64,000 nucleotides of DNA from Acheta domesticus. Taxonomy: Eukaryota > Arthropoda > Insecta > Orthoptera > Gryllidae. The stretch spans positions 164,288,006 to 164,352,005 of the forward strand of contig JAHLJT010008446.1 in assembly GCA_031308135.1 (NCBI GenBank), written 5' to 3'. The notes beneath the pieces are model-generated. The model did not search any database. It saw only the letters and a program-made list of their open reading frames with translations, and had not been told where the DNA came from. Positions within the stretch are counted from its first letter, which is position 1; each line of letters opens with the position of its first letter. This document shows, piece by piece, positions 1-64,000 of this stretch. The translations under genes and the position numbers were made by a program.

Positions 1-1322
1 GCCAATTTATACATTGCAGGGAATTACTATCAGTGACGTTAATAATGCCGTAATAATAGCGGATAGCCCAGCGACGACAGTCTATTAATAATTAGGCCAT
101 CCGGCCTTCTCACCAATCTCTTGCTTGTTGCGTCGATGCTGAGGCAATGACGTCCTTGAAGTCGCACTTGGCGCCGTTTGGCCCAGCCATGCACGAGAGT
201 ACCAGCGGCTGCGCGGGGTCCAGCGGCGGCGTCCTGCGGTCGTCTCTAGCGGCGAACGAGGTCCACAATTTCTCCGTTTACATGAACGTCAGCGGAGCGA
301 CCTTCACGACCCGTAGATGCACAAAATGAAGCTAATGTTCATAGCAATGTTCAGAGTCACCTGACGGTAACGCCAAGACTAGAAAACTATCAGAGAGTCT
401 ACTTCGCAAACCGATGCAAACAGCCAAAAATACATCAGTAAGCAAGAGCGCGAACAGATGTCATCAAGACGAGTTATTAGACAAGTCAAGTTTTCTCTAA
501 TGATCCCCTGTTCTCGTGTTCTGCTTATTTAAAGCGTCGCGGTCTGTCCCACCTAAACATCCGAGGGCACCCACTTGACCTTCTCGGAGCGCCTGAAGAC
601 ACCCCCCTCCTCCTCCAGGATCCTGGCACGTGACGACTCGCTGATTAGTCACTTGATGAGGTCATACACCGCCTATGCTTTAAGAATATTTGGGAACGGA
701 TTGTCCCTCCGCCTTCCAAAGAAATTCAGGAGGCAATTGTGCTGAAAAGTCCTTCCGTTTTTCCGAGGAAGTCAAGGATCTGTTGTCTACAAACACTTTT
801 CGTTCTAAATATTCTCTTCCTCACTCGCACTAGCTTTCCTACACTTAGGGCTGTCTGCCATTGAAAATGTGACTACCTTGTCATTTTACAGCCCTTCGGG
901 TGCGGTCAGTCGCCACGCAAGCCGTGCCACTCGCAGTGCAAGGCACTTGCTTTAGTCTTCGTCTTCGAAAAACAAAAAAGGATCCCTCTCCCTCCCCCGC
1001 TGTTAGTGGAGTGCGATCCCGCTCATTGACAAGTTATCTTTCATTGACAAGCCGTTTATTGTCACTCGCCAACCCTCCGAATGTCCATTATCGCCAAGAT
1101 ACTTTTCTGGCCCGGCCACCCGTGCAGTGCGAGCCGTCACATGAGTCAAGTTAGCCTTTTTAATAAAAATAAATTCTTCCTCTGCCCCGGTCTAAGCATT
1201 GCACCTGGCCATAACACTTTCTCCGGCCGGAGCAACTCCACGGCCTCGACCACCCGCACTGTGCTGTTAAGATATATATCTATATCTATATATATATAGA
1301 CATATATATATACACACACACA
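1..1322. other. Unassigned intergenic/intronic sequence
   Basis: No slit exon or convincing gene was found. Positions 120-330 and 880-1260 are GC-richer and hold only short open frames without family motifs. The stretch 530-780 reads open in places on the + strand and could be a decayed LINE 3' part, but no motif supports this. Positions 1271-1322 are a (TA)n/(CA)n microsatellite that runs directly into the Tc1-like element. Confidence 0.4.
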
Positions 1323-2668
1323 CACTCATCGTCACAAAAAAGTTGCACCCCGAAGGACCCAACTGATCCGCTGCAAACTTGGTGGGTATTTTGCACACCA
1401 TTCACTAAGCCAATGATTTCGTTTTCACGGACGGCCGCGCACTGGGGGATCGGGGGTAAGGGAGTGACCTCGTGCCCACCATCCGAGAAACGAGGGTCTC
1501 AAACGCACGCGCCGGCCATTGCGATCAGGTATCGTTGCCAGAGTGGCACCTGCACGTACACTACGTCTAGGCGACGTGTTCGACAGCCGGTTGTCTTGAT
1601 AGAAGCTTTCGAGAGGGGCCGCACCATGGGTGTGCGGGAAGCTGGTTGGTCCTGTCGACATATTGCGCGCCACAGCGGTCGTACGGACACCACCATCGCC
1701 CGCTGTTGGCGGCAATAGATTGAGGAAGGCACGCACACACGAAATGCAAAATCTGGACGTCCGCCACGCACCACGGGGAGGGAGGACCGACGGATGGTCC
1801 GCAACGGGCGACCAGATCCAACGGCAACTATAGGTGCTTCAGCGGTGATTCAGCGGGCTGTGCAGCCTGACCGTTATGACGCCTGCCCCTCATACCCCAG
1901 CAACGTTGCTACAGACTCGCCTGGTGTCGGGAACGACCGACCTGGGGCAATGCAGACTTGCAGTGGGTTTTCATCAGCGAGTCCCGGTTCTGCCTTGATG
2001 GCGACGACCACCGGGTCCGTGTCTGGAGGCGCACTGGGGAGCGCCACGACGAGCGATTTGTGGAATCCCATCACACGTCCCTCCAGCCTGGTGTGATGGT
2101 GTGGGGCGATATCCTATGGTGCCCGTTCACCGTTAGTGTTCCTCGGAGGCAACGTGACAGTCGCACGGTACGTTCAGGAAATCCTTTAACCGGTGGCCCT
2201 GCCGGTCGTGAACGCCCACGCCCATGTCCTGTTTCAACAGGAAAACGCAGGTCCGCATACCGCAGCCACCTCTCGAGCATGCCTTGCAGCCGTAGATACT
2301 CTGCCATGGCCATCCGCATTGCCAGGCCTTTCCCCGATCGAGAATGTTGGGGGTGCTCCGGAGCGTGCGAACAGGACCTCACCCCTACCCACCAATCTGC
2401 AAAAATCGCGCGCTCAGGTGCAGGCTGCATGGCATGGACTAGCACTGGACTCCATTAGAGACCTATACAACTCCATGCCGCGACGTCTGGACGCGTGTGT
2501 TTTCCAACATGGCAACCTAACATCAAACTAACATGTACAGTCTGTGGGCGTGTAGCGCAGTAAATATTGGTCCTACAAACGTGAAAATGTAATCATTTCG
2601 TATGCGTGGTACCCTCTACCTGCCTGCCAACAATGACCGCAATCCGCCTCGTCCTTCTGGGTGCAGCT
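1323..2668 (+). mobile_element. Tc1-like DNA transposon, decayed
   Basis: Degenerate Tc1/mariner-superfamily element, Tc1-like branch. The left terminal repeat begins CACTCATCGTCAC with GTTGCACCCCGAAGG downstream; the matching right inner end (CTTCTGGGTGCAGC, inverted) is near 2648-2665, where the outer tip is lost at a junction with another Tc1 fragment. Between them lies a broken transposase on the + strand. A helix-turn-helix part (about 1624-1780) reads GWSCRHIARHSGRTDTTIAR; a DDE part (about 1955-2445) includes VMVWGDI, QQENA and LSPIEN. The residue expected to be the first catalytic Asp reads Ser (FISESRF) and the second reads Glu (QQENA); the third Glu is kept. Several frame changes break the reading frame, so it should be inactive. 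The (CA)n abutting the left tip hides the TA target site. Confidence 0.85.
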
Positions 2669-2990
2669 TGCCATGCAGCTTGCATCTGAGCGCGCAGTTC
2701 TTGCAGATTGATGGCTAGTTCTTGCAGATTGATCGGGGTCCTGATCGCACGCTCCATAGCACCCCCAACATTCTCTATCGAGGAGAGGTCTGGCGATGCG
2801 GCTGGCCATAGAAGATTATCCACGGCTGCAAGGCATGCTCGAGAGATGGCTGGGGTATGCGGACGCGCGTGTGTCCTGTTGAAATAGGTGGTACACGCCA
2901 TAGTAACATGTACCATCTGTGGCCGTGTAGCGCAATAAGTATTGGTCCTACAAGTGTGAAAATGTAATCATTTTGTATGCATGGTACGTT
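2669..2990 (-). mobile_element. Tc1-like transposon fragment (transposase C-terminus)
   Basis: Second Tc1-like fragment, opposite in direction to its neighbour. The minus strand encodes the transposase C-terminus, with ISRACLAAVDNLLWPAASPD and SSIENVGGAMERAI recognisable at about 2916-2700, followed by a Gln/Ala-rich tail. The 3' non-coding end at 2900-2990 resembles that at 2530-2620 of the adjoining element, so the two meet tail to tail. A short internal duplication repeats TTCTTGCAGATTGAT near 2697-2732. It is truncated at both ends and then runs into R4/Dong-like fragment A. Confidence 0.75.
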
Positions 2991-3000
2991 TTTTCGGCCT

Positions 3001-4060
3001 GGCAAAGATGTATGTAGTCAGCCATGAAGATGACCCTCTCCTGGGACAGGTCATGAAATCTGACCGAAGAATGGGAAACAGAGGCATTGTTAGTGTATCA
3101 AGCAGCATTGAAAAAAAACTATGCAAGTCACGCAGAATGACAGAGACACTGAACTTCTGATGCTTCTTAACATGAAACGTGAAACACAAAAAGTTTTAAA
3201 GAAATCGTGGAGAGACAAACTCTCCACGGACAATATTGGAAATGAATGGACAGAGCACAGATCAATAATGATCAATCTTTTATGTGGCTTAAAGGGGGAA
3301 GAATGAAGCCAGAATCGGAAGCACTTGTAATAGCTGCTCAAGATCAGGTCTTGACAACACGACGTTATGATAAAGCGGTTTTCAAAATTTCCCAAGATTA
3401 TAAATGCCGCATTTGGCAGGAACACGTAGAAACCATTGATCATATTGTCTCAGCTTGTCCAATCCTAGCAAAGACCGATTACTTAAAAAGACACGACAGG
3501 GTATGTAGCTACCTCCACTGGCAGATCTGTACCTCCCTCCAAGTTCCAAAAACATGCCCCAGGTGGTACGAACACTCACCAAAACCGGTGACGTCTGTTG
3601 GATTGTGTACGTTATTGTACGACCAACAAATTCAAACTGATCGCGCGATAGCGGCAAACAAACCGAATATTGTTATTCGCGATTTGGAGAAAAATCGTGT
3701 TTACTTGTCGATGTTGCTGTACCTTGCGATCAAAACGTCGTTACCAAGGAGGCAGAGAAACGTCTTAAATACAAGAGTTTGTAAATCGAGATCAGACGAA
3801 TATGCGGCGTAAAATCACAGGTCGTACCGGTTGTTATCGGAGCCCTGGAATTTGGTCCGCAAAATTTGAGTAAGAACTTGTCTAATCTTCTAGGTAATTC
3901 AAAAGACTGGGAAGTGCAAGAAATCACTTTATTTGGAAGAGCCCACATTTTGCGCAAAGTATTGTAGAGGTACCGACAGTCTCTAGATCTGCTCCTTAAG
4001 TAGGTTGCAACCTGGAGTAGATTTTATATTCATAACATCTTTAGTCGTGATATGGAGGAA
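3001..4060 (+). mobile_element. R4/Dong-like LINE fragment A (C-terminal part and 3' end)
   Basis: 5'-truncated copy of the dominant non-LTR retrotransposon family of the window. It holds the region after the RT, the zinc knuckle and the restriction-like endonuclease (RLE). Near 3405-3480 it reads as the knuckle with ETIDHIVSACPILAKTDYLK; the second Cys is Trp (TGCCGCATTTGG at 3405-3416). The RLE is recognisable from KPNIVIRDLEK (about 3659-3690) and, after a frame change, VDVAVP (3707-3724). The family motif is PD...D, so the first Asp has become Asn. The tail reads VIGALEFGPQNL and LFGRAHIL in another frame. The 3' UTR ends CGTGATATGGAGG and passes into (AAT)n. The RLE places it among early-branching LINEs (R2, R4/Dong, NeSL); the TAA flank favours R4/Dong. 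Inactive. Confidence 0.85.
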
Positions 4061-4112
4061 TAATAATTATAATAATATTAATAATAATAATATTAATAAT
4101 AATAAATATAAT
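4061..4112. repeat. (AAT)n microsatellite at the 3' end of element A
   Basis: Imperfect TAA/AAT repeat that begins where the 3' UTR of element A stops. Other members of the family in this window also abut TAA/TTA repeats. It may be target sequence, a 3' tail, or both. Confidence 0.9.
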
Positions 4113-4265
4113 ATAAGCTTTATTTTTATTATTTCGTTTATTTATTTCGAACTTACATTTTTGTCTGCTACAAAAAAATTACTTTTGATATGACTACCAA
4201 AAAATAATATAATTGTTTTCATTGAATGGATTTCCTTATATTAAGTATTGATTTTTATTTTGTAG

Positions 4266-4482
4266 GACATATCAGTTACGAAATTCTCTCCAAATGCAAT
4301 GCATGCTATTCATTTCCATGTGCCAATAGTGGCACTTGTGAAGCACTACCGCAAAGAAAGTACGTTTGTCGATGTGCACCTGGCTTCCACGGGCAGAGTT
4401 GTCAACATATGATTGATGCGTGCTTCGGTAACCCGTGTCGAAATGGAGGAACATGTAAAGTCATGGAAGAAGGTCGCTTTAG
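4266..4482 (+). CDS. slit: slit exon: EGF-like repeat 1 and start of EGF 2
   Basis: Coding exon of slit, the secreted ligand of Robo receptors that repels axons at the midline. It begins after a pyrimidine-rich TTTTATTTTGTAG acceptor, adds two bases to a split codon, reads open throughout and ends with AG before a GTGAGT donor at 4483. It encodes about 72 residues: the linker after the last LRR capping region ([12 protein letters not shown]), EGF 1 with six Cys ([18 protein letters not shown]), then the first half of EGF 2 ([22 protein letters not shown]). The order matches Drosophila slit closely. The split Ser codon (AG|T) is completed by the exon at 40855, confirming phase. An open frame extends upstream into the intron and should not be annotated. 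A false copy lies at 18625-18847. Confidence 0.95.
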
Positions 4483-4970
4483 GTGAGTATTACATCTTTT
4501 CAGTTTAATTATAGACATAATTTAATTAGGATCATTACTTAAAGAACTAAAAATATACAATTTTATTTAATGCACTGAGATCCATTTTATGATGTGATTG
4601 GAACAAGTTTTCTCGAACAAGTGGTTTTGCCCAGATGTCTTGTAACTAGTTTTTCCCCTCGATGTGCTCCACAGAAATCCGCCCATCCAGATAGCAATCC
4701 CTCACGAAGTAATCACACCCCTTTGTGCTTTGATCGCTTATGAAACAGGATATCTTTTTAGAGTTTCACAGTGCTCGCATTGTCATTTCATGGGATTGGT
4801 TTATTCTTGCATTGAATACCGTTCTCTACGAAGACGGTTCAACAACACTAACTCCTTGGCTCCTTCACTCGCTGCAACAAACTCTGCCTCGGTTGTTGAC
4901 AAGGATTCTGATTTATGTGTTTGGCTAGTCCAGGGTAGGCCCTGCTGGCATAAGTAGCTACAATTCCAGT
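4483..4970. other. slit intron, unassigned
   Basis: Starts with the GTGAGT donor. Positions 4570-4960 contain open stretches on the + strand without recognised motifs. No repeat family was recognised before the T-rich arm that follows. Confidence 0.5.
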
Positions 4971-5960
4971 TCGAAAACTATAGAGTTTTCGAGAAAGTAT
5001 TTTTGACCTTATTTAAAGCACATGTACTCATAAATATAAGAATGTGAACAAATCGCCGCTAATGTAAATATTAACGACGTGAGAAACAAGTCAAAAAATT
5101 AAATTTTTGTAATTTGTACAAAAACAAGAGAATAGAGCACTAGGGCGTTAATGTCATCTCATATAGTACTATTAGTACTATACCTACCAAAAGTTATAAA
5201 GAAAAAATTTGAAGGCGATTTTGAGAAAATTTTGTTTTTGTTCTTTTTTAAAAATTGTGTACATTGCACGCAATATTGCGTGCAAACTCCTAAAATTAAA
5301 AGAAAATGATGACTAAGAACAAATTGTATTTGAAGGGAAAGTCTCAATTTTCAATTTTGTATTTGAAGGAAGACGCCGAAAAAATTCGAACTTTTGCAAT
5401 TTTCAAAAATCAGAGTTGTTAGCACATTTTCCCGGCGCTGCCTATAAACATAGAACTTTTCGCCCAGCTGGGCGCTCTTTGAGCAAGCTTGCCGCCTGTT
5501 TTGGGAGTTCCATGATGATGCAGTGAATTATGCGGCGCAAATATGAATTTCGCGCGTGCTAACAAGAGTTAACCGTGAAATTCGGACCTATACCACGTTT
5601 ATAAGTGTATTCTGCTCAATTTTTAGAAGAAATGTAAAGAAAAAATTTGGAGCCGTTTTTGAGAAAATTTTGAAAATGTTTAGGGGACTTCATGTAATGT
5701 ACCCCCAAAAATTGATGAATGCTTTCAAAATCGCAGAGGCTAGACTTAGGCCAGATGGACAGGAGTTTATTCAATTTAGAAAAAATCCTACGCATGATTT
5801 AGGCGCAAGTGTTGTTCACATACACCGGGCAGACAGAAGGACCGACGGACGTTTTGCTGTCTATTGGTTTTTCGGTATCAAGGACCCACAATTCAGGGAT
5901 TCTGCCTACACCACGTGTTAGGGGATTTTTTTTGTTAATTTAGGAACTGGATTGATCCAC
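4971..5960 (-). repeat. T/A-rich foldback-arm repeat, single arm
   Basis: Copy of the repeat forming the arms of the foldback element at 45981-51994, in the same orientation as its right arm. Shared landmarks in order: a segment with AAAGCACATGTA, GCCGCTAATGTAAATATTAA with GACGTGAGA, a block with GAAAAAATTTGGAGCCGTTT, the run GACTTCATGTAATGTACCCC, an ACAGAAGGACCGACGGACG block, TTTTTCGGTATCAAGGACCC and ACACCACGTGTTAGG. The outer tip of about 120 bp is absent. An open frame at 5556-5921 is a chance property of the repeat and has no host-gene features. Confidence 0.75.
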
Positions 5961-6646
5961 TCTTAGTATTTTAAACAATATTTATTTTGATTACAATAAT
6001 TGTAAGCGCCTAAAGTGTTTTGACTCCCAAGGTGGTCCAAGATCAGCTGCACTGGGTCCTGGACAGTTTGTTAAGTAAGGCTTTTAAAGTGTTTGAGCCA
6101 ATCCATGAATTCTTCATCCGTCCACTCATGCATTCTCCATCGGTAAATAGCACCAAGGGCCATTTAAACTCATTCATTTCAATAAATTATGTTGTTTGGG
6201 GCTGTGATAGTCACGTTGCGATAAATTGAACCACTGATCCCCATTACCCCAAAAGCACATTTTTATCATACCAACTCCTAAAATTGTATAGATTGTTTAA
6301 AATTATTCGCAATTGGTATCAAATGTTCTGCTGAAGGACTTCCCTTCCAAAAAATTTTAATTCTTCCAGAAATCTCCATGTTCACGTATGACCTTAGCGC
6401 TTGAGAGCACTTTATAATATCAATCCCTCACTTTCCTGGTACGAATGCGATAACAATCGTCGAAGTATGCTTTCTTTGACTGCAGAGACCAAGTTATATA
6501 CATGAATAATGTATATAACTTGGTTATCATGATGTATATAACTTTAGTTATCATGAAAAATGGTAGATTGAAGCATATATTGCTGCCTGTCAAAATGGTT
6601 TGTTTACAATATTTTTCAATAAATTACTGCTAACTCCCATTACCCT
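5961..6646. other. slit intron, unassigned, with a perfect hairpin
   Basis: No coding motif was recognised on either strand. A perfect inverted repeat with 15-bp arms (CCAAGTTATATACAT, 5-base spacer, then its complement) occupies 6489-6523, and a partial third copy of the arm follows at 6532-6556. The stretch leads into the LINE RT C-terminus. Confidence 0.5.
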
Positions 6647-7118
6647 ATGAACCGCATTACCATTGCTATTTTAGGATACGCAGCGGCATGCTGGGACCTG
6701 TACAGAAAAGTGAAAATGGAGGCGTTAGATAACATTCAAAAACCGACCAGAAAGTTTGTAATCATGAGCGCACTGTTAATGGACGAGAAGAAGGGGTCCT
6801 TACTTAAGAGAAAAGAATGGGCAAATTTATATCATATACAAGGCAAGGAAGGAGCACAGAATGGGCAGATGTCGGTAGAAGATTACAGAAACCATATTAT
6901 AAAAGCTGAGGGGACCATCCTTGCAAAGTACAATGTAGAAAGCAAAAAAACTGATGTTGACAAGTTTTACTTTTTGAATCACACTATAGTGGATTCGAAC
7001 AAACAACCTGCAAACGCACTAGAGGCTCTTCATTCTAATGTAATCTGATTTAAAATATGCTTAATTCCATTTAAATCACCTCTATTAATAAAGAGACATT
7101 TATTATTATTATTATTAT
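6647..7118 (+). mobile_element. LINE fragment: RT C-terminal tail and 3' end
   Basis: The open frame at 6647-7048 (133 codons) reads ILGYAAACWDLYRKVKMEAL near its start and KKTDVDKFYFLNHTIVDSN near its end. These are the conserved C-terminal blocks after the RT of CR1/Jockey-type LINEs in many animals, usually of the form YAAACWDPY...ALD..Q and KTD.GK.SF.NRTI..WN.LP. The middle is shifted relative to the family: the frame used in the second copy (21180-21270) reads EWADVGRRLQKPYY, as expected, so the sequence carries compensating indels. The 3' side has an AATAAA-like signal (7088) and an (ATT)n tail at 7100-7118. Not a host gene. Confidence 0.75.
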
Positions 7119-7424
7119 TTTGTTTTTTTTCCCGAATCGGCCATCTTGGGGCCATGCGATATGTGCATCCCACCGGGGCTCAGACTTAATTATCGGTGTA
7201 GGTGCACGTTCTTTTTTTTTATACAGGGAATCATCATTTTAATGTTGATTCAATTTTTATACCCCAGGGTTGTTAGTCCTGTGGGATGGGATATAAGTAT
7301 GATGATGAATGGTGAATGAGACACACAACACAACCCTGCCCAAAGCGGGACTCGAACCCGTAATCCTTTTGCCCGAGACCGCTACTCCACTGCTGCCTTA
7401 TCGATTTCGGCTATCGGATCGGCC
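7119..7424 (-). mobile_element. tRNA-derived SINE (family 1)
   Basis: On the minus strand there is an RNA polymerase III type 2 promoter: an A-box-like TGGAGTAGCGG (7378-7388 region) followed about 35 bases later by the B box GGGTTCGAGTCCCGC (7344-7358). Downstream is a tRNA-unrelated body ending in an A-rich tail (AAAAAAAACAAAA, about 7119-7132). The tRNA arms do not fold into a complete cloverleaf, so it is a SINE head, not a tRNA gene. It sits directly after the (ATT)n tail of the preceding LINE. The second assembly copy is at about 21472-21788. Confidence 0.7.
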
Positions 7425-7442
7425 AGTATTACTATTATTTCT

Positions 7443-9082
7443 CCTCTATATCACGACTAAAGATGTTATGTGTCGGCGTATTATAAAGTCTACTGCAGGT
7501 TGCAACCAGCTACCTAAGGAGCAGATCTAAGGACTGTCGGTGCTTCTACAATATTTTGCGCCAAATGTGGCCTGTTCCAAATAAAGCAATTTCTTACACT
7601 TCCCAGTCTTTTGACTTACCAGGGAGTTTAGACAAGGTCTGACACAGATTTTGCGGAACAAATCCCAGAGCTCCGATAACTATCGGGACGACCTGTGATT
7701 TCCTGTGTCCAACCGATGTCATTGGTTTTGGTGAGTGTTCGTACCACATGGGGCATGTGTTTGGAACTTCGAGGGCGGTACAGATCTGCCAGTGAAGGTA
7801 GCTACACACCCTGTCGTGTCTTTTCAAGTATTCGGTCATTGCCAGAATTGGACAAGCTGAGACAATATGATCAATGGTTTTTCGTGTTCCTGACAAATAC
7901 GGCATTTATAATCTGGGGAAATTCTGAGAACCGCTTTATCAGAATGTCGGGTTGTCAAGGCCTGATCTTGGGCAGCCGGGGCCTGATCTTCCGATTCTGG
8001 CTTCATTCTTCCCCTTTTAAGCCACATAAATGATTGATCTTTATTGATCTGTGCTCTGTCCATTCGTTTCAATTTTCTCCGTGAAGCGGTTTGTCTCTAA
8101 ACACTTTTTGCGTCTCACATTTCATGTTAAGTAGCATCAGAAGTTCAATATTTGTCATTCTGCGTGTCTTGCATAGTTTTCTTTGCAATGCTTCTTGATA
8201 CACTAACACTACCTCTGTTTCCCATTCGGTCAGATTTCATGACCTGCCTCATTAGAGGGTCATCTTCATCGCTCACCACATACTTTCCCATTCCGAATAT
8301 TGCGTTGTGCCACGAGGCCTCTTCCTCCTCCCTTACGTGACACATAAAGTCAATGTACATCAGCTCGAGGGTGGGAAACATGATGCATTGTTAGCAGCTT
8401 TCTGGTTTTTCGATTCATGATGCGAATTTCTCGCTCAGTCCAGTCTACTAGTCCGAAACTGTATTCTACCGGCACCGCCAATTGCTATTGCCAATTGCCA
8501 TACCTATTGCTGATTTTTTTTATTCCTAGTATTCAGGGAGGACTACAGGACCAATCTCATTAATCTGTAATAATCCCTGCGAATTCTCTCTTTCATTGTG
8601 TCGTTCGAGATGGTCTAACATTCTTCAATGCCCAGTTATTTGTACGTTTTACCCGACTCAAGATATTGAATTAGTGTGCGTATCAATTTCAGTTCTCTGT
8701 GAAGTTATCATTTTGCCTCTTTTTAAATTGATTTTTACACACTTGTCAAGACCAAACTTCATGCAGTTGTCATTGCAAAAATCATTGATGACAGACAGCA
8801 TTTGGGAGAGAATCGCTTCATTCTTAGCAAACACTTTCAGATCATTCATGTAAAACAAATGTGATGCTGGCCTTTCATCACCATGGAGCTTGTAACGAAA
8901 GTCAGCTTGCGACAACTGTCTAGATAGTGGGATCAAACTAATGCAAAACAGCAGAGGGGATAGTGAATCTCCTTGAAAAATACCCCTGTTGATTTTAATA
9001 CTTCTGGTTTCTACTGCTTCCTTTCTGCTGTGTATTAGTAACCGGGTACTCCACGACTTCATACTAGCCTTACAAAATTCAA
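7443..9082 (-). mobile_element. R4/Dong-like LINE fragment B (RT to 3' end)
   Basis: Minus-strand, 5'-truncated copy. From 9062 downward the RT reads MKSWSTRLLIHSRKEAVE, then NRGIFQGDSLSPLLFCISLI, then the catalytic box as YMNDLKV, where family members have YMDDLKV, then FGLDKC. The box is thus mutated from Asp to Asn. Next come the linker (8381-8145, HVREEEEASWHN), the knuckle region (8072-7836), YLKRHDRVCSYLHWQI, and after a deletion of the RLE core, VVPIVIGALGF and SKDWEV. Its 3' UTR (7443-7590) matches element A in reverse complement. The break at 9082 lies in the RT, followed by AT-rich sequence. Confidence 0.85.
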
Positions 9083-9203
9083 TAAGGTTATTATTTATTT
9101 AACTTATTAAGTTAATTTATTTACCTAGTTTATTTAAGTATATTTATTTAAGTTATTCAGTAAATTTTATTAACTAAATAAGTTAATTGTTATTATTATT
9201 ATT
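9083..9203. repeat. AT-rich spacer between elements B and C
   Basis: Low-complexity TTTATTTAAG/TTAAC-type sequence ending in (TTA)n at 9190-9203. It lies between the truncated 5' side of B and the 3' end of C. No gene. Confidence 0.8.
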
Positions 9204-11668
9204 CCACTAGATCACGACTAAAGATGTTCTGTGTCGGCTGAATATAAAATCAACTCCAGGTTGCAACCAGCTACCTAAGGACCAGATCTAGGGACTCTCG
9301 GTGCCTCTACAATACTTTGCGCAAAATGTAGGCTGTTCCAAATAACGCTTTTCTGTTGTGTATTAGTAACCTTGTACTCCACAATTTCATACTAGCCTTG
9401 CAAAACTCAGAAGTCTAGGATGAAATCGATAGATCTCCAGTGTCTTCAAAATCCAATCGTGTGATATACTGTCAAAGGCCTTCTGGTAGTCAATCTAAGC
9501 CATGCTTAAATTACGTTTTCGTTTCTTTACATCATTCAAAATTATTTTTATTCAGTAGCAAGATTTCCTTACAGCCATAGGAACCTTAACGACATCCTTT
9601 CTGTTCAACTGGCAACAGATGGTTCTTCTGTAGGTGTCTTTACATTTTGTCAGCTATGGCTGCAGTTATAACTTTGCACATTACTCACAGGCAATGGCCT
9701 GTAGTTCTTTGCCAAAGAGCTGTCTCCCGCTTTGGGTTGCAAATACTTGGTGCCGCGAGTGAGCCATTCTGGGTGTTCCGTAGGGTTTTCTAAATATTTA
9801 ATTAACAGCCTTTGCTAAATGTGAATGTAATGCCGTTAATTTCTTAATGCAATAAATCAGGATTTTATTAATCTCGGGGGTTTTCCCGTATTCTTAATTG
9901 CTTGGCAGATGTCGTCTTCTGATAATTCGTGAACATGTTCCATGGTTTCCACGAGTCCATCAACTTCGGATTGAACTTCAGATTGGAGACAAGATGCGTG
10001 TTTGCTGTATGATCTGGTTCCCTCCCAGATTCCTGCCCAAACTGTTTCGACGTCATCTTTTGAAGACGGGCCAGCATTGCCATTCGGTTTTGGAGTCAGA
10101 CTGTGATAGAATCTCTTCGCGGCTGTTTCAATCAACTGGTACACGGAAATCTTATCTACGTTTGTAACGTTTAATTCGTTGAGCCCATGCTTGAATTTTT
10201 TTCTTTTAGCTTCTTAGCTATCATAAACCTTGATGTGTCATTTCGGTATTTTTGTTCAACGTGGAGTATTATTTTGAACTTTGGAAGTTGATTGTATTTA
10301 GAAGATGCCTTGGCCAGGAGTAATATTTCATACCGTGTGTCGACTATACGTTTCATCATTCTTTTCACCCTGGGGGTACGGAGCTGTTTTCTCTGGCGTC
10401 CGGCCGTCGATATTCTTGGCTGGCCCCAAAATTATCTGAAATACCAGATATTCATTTGCATATACGATGTCATTGATTTCAGTAATATCTTGATGTCTAC
10501 ATGGGGTCTGTACAACCTCAGTCAAGACAAAATTCGTTGTTTCTATCACTCTCTTAGTTTTAGCATTTTCGTAAATTCTTCTCAACACTGCACGAGATTC
10601 GAATAAAAGTAGACTATTCCGCATCATGTCCTTATCGTGTGACTCATAGCCAGATGAATTTTCACCAATGACGGATGTTTCATTTGGAAGAGATAAACCT
10701 TCAATCGGACCACCGTTTTCAGGTATATTAGATGGTTCTCAATTTTCTTCATGTGGATAGTTCGATCGAAGAATATAATCCACTTTTCTCAGGATACCAG
10801 CAAGTTGTCCTGCTTTGAATTTTCTACTGCTGAGCATGTATCGTTTTTGACCCGGAAGCTTCTTTGAGTCTAGGGTAGGTCTCAGCTGGGTTCCCCTCTC
10901 TCCATACCTTAAAAAGTTCTATTTCCAAGTCCCGATTTCCCGCTTTTGCATAGTAAAAGCACCACATCACCTCTTTCAGTTCATCCCGGGTCCATCTCTG
11001 ACGTGGTTTCGAGCTGCTGACGGCCCTGGGTCCCTGGAACTAACATCCCTGGGAAGGCCAGATGTTGACAAGGTGACATTAGCTCGGTTTCTGTGCTGGT
11101 ATGGAACGTTGGTAGATCAAGCTACGTTAAGATTCATTACATTTTTTGTTCTATCCATATTGCTCATTGGTTTTGAGTGAAGATTCGCCGGTAGCAAGTT
11201 CAAGTTTACAGATCACACTTAACCCATGGGTTATTTATCGTCATCCGTTACTGCGAGCAGCAGTGGCCTCGGGACATCCCCCGCATTGCCCAGCAAGGGG
11301 TCCCTCCGATCGACAGTTGGCATTTCTAGACCCGACGGGATTTTCACTGACTGCTGAAGGCAGCCTACTTCACGGTCTAATGCAAGGTTCGGGCGTCCAC
11401 TCTAATCAGTGGCCTGGCGTGCCAACCCAGTTTCTCTCTTGTACCCTCCAAAGGCCGATAACATGAAGTGTAAAGGTACATCACATTTCCCTCTCTACAT
11501 ACTTCCCATTCTCCTCAAAATGAAGTATTTGTTCGCCTGACCCCTCTCCTTCATCCTATTCAGCAAGGGAGGCCCTACTAGTAGCTAGGCTACCACTGAC
11601 CTAGCTCTCAGTCTCAAGGGGTTCTCAACCTCCTCCAACTACAAGGTCGTGTACTCCGTAGGTGAGAG
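9204..11668 (-). mobile_element. R4/Dong-like LINE C (5' end present, internally deleted)
   Basis: Minus-strand element with both outer ends. The 5' UTR lies at 11030-11668. The N-terminus near 11020-10960 reads RQRWTRDELKEVMWCFYYAK, a Trp-containing Myb-like start (inferred) shared with F. Next come ENAKTKRVIETTNFVLTEVV (10580-10510), ILGPAKN, a basic segment, KRFYHSLTPKPNGNA, and EDDICQAIKNT leading into the RT. RT blocks are weak and frame-broken between 9860 and 9360. At about 9343 the RT joins directly to the extreme 3' end, so the YMDD box, zinc knuckle and nearly all of the RLE are deleted. Premature stops occur throughout. The 5' end abuts (TTA)n, then the 3' end of D. Confidence 0.8.
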
Positions 11669-11708
11669 TAATTATTATTATTATTATATTTATTATTATT
11701 ATTATATT
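11669..11708. repeat. (TTA)n between elements C and D
   Basis: TTA microsatellite of about 40 bp separating the 5' end of C from the 3' end of D; the second assembly copy (26034-26073) has the same arrangement. Confidence 0.9.
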
Positions 11709-14700
11709 CCTCCATATCTCGACTAAAGATGTTATGAGTCGGCTGAATATAAAGTCTACTGCAGGTTGCCACCAGCTACCTAAGGAGCAGATCTAGGGAC
11801 TGCCGGTGCTTCTACAATATTTTGCGCCACATGTGAGCTGTGCCAATTTCTTGCACTTCCCAGTCCTCTGAATGACCTGGAAGTTTAGCCAAGTTCTCAA
11901 CAAATTTGCTGAACAGATACCAGAGCTCCGATAACTATCGGGACGACCTGTGCTTTCCTGTGTCCACGTGACGACGGACGTGTGCTTTACCACCCACATT
12001 CGGCTGATCTCAATTTCCAAACTCTTGTATTTTAGACGTTTCTCTGCCTCCTCGGTTACGAGAAGATCGCAAGGCACAGCAATATCTACAAGTAGACACA
12101 ATTTTTTCTCAAAATCCGGATAACAATATCCGGTATGTTTGGTGCTATCGTGCGATCCGTTTGAATTTGTTGGGTCGTACAATATTGTACAGAGTACAAC
12201 CGATGTCACCGGTTTTGGTGAGTTTTCGTACGCATGAGGCATGTGTTTGGAACTTTGAGGGCGGTGAAAATCTGCCAGTGGAGGTAACAGCAGACCCTGT
12301 CGTATCTTCGTGAGTATTCGGTATTTGTGGAATTGGACAAGCTGAGACAATATGATCAAGGGTTTCTACTTTCTCATGGCAAATGCGGCATTTGTCATCT
12401 TGGGAAATTTTGAGAACCGCTTTATCATAATGTCGTTGTCTCAACGCCTGATCTTGAAGCTACTAGAACTGTTTGCGGTTCTGGCTTCATTTTCCCCTTT
12501 TAAGCCCCATAAATTATTGATCTTTATTGATCTGCACCTTGTCTATTCTTTTTAGATATGTCCATGGAGTGGTTTGTCCCTCCAGAGTTCTTTAACATTT
12601 TTATGTAAAATGTCTTTAACAGTTTTAAGTGTCCCAAATTTCATTTTGGTAGTACCAGAAGTTCAGTGTCTGTGTTATTCGACATGTCTTGAATAGTTTC
12701 TTTGCAATGATTTTTGCTACACTAACAATGCCTCTGTTTCCCATTCTTCGGTCAGATTTCATGACCTGCCTTATTAGAGGGTCATCTTGATGACTGACTA
12801 CATACTTTCCCATTCCAACATTGTATTGTACGAAGAGGTCTCAATTTGTCTGAGGCCTCTTCCTTCTTCTTACGTGACACATAAAGTCTATGTACATCAG
12901 ATCGAGGGTGGGTGTTATGATGCATTGTTAGCAGTTTTCTGCTTTTTCGATCCATGATGCGAATTTCTTGCTCAGTCCAGTCCACTAGTCCGGAACTTTA
13001 CTAAAATACAGCCACCGCCAGACTACCAATTGCATATATTTTATTCCTGGTGTTCAGAACAGACTACAGGACCAGTCTCACCGTTTTGTAATAACTCTTG
13101 CGAATTCTTCTTTTATTGTGTCGTTCTAGATGGTCTCACAATCTTCAGTGCCCAGATATTTGTACTTTTTCCTGGCTCAAAGTCTTGAATCAGTGTGCAT
13201 ATCAACTTCAATGCTCTCTGACGTTGTCAGTTTGCGTTTTTCGAAATTGATTTTTGCTTCATTGTCAAGACCAAACTTCATGCAGATGTCATTGCTAAAT
13301 ACATTCACGACAGACAGCATTGGGAGAAAATCTCTTCATTCTTAGCAAACACTTTCAAATCATCCATGTAAAACAAATGTGATAGTGGCCTTCATCACCA
13401 TGGAGCTTAAAACCAAAGTCACCTTGCGAATCTGTCTCGATAGTGGGATCAAACTAATGCAAAACAGCAGAGGGGATAGTGAATCTCCTTGAAAAATACC
13501 CCTGTTGATCTGAATACTTGTGGTTTCTACTGTTTCCTTTCTGCTCTGTATTAGTAACCTGGTACTCCACGACTTCATACTAGCCTTGCAAAATTCAAGA
13601 AGTCTAGGATGAAATCGATAGATCTTTAGGGTCTACAAAATCCCAATAGTATGGTACACTATTAAAGGATTTTTGGTAGTCAATCCAAGCAATGCTCAAA
13701 TTGCGTTTTCGTGTACATCATTCAAGATGACGTTATTTAGTATCAAGATTTACTTGCAGCCATAAGAATCTTTACATCCTTCGTTCAACGGGCATTAGAT
13801 GATTTTCTCTAGATGTCTGTACATTTTGTCAGCTATGGCTGATGTTATAACTTTGTACGGAACTAGCAGACAAGCTGGCCTGTAGTTCTTCGCCAAAGAG
13901 CTTTATCCGCTTTGGGTAGCAGATACGTGATGCCATGTGTGAGCAATTCCGGTAGTTCCTTTGGATTTTCTAAAATTTTATTAATAGCCTTGGCTAGATG
14001 CGGATGTGATGCTTTAATTTCTTAATTCAATAAATTTGGATCATATCCATCCCGGAGGATTTCTAGTTCCCCATGTTCTTAATTGCTGGGAAGAGGTCTT
14101 CTTGGAGAATTCGTGAACATCAACTCAGATTGAAGCTAAGATGCGTCCTTGTAGGATCTGCTCTCTCCACACATTGCTGCCCCAACATGCCTCGACATCA
14201 TCTTTTGAAGGAGTGACAGCATTGCTATTCGGTTTCTGAGTCAGATTGCGATAGAATCTCTTCGCGTATGTTTCAAACAATCGGTTCTGCACACGGAAAT
14301 CTATTTACGTTTGTAACGTCTAAATCTTTGAGCCCATGCTTGAATTTTCTCCTTTAGCTTCTCAACTACAATTAGCTGCTGGTGTTATTTTCAATTTGGT
14401 ATTCTTGTTCAATATTGAATATCTTTCGTTGAACTTTAGTGGTGTGCGTTGATTTAGAGATGCCTCTGCTAAGAGTGATATTCCCGGCGGGTGCGGCTAT
14501 CCGATAATAATTTTCTTTGTCCATGAGGGTACAGAGCTGTTTACTCTGTTTTGCTGTCGGGCGTCGGGTTCTTTGCTGGCCCCAAAATTAACTGAGATGT
14601 GGATATCCTGTTGCATATATGATGTCATTGATTTCAGTAATATCTAGATCTCTACCCGGGGTCTACACCTCATTTAAGACTGAATTCCCGTCTCTATAAC

Positions 14701-14810
14701 TCTCTTGGCTTTGGCATTTTCGTATATTCTCCTCAAACAGTGTGCGAGTTTCAAACGGAAGTTGATTAACTGTTCGATCGCGCGCGAAGATGATTTCGAA
14801 TCATGTCCTT
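11709..14810 (-). mobile_element. R4/Dong-like LINE D (most complete C-terminal half)
   Basis: Minus-strand element lacking only the N-terminus and 5' UTR. From the 5' side: the basic region (about 14340-14280), KDDVEACWAAMCGESRS, RT blocks from about 14050 down, NRGIFQGDSLSPLLFCISLI (near 13500), the box YMDDLKV (intact in the second copy at 27740), the block VDWTEQEIRIMDRKSRKLLT (about 12985-12930), the zinc knuckle CRICHEKVETLDHIVSACP (about 12400-12340), and the RLE with IPDIVIRDFEKK followed 14 residues after PD by VDIAVPCDLLV (about 12140-12060). The PD...D motif is therefore kept. The 3' UTR ends at 11709. Frame is broken in several places; some breaks are absent from the second copy, so part of the damage is assembly error. 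Confidence 0.85.
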
Positions 14811-14866
14811 TATTAATATTATTATTTATATTATTATATTATTATTATTTTTATTATTCTGTATCA
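14811..14866. repeat. (TTA)n between elements D and E
   Basis: Imperfect TTA/ATT repeat at the truncated 5' side of D. E begins directly after it. Confidence 0.85.
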
Positions 14867-15336
14867 TCCCAGAGCTTCGATAACTATCGGGATGACCTGT
14901 GCTTTTATATTCGACTGATTTTCGATTTCTATACTCTTGATGTGTTTCTTTGCCTCCTTGGTACGACGTTTTGCCACAAGGCACAGCAACATCTACAAAA
15001 TAATCACGATTTTTCTCCAAATTCTGGACTATATATCCGTTTTTGCCGCTATCATGCGATCAGTTTAGATTGTTTATCATTCAATATATATATATATATA
15101 TGTTTATCATACATAATCCAACAGATGTCACCGGTTTTGGTGAGTGTTCGTACCACTGTGTTGTGGACTTCGAGGGCGGAAATATCTGCAATGGAGGTAA
15201 CTACACACCCTGTCGTCTCCTCTCAAATATTCGATCTTAGCTAGAATTGGACAAGCTGAGACGATATGATCAATGGTTTCTTCTCTTTCTTGGCATATGC
15301 AGCAGTTATCATCTTGGAAAATATTGATAACCACTT
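14867..15336 (-). mobile_element. R4/Dong-like LINE fragment E, cut by the gap
   Basis: Minus-strand fragment lacking the 3' UTR. It contains RLE-side sequence with a TA microsatellite (15083-15102), the block HSPKPV (about 15150), and the knuckle region reading CCICQ followed by EETIDHIVSACPILAKIEYL. It is cut off at 15336 by the run of N. The fuller version is at 29266-29800. Confidence 0.8.
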
Positions 15337-16336
15337 NNNNNNNNNNNNNNNNNNNNNNNNNNNNNNNNNNNNNNNNNNNNNNNNNNNNNNNNNNNNNNNN
15401 NNNNNNNNNNNNNNNNNNNNNNNNNNNNNNNNNNNNNNNNNNNNNNNNNNNNNNNNNNNNNNNNNNNNNNNNNNNNNNNNNNNNNNNNNNNNNNNNNNNN
15501 NNNNNNNNNNNNNNNNNNNNNNNNNNNNNNNNNNNNNNNNNNNNNNNNNNNNNNNNNNNNNNNNNNNNNNNNNNNNNNNNNNNNNNNNNNNNNNNNNNNN
15601 NNNNNNNNNNNNNNNNNNNNNNNNNNNNNNNNNNNNNNNNNNNNNNNNNNNNNNNNNNNNNNNNNNNNNNNNNNNNNNNNNNNNNNNNNNNNNNNNNNNN
15701 NNNNNNNNNNNNNNNNNNNNNNNNNNNNNNNNNNNNNNNNNNNNNNNNNNNNNNNNNNNNNNNNNNNNNNNNNNNNNNNNNNNNNNNNNNNNNNNNNNNN
15801 NNNNNNNNNNNNNNNNNNNNNNNNNNNNNNNNNNNNNNNNNNNNNNNNNNNNNNNNNNNNNNNNNNNNNNNNNNNNNNNNNNNNNNNNNNNNNNNNNNNN
15901 NNNNNNNNNNNNNNNNNNNNNNNNNNNNNNNNNNNNNNNNNNNNNNNNNNNNNNNNNNNNNNNNNNNNNNNNNNNNNNNNNNNNNNNNNNNNNNNNNNNN
16001 NNNNNNNNNNNNNNNNNNNNNNNNNNNNNNNNNNNNNNNNNNNNNNNNNNNNNNNNNNNNNNNNNNNNNNNNNNNNNNNNNNNNNNNNNNNNNNNNNNNN
16101 NNNNNNNNNNNNNNNNNNNNNNNNNNNNNNNNNNNNNNNNNNNNNNNNNNNNNNNNNNNNNNNNNNNNNNNNNNNNNNNNNNNNNNNNNNNNNNNNNNNN
16201 NNNNNNNNNNNNNNNNNNNNNNNNNNNNNNNNNNNNNNNNNNNNNNNNNNNNNNNNNNNNNNNNNNNNNNNNNNNNNNNNNNNNNNNNNNNNNNNNNNNN
16301 NNNNNNNNNNNNNNNNNNNNNNNNNNNNNNNNNNNN
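15337..16336. other. Assembly gap, exactly 1000 N
   Basis: A run of 1000 undetermined bases. The round length suggests a conventional scaffold placeholder, not a measured distance. Sequence left of the gap continues at 29741; sequence right of it begins at the equivalent of position 1985. Open frames spanning the gap are meaningless. Confidence 0.99.
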
Positions 16337-17354
16337 CGGTTCTGCCTTGATGGCGACGACCACCGGGTCCGTGTCGGAGGCGCCACTGGGGAGCGCCACG
16401 ACGAGCGATTTGTGGAATCCCATCACACGTCCTCCAGCCTGGTGTGCATTGTGTGGGGCGATATCCTATGGTGCCCGTTCACCGTTAGTGTTCCTCGGAG
16501 GCAACGTGACAGTCGCAAGGTACGTTCAGGAAATTCTTTAACCGGTGGCCCTGCCGGTCGTAGAACGCCCACGCCCCATGTCCTGTTTCAACAGGAAAAA
16601 CGCAGGTCCGCATACGCAGCCACCTCTCGAGCATGCCTTGCAGCCGTAGATACTCTGCCATAGGCCATGCCGCATTGCCAGGCCTTCCCCGATCGAGAAT
16701 GTTGGGGTGCTCCGGAGCGTGCGAACAGGACCTCACCCCTACCCACCAATCTGCAAAAATCGCGCGTCAGTGCAGGCTGCATGGCATGGACTAGCACTGG
16801 ACTCCATTAGAGAACCTATACAACCATGCCGCGGACGTCTGGACGCGTGTGTTTTCCAACATGGCAACCTAACATCAAACTAACATGTACAGTCTGTGGG
16901 CGTGTAGCGCAGTAAATATTGGTCTACAAACGTGAAAATGGTAATCATTTCGTATGCGTGGTACCCTCTACCTGCCTGCCAACAATGACCTCAATCCGCC
17001 TCGTCCTTCTGGGGTGCAGCTTGCCATGCAGCTTGCATCTGAGCGCGCAGTTCTTGCAGATTGATGGCTAGTTCTTGCAGATTGATCGGGGTCCTGATCG
17101 CACGCTCCATAGCACCCCCAACATTCTCTATCGAGGAGAGGTCTGGCGATGCGGTGGCCATAGAAGATTATCCACGGCTGCAAGGCATGCTCGAGAGATG
17201 GCTGGGGTATGCGGACGCGCGTGTGTCCTGTTGAAATAGGTGGTACACGCCATAGTAACATGTACCATCTGTGGGCCGTGTAGCGCAATAAAGTATTGGT
17301 CCTACAAGTGTGAAAATGTAATCATTTTGTATGCATGGTACGTTTTTTCGGCCT

Positions 17355-18420
17355 GGCAAAGATGTATGTAGTCAGCCATGAAGATGACCCTCTCCTGGGA
17401 CAGGTCATGAAATCTGACCGAAGAATGGGAAACAGAGGCATTGTTAGTGTATCAAGCAGCATTGAAAAAAAACTATGCAAGTCACGCAGAATGACAGAGA
17501 GACACTGAACTTCTGATGCTTCTTAACATGAAAACGTGAAACACAAAAAGTTTTAAAGAAATCGTGGAGAGACAAACTCTCCACGGACAATATTGGAAAT
17601 GAATGGACAGAGATGACAGATCAATAATGATCAATCTTTTATGTGGCTTAAAGGGGAAGAATGAAGCCAGAATCGGAAGCACTTGTAATAGCTGCTCAAG
17701 ATCAGGTCTTGACAAACACGACGTTATGATAAAGCGGTTTTCAAAATTTCCCAAGATTATAAATGCCGCATTTGGCAGGAACACGTAGAAACCATTGATC
17801 ATATTGTCTCAGCTTGTCCAATCCTAGCAAAGACCGATTACTTAAAAAGACACGACAGGGTATGTAGCTACCTCACTGGCAGATCTGTACCTCCCTCCAA
17901 GTTCCAAAAACATGCCCCAGGTGGTACGAAAACTCACCAAAACCGGTGACGTCTGTTGGATTGTGTACGTTATTGTACGACCAACAAATTCAAACTGATC
18001 GCGCGATAGCGGCAAACAAACCGAATATTGTTATTCGCGATTTGGAGAAAATCGTGTTTACTTGTCGATGTTGCTGTACCTTGCGATCAAAACGTCGTTA
18101 CCAAGGAGGGCAGAGAAACGTCTTAAATACAAGAGTTTGTAAATCGAGATCAGACGAATATGCGGCGTAAAATCACAGTCGTACCGGTTGTTATCGGAGC
18201 CCTGGAATTTGGTCCGCAAAATTTGAGTAAGAACTTGTCTAATCTTCTAGGTAATTCAAAAGACTGGGAAGTGCAAGAAATCACTTTATTTGGAAGAGCC
18301 CACATTTTGCGCCAAAGTATTGTAGAGGTACCGACAGTCTCTAGATCTGCCTCCTTAAGTAGGTTGCAACCTGGAGTTAGATTTTATATTCATAACATCT
18401 TTAGTCGTGATATGGAGGAA
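17355..18420 (+). mobile_element. R4/Dong-like fragment A, second assembly copy
   Basis: Same content as 3001-4060. It helps reading: the RLE tail reads VVPVVIGALEFGPQNL in one frame with SKDWEVQEITLFGRAHILRQ (18160-18320), which is split in the first copy. The knuckle Cys-to-Trp change is shared, so it is real and not a sequencing error. Confidence 0.85.
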
Positions 18421-18624
18421 TAATAATTATAATAATATTAATAATAATAATATTAATAATAATAAAATAATATAAGCTTTATTTTTATTATTTCGTTTAT
18501 TTATTTCGAACTTACATTTTTGTCTGCTACAAAAAAATTACTTTTGATATGAATACCAAAAAATAATATAATTGTTTTCATTGAATGGATTTCCTTATAT
18601 TAAGTATTGATTTTTATTTTGTAG

Positions 18625-18847
18625 GACATATCAGTTACGAAATTCTCTCCAAATGCAATGCATGCTATTCATTTCCATGTGCCAATAGTGGCACTTGTGT
18701 GAAGCACTACCGCAAAGAAAGTACGTTTGTCGATGTGCACCGGGCTTTCCACGGGCAGAGTTGTCAACATATGATTGATGCGTGCTTCGGTAACCCGTGT
18801 CGAAATGGAGGAGGAACATGTAAAGTCATGGAAGAAGGTCGCTTTAG
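18625..18847 (+). other. False second copy of the slit EGF1-2 exon
   Basis: Corresponds to 4266-4482 with the same acceptor and the same GTGAGT donor, but is 223 bp instead of 217. Three insertions occur: +2 in the EGF 1 Cys region (GCACTTGTGTGAAG), +1 before CCACGGGCAGAG and +3 in the GGAGGAGGA run. Between the first two the frame is shifted, replacing the conserved EGF 1 segment and removing two of its Cys. Both versions have length 1 modulo 3 with the same phases, so splicing both into one mRNA would break the frame. It should not be annotated as an additional exon. Confidence 0.9.
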
Positions 18848-21804
18848 GTGAGTATTACATCTTTTCAGTTTAATTATAGACATAATTTAATTAGGATCAT
18901 TACTTAAAGAACTAAAAATATAACAATTTTATTTAATGCACTGAGATCCATTTTATGATGTGATTGGAACAAGTTTTCTCGAACAAGTGGTTTTGCCCAG
19001 ATGTCTTGTAACTAGTTTTTCCCCTCGATGTGCTCCACAGAAATCCGCCCATCCAGATAGCAATCCCTCACGAAGTAATCACACCCCTTTGTGCTTGATC
19101 GCTTATGAAAAGGATATCTTTTTAGAGTTTCACAGTGCTCGCATTGTCATTTCATGGATTGGTTTATTCTTGCATTGAATACCGTTCTCTACGAAGACGG
19201 TTCAACAACACTAACTCCTTGGCTCCTTCACTCGCTGCAAACAAACTCTGCCTCGGTTGTTGACAAGGATTCTGATTTATGTGTTTGGCTAGTCCAGGGT
19301 AGGCCCTGCTGGCATAAGTAGCTACAATTCCAGTTCGAAAACTATAGAGTTTTCGAGAAAGTATTTTTGACCTTATTTAAAGCACATGTACTCATAAATA
19401 TAAGAATGTGAACAAATCGCCCGCTAATGTAAATATTAACGACGTGAGAAACAAGTCAAAAAATTAAATTTTGTAATTTGTACAAAAACAAGAGAATAGA
19501 GCACTAGGGCGTTAATGTCATCTCATATAGTACTATTAGTACTATACCTACCAAAAGTTATAAAGAAAAAAATTTGAAGGCGATTTTGAGAAAATTTTGT
19601 TTTGTTCTTTTTAAAAAATTGTGTACATTGCACGCAATATTGCGTGCAAACTCCTAAAATTAAAAGAAAATGATGACTAAGAACAAATTGTATTTGAAGG
19701 GAAAGTCTCAATTTTCAATTTTGTATTTGAAGGAAGACGCCGAAAAAATTCGAACTTTTGCAATTTTCAAAAATCAGAGTTGTTAGCACATTTTCCGGCG
19801 CTGCCTATAAAACATAGAACTTTTCGCCCAGCTGGGCGCTCTTTGAGCAAGCTTGCCGCCTGTTTTGGGAGTTCCATGATGATGCAGTGAATTATGCGGC
19901 GCAAATATGAATTTCGCGCGTGCTAACAAGAGTTAACCGTGAAATTCGGACCTATACCACGTTTATAAGTGTATTCGCTCAATTTTTAGAAGAAATGTAA
20001 AGAAAAAATTTGGAGCCGTTTTTGAGAAAATTTTGAAAATGTTTAGGGGACTTCATGTAATGTACCCCCAAAAATTGATGAATGCTTTCAAAATCGCAAG
20101 AGGCTAGACTTAGGCCAGATGGACAGGAGTTTATTCAATTAGAAAAAATCCTACGCATGATTTAGGCGCAAGTGTTGTTCACATACACCGGGCAGACAGA
20201 AGGACCGACGGACGTTTTGCTGTCTATTGGTTTTTTCGGTATCAAGACCCACAATTCAGGGATTCTGCCTACACCACGTGTTAGGGGATTTTTTTTGTTA
20301 ATTTAGGAACTGGATTGATCCACTCTTAGTATTTTAAACAATATTTATTTGATTACAATAATTGTAAGCGCTAAAGTGTTTTGACTCCCAAGGTGGTCCA
20401 AGATCAGCTGCACTGGGTCCTGGGACAGTTTGTTAAGTAAGGCTTTTAAAGTGTTTGAGCCAATCCATGAATTCTTCATCCGTCCACTCATGCATTCTCC
20501 ATCGGTAAATAGCACCAAGGGCCATTTAAACTCATTCATTTCAATAAATTATGTGTTTGGGGCTGTGATAGTCACGTTGCGATAAATTGAACCACTGATC
20601 CCCATTACCCCAAAAGCACATTTTTATCCATACCAACTCCTAAAATTGTAAGATTGTTTAAAATTATTCGCAATGGTATCAAAGTTCTGCTGAAGGACTT
20701 CCCTTCCAAAAAATTTTTAATTCTTCCAGAACTCTCCATGTTCACGTATGACCTTAGCGCTTGAGAGCACTTTATAATATCAATCCCTCACTTCCTGGTA
20801 CGAATGCGATAACAATCGTCGAAGTATGCTTCTTTGACTGCAGAGACCAAGTTATATACATGAATAATGTATATAACTTGGTTATCATGATGTATATAAC
20901 TTTAGTTATCATGAAAAAATGGTAGATTGAAGCATATATTGCTGCCTGTCAAAATGGTTTGTTTACAATATTTTTCAATAAATTACTGCTAACTCCCATT
21001 ACCCTATGAACCGCATTACCATTGCTATTTTAGGATACGCAGCGGCATGCTGGGACCTGTACAGAAAAGTGAAAATGGAGGCGTTAGATAACATTCAAAA
21101 ACCGACCAGAAAGTTTGTAATCATGAGCGCACTGTTAATGGACGAGAAGAAGGGGTCCTTACTTAAGAGAAAAGAATGGGGCAAATTTATATCATATACA
21201 AGGCAGGGAAGGAGCACAGAATGGGCAGATGTCGGTAGAAGATTACAGAAACCATATTATAAAAGCTGAGGGGACCATCCTTGCAAAGTACAATGTAGAA
21301 AGCAAAAAAACTGATGTTGACAAGTTTTACTTTTTGAATCACACTATAGGGGATTCGAACAAACAACCTGCAAACGCACTAGAGGCTCTTCATTCTAATG
21401 TAATCTGATTTAAAATATGCTTAATTCCATTTAAATCACTCTATTAATAAAGAGACATTTATTATTATTATTATATTATTTTGTTTTTTTTCCCGAATCG
21501 GCCATCTTGGGGCCATGCGATATGTGCATCCCACCGGGGCTCAGACTTAATTATCGGTGTGTAGGTGCACGTTCTTTTTTTTTATACAGGGAATCATCAT
21601 TTTAATGTTGATTCAATTTTTATACCCCAGGGTTGTTAGTCCTGTGGGATGGGATATAAGATGATTGATGAATGGTGAATGAGACACACAACACAACCCT
21701 GCCCAAAGCGGGACTCGAACCCGTAATCCTTTTGCCCGAGACGCTACTCCACTGCTGCCTTATCGATTTCGGCTATCGGATCGGCCAGTATTACTATTAT
21801 TTCT

Positions 21805-23448
21805 CCTCTATATCACGACTAAAGATGTTATGTGTCGGCGTATTATAAAGTCTACTGCAGGTTGCAACCAGCTACCTAAGGAGCAGATCTAAGGACTGTC
21901 GGTGCTTTACAATATTTGCGCCAAATGTGGCCTGTTCCAAATAAAGCAATTCTACACTTCCCAGTCTTTTGACTTACCAGGGAGTTTAGACAAGGTCTGA
22001 CACAGATTTTGCGGAACAAATCCCAGAGCTCCGATAACTATCGGGACGACCTGTGATTTCCTGTGTCCAACCGATGTCATTGGTTTTGGTGAGTGTTCGT
22101 ACCACATGGGGCATGTGTGTGGAACTTCGAGGGCGGTACAGATCTGCCAGTGAAGGTAGCTACACACCCTGTCGTGTCTTTTCAAGTATTCGGTCATTGC
22201 CAGAATTGGACAAGCTGAGACAATATGATCAATGGTTTTTCGTGTCCTGACAAATACGGCATTTATAATCTGGGGAAATTCTGAGAACCGCTTTATCAGA
22301 ATGTCGGGTTGTCAAGGCCTGATCTTGGGCAGCCGGGGCCCTGATCTTCCGATTCTGGCTTCATTCTTCCCCTTTTAAGCCACATAAATGATTGATCTTT
22401 ATTGATCTGTGCTCTGTCCATTCGTTTCAATTTTCTCCGTGAAGCGGTTGTCTCTAAACACTTTTTGCGTCTCACATTTCATGTTAAGTAGCATCAGAAG
22501 TTCAATATTTGTCATTCTGCGTGTCTTGCATAGTTTTCTTTGCAATGCTTCTTGATACACTAACACTACCTCTGTTTCCCATTCGGTCAGATTTCAGACC
22601 TGCCTCATTAGAGGGTCATCTTCATCGCTCACCACATACTTTCCCATTCGAATATTGCGTTGTGCCACGAGGCCTATTCCTCCTCCCTTACGTGACACAT
22701 AAAGTCAATGTACATCAGCTCGAGGGTGGGAAACATGATGCATTGTTAGCAGCTTCTGGTTTTCGATTCATGATGCGAATTTCTCGCTCAGTCCAGGTCT
22801 ACTAGTCCGAAACTGTATTCTACCGGCACCGCCAATTGCTATTGCCAATTGCCATACCTATTGCTGATTTTTTTTATTCCTAGTATTCCAGGGAGGACCT
22901 ACAGGACCAATTCTCATTTAATCTGTACTAATCCTGCGAATTCTCTCTTTCATTGTGTCGTTCGAGATGGTCTAACATTCTTCAATGCCCAGTTATTTGT
23001 ACGTTTTTACCCGACTCAAGATATTGAATTAGTGTGGCGTATCAATTTCAGTTCTCTGTGAAGTTATCATTTTGCCTCTTTTTAAATTGATTTTTTACAC
23101 ACTTGTCAAGACCAAACTTCATGCAGTTTGTCATTGCCAAAAATCATTGATGACAGGACAGCATTTCGGGAGAGAATCGCTTCATTCTTAGCAAACACTT
23201 TCAGATCATTCATGTTAAAACAAATGTGATGCTGGCCTTTCATCACCATGGAGCTTGTAACGAAAGTCAGCTTGCGGACAAACTGTCTAGATAGTGGGAT
23301 CAAACTAATGCAAAACAGCAGAGGGGATAGTGAATCTCCTTGAAAAAATACCCTGTTGATTTTAATACTTCTGGTTTCTACTGCTTCCTTTCTGCTGTGT
23401 ATTAGTAACGGGTACTCCACGACTTCATACTAGCCTTACAAAATTCAA
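21805..23448 (-). mobile_element. R4/Dong-like fragment B, second assembly copy
   Basis: Same as 7443-9082 with more indels, including one next to the RT box. The Asp-to-Asn change in the box is shared (MNDLKVF). Confidence 0.85.
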
Positions 23449-23568
23449 TAAGGTTATTATTTATTTAACTTATTAAGTTAATTTATTTACCTAGTTTATT
23501 TAAGTATATTTATTTAAGTTATTCAGTAAATTTTATTAACTAAATAAGTTAATTGTTATTATATTATT

Positions 23569-26033
23569 CCACTAGATCACGACTAAAGATGTTCTGTGTC
23601 GGCTGAATATAAAATCAACTCCAGGTTGCAACCAGCTACCTAAGGACCAGATCTAGGGACTCTCGGTGCCTCTACAATACTTTGCGCAAAATGTAGGCTG
23701 TTCCAAATAACGCTTTTCTGTTGTGTATTAGTAACCTTGTACTCCACAATTTCATACTAGCCTTGCAAAACTCAGAAGTCTAGGATGAAATCGATAGATC
23801 TCCAGTGTCTTCAAAATCCAATCGTGTGATATACTGTCAAAGGCCTTCTGGTAGTCAATCTAAGCCATGCTTAAATACGTTTTCGTTTCTTTACATCATT
23901 CAAAATTATTTTATTCAGTAGCAAGATTTCCTTACAGCCATAGGAACCTTAACGACATCCTTTCTGTTCAACTGGCAACAGATGGTTCTTCTGTAGGTGT
24001 TCTTTACATTTTGTCAGCTATGGCTGCAGTTATAACTTTGCCACATACTCACAGCAATGGCCTGTAGTTCTTTGCCAAAGAGCTGTCTCCCGCTTTGGGT
24101 TGCAAATACTTGGTGCCGCGAGTGAGCCATTCTGGGTGTTCCGTAGGGTTTTCTAAATATTTAATTAACAGCCTTGCTAAATGTGAATGTAATGCCGTTA
24201 ATTTCTTAATGCAATAAATCAGGATTTTATTAATCTCGGGGGTTTTCCCGTATTCTTAATTGCTTGGCAGATGTCGTCCTCTTCTGATAATTCGTGAACA
24301 TGTTCCATGGTTTCCACGAGTCCATCAACTTCGGACTTGAACTTCAGATTGGAGACAAGATGCGTGTTTGCTGTATGATCTGGTTCCCTCCCAGATTCCT
24401 GCCCAAACTGTTTCGACGTCATCTTTTGAAGACGGGCCAGCATTGCCATTCGGTTTTGGAGTCAGACTGTGATAGAATCTCTTCGCGGCTGTTTCAATCA
24501 ACTGGTACACGGAAATCTTATCTACGTTTGTAACGTTTAATTCGTTGAGCCCATGCTTGAATTTTTTTCTTTTAGCTTCTTAAGCTATCATAAACCTTGA
24601 TGTGTCATTTCGGTATTTTTGTTCAACGTGGAGTATTATTTTGAACTTTGGAAGTTGATTGTATTTAGAAGATGCCTTGGCCAGGAGTAATATTTCATAC
24701 CGTGTGTCGACTATACGTTTCATCATTCTTTTTCACCCTGGGGGTACGGAGCTGTTTTCTCTGGCGTCCGGCCGTCGATATTCTTGGCTGGCCCCAAAAT
24801 TATCTGAAATACCAGATATTCATTTGCATATACGATGTCATTGATTTCAGTAATATCTTGATGTCTACATGGGGTCTGTACAACCTCAGTCAAGACAAAA
24901 TTCGTTGTTTCTATCACTCTCTTAGTTTAGCATTTTCGTAAATTCTTCTCAACACTGCACGAGATTCGAATAAAAGTAGACTATTCCGCATCATGTCCCT
25001 TATCGTGTGACTCATAGCCAGATGAATTTTCACCAATGACGGATGTTTCATTGGAAGAGATAAACCTTCAATCGGACCACCGTTTTCAGGTATATTAGAT
25101 GGTTCTCAATTTTCTTCATGTGGATAGTTCGATCGAAGAATATAATCCACTTTTCTCAGGATACCAGCAAGTTGTCCTGCTTTGAATTTTCTACTGCTGA
25201 GCATGTATCGTTTTTGACCCGGAAGCTTCTTTGAGTCTAGGTAGGTCTCAGCTGGGTTCCCCTCTCTCCATACCTTAAAAAGTTCTATTTCCAAGTCCGA
25301 TTTCCCGCTTTTGCATAGTAAAAGCACCACATCACCTCTTTCAGTTCATCCCGGGTCCATCTCTGACGTGGTTTCGAGCTGCTGACGGCCCTGGGTCCCT
25401 GGAACTAACATCCCTGGGAAGGCCAGATGTTGACAAGGTGACATTAGCTCGGTTTCTGTGCTGGTATGGAACGTTGGTAGATCAAGCTACGTTAAGATTC
25501 ATTACATTTTTTGTTCTATCCATATTGCTCATTGGTTTTGAGTGAAGATTCGCCGGTAGCAAGTTCAAGTTTACAGATCACACTTAACCCATGGGTTATT
25601 TATCGTCATCCGTTACTGCGAGCAGCAGTGGCCTCGGGACATCCCCCGCATTGCCCAGCAAGGGGTCCCTCCGATCGACAGGTTGGCATTTCTAGACCCG
25701 ACGGGATTTTCACTGACTGCTGAAGGCAGCCTACTTCACGGTCTAATGCAAGGTTCGGGCGTCCACTCTAATCAGTGGCCTGGCGTGCCAACCCAGTTTC
25801 TCTCTTGTACCCTCCAAAGGCCGATAACATGAAGTGTAAAGGTACATCACATTTTCCCTCTCTACATACTTCCCATTCTCCTCAAATGAAGTATTTGTTC
25901 GCCTGACCCCTCTCCTTCATCCTATTCAGCAAGGGAGGCCCTACTAGTAGCTAGGCTACCACTGACCTAGCTCTCAGTCTCAAGGGGTTCTCAACCTCCT
26001 CCAACTACAAGGTCGTGTACTCCGTAGGTGGAG
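23569..26033 (-). mobile_element. R4/Dong-like LINE C, second assembly copy
   Basis: Same as 9204-11668, including the internal deletion that joins the 3' end to the RT region. The 5' tip reads CCGTAGGTGGAG, agreeing with F (58030 region) better than the first copy does. Confidence 0.85.
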
Positions 26034-26035
26034 TA

Positions 26036-26066
<31 letters not shown>

Positions 26067-26073
26067 TATTATT

Positions 26074-29000
26074 CCTCCATATCTCGACTAAAGATGTTAT
26101 GAGTCGGCTGAATATAAAGTCTACTGCAGGTTGCCACCAGCTACCTAAGGAGCAGATCTAGGGACTGCCGGTGCTTCTACAATATTTTGCGCCACATGTG
26201 AGCTGTGCCAATTTCTTGCACTTCCAGTCCTCTGAATGACCTGGAAGTTTAGCCAAGTTCTTCAACAAATTTGCTGAACAGATACCAGAGCTCCGATAAC
26301 TATCGGGACGACCTGTGCTTTCCTGTGTCCACGTGACGACGTGTGCTTTTACCCACCACATTCGGCTGATCTCAATTTCCAAACTCTTGTATTTTTAGAC
26401 GTTTCTCTGCCTCCTCGGTTACGAGAAGATCGCAAGGCACAGCAATATCTACAAGTAGACACAATTTTTTTCTCAAAATCCCGGATAACAATATCCGGTA
26501 TGTTTGGTGCTATCGTGCGATCCGTTTGAATTTGTTGGTCGTACAATATTGTACAGAGTACAACCGATGTCACCGGTTTTGGTGAGTTTTTCGTACCGCA
26601 TGAGGCATGTGTTTGGAACTTTGAGGGCGGTGAAAATCTGCCAGTGGAGGTAACAGCAGACCCTGTCGTATCTTCGTGAGTATTCGGTATTTGCTGGAAT
26701 TGGACAAGCTGAGACAATATGATCAAGGGTTTCTACTTTCTCCTGGCAAATGCGGCATTTGTCATCTTGGGAAATTTTGAGAACCGCTTTATCATAATGT
26801 CCGTGTTCTCAACGCCTGATCTTGAAGCTACTAGAAACTGTTTTGCGGTTCTGGCTTCATTCTTCCCCTTTTAAGCCACATAAATTATTGATCTTTTATT
26901 GATCTGCACCTTGTCTATTCTTTTTAGATATTGTCCATGGAGTGGTTTGTCCCTCCAGAGTTCTTTAACATTTTTATGTAAAATGTCTTTAACAGTTTTA
27001 AGTGTCCCAAATTTCATTTTGGTAGTACCAGAAGTTCAGTGTCTGTGTTATTCGACATGTCTTGAATAGTTTTCTTTGCAATGATTTTTTGCTACACTAA
27101 CAATGCCTCTGTTTCCCATTCTTCGGTCAGATTTCATGACCTGCCTTATTAGAGGGTCATCTTTGATGACTGACTACATACTTTCCCATTCCAACTATTG
27201 TATTGTACGAAGAGGTCTCAATTGTCTGAGGCCTCTTCCTTCTTCCTTACGTGACACATAAAGTCTATGTACATCAGATCGAGGGTGGGTGTTATGATGC
27301 ATTGTTAGCAGTTTTCTGCTTTTTCGATCCATGATGCGAATTTCTTGCTCAGTCCAGTCCACTAGTCCGGAACTTTACTAAAATACAGCCACCGCCAGAC
27401 TACCAATTGCATATATTTTATTCCTGGTGTTCAGAACAGACTACAGGACCAGTCTCACCGTTTTGTAATACTCCTTGCGAATTCTTTCTTTTTATTGTGT
27501 CGTTCTAGATGGTCTCACAATCTTCAGTGCCCAGATATTTGTACTTTTTCCTGGCTCAAAGTCTTGAATCAGTGTGCATATCAACTTCAATGCTCTCTGA
27601 CGTTGTCAGTTTGCGTTTTTCGAAATTGATTTTTGCTTCATTGTCAAGACCAAACTTCATGCAGATGTCATTGCTAAATACATTCACGACAGACAGCATT
27701 GGGAGAAAATCTCTTCATTCTTAGCAAAACACTTTCAAATCATCCATGTAAAACAAATGTGATAGTGGCCTTTCATCACCATGGAGCTTAAAACCAAAGT
27801 CACCTTGCGACATCTGTCTCGATAGTGGGATCAAACTAATGCAAAACAGCAGAGGGGATAGTGAATCTCCTTGAAAAATACCCCTGTTGATCTGAATACT
27901 TGTGGTTTCTACTGTTTCCTTTCTGCTCTGTATTAGTAACCTGGTACTCCACGACTTCATACTAGCCTTGCAAAATTCAAGAAGTCTAGGATGAAATCGA
28001 TAGATCTTTAGGGTCTACAAAATCCAATAGTATGGTACACTATTAAAGGATTTTTGGTAGTCAATCCAAGCAATGCTCAAATTGCGTTTTCGTGTACATC
28101 ATTCAAGATGACGTTATTTAGTATCAAGATTTACTTGCAGCCATAAGAATCTTTACATCCTTTTCGTTCAAACGGGCATTAGATGATTCTTCTCTAGATG
28201 TCTGTACATTTTGTCAGCTATGGCTGATGTTATAACTTTGTACGGAACTAGCAGACAAGCTGGCCTGTAGTTCTTCGCCAAAGAGCTTTATCCCGCTTTG
28301 GGTAGCAGATACGTGATGCCATGTGTGAGCAATTCCGGTAGTTCCTTTGGATTTTCTAAAATTTTATTAATAGCCTTGGCTAGATGCGGATGTGATGCTT
28401 TTAATTTCTTAATTCAATAAATTTGGATCATATCCATCCCGGAGGATTTCTAGTTCCCCATGTTCTTAATTGCTGGGAAGAGGTCTTCTTGGAGAATTCG
28501 TGAACATCAACTTCAGATTGAAGCTAAGATGCGTCCTTGTAGGATCTGCTCTCTCCACACATTGCTGCCCAACATGCCTCGACATCATCTTTTGAAGGAG
28601 TGACAGCATTGCTATTCGGTTTCTGAGTCAGATTGCGATAGAATCTCTTCGCGTATGTTTCAAACAATCGGTTCTGCACACGGAAATCTATTCTACGTTT
28701 GTAACGTCTAAATCTTTGAGCCCATGCTTGAATTTTCTCCTTTAGCTTCTCAACTACAATTAGCCTGCTGGTGTTATTTTCAATTTGGTATTCTTGTTCA
28801 ATATTGAATATCTTTCGTTGAACTTTAGTGGTGTGCGTTGATTTAGAAGATGCCTCTGCTAAGAGTGATATTTCCCGGCGGGTGCCGGCTATCCGATTCA
28901 TAATTTTCTTTGTCCATGAGGGTACAGAGCTGTTTACTCTGTTTTGCTGTCGGCCGTCGGTGTTCTTTGCTGGCCCCAAAATTAACTGAGATGCTGGATA

Positions 29001-29208
29001 TCCTGTTGCATATATGATGTCATTGATTTCAGTAATATCTAGATCTCTACCCGGGGTCTACCACCTCATTTAAGACTGAATTTCCCGTCTCTATAACTCT
29101 CTTGGCTTTGGCATTTTCGTATATTCTCCTCAACAGTGTGCGAGTTTCAAACGGAAGTTGATTAACTGTTTCGATCTCGCGCCGAAGATGATTTCGAATC
29201 ATGTCCTT
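26074..29208 (-). mobile_element. R4/Dong-like LINE D, second assembly copy (cleaner)
   Basis: Counterpart of 11709-14810 but with fewer frame breaks. Open frames at 28524-28979 (basic region: RYKRRIDFRVQNRLFET, KRFYRNLTQKPNSNA) and 27721-27960 (RT: NRGIFQGDSLSPLLFC, SHLFYMDDLKVF) are longer here than in the first copy. It is the better version for reconstructing family features. Confidence 0.85.
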
Positions 29209-29265
29209 TATTAATATTATTATTTATATTATTATTATTATTATTATTTTTATTATTCTGTATCA

Positions 29266-29800
29266 TCCCAGAGCTTCGATAACTATCGGGATGACCTGTG
29301 CTTTTATATTCGACTGATTTCGATTTCTATACTCTTGATGTGTTTCTTTGCCTCCTTGGTTACGACGTTTTGCCACAAGGCACAGCAACATCTACAAATA
29401 ATCACGATTTTTTCTCCAAATTCTGGATAACTATATCCGTTTTTGCCGCTATCATGCGATCAGTTTAGATTTGTTTATCATTCAATATATATATATATAT
29501 ATGTTTATCATACATAATCCAACAGATGTCACCGGTTTTGGTGAGTGTTCGTACCACTCGTGTTTGGAACTTCGAGGGCGGAATATATCTGCCAATGGAG
29601 GTAACTACACACCCTGTCGTCTCCTCTCAAATATTCGATCTTAGCTAGAATTGGACAAGCTGAGACGATATGATCAATGGTTTCTTCTCTTTCTTGGCAT
29701 ATGCAGCAGTTATCATCTTGGAAAATATTGATAACCACTTTATCTAAATGTCGTTTTCTCATCGCGTGATCGTGACTGGTTTGGGGACGCGGTTGGTGTG
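29266..29800 (-). mobile_element. R4/Dong-like LINE fragment E (fuller copy)
   Basis: Minus-strand fragment. The frame at 29843-29529 includes RKRHLDKVVINIFQDDNC, CICQEREETIDHIVSACP (zinc knuckle), RVCSYLHWQI and ALEVPNT. Downstream on the minus strand is a decayed RLE region containing a (TA)n at about 29485-29503. The 3' end and 3' UTR are missing, and the 5' side stops near 29800. The part after 29740 has no counterpart in the first copy because the gap cuts it. Confidence 0.8.
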
Positions 29801-29874
29801 TTTTTGTGATTATCACCAAGAACAGCGTATAATAAACTGCCAATACTGCTTAGATATGATTTTGTATAAATGAA

Positions 29875-30318
29875 GTCAGTCATGAGAGAGAAACCTCGTG
29901 GATCTCGGGGGAGGGGTGTGATTCTCCTGCAAAACAACGCATGCCTTCACACTGCTCAGCAGGGCCGAGAAACCATCGAGAGATTGGGTTAGGAGGTACT
30001 GCCTCTTTCCTCTTTTAGACCTGATTTAGCATCATCTGATTTCCATTTATTTGGTTCACTGCAGGAGGCATTACGTGGGAAGAATTTCCAGGGTAACGAG
30101 GGTGTCAAAACCTTTGTGGGAAATTGGTTCAAACATCGAGGTAAAGAGTTCTTTGAAAAAACCCGTTATAAAAAAAATCGGGTAACCCGTTGGTACAAGT
30201 GCATAAATGTTGGGGAATAATATATTAAAAAGTACGCAAAGTCCTGTTTTGTGAAAATAAGCGTTTATTTCTCCAGACCAAATTCTCTCTTGAATTATTG
30301 AATGCCCCTCGTACATCG
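29875..30318 (+). mobile_element. mariner transposase C-terminal fragment with 3' TIR
   Basis: Reads REKPRGSRGRGVILLQNNAC then HTAQQGRETIERLG, and after a frame change PDLASSDFHLFGSL and GNWFKHRGKEFFEK. These are the C-terminal blocks of mariner (DD34D) transposases. The second catalytic Asp (HDNA in active elements) reads Asn here (QNNA). After the coding remnant an A/T-rich tract leads to an end resembling mariner tips (ATTGAATGCCCCTCGTA, 30296-30312). The 5' part is missing. Frameshifted and inactive. Confidence 0.8.
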
Positions 30319-30419
30319 ATATATTTTACATAATAATTGTTCATTGCAGCCACAGAAGGCAATATGCGAAACGTATCTGGCCTCATCACTGCGACAAAAG
30401 AATGGTGTCATTCTCTTGT

Positions 30420-31400
30420 AAGCGCCCACCGACGAGCAGATCGACAAGATAACCAAAACCAAGCACTTTGCCGGCCTCCAGGTGGAAGTGACCACTTACC
30501 CTGCCATTAATCTCTGTAAGAGAATGGTCAACAACGATGTTTTTGCATCTGAGAGGGAAGAGAAACTGTTCTCCTTTTTCAAGAGCGAAGATGTTACAGA
30601 GGTGTTCAGAGGAAGGAGAACGTGATAGAGATCTCTACTTCCACTCTGATCCTGACGTTCAACCTCCCAGCCCTCCCAGAAATGATCGTCTGTGGGTACT
30701 ACAATCTTCGTGTGCGGCAGTATGTCCCGAACCCATTGCGCTGTTTTGAAATGCCAAACGTTCGGACATATGCAACAACGCTGCATGGCAGTAAGTCCTG
30801 TATGCGTTAAGTGTGGCACCTCTGAACATGGAGTAGAACCCTGTACCACAATATTGCACTGTTTAAACTGAGAAGGAAACCATACGTCAATCTTTAACAA
30901 GTGCCCTACCCTTTTGAAGGAGAGAGAGATCCAAAAGATCCGCGTGAGCGAGAAGGCGTAGTTTCCTGAAGCCACACGCCGTTACGCGAGAAACTCTATG
31001 GATCTCTCTCAGTCTTTCGCCAGTACAGTGGCGAAGCCTGTGATGACAATATCGAGCAGCCAAACCGAAATTTTGTCATCCATGTGCGACACAATTTGCC
31101 AGGTTTCTTTTGAAGTATTTACTCAAACCTCCACCTCTGCCGTTCTGTTGCTAAGTAAGCTCACACATCTTTTGGAGTAAGTAATACTCATATTCGTTCG
31201 CCAACGAAATGGGGACCGAAACCCGTTTCCAGATCTCGGTCACCCATCGCAAGGGATCAAGATTCCACGTCAACGCTGACCTAGCTGTGGGCAGGACGCC
31301 CTCTCTAGCAGTGGGCAGGACGACTCTGCTGTGGACGAGGACCTGCCTGCGAGTGCTTTAAGCACCTTTCAGAAGATGAGGTAGAAGGAAAAGAAGAAAC
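30420..31400 (+). mobile_element. Jockey-clade LINE ORF1 (gag-like, decayed)
   Basis: First half of a Jockey-type element. It reads LPEMIVCGYYNLRVRQYVPN at about 30675-30735, then a run of CCHC knuckles. Knuckle 1 (about 30746-30790) is broken by a one-base insertion after CFE. Knuckle 2 reads VCVKCGTSEHGVEPC (C-x2-C-x4-H-x4-C), and knuckle 3 has its second Cys replaced by a TGA stop. A basic segment with FEGERD follows in another frame. RNA-binding ORF1 proteins of this form are known from Jockey elements. A short direct repeat (GTGGGCAGGACG) occurs twice near 31287-31322. Multiple stops. Confidence 0.8.
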
Positions 31401-34400
31401 CCACGTAAATTTCAACAGTGGGTCTCTCTCGTGGAATGTAAACGGTTTTCGTTCCTACTTAGAAGAATCAAGATTAATCATCTCCCGCCATAACCCGTTC
31501 ATTATCTGCTTGCAGGCAACTCATCTTCTACCCCAACATCCTCTCTCCGCGATTTTCGCACTTACCGGTTCGACCAAGAAGATGGGCTTCGCGCCCATGG
31601 CGGAGTCGCGGCATCTACCCGCGACTCTTTGCCCTTCGAGCAGAACAATACCCGTACTGACTTCCATACCGTGCGCGTACGGATGAATTTACCTTCAGCT
31701 CCGCTCACTCTGTGCAATATATATATATATTCCTCCTGCAAAAACCGTGTCACAGAAGCAACTTGAAGATGTAATCTCCCATCTGCCCCAGCCTTTCTTT
31801 CTTGTTGGGGACTTTAACGCCCACAGTCCCGCCTGGGTTGGCACGAGGACCTTCCCGAGAGGTACTATTCTTAAAAATATTATTGTCCAGCAAAACTTAA
31901 TTTTTCTTAATTCTAGGAATTGTAGAGCTGACTGGGACACATCCATCGAGCTGACTGGGACACATTCACCAAGGAAATTAAAATACCCGACAATTGTTCA
32001 AATAACATTGATGACTTGGTGGCCCAATTCACCGACTCCCTTCTTCGCGCAGCCACCGTACCAATTCCAAAGTCTGCGTGCCGGCCATGACACCTGCCTG
32101 TCCCTTGGTCGAATGTTGACTGTTCCATCGCGGTGCGTGACTGAAAGCGGGCACTGACGAAGCTCAATATGTTCCCCACCACCGCAAACCTAATTGATTA
32201 CAAAAGAAAGCGGGCCAGAGCTAGATTAGTAATACGGGAAAGTAAGATTACTTCCTGGAGAGCCTATATTTCTTTTTTCTTGACATACCCCCTAAAGTCG
32301 TATGGCGAAAGGTCCAACAGATTGGAGGAAGACTCTTCCCACCATCTGTCCCAGGACTCCTGGGAATCTCATAACTTCTCCAGAAGACGTAGTTGAGAAA
32401 TTGGCTTGTCACTACGAAATGACCTCTAGTTCCTTACACTACTCCCCTAGCTTCTTGAAAACGAAGAGGAGAATGGCAGATTGGACTTTTCAACTTGCCT
32501 GGAGGAAGATTATAACGTTCCTTTTTTCATGGACGAATTTTCTTCTGACCTCGCCGGTGGGAAAGATTCTGCTCCAGGACCAGACTGGATACACAACCAA
32601 TTGTTGAAACACCTACCGGAAAAGGCATATATTTTTCTTTTCCGTATCTTCAACAAGATTTGCATGGAATATATCTTTCCTAGGTCTTATCTTTCCAATT
32701 CCCAGAGAAGGAAAAGACAGGACAAACTATTCAACCTAACGCCCAATCTCGCTCACAAGCTGTGTTTGCAAGTTTTTAGAGCGAATGGTGGACACACGTC
32801 TGGTCTGTGGTAAATGGTGAACACACGTACACCCATCCAGTGTGGTTTAAAGAAGAACAGGTCAACCATGGACCACCTTGTCACCCTTGCCACACAGATC
32901 TCCACTTCTTTCGTGCTACGCCAACACTTGGTAGCAATTTTCTTCTATATAGAAAAAGCATATGACACCACCTGGAGGTACCACATTCTTCGCACTATAC
33001 ATTCTTGGGGTCTGAGGGGCCGGGTCCCCTATTTTTTAGTAGCCTTTGTTTCGTCAAGATACTCTCTCGCGTCCGCCTCGGTGACTCTGTTTGCCATCGC
33101 TATCAGTAGTATAGCGTTGATAATCCAAGAGCCGGTGAAAGCACCGCTCTTCGTTGACGACTTTGCCATTTTTTGCTCGTCGAAGAATATGCAAGTGATA
33201 GAGAGGCTATTACAACTTGTCCTCAACAAATTTCAGGAATGGTGCGACGCATCAGGGTTCAAGTTTCTCCCCTGAAAAACCAACTGCATGCACTTCTGTA
33301 GGATTTATCTCCATAATCACCCTGATCTTTTGCTTGGGAGCTATCTTCCTTTTGTGGAGTCGGCAACTTTCCTTGGACTTACTTTCGATAAGAGCCTAAC
33401 TGGCGAAATCACATCCGTAAATTGAAAGGTCGATGTGTGTCACTTTTGAACCTCCTCCCCACCCTTACAGGCAGCTCTTGGGACGCAGACCGTGAGTGTC
33501 TCTTGTATAGTTTGTATAGTACTCTCATCCGCTCTGTTTTGGATTATGGATGCATTGACTCCGTGTCAGCGTCTCCATCAACCCTCGGGCCATTAAATAC
33601 CATTCACAATACCGGTATAAGGATTAGGTGTAAGACAGGTGCCTTCTGAACGAGTCACATCGAATGCTTCTTTGCCGAAACTGGAGAACGATCTGTGAGC
33701 CGAAGGCGAGATATTTTATTAGCGTCTTACGGTGCTAAATTGGGAGGGCTCTCTGACCATCTTTGTCGCCGAATAATCACTTGCCCAAATTATGAGTCCT
33801 CGTATACTCTTCGATCATCGCTACCCCAGCCCTAAGAGTCCGATGGCGAAATCTTTTGTGGGATCGTAATGTGGATCTTCCCCATCCTCTGAAACCGTTA
33901 AGTGACCCGATTCTCCCTTGGAAACTCCTCCTCCCGAATATTGACCTCGGACTTTCCAATCTTTCCAAACTTCGCGTCTTCTTGTTTACCAGAAGCTGTT
34001 CCAGGAGATGAGGGAAGCCTATCCGAAACATTTATTCTTGTTCACGAAGGGTTCATCGTGCAGTGACGCAGTGGCATGTATCAATGGCATCAATTTCCAT
34101 TGTATCAGGGCCACCAAATCATATCGGCTCTATTCCCTGTGCAGTATATTCACTGCCGAAGTATATGCAAATCTCGAAGTCCTACAATACATCGGGTCAA
34201 CGACGATGCGGCGAGTATTCTCTGTTCTGATTCTCTCAGCTCTCTCCCAGGTTGTCTCCCGTCCTTTGTCAGACTACCTGACGAAATCAGGTTAAAACCG
34301 AAGTCATCGTCTTGTGTCCGCCACTATGGCCTGGTTCTTAGTTGGGTTCCAGGCCACGTGAGAAACACAGGGTATGAGCTGCTCGACCCGGCGGCGAAAT

Positions 34401-34800
34401 CAGCGACTCGAAAGACCCACATCGACGTCATTGTTATCCGATGTTAGGGCTTTTTTTTAACTTTCCTTGTTTCGAACGTGCCAATCAGAGTGGCGGAACA
34501 CCACTTTTAAACTAAATGCGATAAAGAATTCTGTTAATCCCTTGCGTTCATCTCGCTCCTCTAGGCGTGAGGAAGTCGTTTTAACCCGTCTTCATATCGG
34601 ACACTGCGAGTTTTCCCACGGTTACCTCCTTTGAGATGAAACTCCTCCCGTCTGTGACTCGTGCAGGACGGTTCATTCTGTGGAACACGTCCTCCTGCAC
34701 TGCACGAAATTTATTTGCAATCGCTGAAGACACGACCCGGGCAACTCGCTACGGCCGGTGCTCAGAGATTACAATTCTGCGCACTCAAATCTGTTTTGTT
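31400..34800 (+). mobile_element. Jockey-clade LINE ORF2 (EN-RT-RNase H, decayed)
   Basis: Domains in order. APE-type endonuclease: SWNVNGFRSYLEESR (about 31430), then SHLPQPFFLVGDFNAHSPAW (31780-31840). Linker: TANLIDYKRKRARARLVIRE (about 32175-32245). RT: KNRSTMDHLVTLATQIST (32850-32910), KAYDTTWRYHILRTIHSWGL, the catalytic box LFVDDFAIFCSS (about 33150), then the thumb. RNase H-like: SIFTAEVYANLEVLQYI (about 34150), LSWVPGHVRNTG (about 34340). C-terminal Cys-His motif: CDSCRTVHSVEHVLLHC (about 34660). Compared with the family, the SDH endonuclease block and the GVPQGS RT block appear deleted, and a 23-bp tandem duplication at 31925 shifts the frame. No open frame survives. The 3' end is unclear, near 34900. 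Confidence 0.85.
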
Positions 34801-34985
34801 TTTTGAGAGAAAGCGGAATATACAATCCTATTTATAAGAAAAGGACATTGCTTTATGGTTTTTGGCCTCTTTACTTCCAATTTTACGTTTGAAGATTTTA
34901 CGTGTTCGTTTTATTTTTTCCTTCTGCCTTATCTACGTGTATACTTGATGCTGAATTGATGCCCTCTTTTTACTTTCTCGCCTTA

Positions 34986-35700
34986 CCAATACTTCGTAAG
35001 AAGAGAAAGTTATGTAATCGTGCGGCGGAAAACGGGGAATTTTCGCCAGAAAATCTCTTATAGCAGGGGTCTGGTGACAGAAAAGTGGATAAAACCTGTT
35101 GCTAAATTTAGAAAAAAAATCCTCTATCTCGTGGTGTAGTCAAAATCCATGATTTGTTGCTTCATCATACTTCAAAATTGATTGACGGCATTCCGTCCGT
35201 CTGTCCGTCTGCGGTCAACGCTAGCGCCTAAACCGTTCGGTCGATTTTCTTCAAAATTGATATTCCCCGATGGTTTTGACTCGTCTCAAGGCCTCTTGAA
35301 TTTGAAACCGATATCTTAGTATTTGAGGATACTTTACATGAAGCCCATTTTGAGATTTTGTAAATTAAAAAAAATGGCTCCAAATTTTTTGATATTTTGT
35401 TGTTGAATAGTGCGAAGAACGTTGAATGGAATGACGTAGGCATCATTTTCATTGATAGGCCCTATTTTTCGAAAATTGCAAAAAAAACTGTTTAAAAACT
35501 GTAAAATTGAAGATAGAGATTTTCGCCTCAGACAAAGTCGGTTGTACAAAATTAGCACTTCAAATAAGGTCATGTACCATTTTTTGGAAAAACGAATAGT
35601 TTTTGTGTAAATTGCGATTCAGATTGACAAAAAAAATTTCTCAAAAACCGCTGCAAATTTTTTCTTTAAATTTTCTGAACGTGTGTAAGAAGGGAAGGTA
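34986..35700 (+). repeat. T/A-rich foldback-arm repeat, single arm
   Basis: Same family as the foldback arms at 46-47 kb, here in left-arm orientation. It contains AGAGAAAGTTATGTAAT near the tip, AAAAGTGGATAAAACC, a GTGGTGTAG block, TCCGTCCGTCTGTCCGTCTG, GCGCCTAAACCGT and TACTTTACATGAAGCCC, then T-rich sequence with GGCTCCAAATTTTTTG. It follows the Jockey element and precedes the TIR element. Confidence 0.75.
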
Positions 35701-35710
35701 AATATATAAA

Positions 35711-36864
35711 TAAACTAGTGGTGCTATAGAATGGCACATACTTTCTCGCAGTAGTTATTTTCCAAATGCCGATCATCCGATAAATTATGTGGAGTGAACC
35801 GTTCACCGCTGCCTTTCTTGGTCATGTTTTTTGAAAGACATGTTTTTCGCATGTTGACAATTGCCGACTTCCTAATGATAGAAGTGATACAAGATCGTTT
35901 TGACTGAAATATTAGCAGTTGTTCCGCAAGTCGGTCCCGTAGCGCGGTTGGTTAATGCACCTTTGGTTTGAGATCTTCAATAAGGAAGGTACCGAGTTCG
36001 ATCCCCCGTGGGGAATTTTAATTTGATGAATGTGATGTTGCAGGAAAAAAACACCGAAGAGTGTAGATACTTTATTGAAAATCATTTGAAGTACTTCTAC
36101 TCACGAATAGATTCAATATAGATAAATAGACAGGACTTGTCTGTGTTTTCCCTAACTGCGTCTTTTAAACAATTTTTCAACTCTGTTATTCGATTTCTGA
36201 AGCGTATGACATGTGAAATCATCAGTTGTCTAGTATATATCTGTATGAACCAGTTTAAGTAAAATTATGAGCATTTTAATGCTAAATTCTAATACAATAT
36301 AACCAGAAGGCATGCGATAAACTTACAATCCCGAACGGTTTAGGAATTGTTAATAATTTCTAGGCTTACGAATACTTCGTAATGCGGTTTATCGCTGCCT
36401 TTCTTGGTCATGTTATAAAGACACGTTTTTCGCATGTTGAAAATTACCGGCTCCTAATGATAAAATTGATAGAATTACGTTTTGACTAAAATATAAGTAA
36501 TTGCGATAAATGTCGTGGAAATGTCTGTATATATTTGTTCAAATTTTTAACTTTTAACAATTTTTTGTATCTCTTCTCATATTTGTAAAGCGTATTACCA
36601 TCGTATCAATACTTTCATTGTCATGCATTTACCATTTTATAGGTCCGTTCTATTCTTTTATGGCTCTGTTCGACTGAGGCGGTGTTGGTGTTGCGTATTG
36701 GTATAAGTGCCGGTTCGTTGAATTTGAGTTTCGTTTGTCGGGTCTCGGTACCGAAATGGTTCGCTGGTATAGTACACTTTTGCTTGTTTATGGAGTAGTG
36801 GAATAGCAGGGACCGTATAGAAGTAGAGCGAGAAAGTATGTGCGTTGGAAGCACCACTAGTTTA
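35711..36864. mobile_element. Short TIR DNA element, non-autonomous (candidate)
   Basis: The left end TAAACTAGTGGTGCT (35711-35725) is matched by its exact reverse complement at 36850-36864. A second matched block follows inside both ends (CACATACTTTCTCGC at 35736-35750, reversed near 36827-36841). The element is about 1.15 kb with no transposase, as expected of a non-autonomous element. Its interior carries two diverged copies of a motif beginning GCTGCCTTTCTTGGTCATG (about 35810 and 36390), plus the tRNA-like segment at 35933-36017. A related tip lies at about 48168-48198. Confidence 0.65.
35933..36017 (+). other. tRNA-like segment (pseudogene or SINE head)
   Basis: Begins GGTCCCGTAGCGCGGTTGG (A-box-like, with a near-complete D arm) and ends with GAGTTCGATCCC (B-box-like) and GTGGGGA. 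The anticodon arm has a CCTT/AAGG stem but an oversized loop, the T stem does not pair, and the acceptor stem pairs poorly. It is therefore not a functional tRNA; a polymerase III promoter remnant is the likeliest reading. Confidence 0.4.
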
Positions 36865-37600
36865 GGTTGTGAACATGCTTTTAATCAGCGGGTAAGTTGC
36901 ATTTGCAACACTTACTAAATCCAGTTTTTTAAATACTTTGACATGGGCTCAAATGACCACAGTAGTTGAAGCGCCATCTAAACCCTATTCATTTAGTCAA
37001 TCTCTTCTTCAGAATTTTGTACATTGGAGGTGTGAATGCTCTCGTTCTCTTGAAAAGCATGAAGTAAGACTGCGTAAGAGGCCGCAGAAAATGTTTGCAC
37101 AATTTTGATTTTTTTAAAATTTGTATAATTAAAAGAGAATTAATGTCTTCTTCCTTTGGGTATCCGTACGTTTCTAGGTCAGTATAGACGACGAAGAGCA
37201 AGAATTAACCAGAAAACTACGCAGATGCATTAAATTCGGCCGGGTGAAGAATACAACTACACCAATGGGTTAAATGTGTGGACAGTTCACTTGCAAACAG
37301 AAATACAAGTGATATTATCACTGTATCACATGTTCTAATGCTGTGTAAAGCATATTTTGTTGTCAGATGAGTTCACAATTTGTAACTATGTTCATGATTT
37401 TTAAAATGTATTACTCGTAGAAATAAAAAGATAATTCTGTATGTTATAAAATAGTTATTCGAAATGAGTCAAACAATGTCGTACTATAGTTATATAATGA
37501 GATAATGTCTCCTTATGCACGTAAAATCGAAAAAATCGCGATGTTGCACGGAGTGCAAAGCGCACTCGCTGGTGTGATAAAATAAAGCGCGCCCGCTCGA
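36865..37600. other. slit intron, unassigned
   Basis: AT-rich, no recognised motif. The short minus-strand open frame at 36989-37201 has no family signature. Confidence 0.5.
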
Positions 37601-37619
37601 GGGATAAGCACATTAAAAT

Positions 37620-39300
37620 CTCTTCCACTCACATCTCTGGATCCATCCACTACTAACTTTGGTTTGCATTTCACCTTGTTGTCCACGCACTTTCGTTTGA
37701 ATATCTATTTGTTACGTGGAACATTTCCGTTCTTCTTGCCGTTCCACTACGTCTTACGTATTATAGTTTTGCAAACTCTTAAGCACTTGTATTGCTTTCT
37801 CCCATTCATTGCAGTCGGGTCCATTCATCGCGTGTAGATATCTTTTCGCGGTTGATTCTACAGCCATGTTCGCAGCAGCTTCATGCCTTACGACAGGGCG
37901 CCTCGCTCTAGATCTAGACGTTTTTCAAACTCGTGCTTCAGTATCAGGATCGTTTGAAAGATTTATGACAATATTCTTCGTCTGATTGTTTTCTTCTTCA
38001 ATTTCTTCACTGATTTGACAAACATTTTCGTCGATATCTGAGACAGGGTCATATTGTGGCGGCGGTGGTGTAACGGTTAGCTATCGAACTGTTGTACCCA
38101 AGTTCGCGGGTTCAAACCCGATTGAAGCAATGGATATTTTAGGGGCGAAAAAACCGTCGTTCGTCTTCCTCCGGAGAGGAAGTAAAGCCGGCTGTCCCAT
38201 GTTAGTAGATTTACTGCATGTAAAAGATCCTCAAGCCTAAATGACGCCTCTGAGCAAAATTCAAAATCGCCTGTTTCGTCGCCCATGGAATACCTTCTTT
38301 CTCCGCTAGTTGGTGAAAGGAGCGTAACGAAATTTGCGTGGTCAGACGGAAGAGCAGGCCTCATGGCCTGAGTCTCGCCACGTAAAATAAGGCAATTCAA
38401 TTAATTCTCTGTCCTACTCGAGTGTTCACTAAAACATCATTGTTCTCAGTTAGGGAGTTTTCAGTTTTTATCTGTGAAATCGCCGTTAAGAAGATCGTAA
38501 TCCAAATAGTTTACATTTTCTTGTTTCGAAATATCCTATGATTTGTATTCTATCTCCGACTCAATAAATACCACATCCTTCGATTCACATATGTCTTCGT
38601 TTTCCAACCCATATATTCGCTAAACTCTGCGACATCTCGAATATCTTACGAAGATACCGCATTTGCCTCTTCTCTCCAATTTATTCGTATTTTCTTCGAA
38701 TTGTTAAAGAAAACTTTGCAGTAAGATGTGACACCGTGGGTTTGATTCCAGACCACAACTGTTAAGGAACTCTACCATTTCCATGTTTGTTGGGGGTAGG
38801 CATCTACAGCAGTTTGCGCAGCCTCCGCCCAGAATATTAATGTTAAACCGGAATCTATTAACAAAGTTCTTGTGGCATTTAGGACAGTCCAATTAGCTCT
38901 TTCAGTTATTCCGTTGCTTTGTGCTATATATGGTACCGTCCTTGCGCATTTAATTCCTTTATTTTTGTAAACAATTTGTAGAGTGGCGTTGATAAATTCC
39001 TTGCCATTGTCAGTCTAACACATTTCACTTTACACTGCTCTTAATTTTCTCTTCTTTGAATAAATTCACTAACCAATCTGCACATTCGTGTTTGTGTTTT
39101 ACAAACTCTGCGACTGTTTTGATCAACAATCAACAACACATGTCTTGTCCCTCCCAGTGAAGTCACCGGCGTGGGACCGCTTAAATCTACGTGCAGTCTC
39201 TCCAAAACACGTGAAACACTTTCAGTGTCTACCTCTTTGAACGGAAGTCTCGTAAATTTTCCTTGCAAACAACTGTCACATGTTTTATTCACTCGAAATA
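37620..39300 (-). mobile_element. Ty1/copia-type LTR retrotransposon pol fragment
   Basis: Minus-strand remnant of a copia-type pol. The frame at 39292-39041 includes a pre-integrase Cys motif with CDSCLQGKFTRLPFK and then LHVDLSGPTPVTSLGG, the start of the integrase core. After frame changes the integrase core continues (about 39020-38800) with recognisable NGKEF, YIAQSNGI and RANWTVLNATRTLL blocks. Past the inserted SINE, about 38050-37640 resembles the linker into the RT (DCNEWEKAIQVL). LTRs, protease and most of the RT are missing. Stops and frameshifts make it inactive. Confidence 0.75.
38050..38405 (+). mobile_element. tRNA-derived SINE (family 2), near full length
   Basis: The head carries an A box TGGTGTAACGGTTAGC and a B box GCGGGTTCAAACCCG (about 38106-38120), the layout of a polymerase III promoter. 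The tRNA-unrelated body includes GGGGCGAAAAAACCGTCGTT, TTAGTAGATTTACTGCATG, CCTCAAGCCTAAATGACGCC and GGAAGAGCAGGCCTCATGGC. The same body recurs at 47590-47765 (inverted) and 59096-59345. It is inserted into the copia pol remnant, splitting it. The 3' end is AATAAGGCAATTCAATTAA without a long poly(A). Confidence 0.8.
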
Positions 39301-39319
39301 ATCAGTGCGTTCTGCAGTG

Positions 39320-39740
39320 ATTTACAGATAATTTAATTTTGGAGGGTACTTTACGTGAACCCCTGGGATATTTTCAAAATTTTGAAAACAAATTGCACCA
39401 AATCTTTGTCGGATATCGTAAATGAGAATGGTACAGGTCTCATTTCCGTCAAAATCCCTGATTTTTCGAAAATTGAAAAAAAAAATTGAAGACTTTTCTA
39501 ATAATGAAATGCTTTCATCAGAAACATCTGGAAATAAAGTCATGCTCAATTTTTCGAAAATGTGAGGATTTTTTGAGTAATTTTGCGTGAAACAAGCAAT
39601 TTGTAAATTTTTAACAATTATTTTCTCAGAAATGGCTCCAATTTTTTTCACGTATGTAGCAAAGTACAATAAAGTGGCGCCGGTTCCATTTCCGGCTCTC
39701 TCTTTATACTTCGAAAATTGAAAAAAATATTCAGAATGAT
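39320..39740 (+). repeat. T/A-rich foldback-arm repeat, partial
   Basis: Matches the inner part of the left arm at about 46350-46720: GGAGGGTACTTTACGTGAAC, a GATATTTTCAAAATTTTG block, a CGAAAATTGAAAAAAA block and TTCATCAGAAACATCTGGAA. It lacks the outer tip. No gene. Confidence 0.6.
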
Positions 39741-40229
39741 AAATTGGATTTTCCCGCGCTTTTCACGCTGGCAAAATTTTCACGAATTAGCAAAACGGTG
39801 TTAATCGTACAATATAGATAACATTCTTATGAAGGGAAATACAAGTAGATTTAAGGAAGGTAATTGTATTTAACGTAGAACTGTAACGTCAAAATGTCTA
39901 TAAGAATCACGCTTTATTTATCCAGAAAAAAGAAAAATATTTTTTTGTGACACAGTGTTATTAGCTCTCGTCAATTTATTCAAGACAAGTTGTGTGGAAT
40001 ATTACTCTTTATTTTCTGTATGTTTTGCACTTGTAATAGTTAAATTTATTCACGTTCGTTTCATTTCTAAAAGTTAGAAATTACTACAGTTGCTGGCACA
40101 GGCGCTTGTTGGAATTGGACATTTTCAAGTTATAAGTGAGCTTTTAGTATGGAAGAAATAACTGTTTCAATATTACTCAATTATTTCCAATAAAGCAAGA
40201 AAGCACATGCTGTTGTAACATCTGTAGTT
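39741..40229. other. slit intron, unassigned
   Basis: AT-rich, no recognised feature on either strand. Confidence 0.5.
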
Positions 40230-40690
40230 TTCTTTGGGGGCTGTCAAAGATATTCTTTACGTACCACCATTGCTAACAACAATAGAGGAACTGAAGAATT
40301 GTGTTGTTGATGCTGTAAAGACTGAAGAAAAGCTCCATCGTGTTGAGTTGGAATTAGATTATTGTATAGATGAGTGTCGTGTGATGAAAGAAGGACGCAT
40401 GTAACTTTTATGAAAAATCTTGGAGCGATAACAGTTGCATCAGTGTGTTATAAATATTAGTTCCTGAAATATAAATATTTAAAATCCGATGAATCATTTG
40501 TAATAAACCGATTTATCATGATTTTGTGTTATTATAGAAATAAATTTCCCTCTATTATCCTCCTAAGTTTTTAACCTTTGCGAAGATTTGAACATGAACG
40601 TGAGGTCCACTAAGAGCACTTAAACGCTGAGGAGCTAAATTGACAGTTTTACTTCTATATCAAGTTTATTGTATTGATATGAAAGTATTT
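40230..40690 (+). mobile_element. Possible DDE transposase C-terminal remnant
   Basis: Frame-broken + strand sequence resembling the tail of insect Tc1/mariner-like transposases that carry a DUF4817-type N-terminus: FFFWGLSKI.. then YRCVPPLL-like and TIEELKN-like blocks, ending in RVMKEGRM-like sequence and LGAITVASVCYKY. The resemblance is from memory of family pattern only, and no catalytic residue is visible. Confidence 0.4.
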
Positions 40691-40854
40691 TGTGAATAAA
40701 TTGTTACGGTCATTATCTACGAATTATGTTGTTTTAGATTTAGTGATACAACTTCTATAATTTGCAGTAAAAAATCAATGAATTTTTTCCTAATGTTTTT
40801 GTGTGTTGTGCTGTGTATTACAAGTCTCTTCATAATGTATATCTTATATTTCAG

Positions 40855-40994
40855 TTGTCACTGTCCACCTGGATATACTGGCGATCGCTGTGAAACCGAC
40901 ATAAATGACTGTCTTAATAACAAATGCGAAAACAATGCTACGTGTGTTGATCTAATCCAATCCTACGAATGTCACTGCCAACCTGGTTTCATGG
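40855..40994 (+). CDS. slit: slit exon: end of EGF 2 and most of EGF 3
   Basis: Follows an ATATTTCAG acceptor. Its first base completes the Ser codon begun at 4482. It encodes [20 protein letters not shown], the last three Cys of EGF 2 and the start of EGF 3, then [23 protein letters not shown] 3 carries the calcium-binding consensus DINDC...N.ATC.D.....C.C. It ends ATGG before a GTAAGT donor at 40995. The open frame starting at 40778 runs through the intron and is not coding. It pairs in phase with the exon at 45124. Confidence 0.95.
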
Positions 40995-41279
40995 GTAAGT
41001 ATATTAGAAAATTGAATGTTTAAAAATAGTATGTACTAAATATCCCAGCATTTTTCTCGTTTTGTTTACGGTACATATCAGATTGAATCTTGACTATCTT
41101 GAAACCGTCAAGAAAGAATATTATGTAAAATTATAGATCTATTCCTATATAAATTCTGCATATGGGGATATTGCACTATATACATTTGAAAGTATTGTGT
41201 ACGCAGTACGGGATGCGACCGCCAGATGACATCTTCAGTGCATTGGTGTCTAGTAGAAAACACATACACACGTTAGTAT
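40995..41279. other. slit intron, unassigned
   Basis: Begins with the GTAAGT donor. No recognised feature before the mariner remnant. Confidence 0.5.
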
Positions 41280-42175
41280 TCTAGAGACGGTGTTTCGAGA
41301 TGGACTAAAGTTGATCAGCGAACAATGTAAAAATTGCATTCCTGCGTGGCAAAAATGTTCGTGAGTACCATGCAGAGAGGCATTGGGTGATAGGGCATTG
41401 CCCTATCGAACTGTTGCACGTTAGGTGGAGGCCTTCAAATGTGGACGCGACAGTGTTCCGCATTTTACAGAATGACTTGAAGATGCACTAGGTTTGTGCC
41501 AAGTGGGTGCTTTAACATGCTTTAACTCAGGTGCAAAAATGGACTCGATACGAGACATGACGTATCAATCTGGAGCCATTCCAACATGAAGGAAATGAGA
41601 TGTTGAATCACAGTATTGCTATTGATGAAACGTGGACACGAGCGTATGAACAGAGTAAAAGAGGCAATCAAGTGGATGGCGGCGTCATGGTCCACAAATC
41701 AAGTTTCGACAAAATCCATCACCCACGAAGGTTTTGCTTGTTTTGGCTTATAACTACCAAGGCATTCTCGTGTGTCATTCTGTTCGTGAGGGCCAGACTC
41801 TCACTGCCACGTCCTACAGATCATTCCTGCTGCACTCTCTGCGTCGTACACATCGGATGGAACGTCCAGGGCTTCTCAACAGTGTAGTACTCCTCCATGA
41901 TAATGCAACAAGCCACGCTGCAGCCTGTGTCCAGAACCTTGTGCGGTGGTGGGGGTGGGAGATCTTGAAACACCCTTCGTTCTCCCCTGATCTCAGTCCG
42001 TGAAACTTTGATCTCATTCCAAAAATGAAGACGCCTCTGGAAAGTGGTTTGCATTCAGGGAGGTCATCCTCACAGCGCATCGACGAGAGTTGGCGTGCAT
42101 AGACGCATCACACACAGCTGATGCTATTCAGTCTCTACTTCATCGTTTGCAAAAGTCTGTGGAAATGGAAAACTG
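41280..42175 (+). mobile_element. mariner element remnant (DD34D transposase)
   Basis: A decayed transposase on the + strand. The N-terminal part is weak (EQCVKIAFLRGKNVRE at about 41320). The catalytic part is clear: AIDETWTRAYE (first Asp present, about 41620), MLVLAYNYQGILVCHSV (41734), VVLLHDNATSHAAACVQNLV (second Asp present), RWWGWEILKHPSFSPDLSP. At the position of the third catalytic Asp, 34 residues after the second, the codon is AAC (Asn), preceded by TGA where a Cys codon is usual (about 41999-42006). Thus the element lost catalytic capacity. Further coding continues (NFDLIPKMKTPL). It is distinct from the mariner fragment at 29875. Confidence 0.85.
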
Positions 42176-42249
42176 TATTGAAAGCGTTTTCTTTTCATTT
42201 ACTATTAATTTCTTATTACGGAACCAATTTGGAAATCTGATGTACTATT

Positions 42250-42975
42250 TACGGTTTCTTTATTGCAAAGAGAACTCCGAATCAATCGTAATAAAAACTG
42301 ATCTTCCGTTTCGAATCGTTGAGGGCATATCGTTTGCTTGTATTAGGAAGAGAATAGGGCCTAAAATCTATTCCTGCGTGTCTTCATGTGCAATTGGCAA
42401 TGAATTGGAAAGGAGTATACATAATGTTCCATCATTCCAGAAAGGTTTTTCTACTCTGAGATCGGTGTTAATACTTTAAACCAATCTAGAGCAATACCAG
42501 GGATTCCATGTGGAGGTAATTTTGAAAGTAAAATGTTATGATTAATGAAGTCAAAAGCTTTTCAAAGATCTAAAAATATTCCATTAGGTAAGAAAAAAAT
42601 ATGGATGTTTCCATAGATTTTGATTTTCGACATCCATGTTGACAATCTGAAAACGCGTCGTGTTTACTGAGAAAAGCTTCCATTCGTATGTAAAAAAGTC
42701 TCTAATTTATTTGAAAAGCCTAACAAAAGAGAAACTGACTGATCATTTTGATCATTTTTTCATTTTTGTTACCTTTTGGAAGAGCAGCTTAATGTTAGCT
42801 GTTTTAGAAATTTATGGAAAAGTTCCAATGCATAAGAATGCATTAAATATGTGAGTTAACGGGGGTATAAACGCAGGCCCACAAGTCTTTAACAAACAGT
42901 CCGGAAAATCATCAAAACAGGCGGTATATTTCTTTTTTAGTTTATGTATTATTTCGAGAATTTCGTTGGAAAAAG
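42250..42975 (-). mobile_element. LINE reverse transcriptase fragment (CR1/Jockey type)
   Basis: Minus strand, frame-broken RT. From 42975 downward it reads EIIHKLKKKYTACFDDFPDC, LKTCGPAFIPPLTHIFNAFL and GTFP, then a region with SFSFVRLFK, then GIFLDL and KAFDFINHNILLSKL (motif A, with a TGA between the two parts), PGIALDWFK, and after a gap ILGPILFLIQANDMPSTI (motif B side). These blocks belong to RTs of CR1/Jockey-type LINEs. The catalytic YxDD box is not visible. It differs from both the Jockey element at 31 kb and the R4/Dong-like family. Confidence 0.75.
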
Positions 42976-45123
42976 TTTCAGAATCACGGAGACTTTAAAT
43001 GCAAGAGACGTGCAAAAATATGCTCATTGTGCTCTATGTTCGCAAATAACGTCCAGTTCGCAAATAATCTCGTTCACATGAAACGCATCTTCGATGGAAT
43101 CAAAGATTTACTTGTACCTGGTCACTAACTATCCCATCGGCATGACCTCCAAGCAATAATTTTCGAACAAATTGATTCGATTCATGGATCTCATTACTAA
43201 GACCCATTTATACGGAGAAACTGGTTGCTGGATGAACTCCATTGAATGGCAGAAAATACTTGTACCACATATTCTTCAGAACTATCGTGAGAGTTGTGAT
43301 GTGGAGATACGTGGCCGCCGTATGAAACGGAAGCGGCGTGATCGGAAGTTGCTCGATGGAGGAGCGTGCGACGCTCCCGGCGCGCGGCACGCGGCTCGTG
43401 GACGCCAGTCAGGCGACGGACGTGCCGGGCCTCAACGGAGCAGACAAGCCGACATTTAATGTTGCTTGTTTCACGCATATGCTTTTCTGTTTCAATGACT
43501 AGTAACTGAGAATTTTGGCATTTGAAATTCCCGTTAATATTATGACCCAAACTGGTGCCTGAAGCTCATTGACTGAAGCCGGATACGATATGCAAGAGCC
43601 CACACGTGTCTTTTCACCATCGTTATTCCGTTTGATTTTGATACATAATCGATTAGATTGGTATCGATCGACATTTGATTTGGAGTTCACATCTCGTGAT
43701 TGAGCCTGCATTCAAATATTGGTAAAAAAATTGTTCCAATCACATTTTGGCGCGAATTTCAAGTTTTGAAACTGATAAATTGATTTTAATTATTTTTCAC
43801 TATCATCCACATTGTTTAAAAATCTGAAAAAATATATGGTATAGAATGATATGGGACATATTCTAGAGGAAAAAATTGAGGCAGTACTCCCAAGTTATCG
43901 CGTCGAAAATCAAGTTCAATATTTTTTTTTTCTATTTGAATTTGGTGGCAAAAGTGGTTGAGAAAAAACCTTCAAATTCACCTATTTTTCTCCGACTCTG
44001 CAATTTAACAGCTTGATACATGTAATAGAAGCTGAGAAAAATAAAATATGAAAAACTATTCTCATTGTATCTCTGCAGCAAATTGCCCTAGGAGGCTGAT
44101 TTTTTTTTGGAATCTCCCACATTTTCTATTCTCTTCCACTTGAGTGTCGCGATTATAGATTTGGTTAGGGGGGACTTTTCTTCCCATTTATTCGGGTATA
44201 CCCTTTAACTGTCTCTAGGACACTCAAAGTAGTTCTTAAAATTGATTGACGAATATGTTGTGGTTTCTTCTTCTCCTCCACGAATTACACACATACTTGT
44301 ATTTCGATAAATAATTTATTCAAACAATAGTTGTAGTGAACAATGTTAAGAGAAGGAGAGAGTGCGTGCAACCTCCACGTTCACATTTTTCTCTAAGACT
44401 ACCTTCCTCATCGCATCTCACCCTTCCCTCCCCCTCCATTCACTTCCGCCACCCGTCCCAGGAATGTGGCCAAGCCTTTGGCAAGCATTTCGCGCGCACC
44501 TCACCCGCACGAATGCCTCGAAACTCGTCTCCGAGAAGCGGTCGCAACATAATAATTGTTAGTGGAACTTAACGAGTATTATGTATTAGGTCCATGCTCA
44601 AAACGTATTGATATAACTATAGATTATACTTTACCAATTGTGAGACCGCAAAATTCACGAATTTTCATTCTGCGATAACAAGCCTTGTTACCTCGCTAAG
44701 ATTTTAAATTTTTCGCAAAACTAAATAAACGTATATAAAAATAGCCCTGGTGCTTTTTAAATAAATTATTTCTCGCTCTCGTCCAAATACCTTTAAACTT
44801 TACGCCGTTCGTTCAAATTATATAATTATCTTTTTACTGCTTTGAACACAAAGTGTCCTTCAATTTCGCCATAAGAATTACTTCTTACTGTTCCGTTAGA
44901 AGTACTCAATAAAAATTACCTTCTTCATGTCAAAAGATACATGTTTAAAAATGCAACATACTAATTAAAAAGTACTTAAATAATAGGCCGCATGCCTACC
45001 AAAACTCGTCCCGATCGTGCGATGTATTCATTGGTGTTCAGTTAAGAGAATGTATAAATTTGAGTCGTGAGTAGTTATGAAGTAACAGTTATTAATGGAT
45101 GTCTTGTTAATCTTCTATTTCAG
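42976..45123. other. slit intron, unassigned
   Basis: No supported gene. Positions 43300-43450 are GC-rich and encode an Arg-rich frame with no homologous pattern. Positions 43850-44060 are T/A-rich and loosely similar to foldback arms. Positions 44340-44570 include a pyrimidine-rich CCTTCCCTCCCCC stretch. The last bases form the acceptor of the next slit exon (TTCTATTTCAG). Confidence 0.45.
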
Positions 45124-45293
45124 GCGACTACTGTGAGACCAAAATTCCATTTTGCACATTGGAATATAATCCTTGCCAAAATGGAGCTCATTGTGTAAAT
45201 ATAATCACTGACTACAAATGTGAATGCCTTCCTGGATATTCAGGAGAAAACTGTTCAATAAATGTAGATGATTGTGTCAACAACATATGCCAA
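45124..45293 (+). CDS. slit: slit exon: end of EGF 3, EGF 4, start of EGF 5
   Basis: Acceptor TTCTATTTCAG; the first two bases complete the Gly codon from 40994. It encodes GDYCETKIPFC (end of EGF 3), YNPCQNGAHCVNIITDYKCE (EGF 4), CLPGYSGENCSINVDDCVNN (start of EGF 5) and ends in frame with ICQ before a GTAAGTA donor at 45294. Spacing of Cys and the FC...FNPC-type start of EGF 4 match slit. It is separated from the next exon by a 104-bp intron, by far the shortest in the window. Confidence 0.95.
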
Positions 45294-45397
45294 GTAAGTA
45301 TTGTCTGTTTTTATGAATTTTCCCAAAATGCATCCAATATACGTTAGTAGAGATTTCGAAGTTCACTGATCTTGTATGTTATAATCTGCCCCTCCAG

Positions 45398-45605
45398 AAT
45401 GGCGCTACTTGCATTGACGGAGTTAATGACTATGTTTGTAAGTGTCCGGGAGACCTGACCGGCAAATATTGTGAAATAGCGCCAATGGTAGCAATGTTGT
45501 ATCCACAGACATCCCCTTGCCAGCATCATGACTGCAAAAATGGCATCTGTTTTCAGCCAATGGGATCCAACGATTATGTTTGTAAATGTGCGCCAGGATA
45601 TTCTG
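45398..45605 (+). CDS. slit: slit exon: rest of EGF 5 and EGF 6
   Basis: Starts in frame after CTGCCCCTCCAG. It encodes [20 protein letters not shown] and TGKYCE (end of EGF 5), then the slit-specific spacer with [19 protein letters not shown], then [22 protein letters not shown] 6 precedes the laminin-G domain in slit, and the YPQTSPCQ spacer is a strong slit signature. It ends after the first base of a Gly codon, with a GTAAAG donor at 45606. The next exon is 14.8 kb away. Confidence 0.95.
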
Positions 45606-45980
45606 GTAAAGTACAATGTTATCTTCATATTTTAATTTAATATTATGAACTTTTAGCGATATGCTGATTATGGCCTGAACGTAATGTTCACATGTTCTAA
45701 GATGGCACCTCCGCGAACGCGTTACAAACGTGACATATGAGTTATTCCATGTCAAATCGAACGAATTCCTCGAAAAATTGACCTTGATGTTTTGATTTTT
45801 TAAAACTTCATGTATCCATTCTAATTGCAAAAACCACTCGCTTTTTTAAAAATTTTCATAGAAGTTAATACCTTCAGAGTAATTTGAAGTTAAAAATTAC
45901 AAAATAGCGCGCGTTCTGTCATCTATAAATGCTCATAACTACTTTATTTTAAAAAAACTAGAGAATTCAAACTACCTTCA
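45606..45980. other. slit intron, unassigned
   Basis: No recognised feature between the donor and the foldback element. Confidence 0.5.
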
Positions 45981-47149
45981 TTTTTTACTTTCCCGTATAC
46001 GTACGTATACACGGAGGTGATATACTTAGTATAGGGAAAGTTATGTAATGCTGCCCGAAAAAAAGCCAATTTTCGCCAGAAGAAAATCGTTGCCGGGAGC
46101 TGATAAGGAAAAAGTGGATAAAACCAGTTGATAAATTAAGAGAAAAAAGTTCCCTAACACGTGGTGTAGCCAGAACCCCTCTTTTGTGTGTCCTTGATAC
46201 CGAAAAACCAATTGAATGGAAAACGTTCGTCTGTCCGTCCGTCTGTGAACACTGCTACCGCCTAAATCATACATACGATTTCTTCCAAAATGGATACTCT
46301 CCGGTCGATCTGGTTCTAGTCAAAGCTTTGAGATTTGAAAAAGATTCTGTAAAATTTGGGGGACTTTACATGAAGCCCTCCCGGACATTTTCAAAATTTT
46401 CTCAAAAACAGCTCCAATTTTTTTTTAAATTTCTTGTAAGAATAGAATAAAATACACTTATTAAGATGACATAGGTCCGATTTTCTCGGATAACTCTGAA
46501 TTTTCGAAAATTGCCAACGTTTAAAATTTTTTCGGCGTCATTCTAGAAACTACAAAATTGAAGATAGAGATTTTTCTTTCAAATAAAATTTATTGTCCAA
46601 AGTGAGTTGTTTCATGAAGGTCATGTGCATTTTTTTGAAAATTTTAGTTGTTTGCGCGCAATATTGTATGCAATATCTGCAATTTAAAAAATTACAGAAA
46701 CAAGATTTACTCAAAAACGGCTCCAAATTTTTTCTTTAAGGTTTTGTTAGGGATAGTGCTTAATGCATTTTATGAGATGACGAAACGCCATATTGCTCTA
46801 TTCTTTTGTTTTTTCAAAAATCAGAAAAAGGTATTTTTTTCACTTGTCTCTCACGTCGTTAATATTTACATTAGCGGCGAATTTTTTACATTATTATATT
46901 TACGAGTACATGTGCCTTAAATAATGTCAAGTAAATTTTCTCGGAAACACAACCGTTTTCCGTGAAAAGTAGCTCAAAATTCCACATTTTCAGAAAACGC
47001 TCAAACACCATTTTCTCATATATGGCTGTAAATTTTTTCTTCAAACTTTTGTAACAGATAGTGCTAATTACACTCTTTAATATGATGTAAAGTTTATTTT
47101 GAGTTATTTTATGTTTTTTCAAAATTTACATAAATGTTATTTTTTTGGA

Positions 47150-48120
47150 AGATCTCTCACATCTTTAATATGCGCATTACCAGCAATTTGTAAAAATTAT
47201 TATATTTGTGAGTGTAAGTGCTTCAAATAACTTCAAATAAAGTATTTTGAACACTCAAAATTTTCTGTGAAAATGAGCTTCAAACTTCGCATTTTTAGTA
47301 GCGCTAAAAAGCAATTTTCTTTAAAACGGCACATAATTTTTAAAAGGAAATTGCTATTTAGGACTAGGTTTTTGTGTTCTTTAATATTCTAAAAATTAAT
47401 ATTTCCGTTCTACCAATAAGAAACCGAACAATTAAGAAAATGACAAAAAAATGTATTTTTGGAGGTGGTAGATGGCAGCTGGCAAGAAAGATTCCAAGCC
47501 TATCCTAGCAATTCCAAATAGCTAGCGAAGACCCAAGGAAAAATAAAATAATATTTCTAGCGGTGAAAGAAGGTATTATCTCGGGCGACGAAAGAAGCTA
47601 TTTTGAATTTAGCTCAGAGGCTTCTTTTAGGCTGAGGATCTTTACATGCAGTAAATCTACTAACATGGGACACCCGTTTTTTCTTCCCCTCCGAAGGAAG
47701 GCGTACGAAGGATTTTTTCGCCCTTAAAAATCCACGGCTTCGATCGGGTTTGCTGCTGTTAATATGAACTGTTAATATGCATAGTTAATATGTACATTTC
47801 CATCAATTTGTAAACACTATTGTTTTGTGAGTTAAAGTGTTTCAAATTACTTATAATGAAGTTTTTCGAAATCACAAAAGATTCCTGTGAAAAGAGCTTC
47901 AAATTTCCATTTACAGTAACGCTCAAACATCATGTTCATTAAAAGGGCTCCACATTTTTAAAAGAAAATTGTCATTTAGGATGACGTTTTACTGTTCTTT
48001 AATATTCGTAAAATATTATTTCCGTTGTAGTATTAAGAAACCGAGAAACTAAGAAAATGTCAAAAAAATGAACTTTGGGTGGCGGTAGACGGCCGCAGGC
48101 AAGAGAATGTGTCAAGTCCG
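47150..48120. repeat. Direct repeat of about 350 bp flanking a SINE
   Basis: The segment about 47150-47510 is repeated, diverged, at about 47775-48120. Both contain a CAATTTGTAAA start, a GTGAAAA/GAGCTTCAAA block, TTCTTTAATATTC, a TTTCCGTT block and AGAAAATG with a CAAAAAAATG run, followed by a GGTGG.GGTAGA segment. The SINE at 47590-47765 lies between the two. Confidence 0.65.
47590..47765 (-). mobile_element. SINE (family 2), inverted partial copy
   Basis: In reverse complement it matches the SINE at 38050: GGGCGAAAAAATCCTTCGTA, TTAGTAGATTTACTGCATG, CCTCAG/GCCTAAAAGAAGCC and CGTCGCCCGAGATAATACC. It includes the segment just after the B box but not the promoter, and lacks the 3' end. Confidence 0.75.
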
Positions 48121-48167
48121 AATAGCTAGCCGAGACGAAAGGAAATAGAAAACTAATAAGGGAAAGT

Positions 48168-48198
48168 CCTGTGCCATTCTATAGCAACACTAGTTAAT
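48168..48198 (-). repeat. Solitary tip of the 35.7 kb TIR element family
   Basis: In reverse complement reads AACTAGTGTTGCTATAGAAT followed by GGCACAGGACTTT, nearly matching the left tip at 35712. No partner end was found nearby. Confidence 0.5.
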
Positions 48199-48334
48199 AT
48201 CTTTTCGAAGTCTTTCTCTTGTCTAGTTTCTGTCTGTTTAGTGTAATCTTCATTGACTTGCTGCAGCTACATTTCTAATTCCTTTTGTAATAGTTAAATT
48301 GGCTATTAGCAACTGTCTGAAATCTTTCTGAAAA

Positions 48335-49445
48335 CTATCTGAAATATCTGAAATCTGCATTTACATTAACTATAAATACATGTTCTACATTTTGAGCGTC
48401 TTCTTTAATGATTCGACATAAAGGTTTTTCATTTCTTGCCGTTAACTTATTCTTTTGCGGCATTACAAATATGGAATTGGACGTTTTCAACTCTTGGTCA
48501 TACTTTTTTGAATGCTGCAAGTAAATCAACAGAGCTGTAATTTCACTGGGTATCTTTTCAGTCTTGCACATAGTGCCTCGGATAGTTTATTGCTTAAAAT
48601 CTCTCTTGCTTCTCTAAAATAAATCTAAATGTTGTGTCAGTCGTTGGTTAAAACTGTGTCCAGCTTCTCCAAAATAAATCTAAATGTTGTCTGCCGTTAT
48701 TAGAGTAGACTCTCTTCTGCATAATACTTCGACGCCCAATTTAAAGGACCGCAAGCTCTCAATTACGTTTCTGATTTTGCGCCGTTCTTCCGTAAACTTT
48801 GTCAGAGACTATGCTGATGAGAGCCTTCTCAATTCACACTTGGAGACTGTCTTTCTAATATATCTGAAATCTGAAATCTTTCTAGCATATCACGTAAGCT
48901 GTTCAGCGAGTGCGGCAATCTAAGATTAAACATAATTCTATTCCTGTCTCTTCTTTTACGTATTTTTGCAAATACGTATCATTAGCTGGCGACCTCCAGA
49001 AAATCTTTACCACTTTTCGAACTTTTTTAATAACATCATTATAATCGGGAATTACTTCAGTGGGTTGTCTATCAGTAGTTACGCTCAAACTTTGGTCATC
49101 ATTTATTTCGTCCATTTGTTCGTCATTATATTCAAATCAGTCAACGTCTTTTGTGTAAGTTCTACATCTCTTTCAATTTTTTTTGTATAAAATGTCGACC
49201 ATAGCTAAGTGTATGCCGTGTGCGAAACACAGGTGCTGATAGCAAGATACAAGTTTGCCAACTTTTATTATGACACTTGTACCGTCAGTAGTCGTGCCGA
49301 TAATATCAGTTTCAAAGTCAAGTTCAAAACTCGCGAACCGTTCTTTGATTAATCCAATGCAGTGTTCAGCAGCACATGAACCATGTATTCGAATCAGACC
49401 GTGATTAAAATAAGTGTCTTTATGATCAATAGACTTCGGATCTTT
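48335..49445 (-). mobile_element. hAT transposase remnant 1
   Basis: Minus strand. From the 5' side: GLIRIHGSC, then CIGLIKERFASF, DIIGTTTDGTSVIIKVGKL (about 49310-49265), HLCFAHGIHLAMVDILYKKN (about 49240-49185), VIKKVRKVVKIFWRSPAN (about 49060-49010) and ELCLILDCRTR (48935-48903), with a weaker C-terminal part to 48335. The TTDG and C.AHGIHL blocks are typical of the RNase H-like core of hAT transposases. The BED finger and N-terminus are missing; the remnant is cut upstream at about 49446 by hAT remnant 2. Stops and frameshifts present. Confidence 0.75.
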
Positions 49446-50893
49446 ACGTCCTAAAAATGTGATTTTAGGCGCCTAAAATGTAGAGAAATAGGTCTTTAAA
49501 AGGCATAACAAACGAACAAATTTTATGCATCACGCCATGCAAAACACGGTGATTTATTAAACACAGTGTTTTTTGTTGTTTTTTTTTAAAACACACTTAA
49601 GTACAGTATGATAGATAAGATAACTCTGTAATTGAACAATCATTGTAAATGGGAAATATTTGCTTTTATTATACAAAAAATAGGTGTCACTGTCAGTTCA
49701 TTTAAAAAAGGATAAAATTATATCTTACATTTTAATAATGAATGCAACATTTTTATTTTTAAAATAACAGATTATTTAATTTAACTTTTACCGTTATTTT
49801 GTCCACAATAAATAATAAGCATTTTCAGATGATGTGAGGTACGTTAATATCTTTTGTCGGTCAGAATTATCTTAAATGCTGAAAACGATCTCTCAACGTC
49901 TGCGCTGGTGACTGGAGCATATTTCAAAAGAGAACCATATGCGGATTATATCCTATAGAGAGAACTGCCTCACGTCCGCTTAAAACGCCTGATACTTCCT
50001 TCAGAACCATGTATCCAGGATTTTTGGTGAAAACCATTTGTATTTTTTTTGGAAACAATTTTCCCAACCTCACCAACAGCTTTCTTTAACTGACTTTCTG
50101 CTCTTGTAAATAATGTTATTGATTCACTGAGACTGAGGTTTGATAATTTTAATTGCTCTATAGTATCTGCTAAAAATGTGAAATTAGCGCGAATATATGA
50201 CAAATCCTGCCTCAAACGTTTCTCTCATAGGACATTCTGAGCAACCTTAATACACTGCGATTTTTCTTCCGAGAAACTATTTTCAACCTCTTCAACACTG
50301 TCAATGTTCTCACTGTAATACTTCACAGCCTGCGGCCACGTATCCCATCTTGTCAAAATAGGCGCTGATGGCAAATGCAGAATGAAACCTCTTTCTTTGT
50401 GAGCTGCAATTCTAGAACTTGACATTAAAAATTCTTTCTTAATGGAGGATATTAAATCATTGATTTTGGGGAATTGGTTTCGAACCTCGTCTGCTACCTA
50501 TGCTGTGAAGTGCATGAGCCAGACAAGTAACGTGAATTAAATTCTGGAAAAATACTTTCAACCAGACGTGAACTCATTGTTGTTTGCAATTGTAATTTCT
50601 TGAAATTGTATTCCATTGCCGAAGTTCCGATTTCGCATGCGGCACCTTAAGTTTTCACTAATTGCTTTATTTATTGTTGCGTTAAGTCTCAGCGACTCCA
50701 CGCCGCATTTTATCAATCAGAAACCAAATAAGTATCCAGCCAATGAAAGGTTAGTTGTTGAATAAATAATTATTTATTGAATACAACAGTGTAGTGAATA
50801 CATTGATTGGAAATATTAAAAAAGGCATTTATAGGCACCAAAAGGCAGAAATAGGCATTTATATTGAAATAGGTGCCTATAGGCACTATAGAA
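49446..50893 (-). mobile_element. hAT remnant 2 with possible TIRs, nested
   Basis: A second hAT-like piece, C-terminal half only. Minus-strand frame 50425-50225 reads RIAAHKERGFILHLPSAPIL then TRWDTWPQAVKYY, a block typical of hAT transposases after the core. Frame 50215-49970 continues with LSYIRANFTFLADTIEQL and LSESITLF. Then KYAPVTSADVERSFSAFKI (about 49920-49865) gives the hAT C-terminal dimerisation motif. The outer sequences TTAGGCGCCTAAAATG (49463-49478 region) and, inverted, TGCCTATAGGCACCTAT (50870-50886 region) resemble a pair of short ends. It seems to have inserted into hAT remnant 1. Confidence 0.65.
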
Positions 50894-51994
50894 GGTGGTT
50901 TATACCTTTGTAGGTTAATTATATGTGGATTTATCTGTGAAGAAAAAAATTGGAGCCATTTATGAGAAAATGGCGTTTGAGCGTTTCTGAAATTGAGAAT
51001 TTTGAGCTAGTTTTTCACAGAAAACGGTTGAGTGTTCGAGAAACTTTACTTGAATTATTTAAAGCACATGTAGTGATTAATATTATAATCTGAATAAATC
51101 GTCGCTAATGTAAATATTAAGGACGTGAGAGACAAGTAAAAAATAACATTTTTGCAATTTTTGAAAAAACAAAAGAATAAAGCACATCTCATAGAGTGCA
51201 TTTAGCACTATTCCTATCAAAAGTTTAAAGAAAAAATGTGGAGGCTTTTTTTGGGAAAATCTTGTTTTTGTATTTTTTAAATTGCACATATTGCATGCAA
51301 TATTGCGCGAAAACTACTAAAATTTTCAAAAAAAAGTGTACCTGACCTTAAACAAAGGACTCACAATGAAGAACAAATATTATTTGAAGGAAAAAATCTC
51401 TATCTACAATTTTGTAGTTGGAGGAAGACGCCGAATAAAGATCGAACTTTTGCAATATTCGAAAATTCAGAGTTAACCGTGAAAATCCAACCTATACTAA
51501 CTTAATAAGAGTATTTTACTCTATTACAAGAAATTTAAAGAAAAAATTTGAAGCTTTTTCGAGAAAATTTCGAAAATGTCCGGGGGCTTCATGTAAAGTA
51601 CCCCAAAGATTAATGAATGTCTTTCAATATCGCAGAGCTTTGACTCAGGCCTGATGGACAGGGGTTTCTTCAATTTGGAATAAATCGTGCGCATACTTTA
51701 GGCACTAGTGTTGTTCATATACACCGGACAGATGGACGGACGAACGAACGTGTTGCTTTCAATTGGTTTTTCGGTATCAAGGACCCACAAAACGGGAATT
51801 CTGGCTACACCTCGTGTTAGATGATATTTTTTTCAAATTTAGCAACTGGATTTATTCACTTTTTCGTGATCACGACCCGGCAACGAATTTTTTTCTGCCG
51901 AAAATTTGCCATCACTTCGCGCAGCGTTACATAACTTTTCCTATACTACGTATATTACTCTGTATATACGTACGTATACGGGAAAGTAAAAATT

Positions 51995-52542
51995 GTAGTA
52001 GAATCAGTTAACTTATTTACCTTCCTATGTAAATTGCTAAATTAAAGAATCTGCAATTCATTTGTACAAGTACTATAACACTGTAACATTAGCTTGAAAT
52101 AAGGACTAAAAAAGTTATTCGAAGACCACTAAACAAACATTATACTTAATTTGCGGATGGACCATCAAAACAAAACCACACAATAATTGTTGACGAGTGA
52201 CGTGACGACGAGACAAACGACTACTGACTGGTGGCTCGGTGGTGCGGAGCAGGCTATGGATACGTGTGCGTGCAATGTTAGACGCGAAACGAACGACTGC
52301 ATGGCAACGTCGCGTCGCGCCACATGTTGCTGGGGAATTAAGGTGTCAAATTTGAATGAATGTACGGGATTTAATGCTTGCGGATCCGCAAGCTGTTGCG
52401 AGATTTCGCAGGGCCTACAATTACGCTGGATCCCGATGAATTGCGGTATTCTCCTTTGCTAGATTGCAATCCCTAATTTGTACAATGTTTTAAGCTTTCA
52501 GAAATTGTTATTACACTTTTGTGCCTTAGATGAGTATTATAT
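51995..52542. other. slit intron, unassigned
   Basis: No recognised feature. The segment 52187-52462 is open on the + strand but has no family signature. Confidence 0.45.
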
Positions 52543-54083
52543 TGTCACACCCAAGGTTCGTTATCGAGCCACATGGTGGCGTCGATTGTCAACCACAGCG
52601 TCGAGCTCCGGCGGCGTGGGTGTGCGCCGAAGTCAACGAGGGCGGCCCGGGCCTAGCTCAGTCGGCCAACTTTGTCACCTGCTTAGAATCTAACTCGGAT
52701 GGAAGGAGTCGTAAGGCGTTTGCTAACTACAGAAACAATTCAGTGGTTGGTAAAGCAAATAAAAAGGTTTATTCCCGCCTAATAATAGGCCGGGAAGTTA
52801 CAGTGATTCAAAGAGTTAAGAAAGGCCCTACCTGATGAGCTCAGTTAGAAACGAAAGAAAAAATGAGATAAAACTTAAATCTAAAAAAAAAATAAACAAC
52901 GAGAATTACAATCAAATTCCTTTACAGGCCCCAAAAAACTCTAGGCCGTTCGCCTTCTGGCTGACAATAATGAGGAAACAAGTGCCTAAGCGCGGCACAG
53001 CAATGCACAATAGTTCTTTGGCGGTCGTTGACCGAAGTTTATGCCTGAATGGGGCGGCGTGTAGGCGGCCCTCGGCGGCGGCGGCGGCAGCGTCGGCTTC
53101 TCTCCGTCTGGGTCGGCGGCTGAGATGGCCCTGCCAGGCCGAGAAACGTCCTTCCACAATAGCTACCAAAGGAGCGGCGGCGGCGACAGCGGCTGCGGCG
53201 GTGACGGCGGCGGCGGCGACGGTCAGCTGGCCCGGATCGTGAATGATCGCGAATTCCGTTCACACAAATCAGCAGTTCTTACGGAAAGTTCTCTGGAGTT
53301 TTCACGATCACGAATCTCGGAGAAAACTAGTCACCGGTCACTGCCCACGGCAGAGCTCAGAGTCCACGAACTAAGTCCCAAAATAATAATTCTCCCTCGA
53401 ACGCGGCGCCGGAGCTATCACTTACTCCGCGGCGCTCGCCACCCAAGACAAGTCGAGTACACGTAGTGTTCGAACGCGGCGCCGGAGCTGTTACTCACTC
53501 CGCGGCGCTCGCCCCCCCCAGCTCAATCGAACAAGAAGAAGTGATATTCTCCCCTACGCCGCTAGCGTGGAGGTCTCCTCGTTCCGCCACCCCGAAAATT
53601 CAAAGTGCCCCAAAATCGCTCCCACCCCACGGAATTTTGCCCCTGGTTGGCTAAGTGCTACTACGCCGTAATTTTGTCCTCGGCCAATCAGGTCCGGTGA
53701 TTCTAGGAATTTTCCGTAGCCCTATCTCTGTCTGGAAAACGCTCTCCGTCTGACTTCGGAAGTAGGTCAGTAAAGGGTACGCGGAATGTCCGTTGGGACC
53801 CCTGGAGAAAGCTGCGAAGGACGACCTGGGTACTTAGTGCGCATGATACCCGGAACGGCGGGATCAGCACACGTCTCTAATCTCTTCTTCGGCGCCCGGG
53901 TGCGTGACGGGATGAGGGTCGACTCGCGGACGATGGCCATAAACTTTAGAGGGGCGCGTGCTGTCATCCCTTTCATTAGCGGAGGGGGCGCGCCGACCCG
54001 GCTGGCGGCGGCGGGAGGTGGACGCCTCACATCGACAGTTATTTGTGAAATTTAAAAAATATTAAAAATAGCGTACCGCTACA
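52543..54083. mobile_element. Candidate solo LTR, about 1.54 kb
   Basis: Begins TGTCACACCC and ends GCGTACCGCTACA (TG...CA boundaries), and is flanked on both sides by ATAT (52539-52542 and 54084-54087), consistent with a 4-bp target duplication. It is much more GC-rich than its surroundings. Inside are CGG-rich runs (53080-53110 and 53170-53225), a 73-bp tandem duplication starting at 53398 and 53471, and AATAAAAAGG at 52758. No coding motif was recognised; GC-rich open frames such as 52835-53242 look like chance. The boundaries rest on inspection alone. Confidence 0.4.
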
Positions 54084-54184
54084 ATATTTGAAATTATAAC
54101 AAAGGGGTGTAGTGTGACCTGGTTCTTTATTCCAATGTGCTCCTTGAACTGAATTTGAATGACCATGGAATAGGATGTTCCACG

Positions 54185-54345
54185 CCTAAAGTTTTTCCCT
54201 CCTCGTGGTGCGTGGCGGACGTCCAGATCCTGCATGTCGTGTGCGCGTGCTTTCCTCAATCCATTGCCGCCAACAGCGGGCGATGGTGGTGTCCGTACGA
54301 CCGGTGTGGCGCGCAATACGGTGACAAGAACAACAAGCCACAATC
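54185..54345 (-). mobile_element. Tc1-like fragment (transposase HTH region)
   Basis: Minus strand reads CHRIARHTGRTDTTIARCWR then IEESTRTRHAGSGRPPRTTR, the helix-turn-helix and GRPR-like hook of the same Tc1-like family found at 1.6 kb and 62 kb. Only this part is left. It joins directly to R4/Dong-like element G at about 54346. Confidence 0.75.
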
Positions 54346-55350
54346 TGAGCTTTAGCATTTTTGTATATTTTCCTCAACGGTGCTCGAGGTTCAAATGGAA
54401 GTTGCGAACTCTTTCTATCTCGAGTCGAAGTAGATTTCGTATCATGTTTTTGTCGTGTAATTCATTGCCAGATTAATTTTCACCACTGACGTATATTTCT
54501 TTGGAAAAATATTAATCTTCAACAGGACCATCGTTTTCAAGTTCTATATGTTCATCATGCGGCTGGTTCTATCAAAGAACATACTCTGCATTTCTCTGAA
54601 TGTCTTTAAGTTGTTCTGCTGTGAATTTTCCACTGCTGAGTATATATCATCGTTGACTGGCAAGCTTCTGTGAGTCTAGGACAGGTCTCACATTTGGGTT
54701 TGCGCTATTTACCTTGAAAACGTATATTTTACGAGCTTCTATTTTTCGCTTTTGCACAGTAAAAGCACCACATCAACTCATTTAAGTCATCCCGTGTCCA
54801 TCTCTGACGATGGCTTCGAGCTACTGCTCTGGGTCCCTGGGACTAACATCCGTGGGATGGCCAGATGTCGACAAGGTGACATTAGCTCGGTTTCTGAGCA
54901 GGTATGGGACATTTGTAGAACAAGGCACGTTAAGGTTCATTACATTGTTTGTTCTATCCATTCTGCTCATTGGTTTTGAGTGAAGATTCGCAGGAAGAAA
55001 GTTCAAGTTCACAGACCACATTTAACCCATTAGTTCTTTCTTGCCCTCCGTTACTGCTACCCAGTGGCCTAAAGCCAACCCTCGCAGGAACAACCTCCCT
55101 CCGATCGCCAGTCGGCATTACTAAACCTTACGGGATTTTCACTGACTGCTGAAGGCAGCCTCCTTCGCTGGCTAATGCAAGGTTCGGGCCTCCACTCTAA
55201 TCAGTGGCTTGGTGTGCCAACCCAGTCTCTCTCCTGCACCCTCTATGGTCCGACAACAGGTAGTCCAAATGTTTATGATCATTCCTTCTCTTCTTACTTC
55301 CCTCTCTCCTGTGGAGTACTTCATCTGACCCCCTCACTTTCAACCTATTC
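54346..55350 (-). mobile_element. R4/Dong-like LINE fragment G (5' part)
   Basis: Minus strand. It contains the 5' UTR (55350 to about 54830), then the N-terminal region with RQRWTRDDLNE-like sequence and VLLLCKSEK-like sequence, then a KKLASQRRY-like block, stopping at the position where others read IYENAKAK (54346-54375). Compared with F, the outermost roughly 110 bp of the 5' UTR are missing, and at 55350 it joins the C-terminal part of F. It lacks RT and RLE. Confidence 0.75.
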
Positions 55351-55351
55351 A

Positions 55352-58036
55352 GCAAGGGACCAATATCGTACACAATCCAACAAACGTCACCGGTTTTGGT
55401 GAGTGTTCGTACCACTTGGGGCATGTGTTTGGACCTTCGAGGGCGGTACAGATCTGCCAGTGGAGGTAGCTACACACCCTGTCATGTCTTTTCAGATATT
55501 CGGTCTTTGCTAGGATTAGACAAGCTGAGATAATATGATCAATGGTTTCGACTTGCTCCTGGCAAATGCGGCATTTATCATCTTGGGAAACTTTGAGAAC
55601 CGCTTTATCATAATGTCGCAGAGGGGATAGTGAATTCCCCTGTTAATCTGAATACTTCTTGTTTCTACTACTCCCTTTCCGCTGTGGATTAGTAACCTGG
55701 TGCTCCACGACTTCATACTAGCCTTGCAAAACTCAACAAGTCTAGGATGAAATCGATAGATCTCCAGGGTCTTCAAAATCCAATCGTGTGGTACACTGTC
55801 AAAGGTTTTCTGATAGTCAATCGAAGCCATGCTCAAATTAAGTTTTCGTGTCTTTACGTCATTCAAGATGACATTATTGAGTAGCAAGATTCCCTTACAG
55901 CCATAGTAACCTTTACGACATCCTTTCTGTTCAACTGGCAACAGATGGTTCTTCTCTAGGTGCATATACATTTTGTCAGCTATGGCTGCAGTTATAAGTT
56001 TGTACATTACTGGCAGGCAAGTAATTGGCGTGTAGTTCTTCGCTAAAGAGCTGTCTCCTGCTTTGGGTAGCAAATACGTGATGCTGCGAGTGAGCCATTC
56101 GGGGAGTTCCTTAGGGTTTTCTAAAATTTTATTAACAGCCTTTGCTAGATGAGAATGTAATGCTATTAATTTCTTAATCCAATAAATCTGGATCTTATCA
56201 ACCCCAGGGGATTTCCAGTTTCCCATGTTCTTAATTGTTTGGCATAGGTCCTCTTTCGAGAATCCGTGAACACGTTCCAATGTTTCCACGAGTCCATTGG
56301 CAGCATCAACTTCAGATTGGAGCCACGATGCATCTTTGTTGTAGGATCTGGTTTCCTCCCAGATTCCTGCCCAAAATGTTTCGACGTCATATTTTGAAGG
56401 AGGGGCAGCATTGCCATTCGGTTTTTTCAGTCAGACTGTGATAGAATCTCTTCGCGTTTGTTTCAAACAACCGGTTCTGTACACGGAAATCTTCTCTACG
56501 TTTGTATCGTCTTATTCGTTGAGCCTGTGCTTGGATTTTCTCTTTTAGCTTTTCAGCTACCATTAGCCTTGTTGTGTCATTGTCAATTAGGTATTTTTGT
56601 TCAATATGGAGTATTTTTTGTTGAACTTTATACGTGTGGTTTGACTTAGAAGATGCCTCGGCTAGGAGTGATATTTCACGCCGTGTGTCGGCTATCCGTT
56701 TCATAATTCTTTTCATCCATGGAGGTACGGAGCTTTTTACTCGGCCATCGGCCATCGGTGTTCTTGGCTGGCCCCAAGATTATCTGAGATACTAGATATC
56801 CAGTTGCATACACGATGTGATTGATTTCAGTAATATCTAGATATCTACTTGAGGTCTGTACAACCTCATATAAGACAGAATTCGCTGTTTCTATCACTCT
56901 CTTAGCTTTAGCATTTTCGTAAATTCTCAACTGTGCACGGGATCTGAATGGAAGTCGACGAACTCGTTCTATCTCGCGTTGGAGGAGGTCCCGCATCATG
57001 TCCTTATCGTGTGACTCATGGCCAGATGAATTTTCACCACTGACGGATGTTTCATTTGGAAGAAATGAACCTTAAAGGGGACCATCGTTTTCAGGGATAT
57101 TATATGGTTCTAAATGTTCGTCATGTGGATTGTTTGATCGAAGAACATACTCCGCGTTTCTCTGAATGTCTGCAAGTTGTTCTGCTGTGAATTTTTCACT
57201 GCTGAGTATGTATCGTCGTTGACTGGCAAGCTTCTTTGAGTCTAAGGTAGGTCTCATATCTGGGTTCCGCTCTCTCCATATCTTAAAGACTTCTATTTCT
57301 GAACCCCCATTTTTCGCTTTTGCATAGTAGAAGCACCACATCACCTCCTTTACTTCATCCCGTGTCCATCTCTGACGATGGCTCGAGCTACTGCCGGCTT
57401 TGGGTCCCTGGGACTAACATCCGTGGGATGGCCAGATGTCGACTAGGTGACATAAGCTCGGTTTCTGAGCAGGTATGGGTCATTGGTAGAAAAAGTTACG
57501 TTAAGGTTCATTACATTGCTTGTTCTATCCATTTTGCTCATTGGTTTCAAGTGAAGATTCGCAGGTAGCAAATTCGAGTTCACAGATCACACTTAACCAT
57601 TGGGTTGTTTCCTGCCATCCGTTACTGCGACCCACAGTGGCCTCGGGGCATCCCCCCGCAGGGCCCAGCAAGGGTCCCTCCGATCGCCAGTCGCATTACA
57701 AACCCCCACGGGATTTTCACTGACTGCTGAAGGCAGCCTCCTTCGCTGGCTAATGCAAGGTTCGGGCCTCCACTCTAATCAGTGGCTTGGTGTGCCAACC
57801 CAGTTTCTCTCCTGTACCCTCCATGGGCCGATAACAGGAAGTCAAATGTTCATGAACCTTCGCTCTCTATTTACTTCCCACTCTCCTCAAAATGGAGTAC
57901 TTCTTCGTCGGACCCCTCACCTTCAACCTATTCAGCAAGGGAGGGCCTACCACAGCAAGTCTACCACTGACATAGCTCTGAGGTTCATGGGGGTACTCAA
58001 GCTCCACCACCAACTGCAAGGTCGTGTACTCCCTAG
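55352..58036 (-). mobile_element. R4/Dong-like LINE F (longest open RT)
   Basis: Minus-strand element with an intact 5' end beside (TTA)n. Starting near 57390: RQRWTRDEVKEVMWCFYYAK, KKLASQRRYILSSEKFTAEQ, YENAKAKRVIETANSVLYEV, ILGPAKNTDGRW, EKLKEKIQAQAQRIRRYKRR, KRFYHSLTEK. A 257-codon open frame (56289-55516) covers the RT front: EDLCQTIKNMGNWKSPGVDK, TRSITYLLPKAGDSSLAKNY, VEQKGCRKGYYGCKGILLLN, FDSVPHDWILKTLEIYRF, STRLLIHSG. Right after NRGI at about 55625 the sequence jumps to the zinc-knuckle region, deleting the YMDD box. The RLE and 3' UTR are also absent; it ends at the join with G. Inactive, but the best guide to the family's N-terminal half. Confidence 0.85.
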
Positions 58037-58057
58037 GTGGAGTTGTTGTTGTTATTG

Positions 58058-58090
<33 letters not shown>

Positions 58091-58091
58091 G
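58037..58091. repeat. (TTG/TTA)n microsatellite at the 5' end of F
   Basis: GTTGTTGTTATTGTTG followed by (TTA)n. It begins exactly where the 5' end shared with C stops (GTGGAG). Confidence 0.9.
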
Positions 58092-58613
58092 CATTAGGCC
58101 GTTTAATCCTTATTAGGGCAAGGGTCTCTTGGGCAGGGCAAGGTGGTTTACATTATAAATTGATAATATATTATGCATATTTAAATAATTTTTCCAATAA
58201 ATCAATTTCCGTCTTTCAGTTTCAACCAACAATTTTTTTCTTTTATTGATCCGTCGCTCCCCACGGTCACCTGCCCCCCTACCTCTTAATTCTATTCATT
58301 TGTTTTTCTTACGTTCGCTGAAAGATCTAAACTTGGCATTTGTTTGTAATACTCGTATATAAGGTAAGCTTCCACTAATATTGTTTTTGGCTTACATGAT
58401 GTCTTCTTCCATAATTATTGATTTCATTTCAATATTTGTGTAATAAATTTAATTTTAGCCAAAGATATCGTACCTGAAGATGGAGACGAACAGATCTCTG
58501 AAACGTCGTAGGAAATTCAACTGAATTTTATGAAACAAATGAAACTGAATTTTCACATGATTGTCTATAATAATGGATCGTTTTCTTTATGCAATGATTG
58601 ATTTCGTTTTTTG
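58092..58613. other. slit intron, unassigned
   Basis: No gene. Positions 58459-58510 hold the block CCAAAGATATCGTACCTGAA then GATGGAGACGAACAG and CTGAAACGTCGTAG, preceded by TTTTAG. It resembles a motif seen in animal retroelement ends, but the family could not be assigned. Confidence 0.4.
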
Positions 58614-59091
58614 AGAAAGAACAACGCGAAATATTGAGTAGTTTGTTATTTGTTATGATTTATGTGCCTCCAGCCGTGTGGTTTTCGATACTCAGTGTAA
58701 TGAATTATATTTTTTATGGATAGTATTGGAAGTCAAAAATTTGAAAACAATACCGTTGTGTTGTGTAGTACACTGTGGTTGATGCTGTGTAAAGACATGT
58801 GAATTTTGATGGATAGTTTTGCTTCGAAAAGCGTTTGTTACTCAACGAGGTTACACACATAAGTGGTTTCGTTCAATTTTCGAAAAAACGGTAAGAGCAA
58901 AATAATCAGTGTTGGTGTAGTTTTTTAGAACAATGATTCCGTTTGCCGGGTAAGGACAATGCGAAATATTGATTAATTTTGTATTTATTAGGATTTAAGT
59001 GCCTCCATCCGTGTGTTTTTCCATATTCAGTGTAAATAATTATATTCTTTTATGGTTAGTACTGCAAGTCAAAAATTTAAAAACAATACCG
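58614..59091 (+). repeat. Tandem duplication, period about 335 bp
   Basis: The segment 58614-58754 (from AACGCGAAATATTGA to AAAACAATACCG) is repeated at about 58949-59091. Both copies share GTGCCTCCA, CCGTGTG, CAGTGTAA, AGTCAAAAATTT and AAAACAATACC. The second copy stops exactly where the SINE begins. Confidence 0.75.
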
Positions 59092-59345
59092 AAAGTATCC
59101 TTCGTGAGCCTTCCTTCGAAGAAGAGAAAAAGCCGGGAGCCTCATGTTGTACATTTGCTGCTTGTAAAAGACTCTCAAGCCTAAATGAAGCCTGTAAACA
59201 AAATTCAAATCGCTGGTTTGGTCGCCCGAGCAGTACCTCCTTTCTCTCCCAGACGCTGAAAGGAGAGTAGCGGTCATGCGGAAGAGCAGGCCTCATAGCC
59301 TGAGACTTGCTACGGAGAATAAGGCATCATTGATTGAGAAGTGCA
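59092..59345 (+). mobile_element. SINE (family 2), 5'-truncated copy
   Basis: Shares the body of the SINE at 38050: CTTCCTTCGAAGAAGAGAAA, AAAGACTCTCAAGCCTAAAT, TGGTCGCCCGAGCAGTACC, GCGGAAGAGCAGGCCTCATA and GAATAAGGCA at the 3' end. The A and B boxes are absent. Inserted at the end of the second 335-bp unit. Confidence 0.8.
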
Positions 59346-60363
59346 ATTAAGTGATAACTATTGTCAAAAAGTCATGAAATAGTAAAAATAACGAAAAGGC
59401 AATTTGCCAAACTTCCGTTCTCTAATTACAACGTAAAGATTTGACCATAAATTAATAGTCTTAAAAATTAGAATTTCGTACACCATTGTTGTGATAACTA
59501 TCTATATTTTCAATAATCGAAGTCGCTTCCATTTCTGAGTCGCTGATGTTCATTGTTGTGCAATTGTTACAAAATTTTGGGTTACAAAAAATGGGCAAAA
59601 CATATCCGCAGCACGTATTGAAGGAGTGTTTTCTCTTGCCCCAGCACAGAATATTGAAATGGAGCCTTTATCCGCAATGAACGTGAAATTAAGAATTTTA
59701 AATGTAATTGGAATGTAGTAATAATATGAATTGTGCAATGGAGAAAATAAGCATGTAGGACAATTTGTATTATTATTTGCCGATAACCGTCCGCGGGAGA
59801 TCTTATTAAGTTCCCGTTATGTCGGGGGACCGGTGTGGTGCACCGGTTGCAGTACGTTCTCATCCTTTGGATTAACAACTTATACGAAAGAAGAGAAGCG
59901 AAATTGTAATTGATATACGTGAAGTGTCAAAATCATACCAGAAAAAAATTAATTATCAAGTTCATTTAATATTTTTTTAAATCAATGGGATCTTTATTAT
60001 ATCAATCGCCGGTACATACTGGGCTGTTTACTTCCAATCGACTCCTTGATTATCATTGACTCTCTTCAAAATTTCAACGACCCCCAGGGGGTGTACACCG
60101 AACCCTTTCGGAACCCCTGGTCTCCATTGAGATAATACCCTCAGAGAAATAGCCGAGAAAAGAATCCGAAAATAACGCTTAGACAATAGTCCGTTCTCAG
60201 CAAATTACTTTCTCCCAAAACGGTGATTCAGGAATGGAACACAGTGTAGATTATCTCCTCAGAGAATGCATATTTACTTTTACATTTTTGGTAATAGTGC
60301 AATATTTCTTTATTTATTCGACATGTATGCATGTAACAGATGAAATTAATGTTCTTATTACAG
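59346..60363. other. slit intron, unassigned
   Basis: No supported gene. Short inverted repeats occur at 59832-59849 (CCGGTG, spacer, CACCGG) and 60085-60120 (CCAGGGGG and CCCCTGG). The last bases (TTATTACAG) form the acceptor of the LamG exon. Confidence 0.5.
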
Positions 60364-60598
60364 GAAAACGTTGTGAATATCTTACTAGTCTAAGCTTTGT
60401 TCACAACAACTCATTTGTGGAATTGGAACCACTAAGAACAAAACCGGAGGCAAATGTTACAATTTTATTTGCTACTGAACAAGAAAATGGCGTTTTGCTT
60501 TACGATGGCCAAAATGAACATTTAGCCGTAGAACTTTTTAATGGTCGTATACGTGTCAGTTACGATGTTGGAAATTATCCCGTCTCAACGATGTACAG
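60364..60598 (+). CDS. slit: slit exon: end of EGF 6 and start of laminin-G domain
   Basis: Its first two bases complete the Gly codon from 45605. It reads [20 protein letters not shown] (end of EGF 6, start of LamG), [40 protein letters not shown] and [17 protein letters not shown], ending with AG before a GTATGT donor at 60599. Agreement with Drosophila slit is strong through this domain. The open frame starting at 60234 runs through the intron and is not coding. The rest of LamG is not found up to 64000, so the next intron exceeds 3.4 kb. Confidence 0.95.
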
Positions 60599-61001
60599 GT
60601 ATGTATATGACATATGTAAAGTGTGGTCATTCACTTGATTTCAGAACGGCTGTGGAAAAGAGCGCTCTTTCATTCTGTCTAATACAATGTTGCAGATGAC
60701 TTTCTTTCTCTTGTGCATGAGCTGTTGTATATTCTTTGAACTTACTCAGTTTTTTCGATCATGTTTTTAAATGACTATATTTCACATGCTTACAACGGAT
60801 GCTTCAGTTAGTTGGACTTTAGACAACATAGTTTGTAGTAAGGTAATCCTAGGATATCTTTTGAATGTAATTGTTCTATTTGCAATTGAGTTTGATGAAT
60901 TAATTATGAAAAAATAATTATAAATTATTTCTGCGATTTTGCTTCAACATTTTGATATCCAAATATTTTCAGCATGCGAGAAACATTTATTATTGAAACT
61001 A
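60599..61001. other. slit intron, unassigned
   Basis: Begins with the GTATGT donor; no recognised feature before the Tc1-like element. Confidence 0.5.
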
Positions 61002-62405
61002 CACTCATCGTCATAAAAAAAGCTGCACCCAGAAGGACGAGGCGGATTGCGATCTTTGTTGGCAGGCAGGTAGAGGGTACCACGCATACGAAATTATTAC
61101 ATTTTCACGTTTATAGGAACAATATTTACTGCGTTACACGCCCACAGACTGTACGTGTTAATTTGGCGTGAGGACGCCATGTTGGTAAACACACGCGTCC
61201 AGACGTCCTAGCATGGAGTTGAACAGGTCTCTAATGGAGTCCATGTGTGCTAGTCCATGCCATGCAGCCTACTCCTGAGTGCAGATTGGTGGGTAGGGAT
61301 GGGGTCCTGTTCGTACGCTCAGTAGCACCCCCAACATTCTCGATCGGGGAAAGGCCTGGCAATGCAGCTGGCAATGGCAGAGTATCCACGGCTGCAAGGC
61401 ATGCTTGGGAGATGGCTGTGGTATGCGACCTCGCGTTTTCCTGTTGAAATAGGACATGGGCGTGGGCGTTCAGAAACGGCAGGGTCACCGGTTGAAGGAT
61501 CTCTTGAACGTACCGTGCGGCTGTCACGTTTTCCCTGAGGAGCACTAACGGTGAACGGGCACCATAGGATATCACCCCACACCATCACACCAGGCTGGAG
61601 GGACGTGTGATGGGACACCACAAACCGCTCGTCGTGGCGCTACCCACTCCGCCTTCAGACACGGACCCAGTTGTTGACACCATTAAGAGAGAAGCGGAAC
61701 TCGTCCCTGATGATGACCCACTGCAAGTCTGCATGGTCCCAGGTCCGTCGTTCCCAACACCAGGCGAGTCTGTAGCGACGTTGCTGAGATGTGAGAGGCA
61801 GGCGTTGTAACAGTCAGCGTACGGTGAGCCCTGCGGTATGCAACCGCCTGCCAGTCGTACTGGCACTTACAGGATGTGACAGTGCAGGCTGCACTGCCCG
61901 CTGAAGTACCTATCGTTGCCGTTTTATCTGTTCGCTCGTTTCGTACCATCCGTCGGTCTTCCCTCCTCGTGGTGCGTGACGGAAGTCCATATCCTTCATG
62001 TCGTGTGTGCGTGCTTCCTCAATCTATTGCCGCCAACAGCGGACGATGGTGGTGTCCGTACGACCGGTGTGGCGCGCAATATGGCGACAGGACCAACCAG
62101 CCTCCCGCACACCCGGGATGCGGCCCCTCTCGAAAGCTTCTGTCTGGTCACCCGGTTGTCTAACGCGTGGCCTAGGCATAGTGTACGTGCTGGCGACGTT
62201 ACCCGATGTCGCAATGGCCGGCGTGGCCGTTTGAGGCACTCTTTTCTCGGCCGGCGACGTCACGACCTTATCTCCGAACTCCCAGTGCGCGGCCGACCGT
62301 GAAAACGAAATAATTGGCTTAGGGAATGGTGTGCAAAATACCCACCAAGTTTGCAGTGGATCAGTAGTGTCTTTCGGGGTGCAGCTTTTTTTATGACGAT
62401 GAATG
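61002..62405 (-). mobile_element. Tc1-like transposon with both TIRs, 1404 bp
   Basis: Most complete Tc1-like copy in the window. The left tip CACTCATCGTCAT and inverted right tip CATTCATCGTCAT agree except at position 3, and the match continues over seven A and GCTGCACCC. TA flanks both sides (61000-61001, 62406-62407), the Tc1/mariner target duplication. Minus-strand transposase: GWSCRHIARHTGRTDTTIVR (62170-62030), LQWVIIRDEFRFSL with the first Asp present (about 61700), VMVWGDI, SYGARSPLVLLRENVTAARY (61575), VLFQQENARSHTTAISQACL (second Asp reads Glu), LPGLSPIENVGG (Glu present). Frame breaks near 61620 and upstream. Inactive. Confidence 0.9.
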
Positions 62406-62469
62406 TAGGTACGAACAGTCTACGGGCGAAATGATACGTAAACTATAAAATTTGATGTGAAGCCAACCC

Positions 62470-63420
62470 CTTAAGTCTCCTACTATTCAATAATACAGCC
62501 GCTAGCTTCCTCAAAGCAGCAGAAAATGCGGAAGGAGTTACTACACAATATGCGTATGCAGATAATCTAGCAGTGACATCAACGAATCTAGGAGATCTGC
62601 AGCAAGCGATAGAAGAAATAACATATTGGTGTCGAGAACATGATTTCCAAATCAACACAGAAAAAAACAGAAATGATGGTGTTTAGAAAAGCAGGGAAAG
62701 CACCCTAACAACAAAAATCTACATAAATTACAAAAAAATAAGATAACTCCAGAAACCACCCATCTGGAACTTGTACTGCAGCCTAGTGGCACATGCCGAC
62801 AACGGCAACACACATCAACACATAGCGACAAAAGCTGCACGAGCTGTACTAGCTATGAATGAGGTAAAATACCTACGTGCATTAAAATTAGAAACGGCAA
62901 TGAAGCTATTTCAGGCACAAATACTGCCAATCATTTGCTATGGGATTGAAATAACATCTGACCAAGAGAAACCTGTCCATCACGGAAAAGGTAAAAGCCT
63001 TGTACCTGGAAAGGCCGCTGGGGGTGTCTGAATTCACAAAATCAAGACTAGTGTACATAGAGGACATAAGAAAGAAATTCCTACTATCACGTACGGCGGC
63101 CTCGGAAGATTTTTTTGGCGAAGGAAAAGAGATAAGGCCGGAATTCTGTGCAACAGGAGCCATGATAGATCGCGCTTGGACGGAGGCAAACTTTGAAAAG
63201 CGTCACGTCCTCACAAGTCTTCTCAGTTCACGGCTTCTATCACATGTTGTGCAAAATACATACTACCACAATGCCAATGAGCAATGCAGATGCAAACTCT
63301 GTGTTCTACATTGTTCCCGATACCACGTAGAGCAGTGCTCGAAAAGAGTACAATCAGTCACAGAGTATGCAGCCGCCAAATGACCGGAAAAGTGAAGTGA
63401 AGAATGACTATGAGAAGTGA
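62470..63420 (+). mobile_element. LINE fragment: RT catalytic box to C-terminus
   Basis: Plus-strand non-LTR RT remnant of a different family. It reads FNNTAASFLKAAENAEGVTT, then QYAYADNLAVTSTNLGDLQQ (about 62550-62600), where the RT box YADD has become YADN, then ITYWCREHDFQINTEK. After frame breaks: KALYLERPLGVSEFTKSRLV (about 62990), RKKFLLSRTAASEDFFGEG, RPEFCATGAMIDRAW and a C-terminal Cys/His cluster (CRCKLCVLHCSRYHVEQC) in the 128-codon frame ending 63383. Clade uncertain; no TSD seen. Confidence 0.7.
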
Positions 63421-64000
63421 AAAGAAGTGTACATAGTAAAACAATATACAAAGTGGGAAATTAATGAAGAGAAAGTGAAAAATAAGTGTATATATTAAAA
63501 ACAAGAAACCAGTGTGAAATCAATGACTTTGTGTTCAATGCACGTTTGTGCGCTGTTTAGCTATTATTAAAAAAGCGTAAAAAATGTAGCTGTACTAAAT
63601 TCTCACTATTCGCATCATCCAGACCTGCAAGGATTTTTATGGCAATTACAATTTTGTAATTGCAATATTAGTGGTTCATATCCCGTATGGAGGTACGTAC
63701 AAGGCAATTAGATGTTGGGAATTTTTGAACGGGTGTATAATATTAACAACTACTACGATTCATTGGTAAATCCAATGCCAGATACAGTAAGAACGTATTT
63801 GAACAAAGCTAGGCATTAAAGAAGTGAAGTATGAAAGAAATTTTTAAAATGTGAAAATACTTTGAAAAAAAAAGTTTACAGCGTTGGCGACGCCACATTC
63901 CAGTACTACAAAGAAGTAAAATCATTAAAGTAGTTTCAATGCGCATTGCGATTTTCAGCTCCAATGTTGTATCAAAATTTGTAATTATCATTAAATGTAT
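63421..64000. other. Sequence after the LINE fragment, unassigned
   Basis: Purine-rich with GAAGTGA-type repeats at first (63410-63490), perhaps the LINE 3' UTR. A short inverted repeat (GGCAATTACAATTTTGTAAT region) lies at 63640-63665. No gene or slit exon. Confidence 0.4.

What the first reader, a model, noticed from the sequence alone, without database searches (positions are those of the whole stretch)
1985..29740. False 13.4 kb duplication around a 1000-N gap
The left contig ends at 15336 in sequence that recurs at 29740, and the right contig begins at 16337 in sequence that recurs at 1985. Order, orientation and TE insertions are identical throughout. Because the repeat unit runs exactly from one gap edge to the other, an unmerged overlap of two contig ends explains it fully; a biological tandem duplication would not be expected to end at the gap. 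It inflates the slit intron by about 14.35 kb and doubles an exon.
Basis: partly seen in the sequence, partly recalled or inferred. Interest (0 to 1): 0.8.

Follow-up and report, generated by a model that had tools for sequence, protein, structure and literature searches.

The report
Assembly error duplicates slit exon
Two neighbouring pieces of a draft arthropod genome overlap by 13.4 kb but were laid end to end with a gap instead of merged, so one stretch of the slit gene, including an exon, appears twice although the animal very probably has it once.

Summary
Window 1985-15336, ending at a 1000-N gap, aligns from end to end with 16337-29740, starting at that gap, at 98.28% identity. The differences do not look evolutionary: 28 mismatches against 190 gap openings, with 162 of 176 indels of one base, whereas transposon copies in this genome differ mainly by substitutions. 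Outside transposon copies used as referees put most errors in the right copy near the right contig's start and in the left copy near the left contig's end. The duplicated exon is a slit EGF exon, intact at 4266-4482 and garbled at 18625-18847. Used once it gives an open reading frame that matches Slit relatives without a break; used twice it runs into stops. This is an unmerged overlap of contig ends, the VGP's 'homotype false duplication' or Kelley and Salzberg's 'duplicated overlapping contigs'. Only reads or another assembly can exclude that; I give it about 4%. Ordinary artefact, low interest.

The parts
1985..15336 (+). left copy of the overlap: last 13,352 bp of the left contig
   Evidence: self-megablast; edge bases
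15337..16336 (.). scaffold gap of exactly 1000 N, probably a placeholder (inferred; no second gap was available for comparison)
16337..29740 (+). right copy of the overlap: first 13,404 bp of the right contig
   Evidence: self-megablast; edge bases
4266..4482 (+). slit exon (EGF1 and first part of EGF2), 217 bp, intact, AG/GT splice sites
   Evidence: Pfam EGF E 4e-10
18625..18847 (+). false second copy of that exon, 223 bp, with 2, 1 and 3 extra bases that garble EGF1
   Evidence: no Pfam match at E 0.05
40855..40994 (+). next slit exon (rest of EGF2, EGF3)
45124..45293 (+). slit exon (EGF4, start of EGF5)
45398..45605 (+). slit exon (rest of EGF5, EGF6)
60364..60598 (+). slit exon (start of laminin-G domain)

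Best explanation
The left contig ends at 15336 and the right contig begins at 16337, and both cover the same 13.4 kb of one locus. The assembler did not merge them, probably because noisy long-read consensus at the contig ends lowered the overlap identity. The scaffolder then placed them side by side with a 1000-N spacer. The result is a false tandem duplication of the homotype kind (same locus, same haplotype, differing by sequencing errors), with a false extra slit exon. Shown here: dovetail geometry, error spectrum, error gradient, effect on the slit frame. Inferred: the steps taken by the assembler and scaffolder, and that the data were noisy long reads.
For: (a) A collinear match from gap edge to gap edge. 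(b) 28 mismatches to 190 gap openings; by MAFFT 55 substitutions and 176 indels, 162 of them 1 bp, 140 of 176 a copy of the adjacent unit. 13 of the 55 substitutions stand 10 bp or more from any other event, and 2 of these 13 are transitions. Controls: the window's transposon pair 23715-26073/55676-58083 has 306 mismatches to 57 gap openings; 28 family copies of the element at 13495-14119 (best-scoring copies, so not a random sample) add up to 254 substitutions and 13 indels from the family (my sums from the table). (c) At that element left and right each carry 46 substitutions from the family, and differ from each other by one substitution and six gap runs. (d) Of 170 difference clusters 129 had two or more outside votes and 124 were decided: left correct 34 to 2 in the first third, 28 to 5 in the middle (by subtraction), 19 to 36 in the last third, 7 to 29 in the last 2.7 kb (Fisher p 4e-9 for first against last third). 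(e) The exon used once gives an open frame of 322 codons across five exons; used twice it gives frameshift and stops. (f) The 12 relatives that align at 49-72% identity over nearly the whole peptide have at most one inserted residue at the join. (g) The exon region has two full places among the 40 scored candidates in the assembly; the other listed matches span 198 bases or fewer and lie in the first 186 bases of the query, outside the exon.
Against: No reads or depth were available. Contig ends would carry more errors also if the duplication were real, so (b) and (d) do not by themselves separate the two. An open slit frame from one copy does not exclude a real second copy that is skipped; the right copy alone also leaves the frame open from end to end, with a garbled EGF1. 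In the last third 19 of 55 decided sites still favour the left copy, so the gradient is not a clean switch, and 41 of 170 clusters had too few votes. No other gap of this assembly could be examined, so the rate of such errors in it is unknown.
Confidence: 0.85

Rival explanations
1. Heterotype false duplication: the two contig ends are the two alleles of one diploid locus, each kept and laid in tandem.
For: Same geometry. Kelley and Salzberg (PMC2864568, section 6 read) report a median identity of 98.1% for falsely duplicated contigs, which they ascribe to haplotypes.
Against: 13 isolated substitutions in 13.35 kb, 2 of them transitions, i.e. about 0.1%; the rest is mostly indel noise. Which side is off-family depends on the distance to the contig end, which allelic differences would not do.
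Confidence: 0.1
2. Real, very recent tandem duplication whose unit is larger than 13.4 kb; its inner junction and the remainder of both copies lie in the gap.
For: The match edges are contig ends and so carry no information about breakpoints. Not excluded by any search here.
Against: Needs divergence of about 0.1% or less. The exon is 217 bp, not a multiple of three, so including it twice shifts the frame into stops; it would have to be skipped. In Kelley and Salzberg's four genomes 19,959 of 20,906 duplicated overlapping contigs were judged false (my sum of their Table 1; in dog 8 of 22; most of their mis-assembled contigs are under 2 kb, far shorter than this).
Confidence: 0.04
3. Real tandem duplication with breakpoints exactly at 1985 and 15336/29740.
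For: The repeat unit ends exactly there.
Against: The breakpoints would have to coincide to the base with both gap edges. The edge at 1985 lies inside a transposon copy that runs on unbroken in the left contig (1867-2669 matches 61817-61020). The match 29506-29753 to 55364-55618 also crosses 29740, but by 13 bases only.
Confidence: 0.01

Closest known systems
Homotype false duplication at contig boundaries (Vertebrate Genomes Project, PMC8081667; passages read)
   Same: Overlapping sequence at contig boundaries, dovetailed, laid in tandem with a gap between, copies of unequal quality.
   Different: Read length and k-mer copy number could not be checked; this is an arthropod, not a vertebrate.
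Duplicated overlapping contigs, DOC (Kelley and Salzberg 2010, PMC2864568; passages and section 6 read)
   Different: They ascribe theirs to haplotype difference and most are under 2 kb; here the differences are mostly indel noise over 13.4 kb. Mate pairs not available.
False exon gain (Ko et al. 2022, PMC9516828; passages read)
   Same: An exon within a gene falsely duplicated, with an assembly gap between the copies.
   Different: No annotation of this genome was seen, so whether a gene model carries the extra exon is unknown.

Membership tests
Homotype false duplication (VGP) | duplicate lies at contig boundaries with a gap between | tested here: met
Homotype false duplication (VGP) | differing consensus quality between copies | tested here: met
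   by sequence only (the VGP used read alignments): error gradient; exon garbled in the right copy
Homotype false duplication (VGP) | no haplotype-specific variants | tested here: inconclusive
   13 isolated substitutions; no reads or k-mers
Homotype false duplication (VGP) | length about that of a corrected read | not testable with these tools
   read data unknown; 13.4 kb is in the usual long-read range (recalled)
Homotype false duplication (VGP) | assembly k-mer copy number above that in reads | not testable with these tools
   no reads
Duplicated overlapping contigs (Kelley and Salzberg) | match over 300 bp, over 95% identity, within 300 bp of both contig ends | tested here: met
   13.4 kb, 98.28%, 0 bp from both ends
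Duplicated overlapping contigs (Kelley and Salzberg) | mate pairs fit better when contigs are merged | not testable with these tools
   no reads
Heterotype (allelic) false duplication | copies differ by haplotype-specific variants | tested here: inconclusive
   13 isolated substitutions, 2 transitions, in 13.35 kb speak against it, but a pair of haplotypes that differ by 0.1% or less is not excluded; no reads

The most novel reading that the evidence does not exclude
A real, very young tandem duplication of more than 13.4 kb inside slit, with its inner junction in the gap, adds an EGF1-2 exon that is skipped or used in an alternative transcript.
Probability: 0.04. Interest if true: 0.35.

Novelty: not a real feature. 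Interest (0 to 1): 0.08.

Why it matters
It matters for users of this assembly: a gene model may carry a false extra slit exon or break there, and the intron 4483-40854 (36.4 kb as drawn, exon edges) is about 22.0 kb once one copy and the gap are taken off. As a method point, transposon copies elsewhere in a genome can serve as referees to show, without reads, which copy of a false duplication is wrong where.

Tried and rejected
Real duplication with breakpoints at the gap edges: rejected on geometry. Allelic contigs: made less likely, not excluded, by the scarcity of substitutions. A third copy or alternative contig in the assembly: the exon region 3950-4950 has two full places, and 15000-15336 has two places at 97-100% with the others at 78% or less; 40 candidates were scored in each search, of 2742 and 3247 in the first look. 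An own-genome search with 29500-30500, across the right edge, did not complete, so that question stays open. Base rate of such overlaps at other gaps: 120 kb of neighbouring sequence was fetched; it held no further 1000-N gap, so no rate is given. Species: a first guess of a tick, from genome size and number of large contigs (it led to the paper search), was dropped when the best relatives of the slit peptide turned out to be an unlabelled protein at 72% over the whole peptide and, among named ones, a protein of Callosobruchus maculatus at 77% over 78% of it. I call it an arthropod, probably an insect; that is inference. Searches failed because the frames held stop codons; exon pieces were searched instead.

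Full report
What is there. The window is C5460:164288006-164352005 of an unnamed 2.33-Gb assembly in 6511 contigs. Its only run of N is 1000 long, at 15337-16336. The 13,352 bp before the gap (1985-15336) match the 13,404 bp after it (16337-29740) on the same strand in one unbroken alignment, 98.28% identical, reaching both gap edges. Megablast lists no other self-match over 200 bp at 92% or more in 144 kb around it, N runs included. The geometry is that of a suffix of one contig equal to a prefix of the next.

How the copies differ. Megablast counts 28 mismatches and 190 gap openings. MAFFT counts 231 events: 55 substitutions and 176 indels, 162 of them of one base; 140 of the 176 indels add or drop a unit equal to its neighbour. 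Many substitutions sit beside other events and may be alignment noise: 13 are 10 bp or more from any other event, and 2 of those 13 are transitions. Mutation in this genome looks different. A transposon pair in the window shows 306 mismatches to 57 gap openings, and 28 family copies of the element at 13495-14119 sum to 254 substitutions and 13 indels against the family (my sums from the table; these are the best-scoring copies, not a random sample). At that element the left and right copies count 46 substitutions from the family each, yet differ from each other by one substitution and six gap runs, so they are the same insertion. Against the family the left copy there has 8 deletions and 1 insertion, the right copy 4 and 1.

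Which copy is wrong where. I asked transposon copies outside the overlap which version of each difference they share. The 231 events form 170 clusters; 129 had at least two votes, 124 gave a decision, 5 did not, and 41 had too few votes. The left copy agrees with the families at 34 of 36 sites in the first third (next to the right contig's start), 28 of 33 in the middle (by subtraction) and 19 of 55 in the last third; in the last 2.7 kb the right copy agrees at 29 of 36. With five or more votes the first and last thirds give 13:2 and 17:35 (p 2.7e-4). Among single-event sites the right copy's errors are 35 insertions, 22 deletions and 7 substitutions, the left copy's 12, 19 and 1. Votes come from related copies, so p values are only a guide. 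Each contig is thus worse toward its own end, the right contig over a longer stretch. This fits unpolished contig ends. It would hold for any contig end, so it supports the error nature of the differences rather than the artefact itself.

The exon. The exon at 4266-4482 has AG and GT splice sites and codes for EGF1 and the first part of EGF2 (Pfam EGF E 4e-10). The right copy, 18625-18847, has 2, 1 and 3 extra bases, so EGF1 is misread between the first two, and it has no Pfam match at E 0.05. The following exons are at 40855-40994, 45124-45293, 45398-45605 and 60364-60598, all with AG/GT edges. Joined once, they give an open frame of 322 codons: six EGF domains by my count, then the start of a laminin-G domain. 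With both exon copies included the frame shifts and runs into stops, because the exon length is not a multiple of three (217 and 223 are both 1 mod 3). With the right copy alone the frame stays open, since 2 + 1 + 3 is a multiple of three, but EGF1 is garbled. The peptide's relatives include proteins named slit (P0017, P0025, P0030 and others; 188 at E 1e-40, best 120 listed). Of those 120, 56 have an alignment that spans the join by my filter; the 12 that align at 49-72% identity over nearly the whole peptide (P0001-P0009, P0013, P0017, P0026; only P0017 bears the name slit-like) have at most one inserted residue there, and 53 of the 56 have fewer than 10. The three exceptions (P0116, P0110, P0052) are a fibropellin-like, an unnamed and a Notch protein. 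Slit has this EGF1-6, LamG, EGF7 order (recalled); an LRR N-terminal motif upstream and a further EGF motif downstream in the neighbouring sequence fit.

Interpretation. [quoted passage not shown] Kelley and Salzberg's alignment criteria for duplicated overlapping contigs are met, and in their four genomes 19,959 of 20,906 such pairs were judged false by mate pairs (my sum of their Table 1; in dog only 8 of 22; PMC2864568, passages and section 6). Ko et al. call the effect on genes a false exon gain (PMC9516828, passages).

What remains open. A real duplication larger than 13.4 kb and diverged by about 0.1% or less, with its junction in the gap, cannot be excluded without reads. I give 0.85 to a homotype artefact, 0.1 to an allelic artefact (0.95 for an artefact of either kind) and 0.05 to a real duplication.

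Noticed in passing
1322-2669 and 61020-62406: Two copies, on opposite strands, of one DNA-transposon-like element (mariner-like by eye, not tested); the left one runs unbroken across 1985, where the right contig begins.
   Followed up: partly
55516-58091, with relatives at 9350-11708 and 23715-26073: Retrotransposon-like ORFs (by eye; type not tested) of a family with many copies in the genome: 2901 first-look candidates for the related piece 13495-14119, of which 40 were scored.
   Followed up: partly
31309-34447: A broken run of ORFs that looks by eye like a non-LTR retrotransposon on the + strand; not tested.
   Followed up: no
L045 about 8411 and L051 about 3664: An LRR N-terminal motif and an EGF motif on either side of the window, probably further slit exons; they lie about 119 kb apart as the assembly is drawn.
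   Followed up: partly
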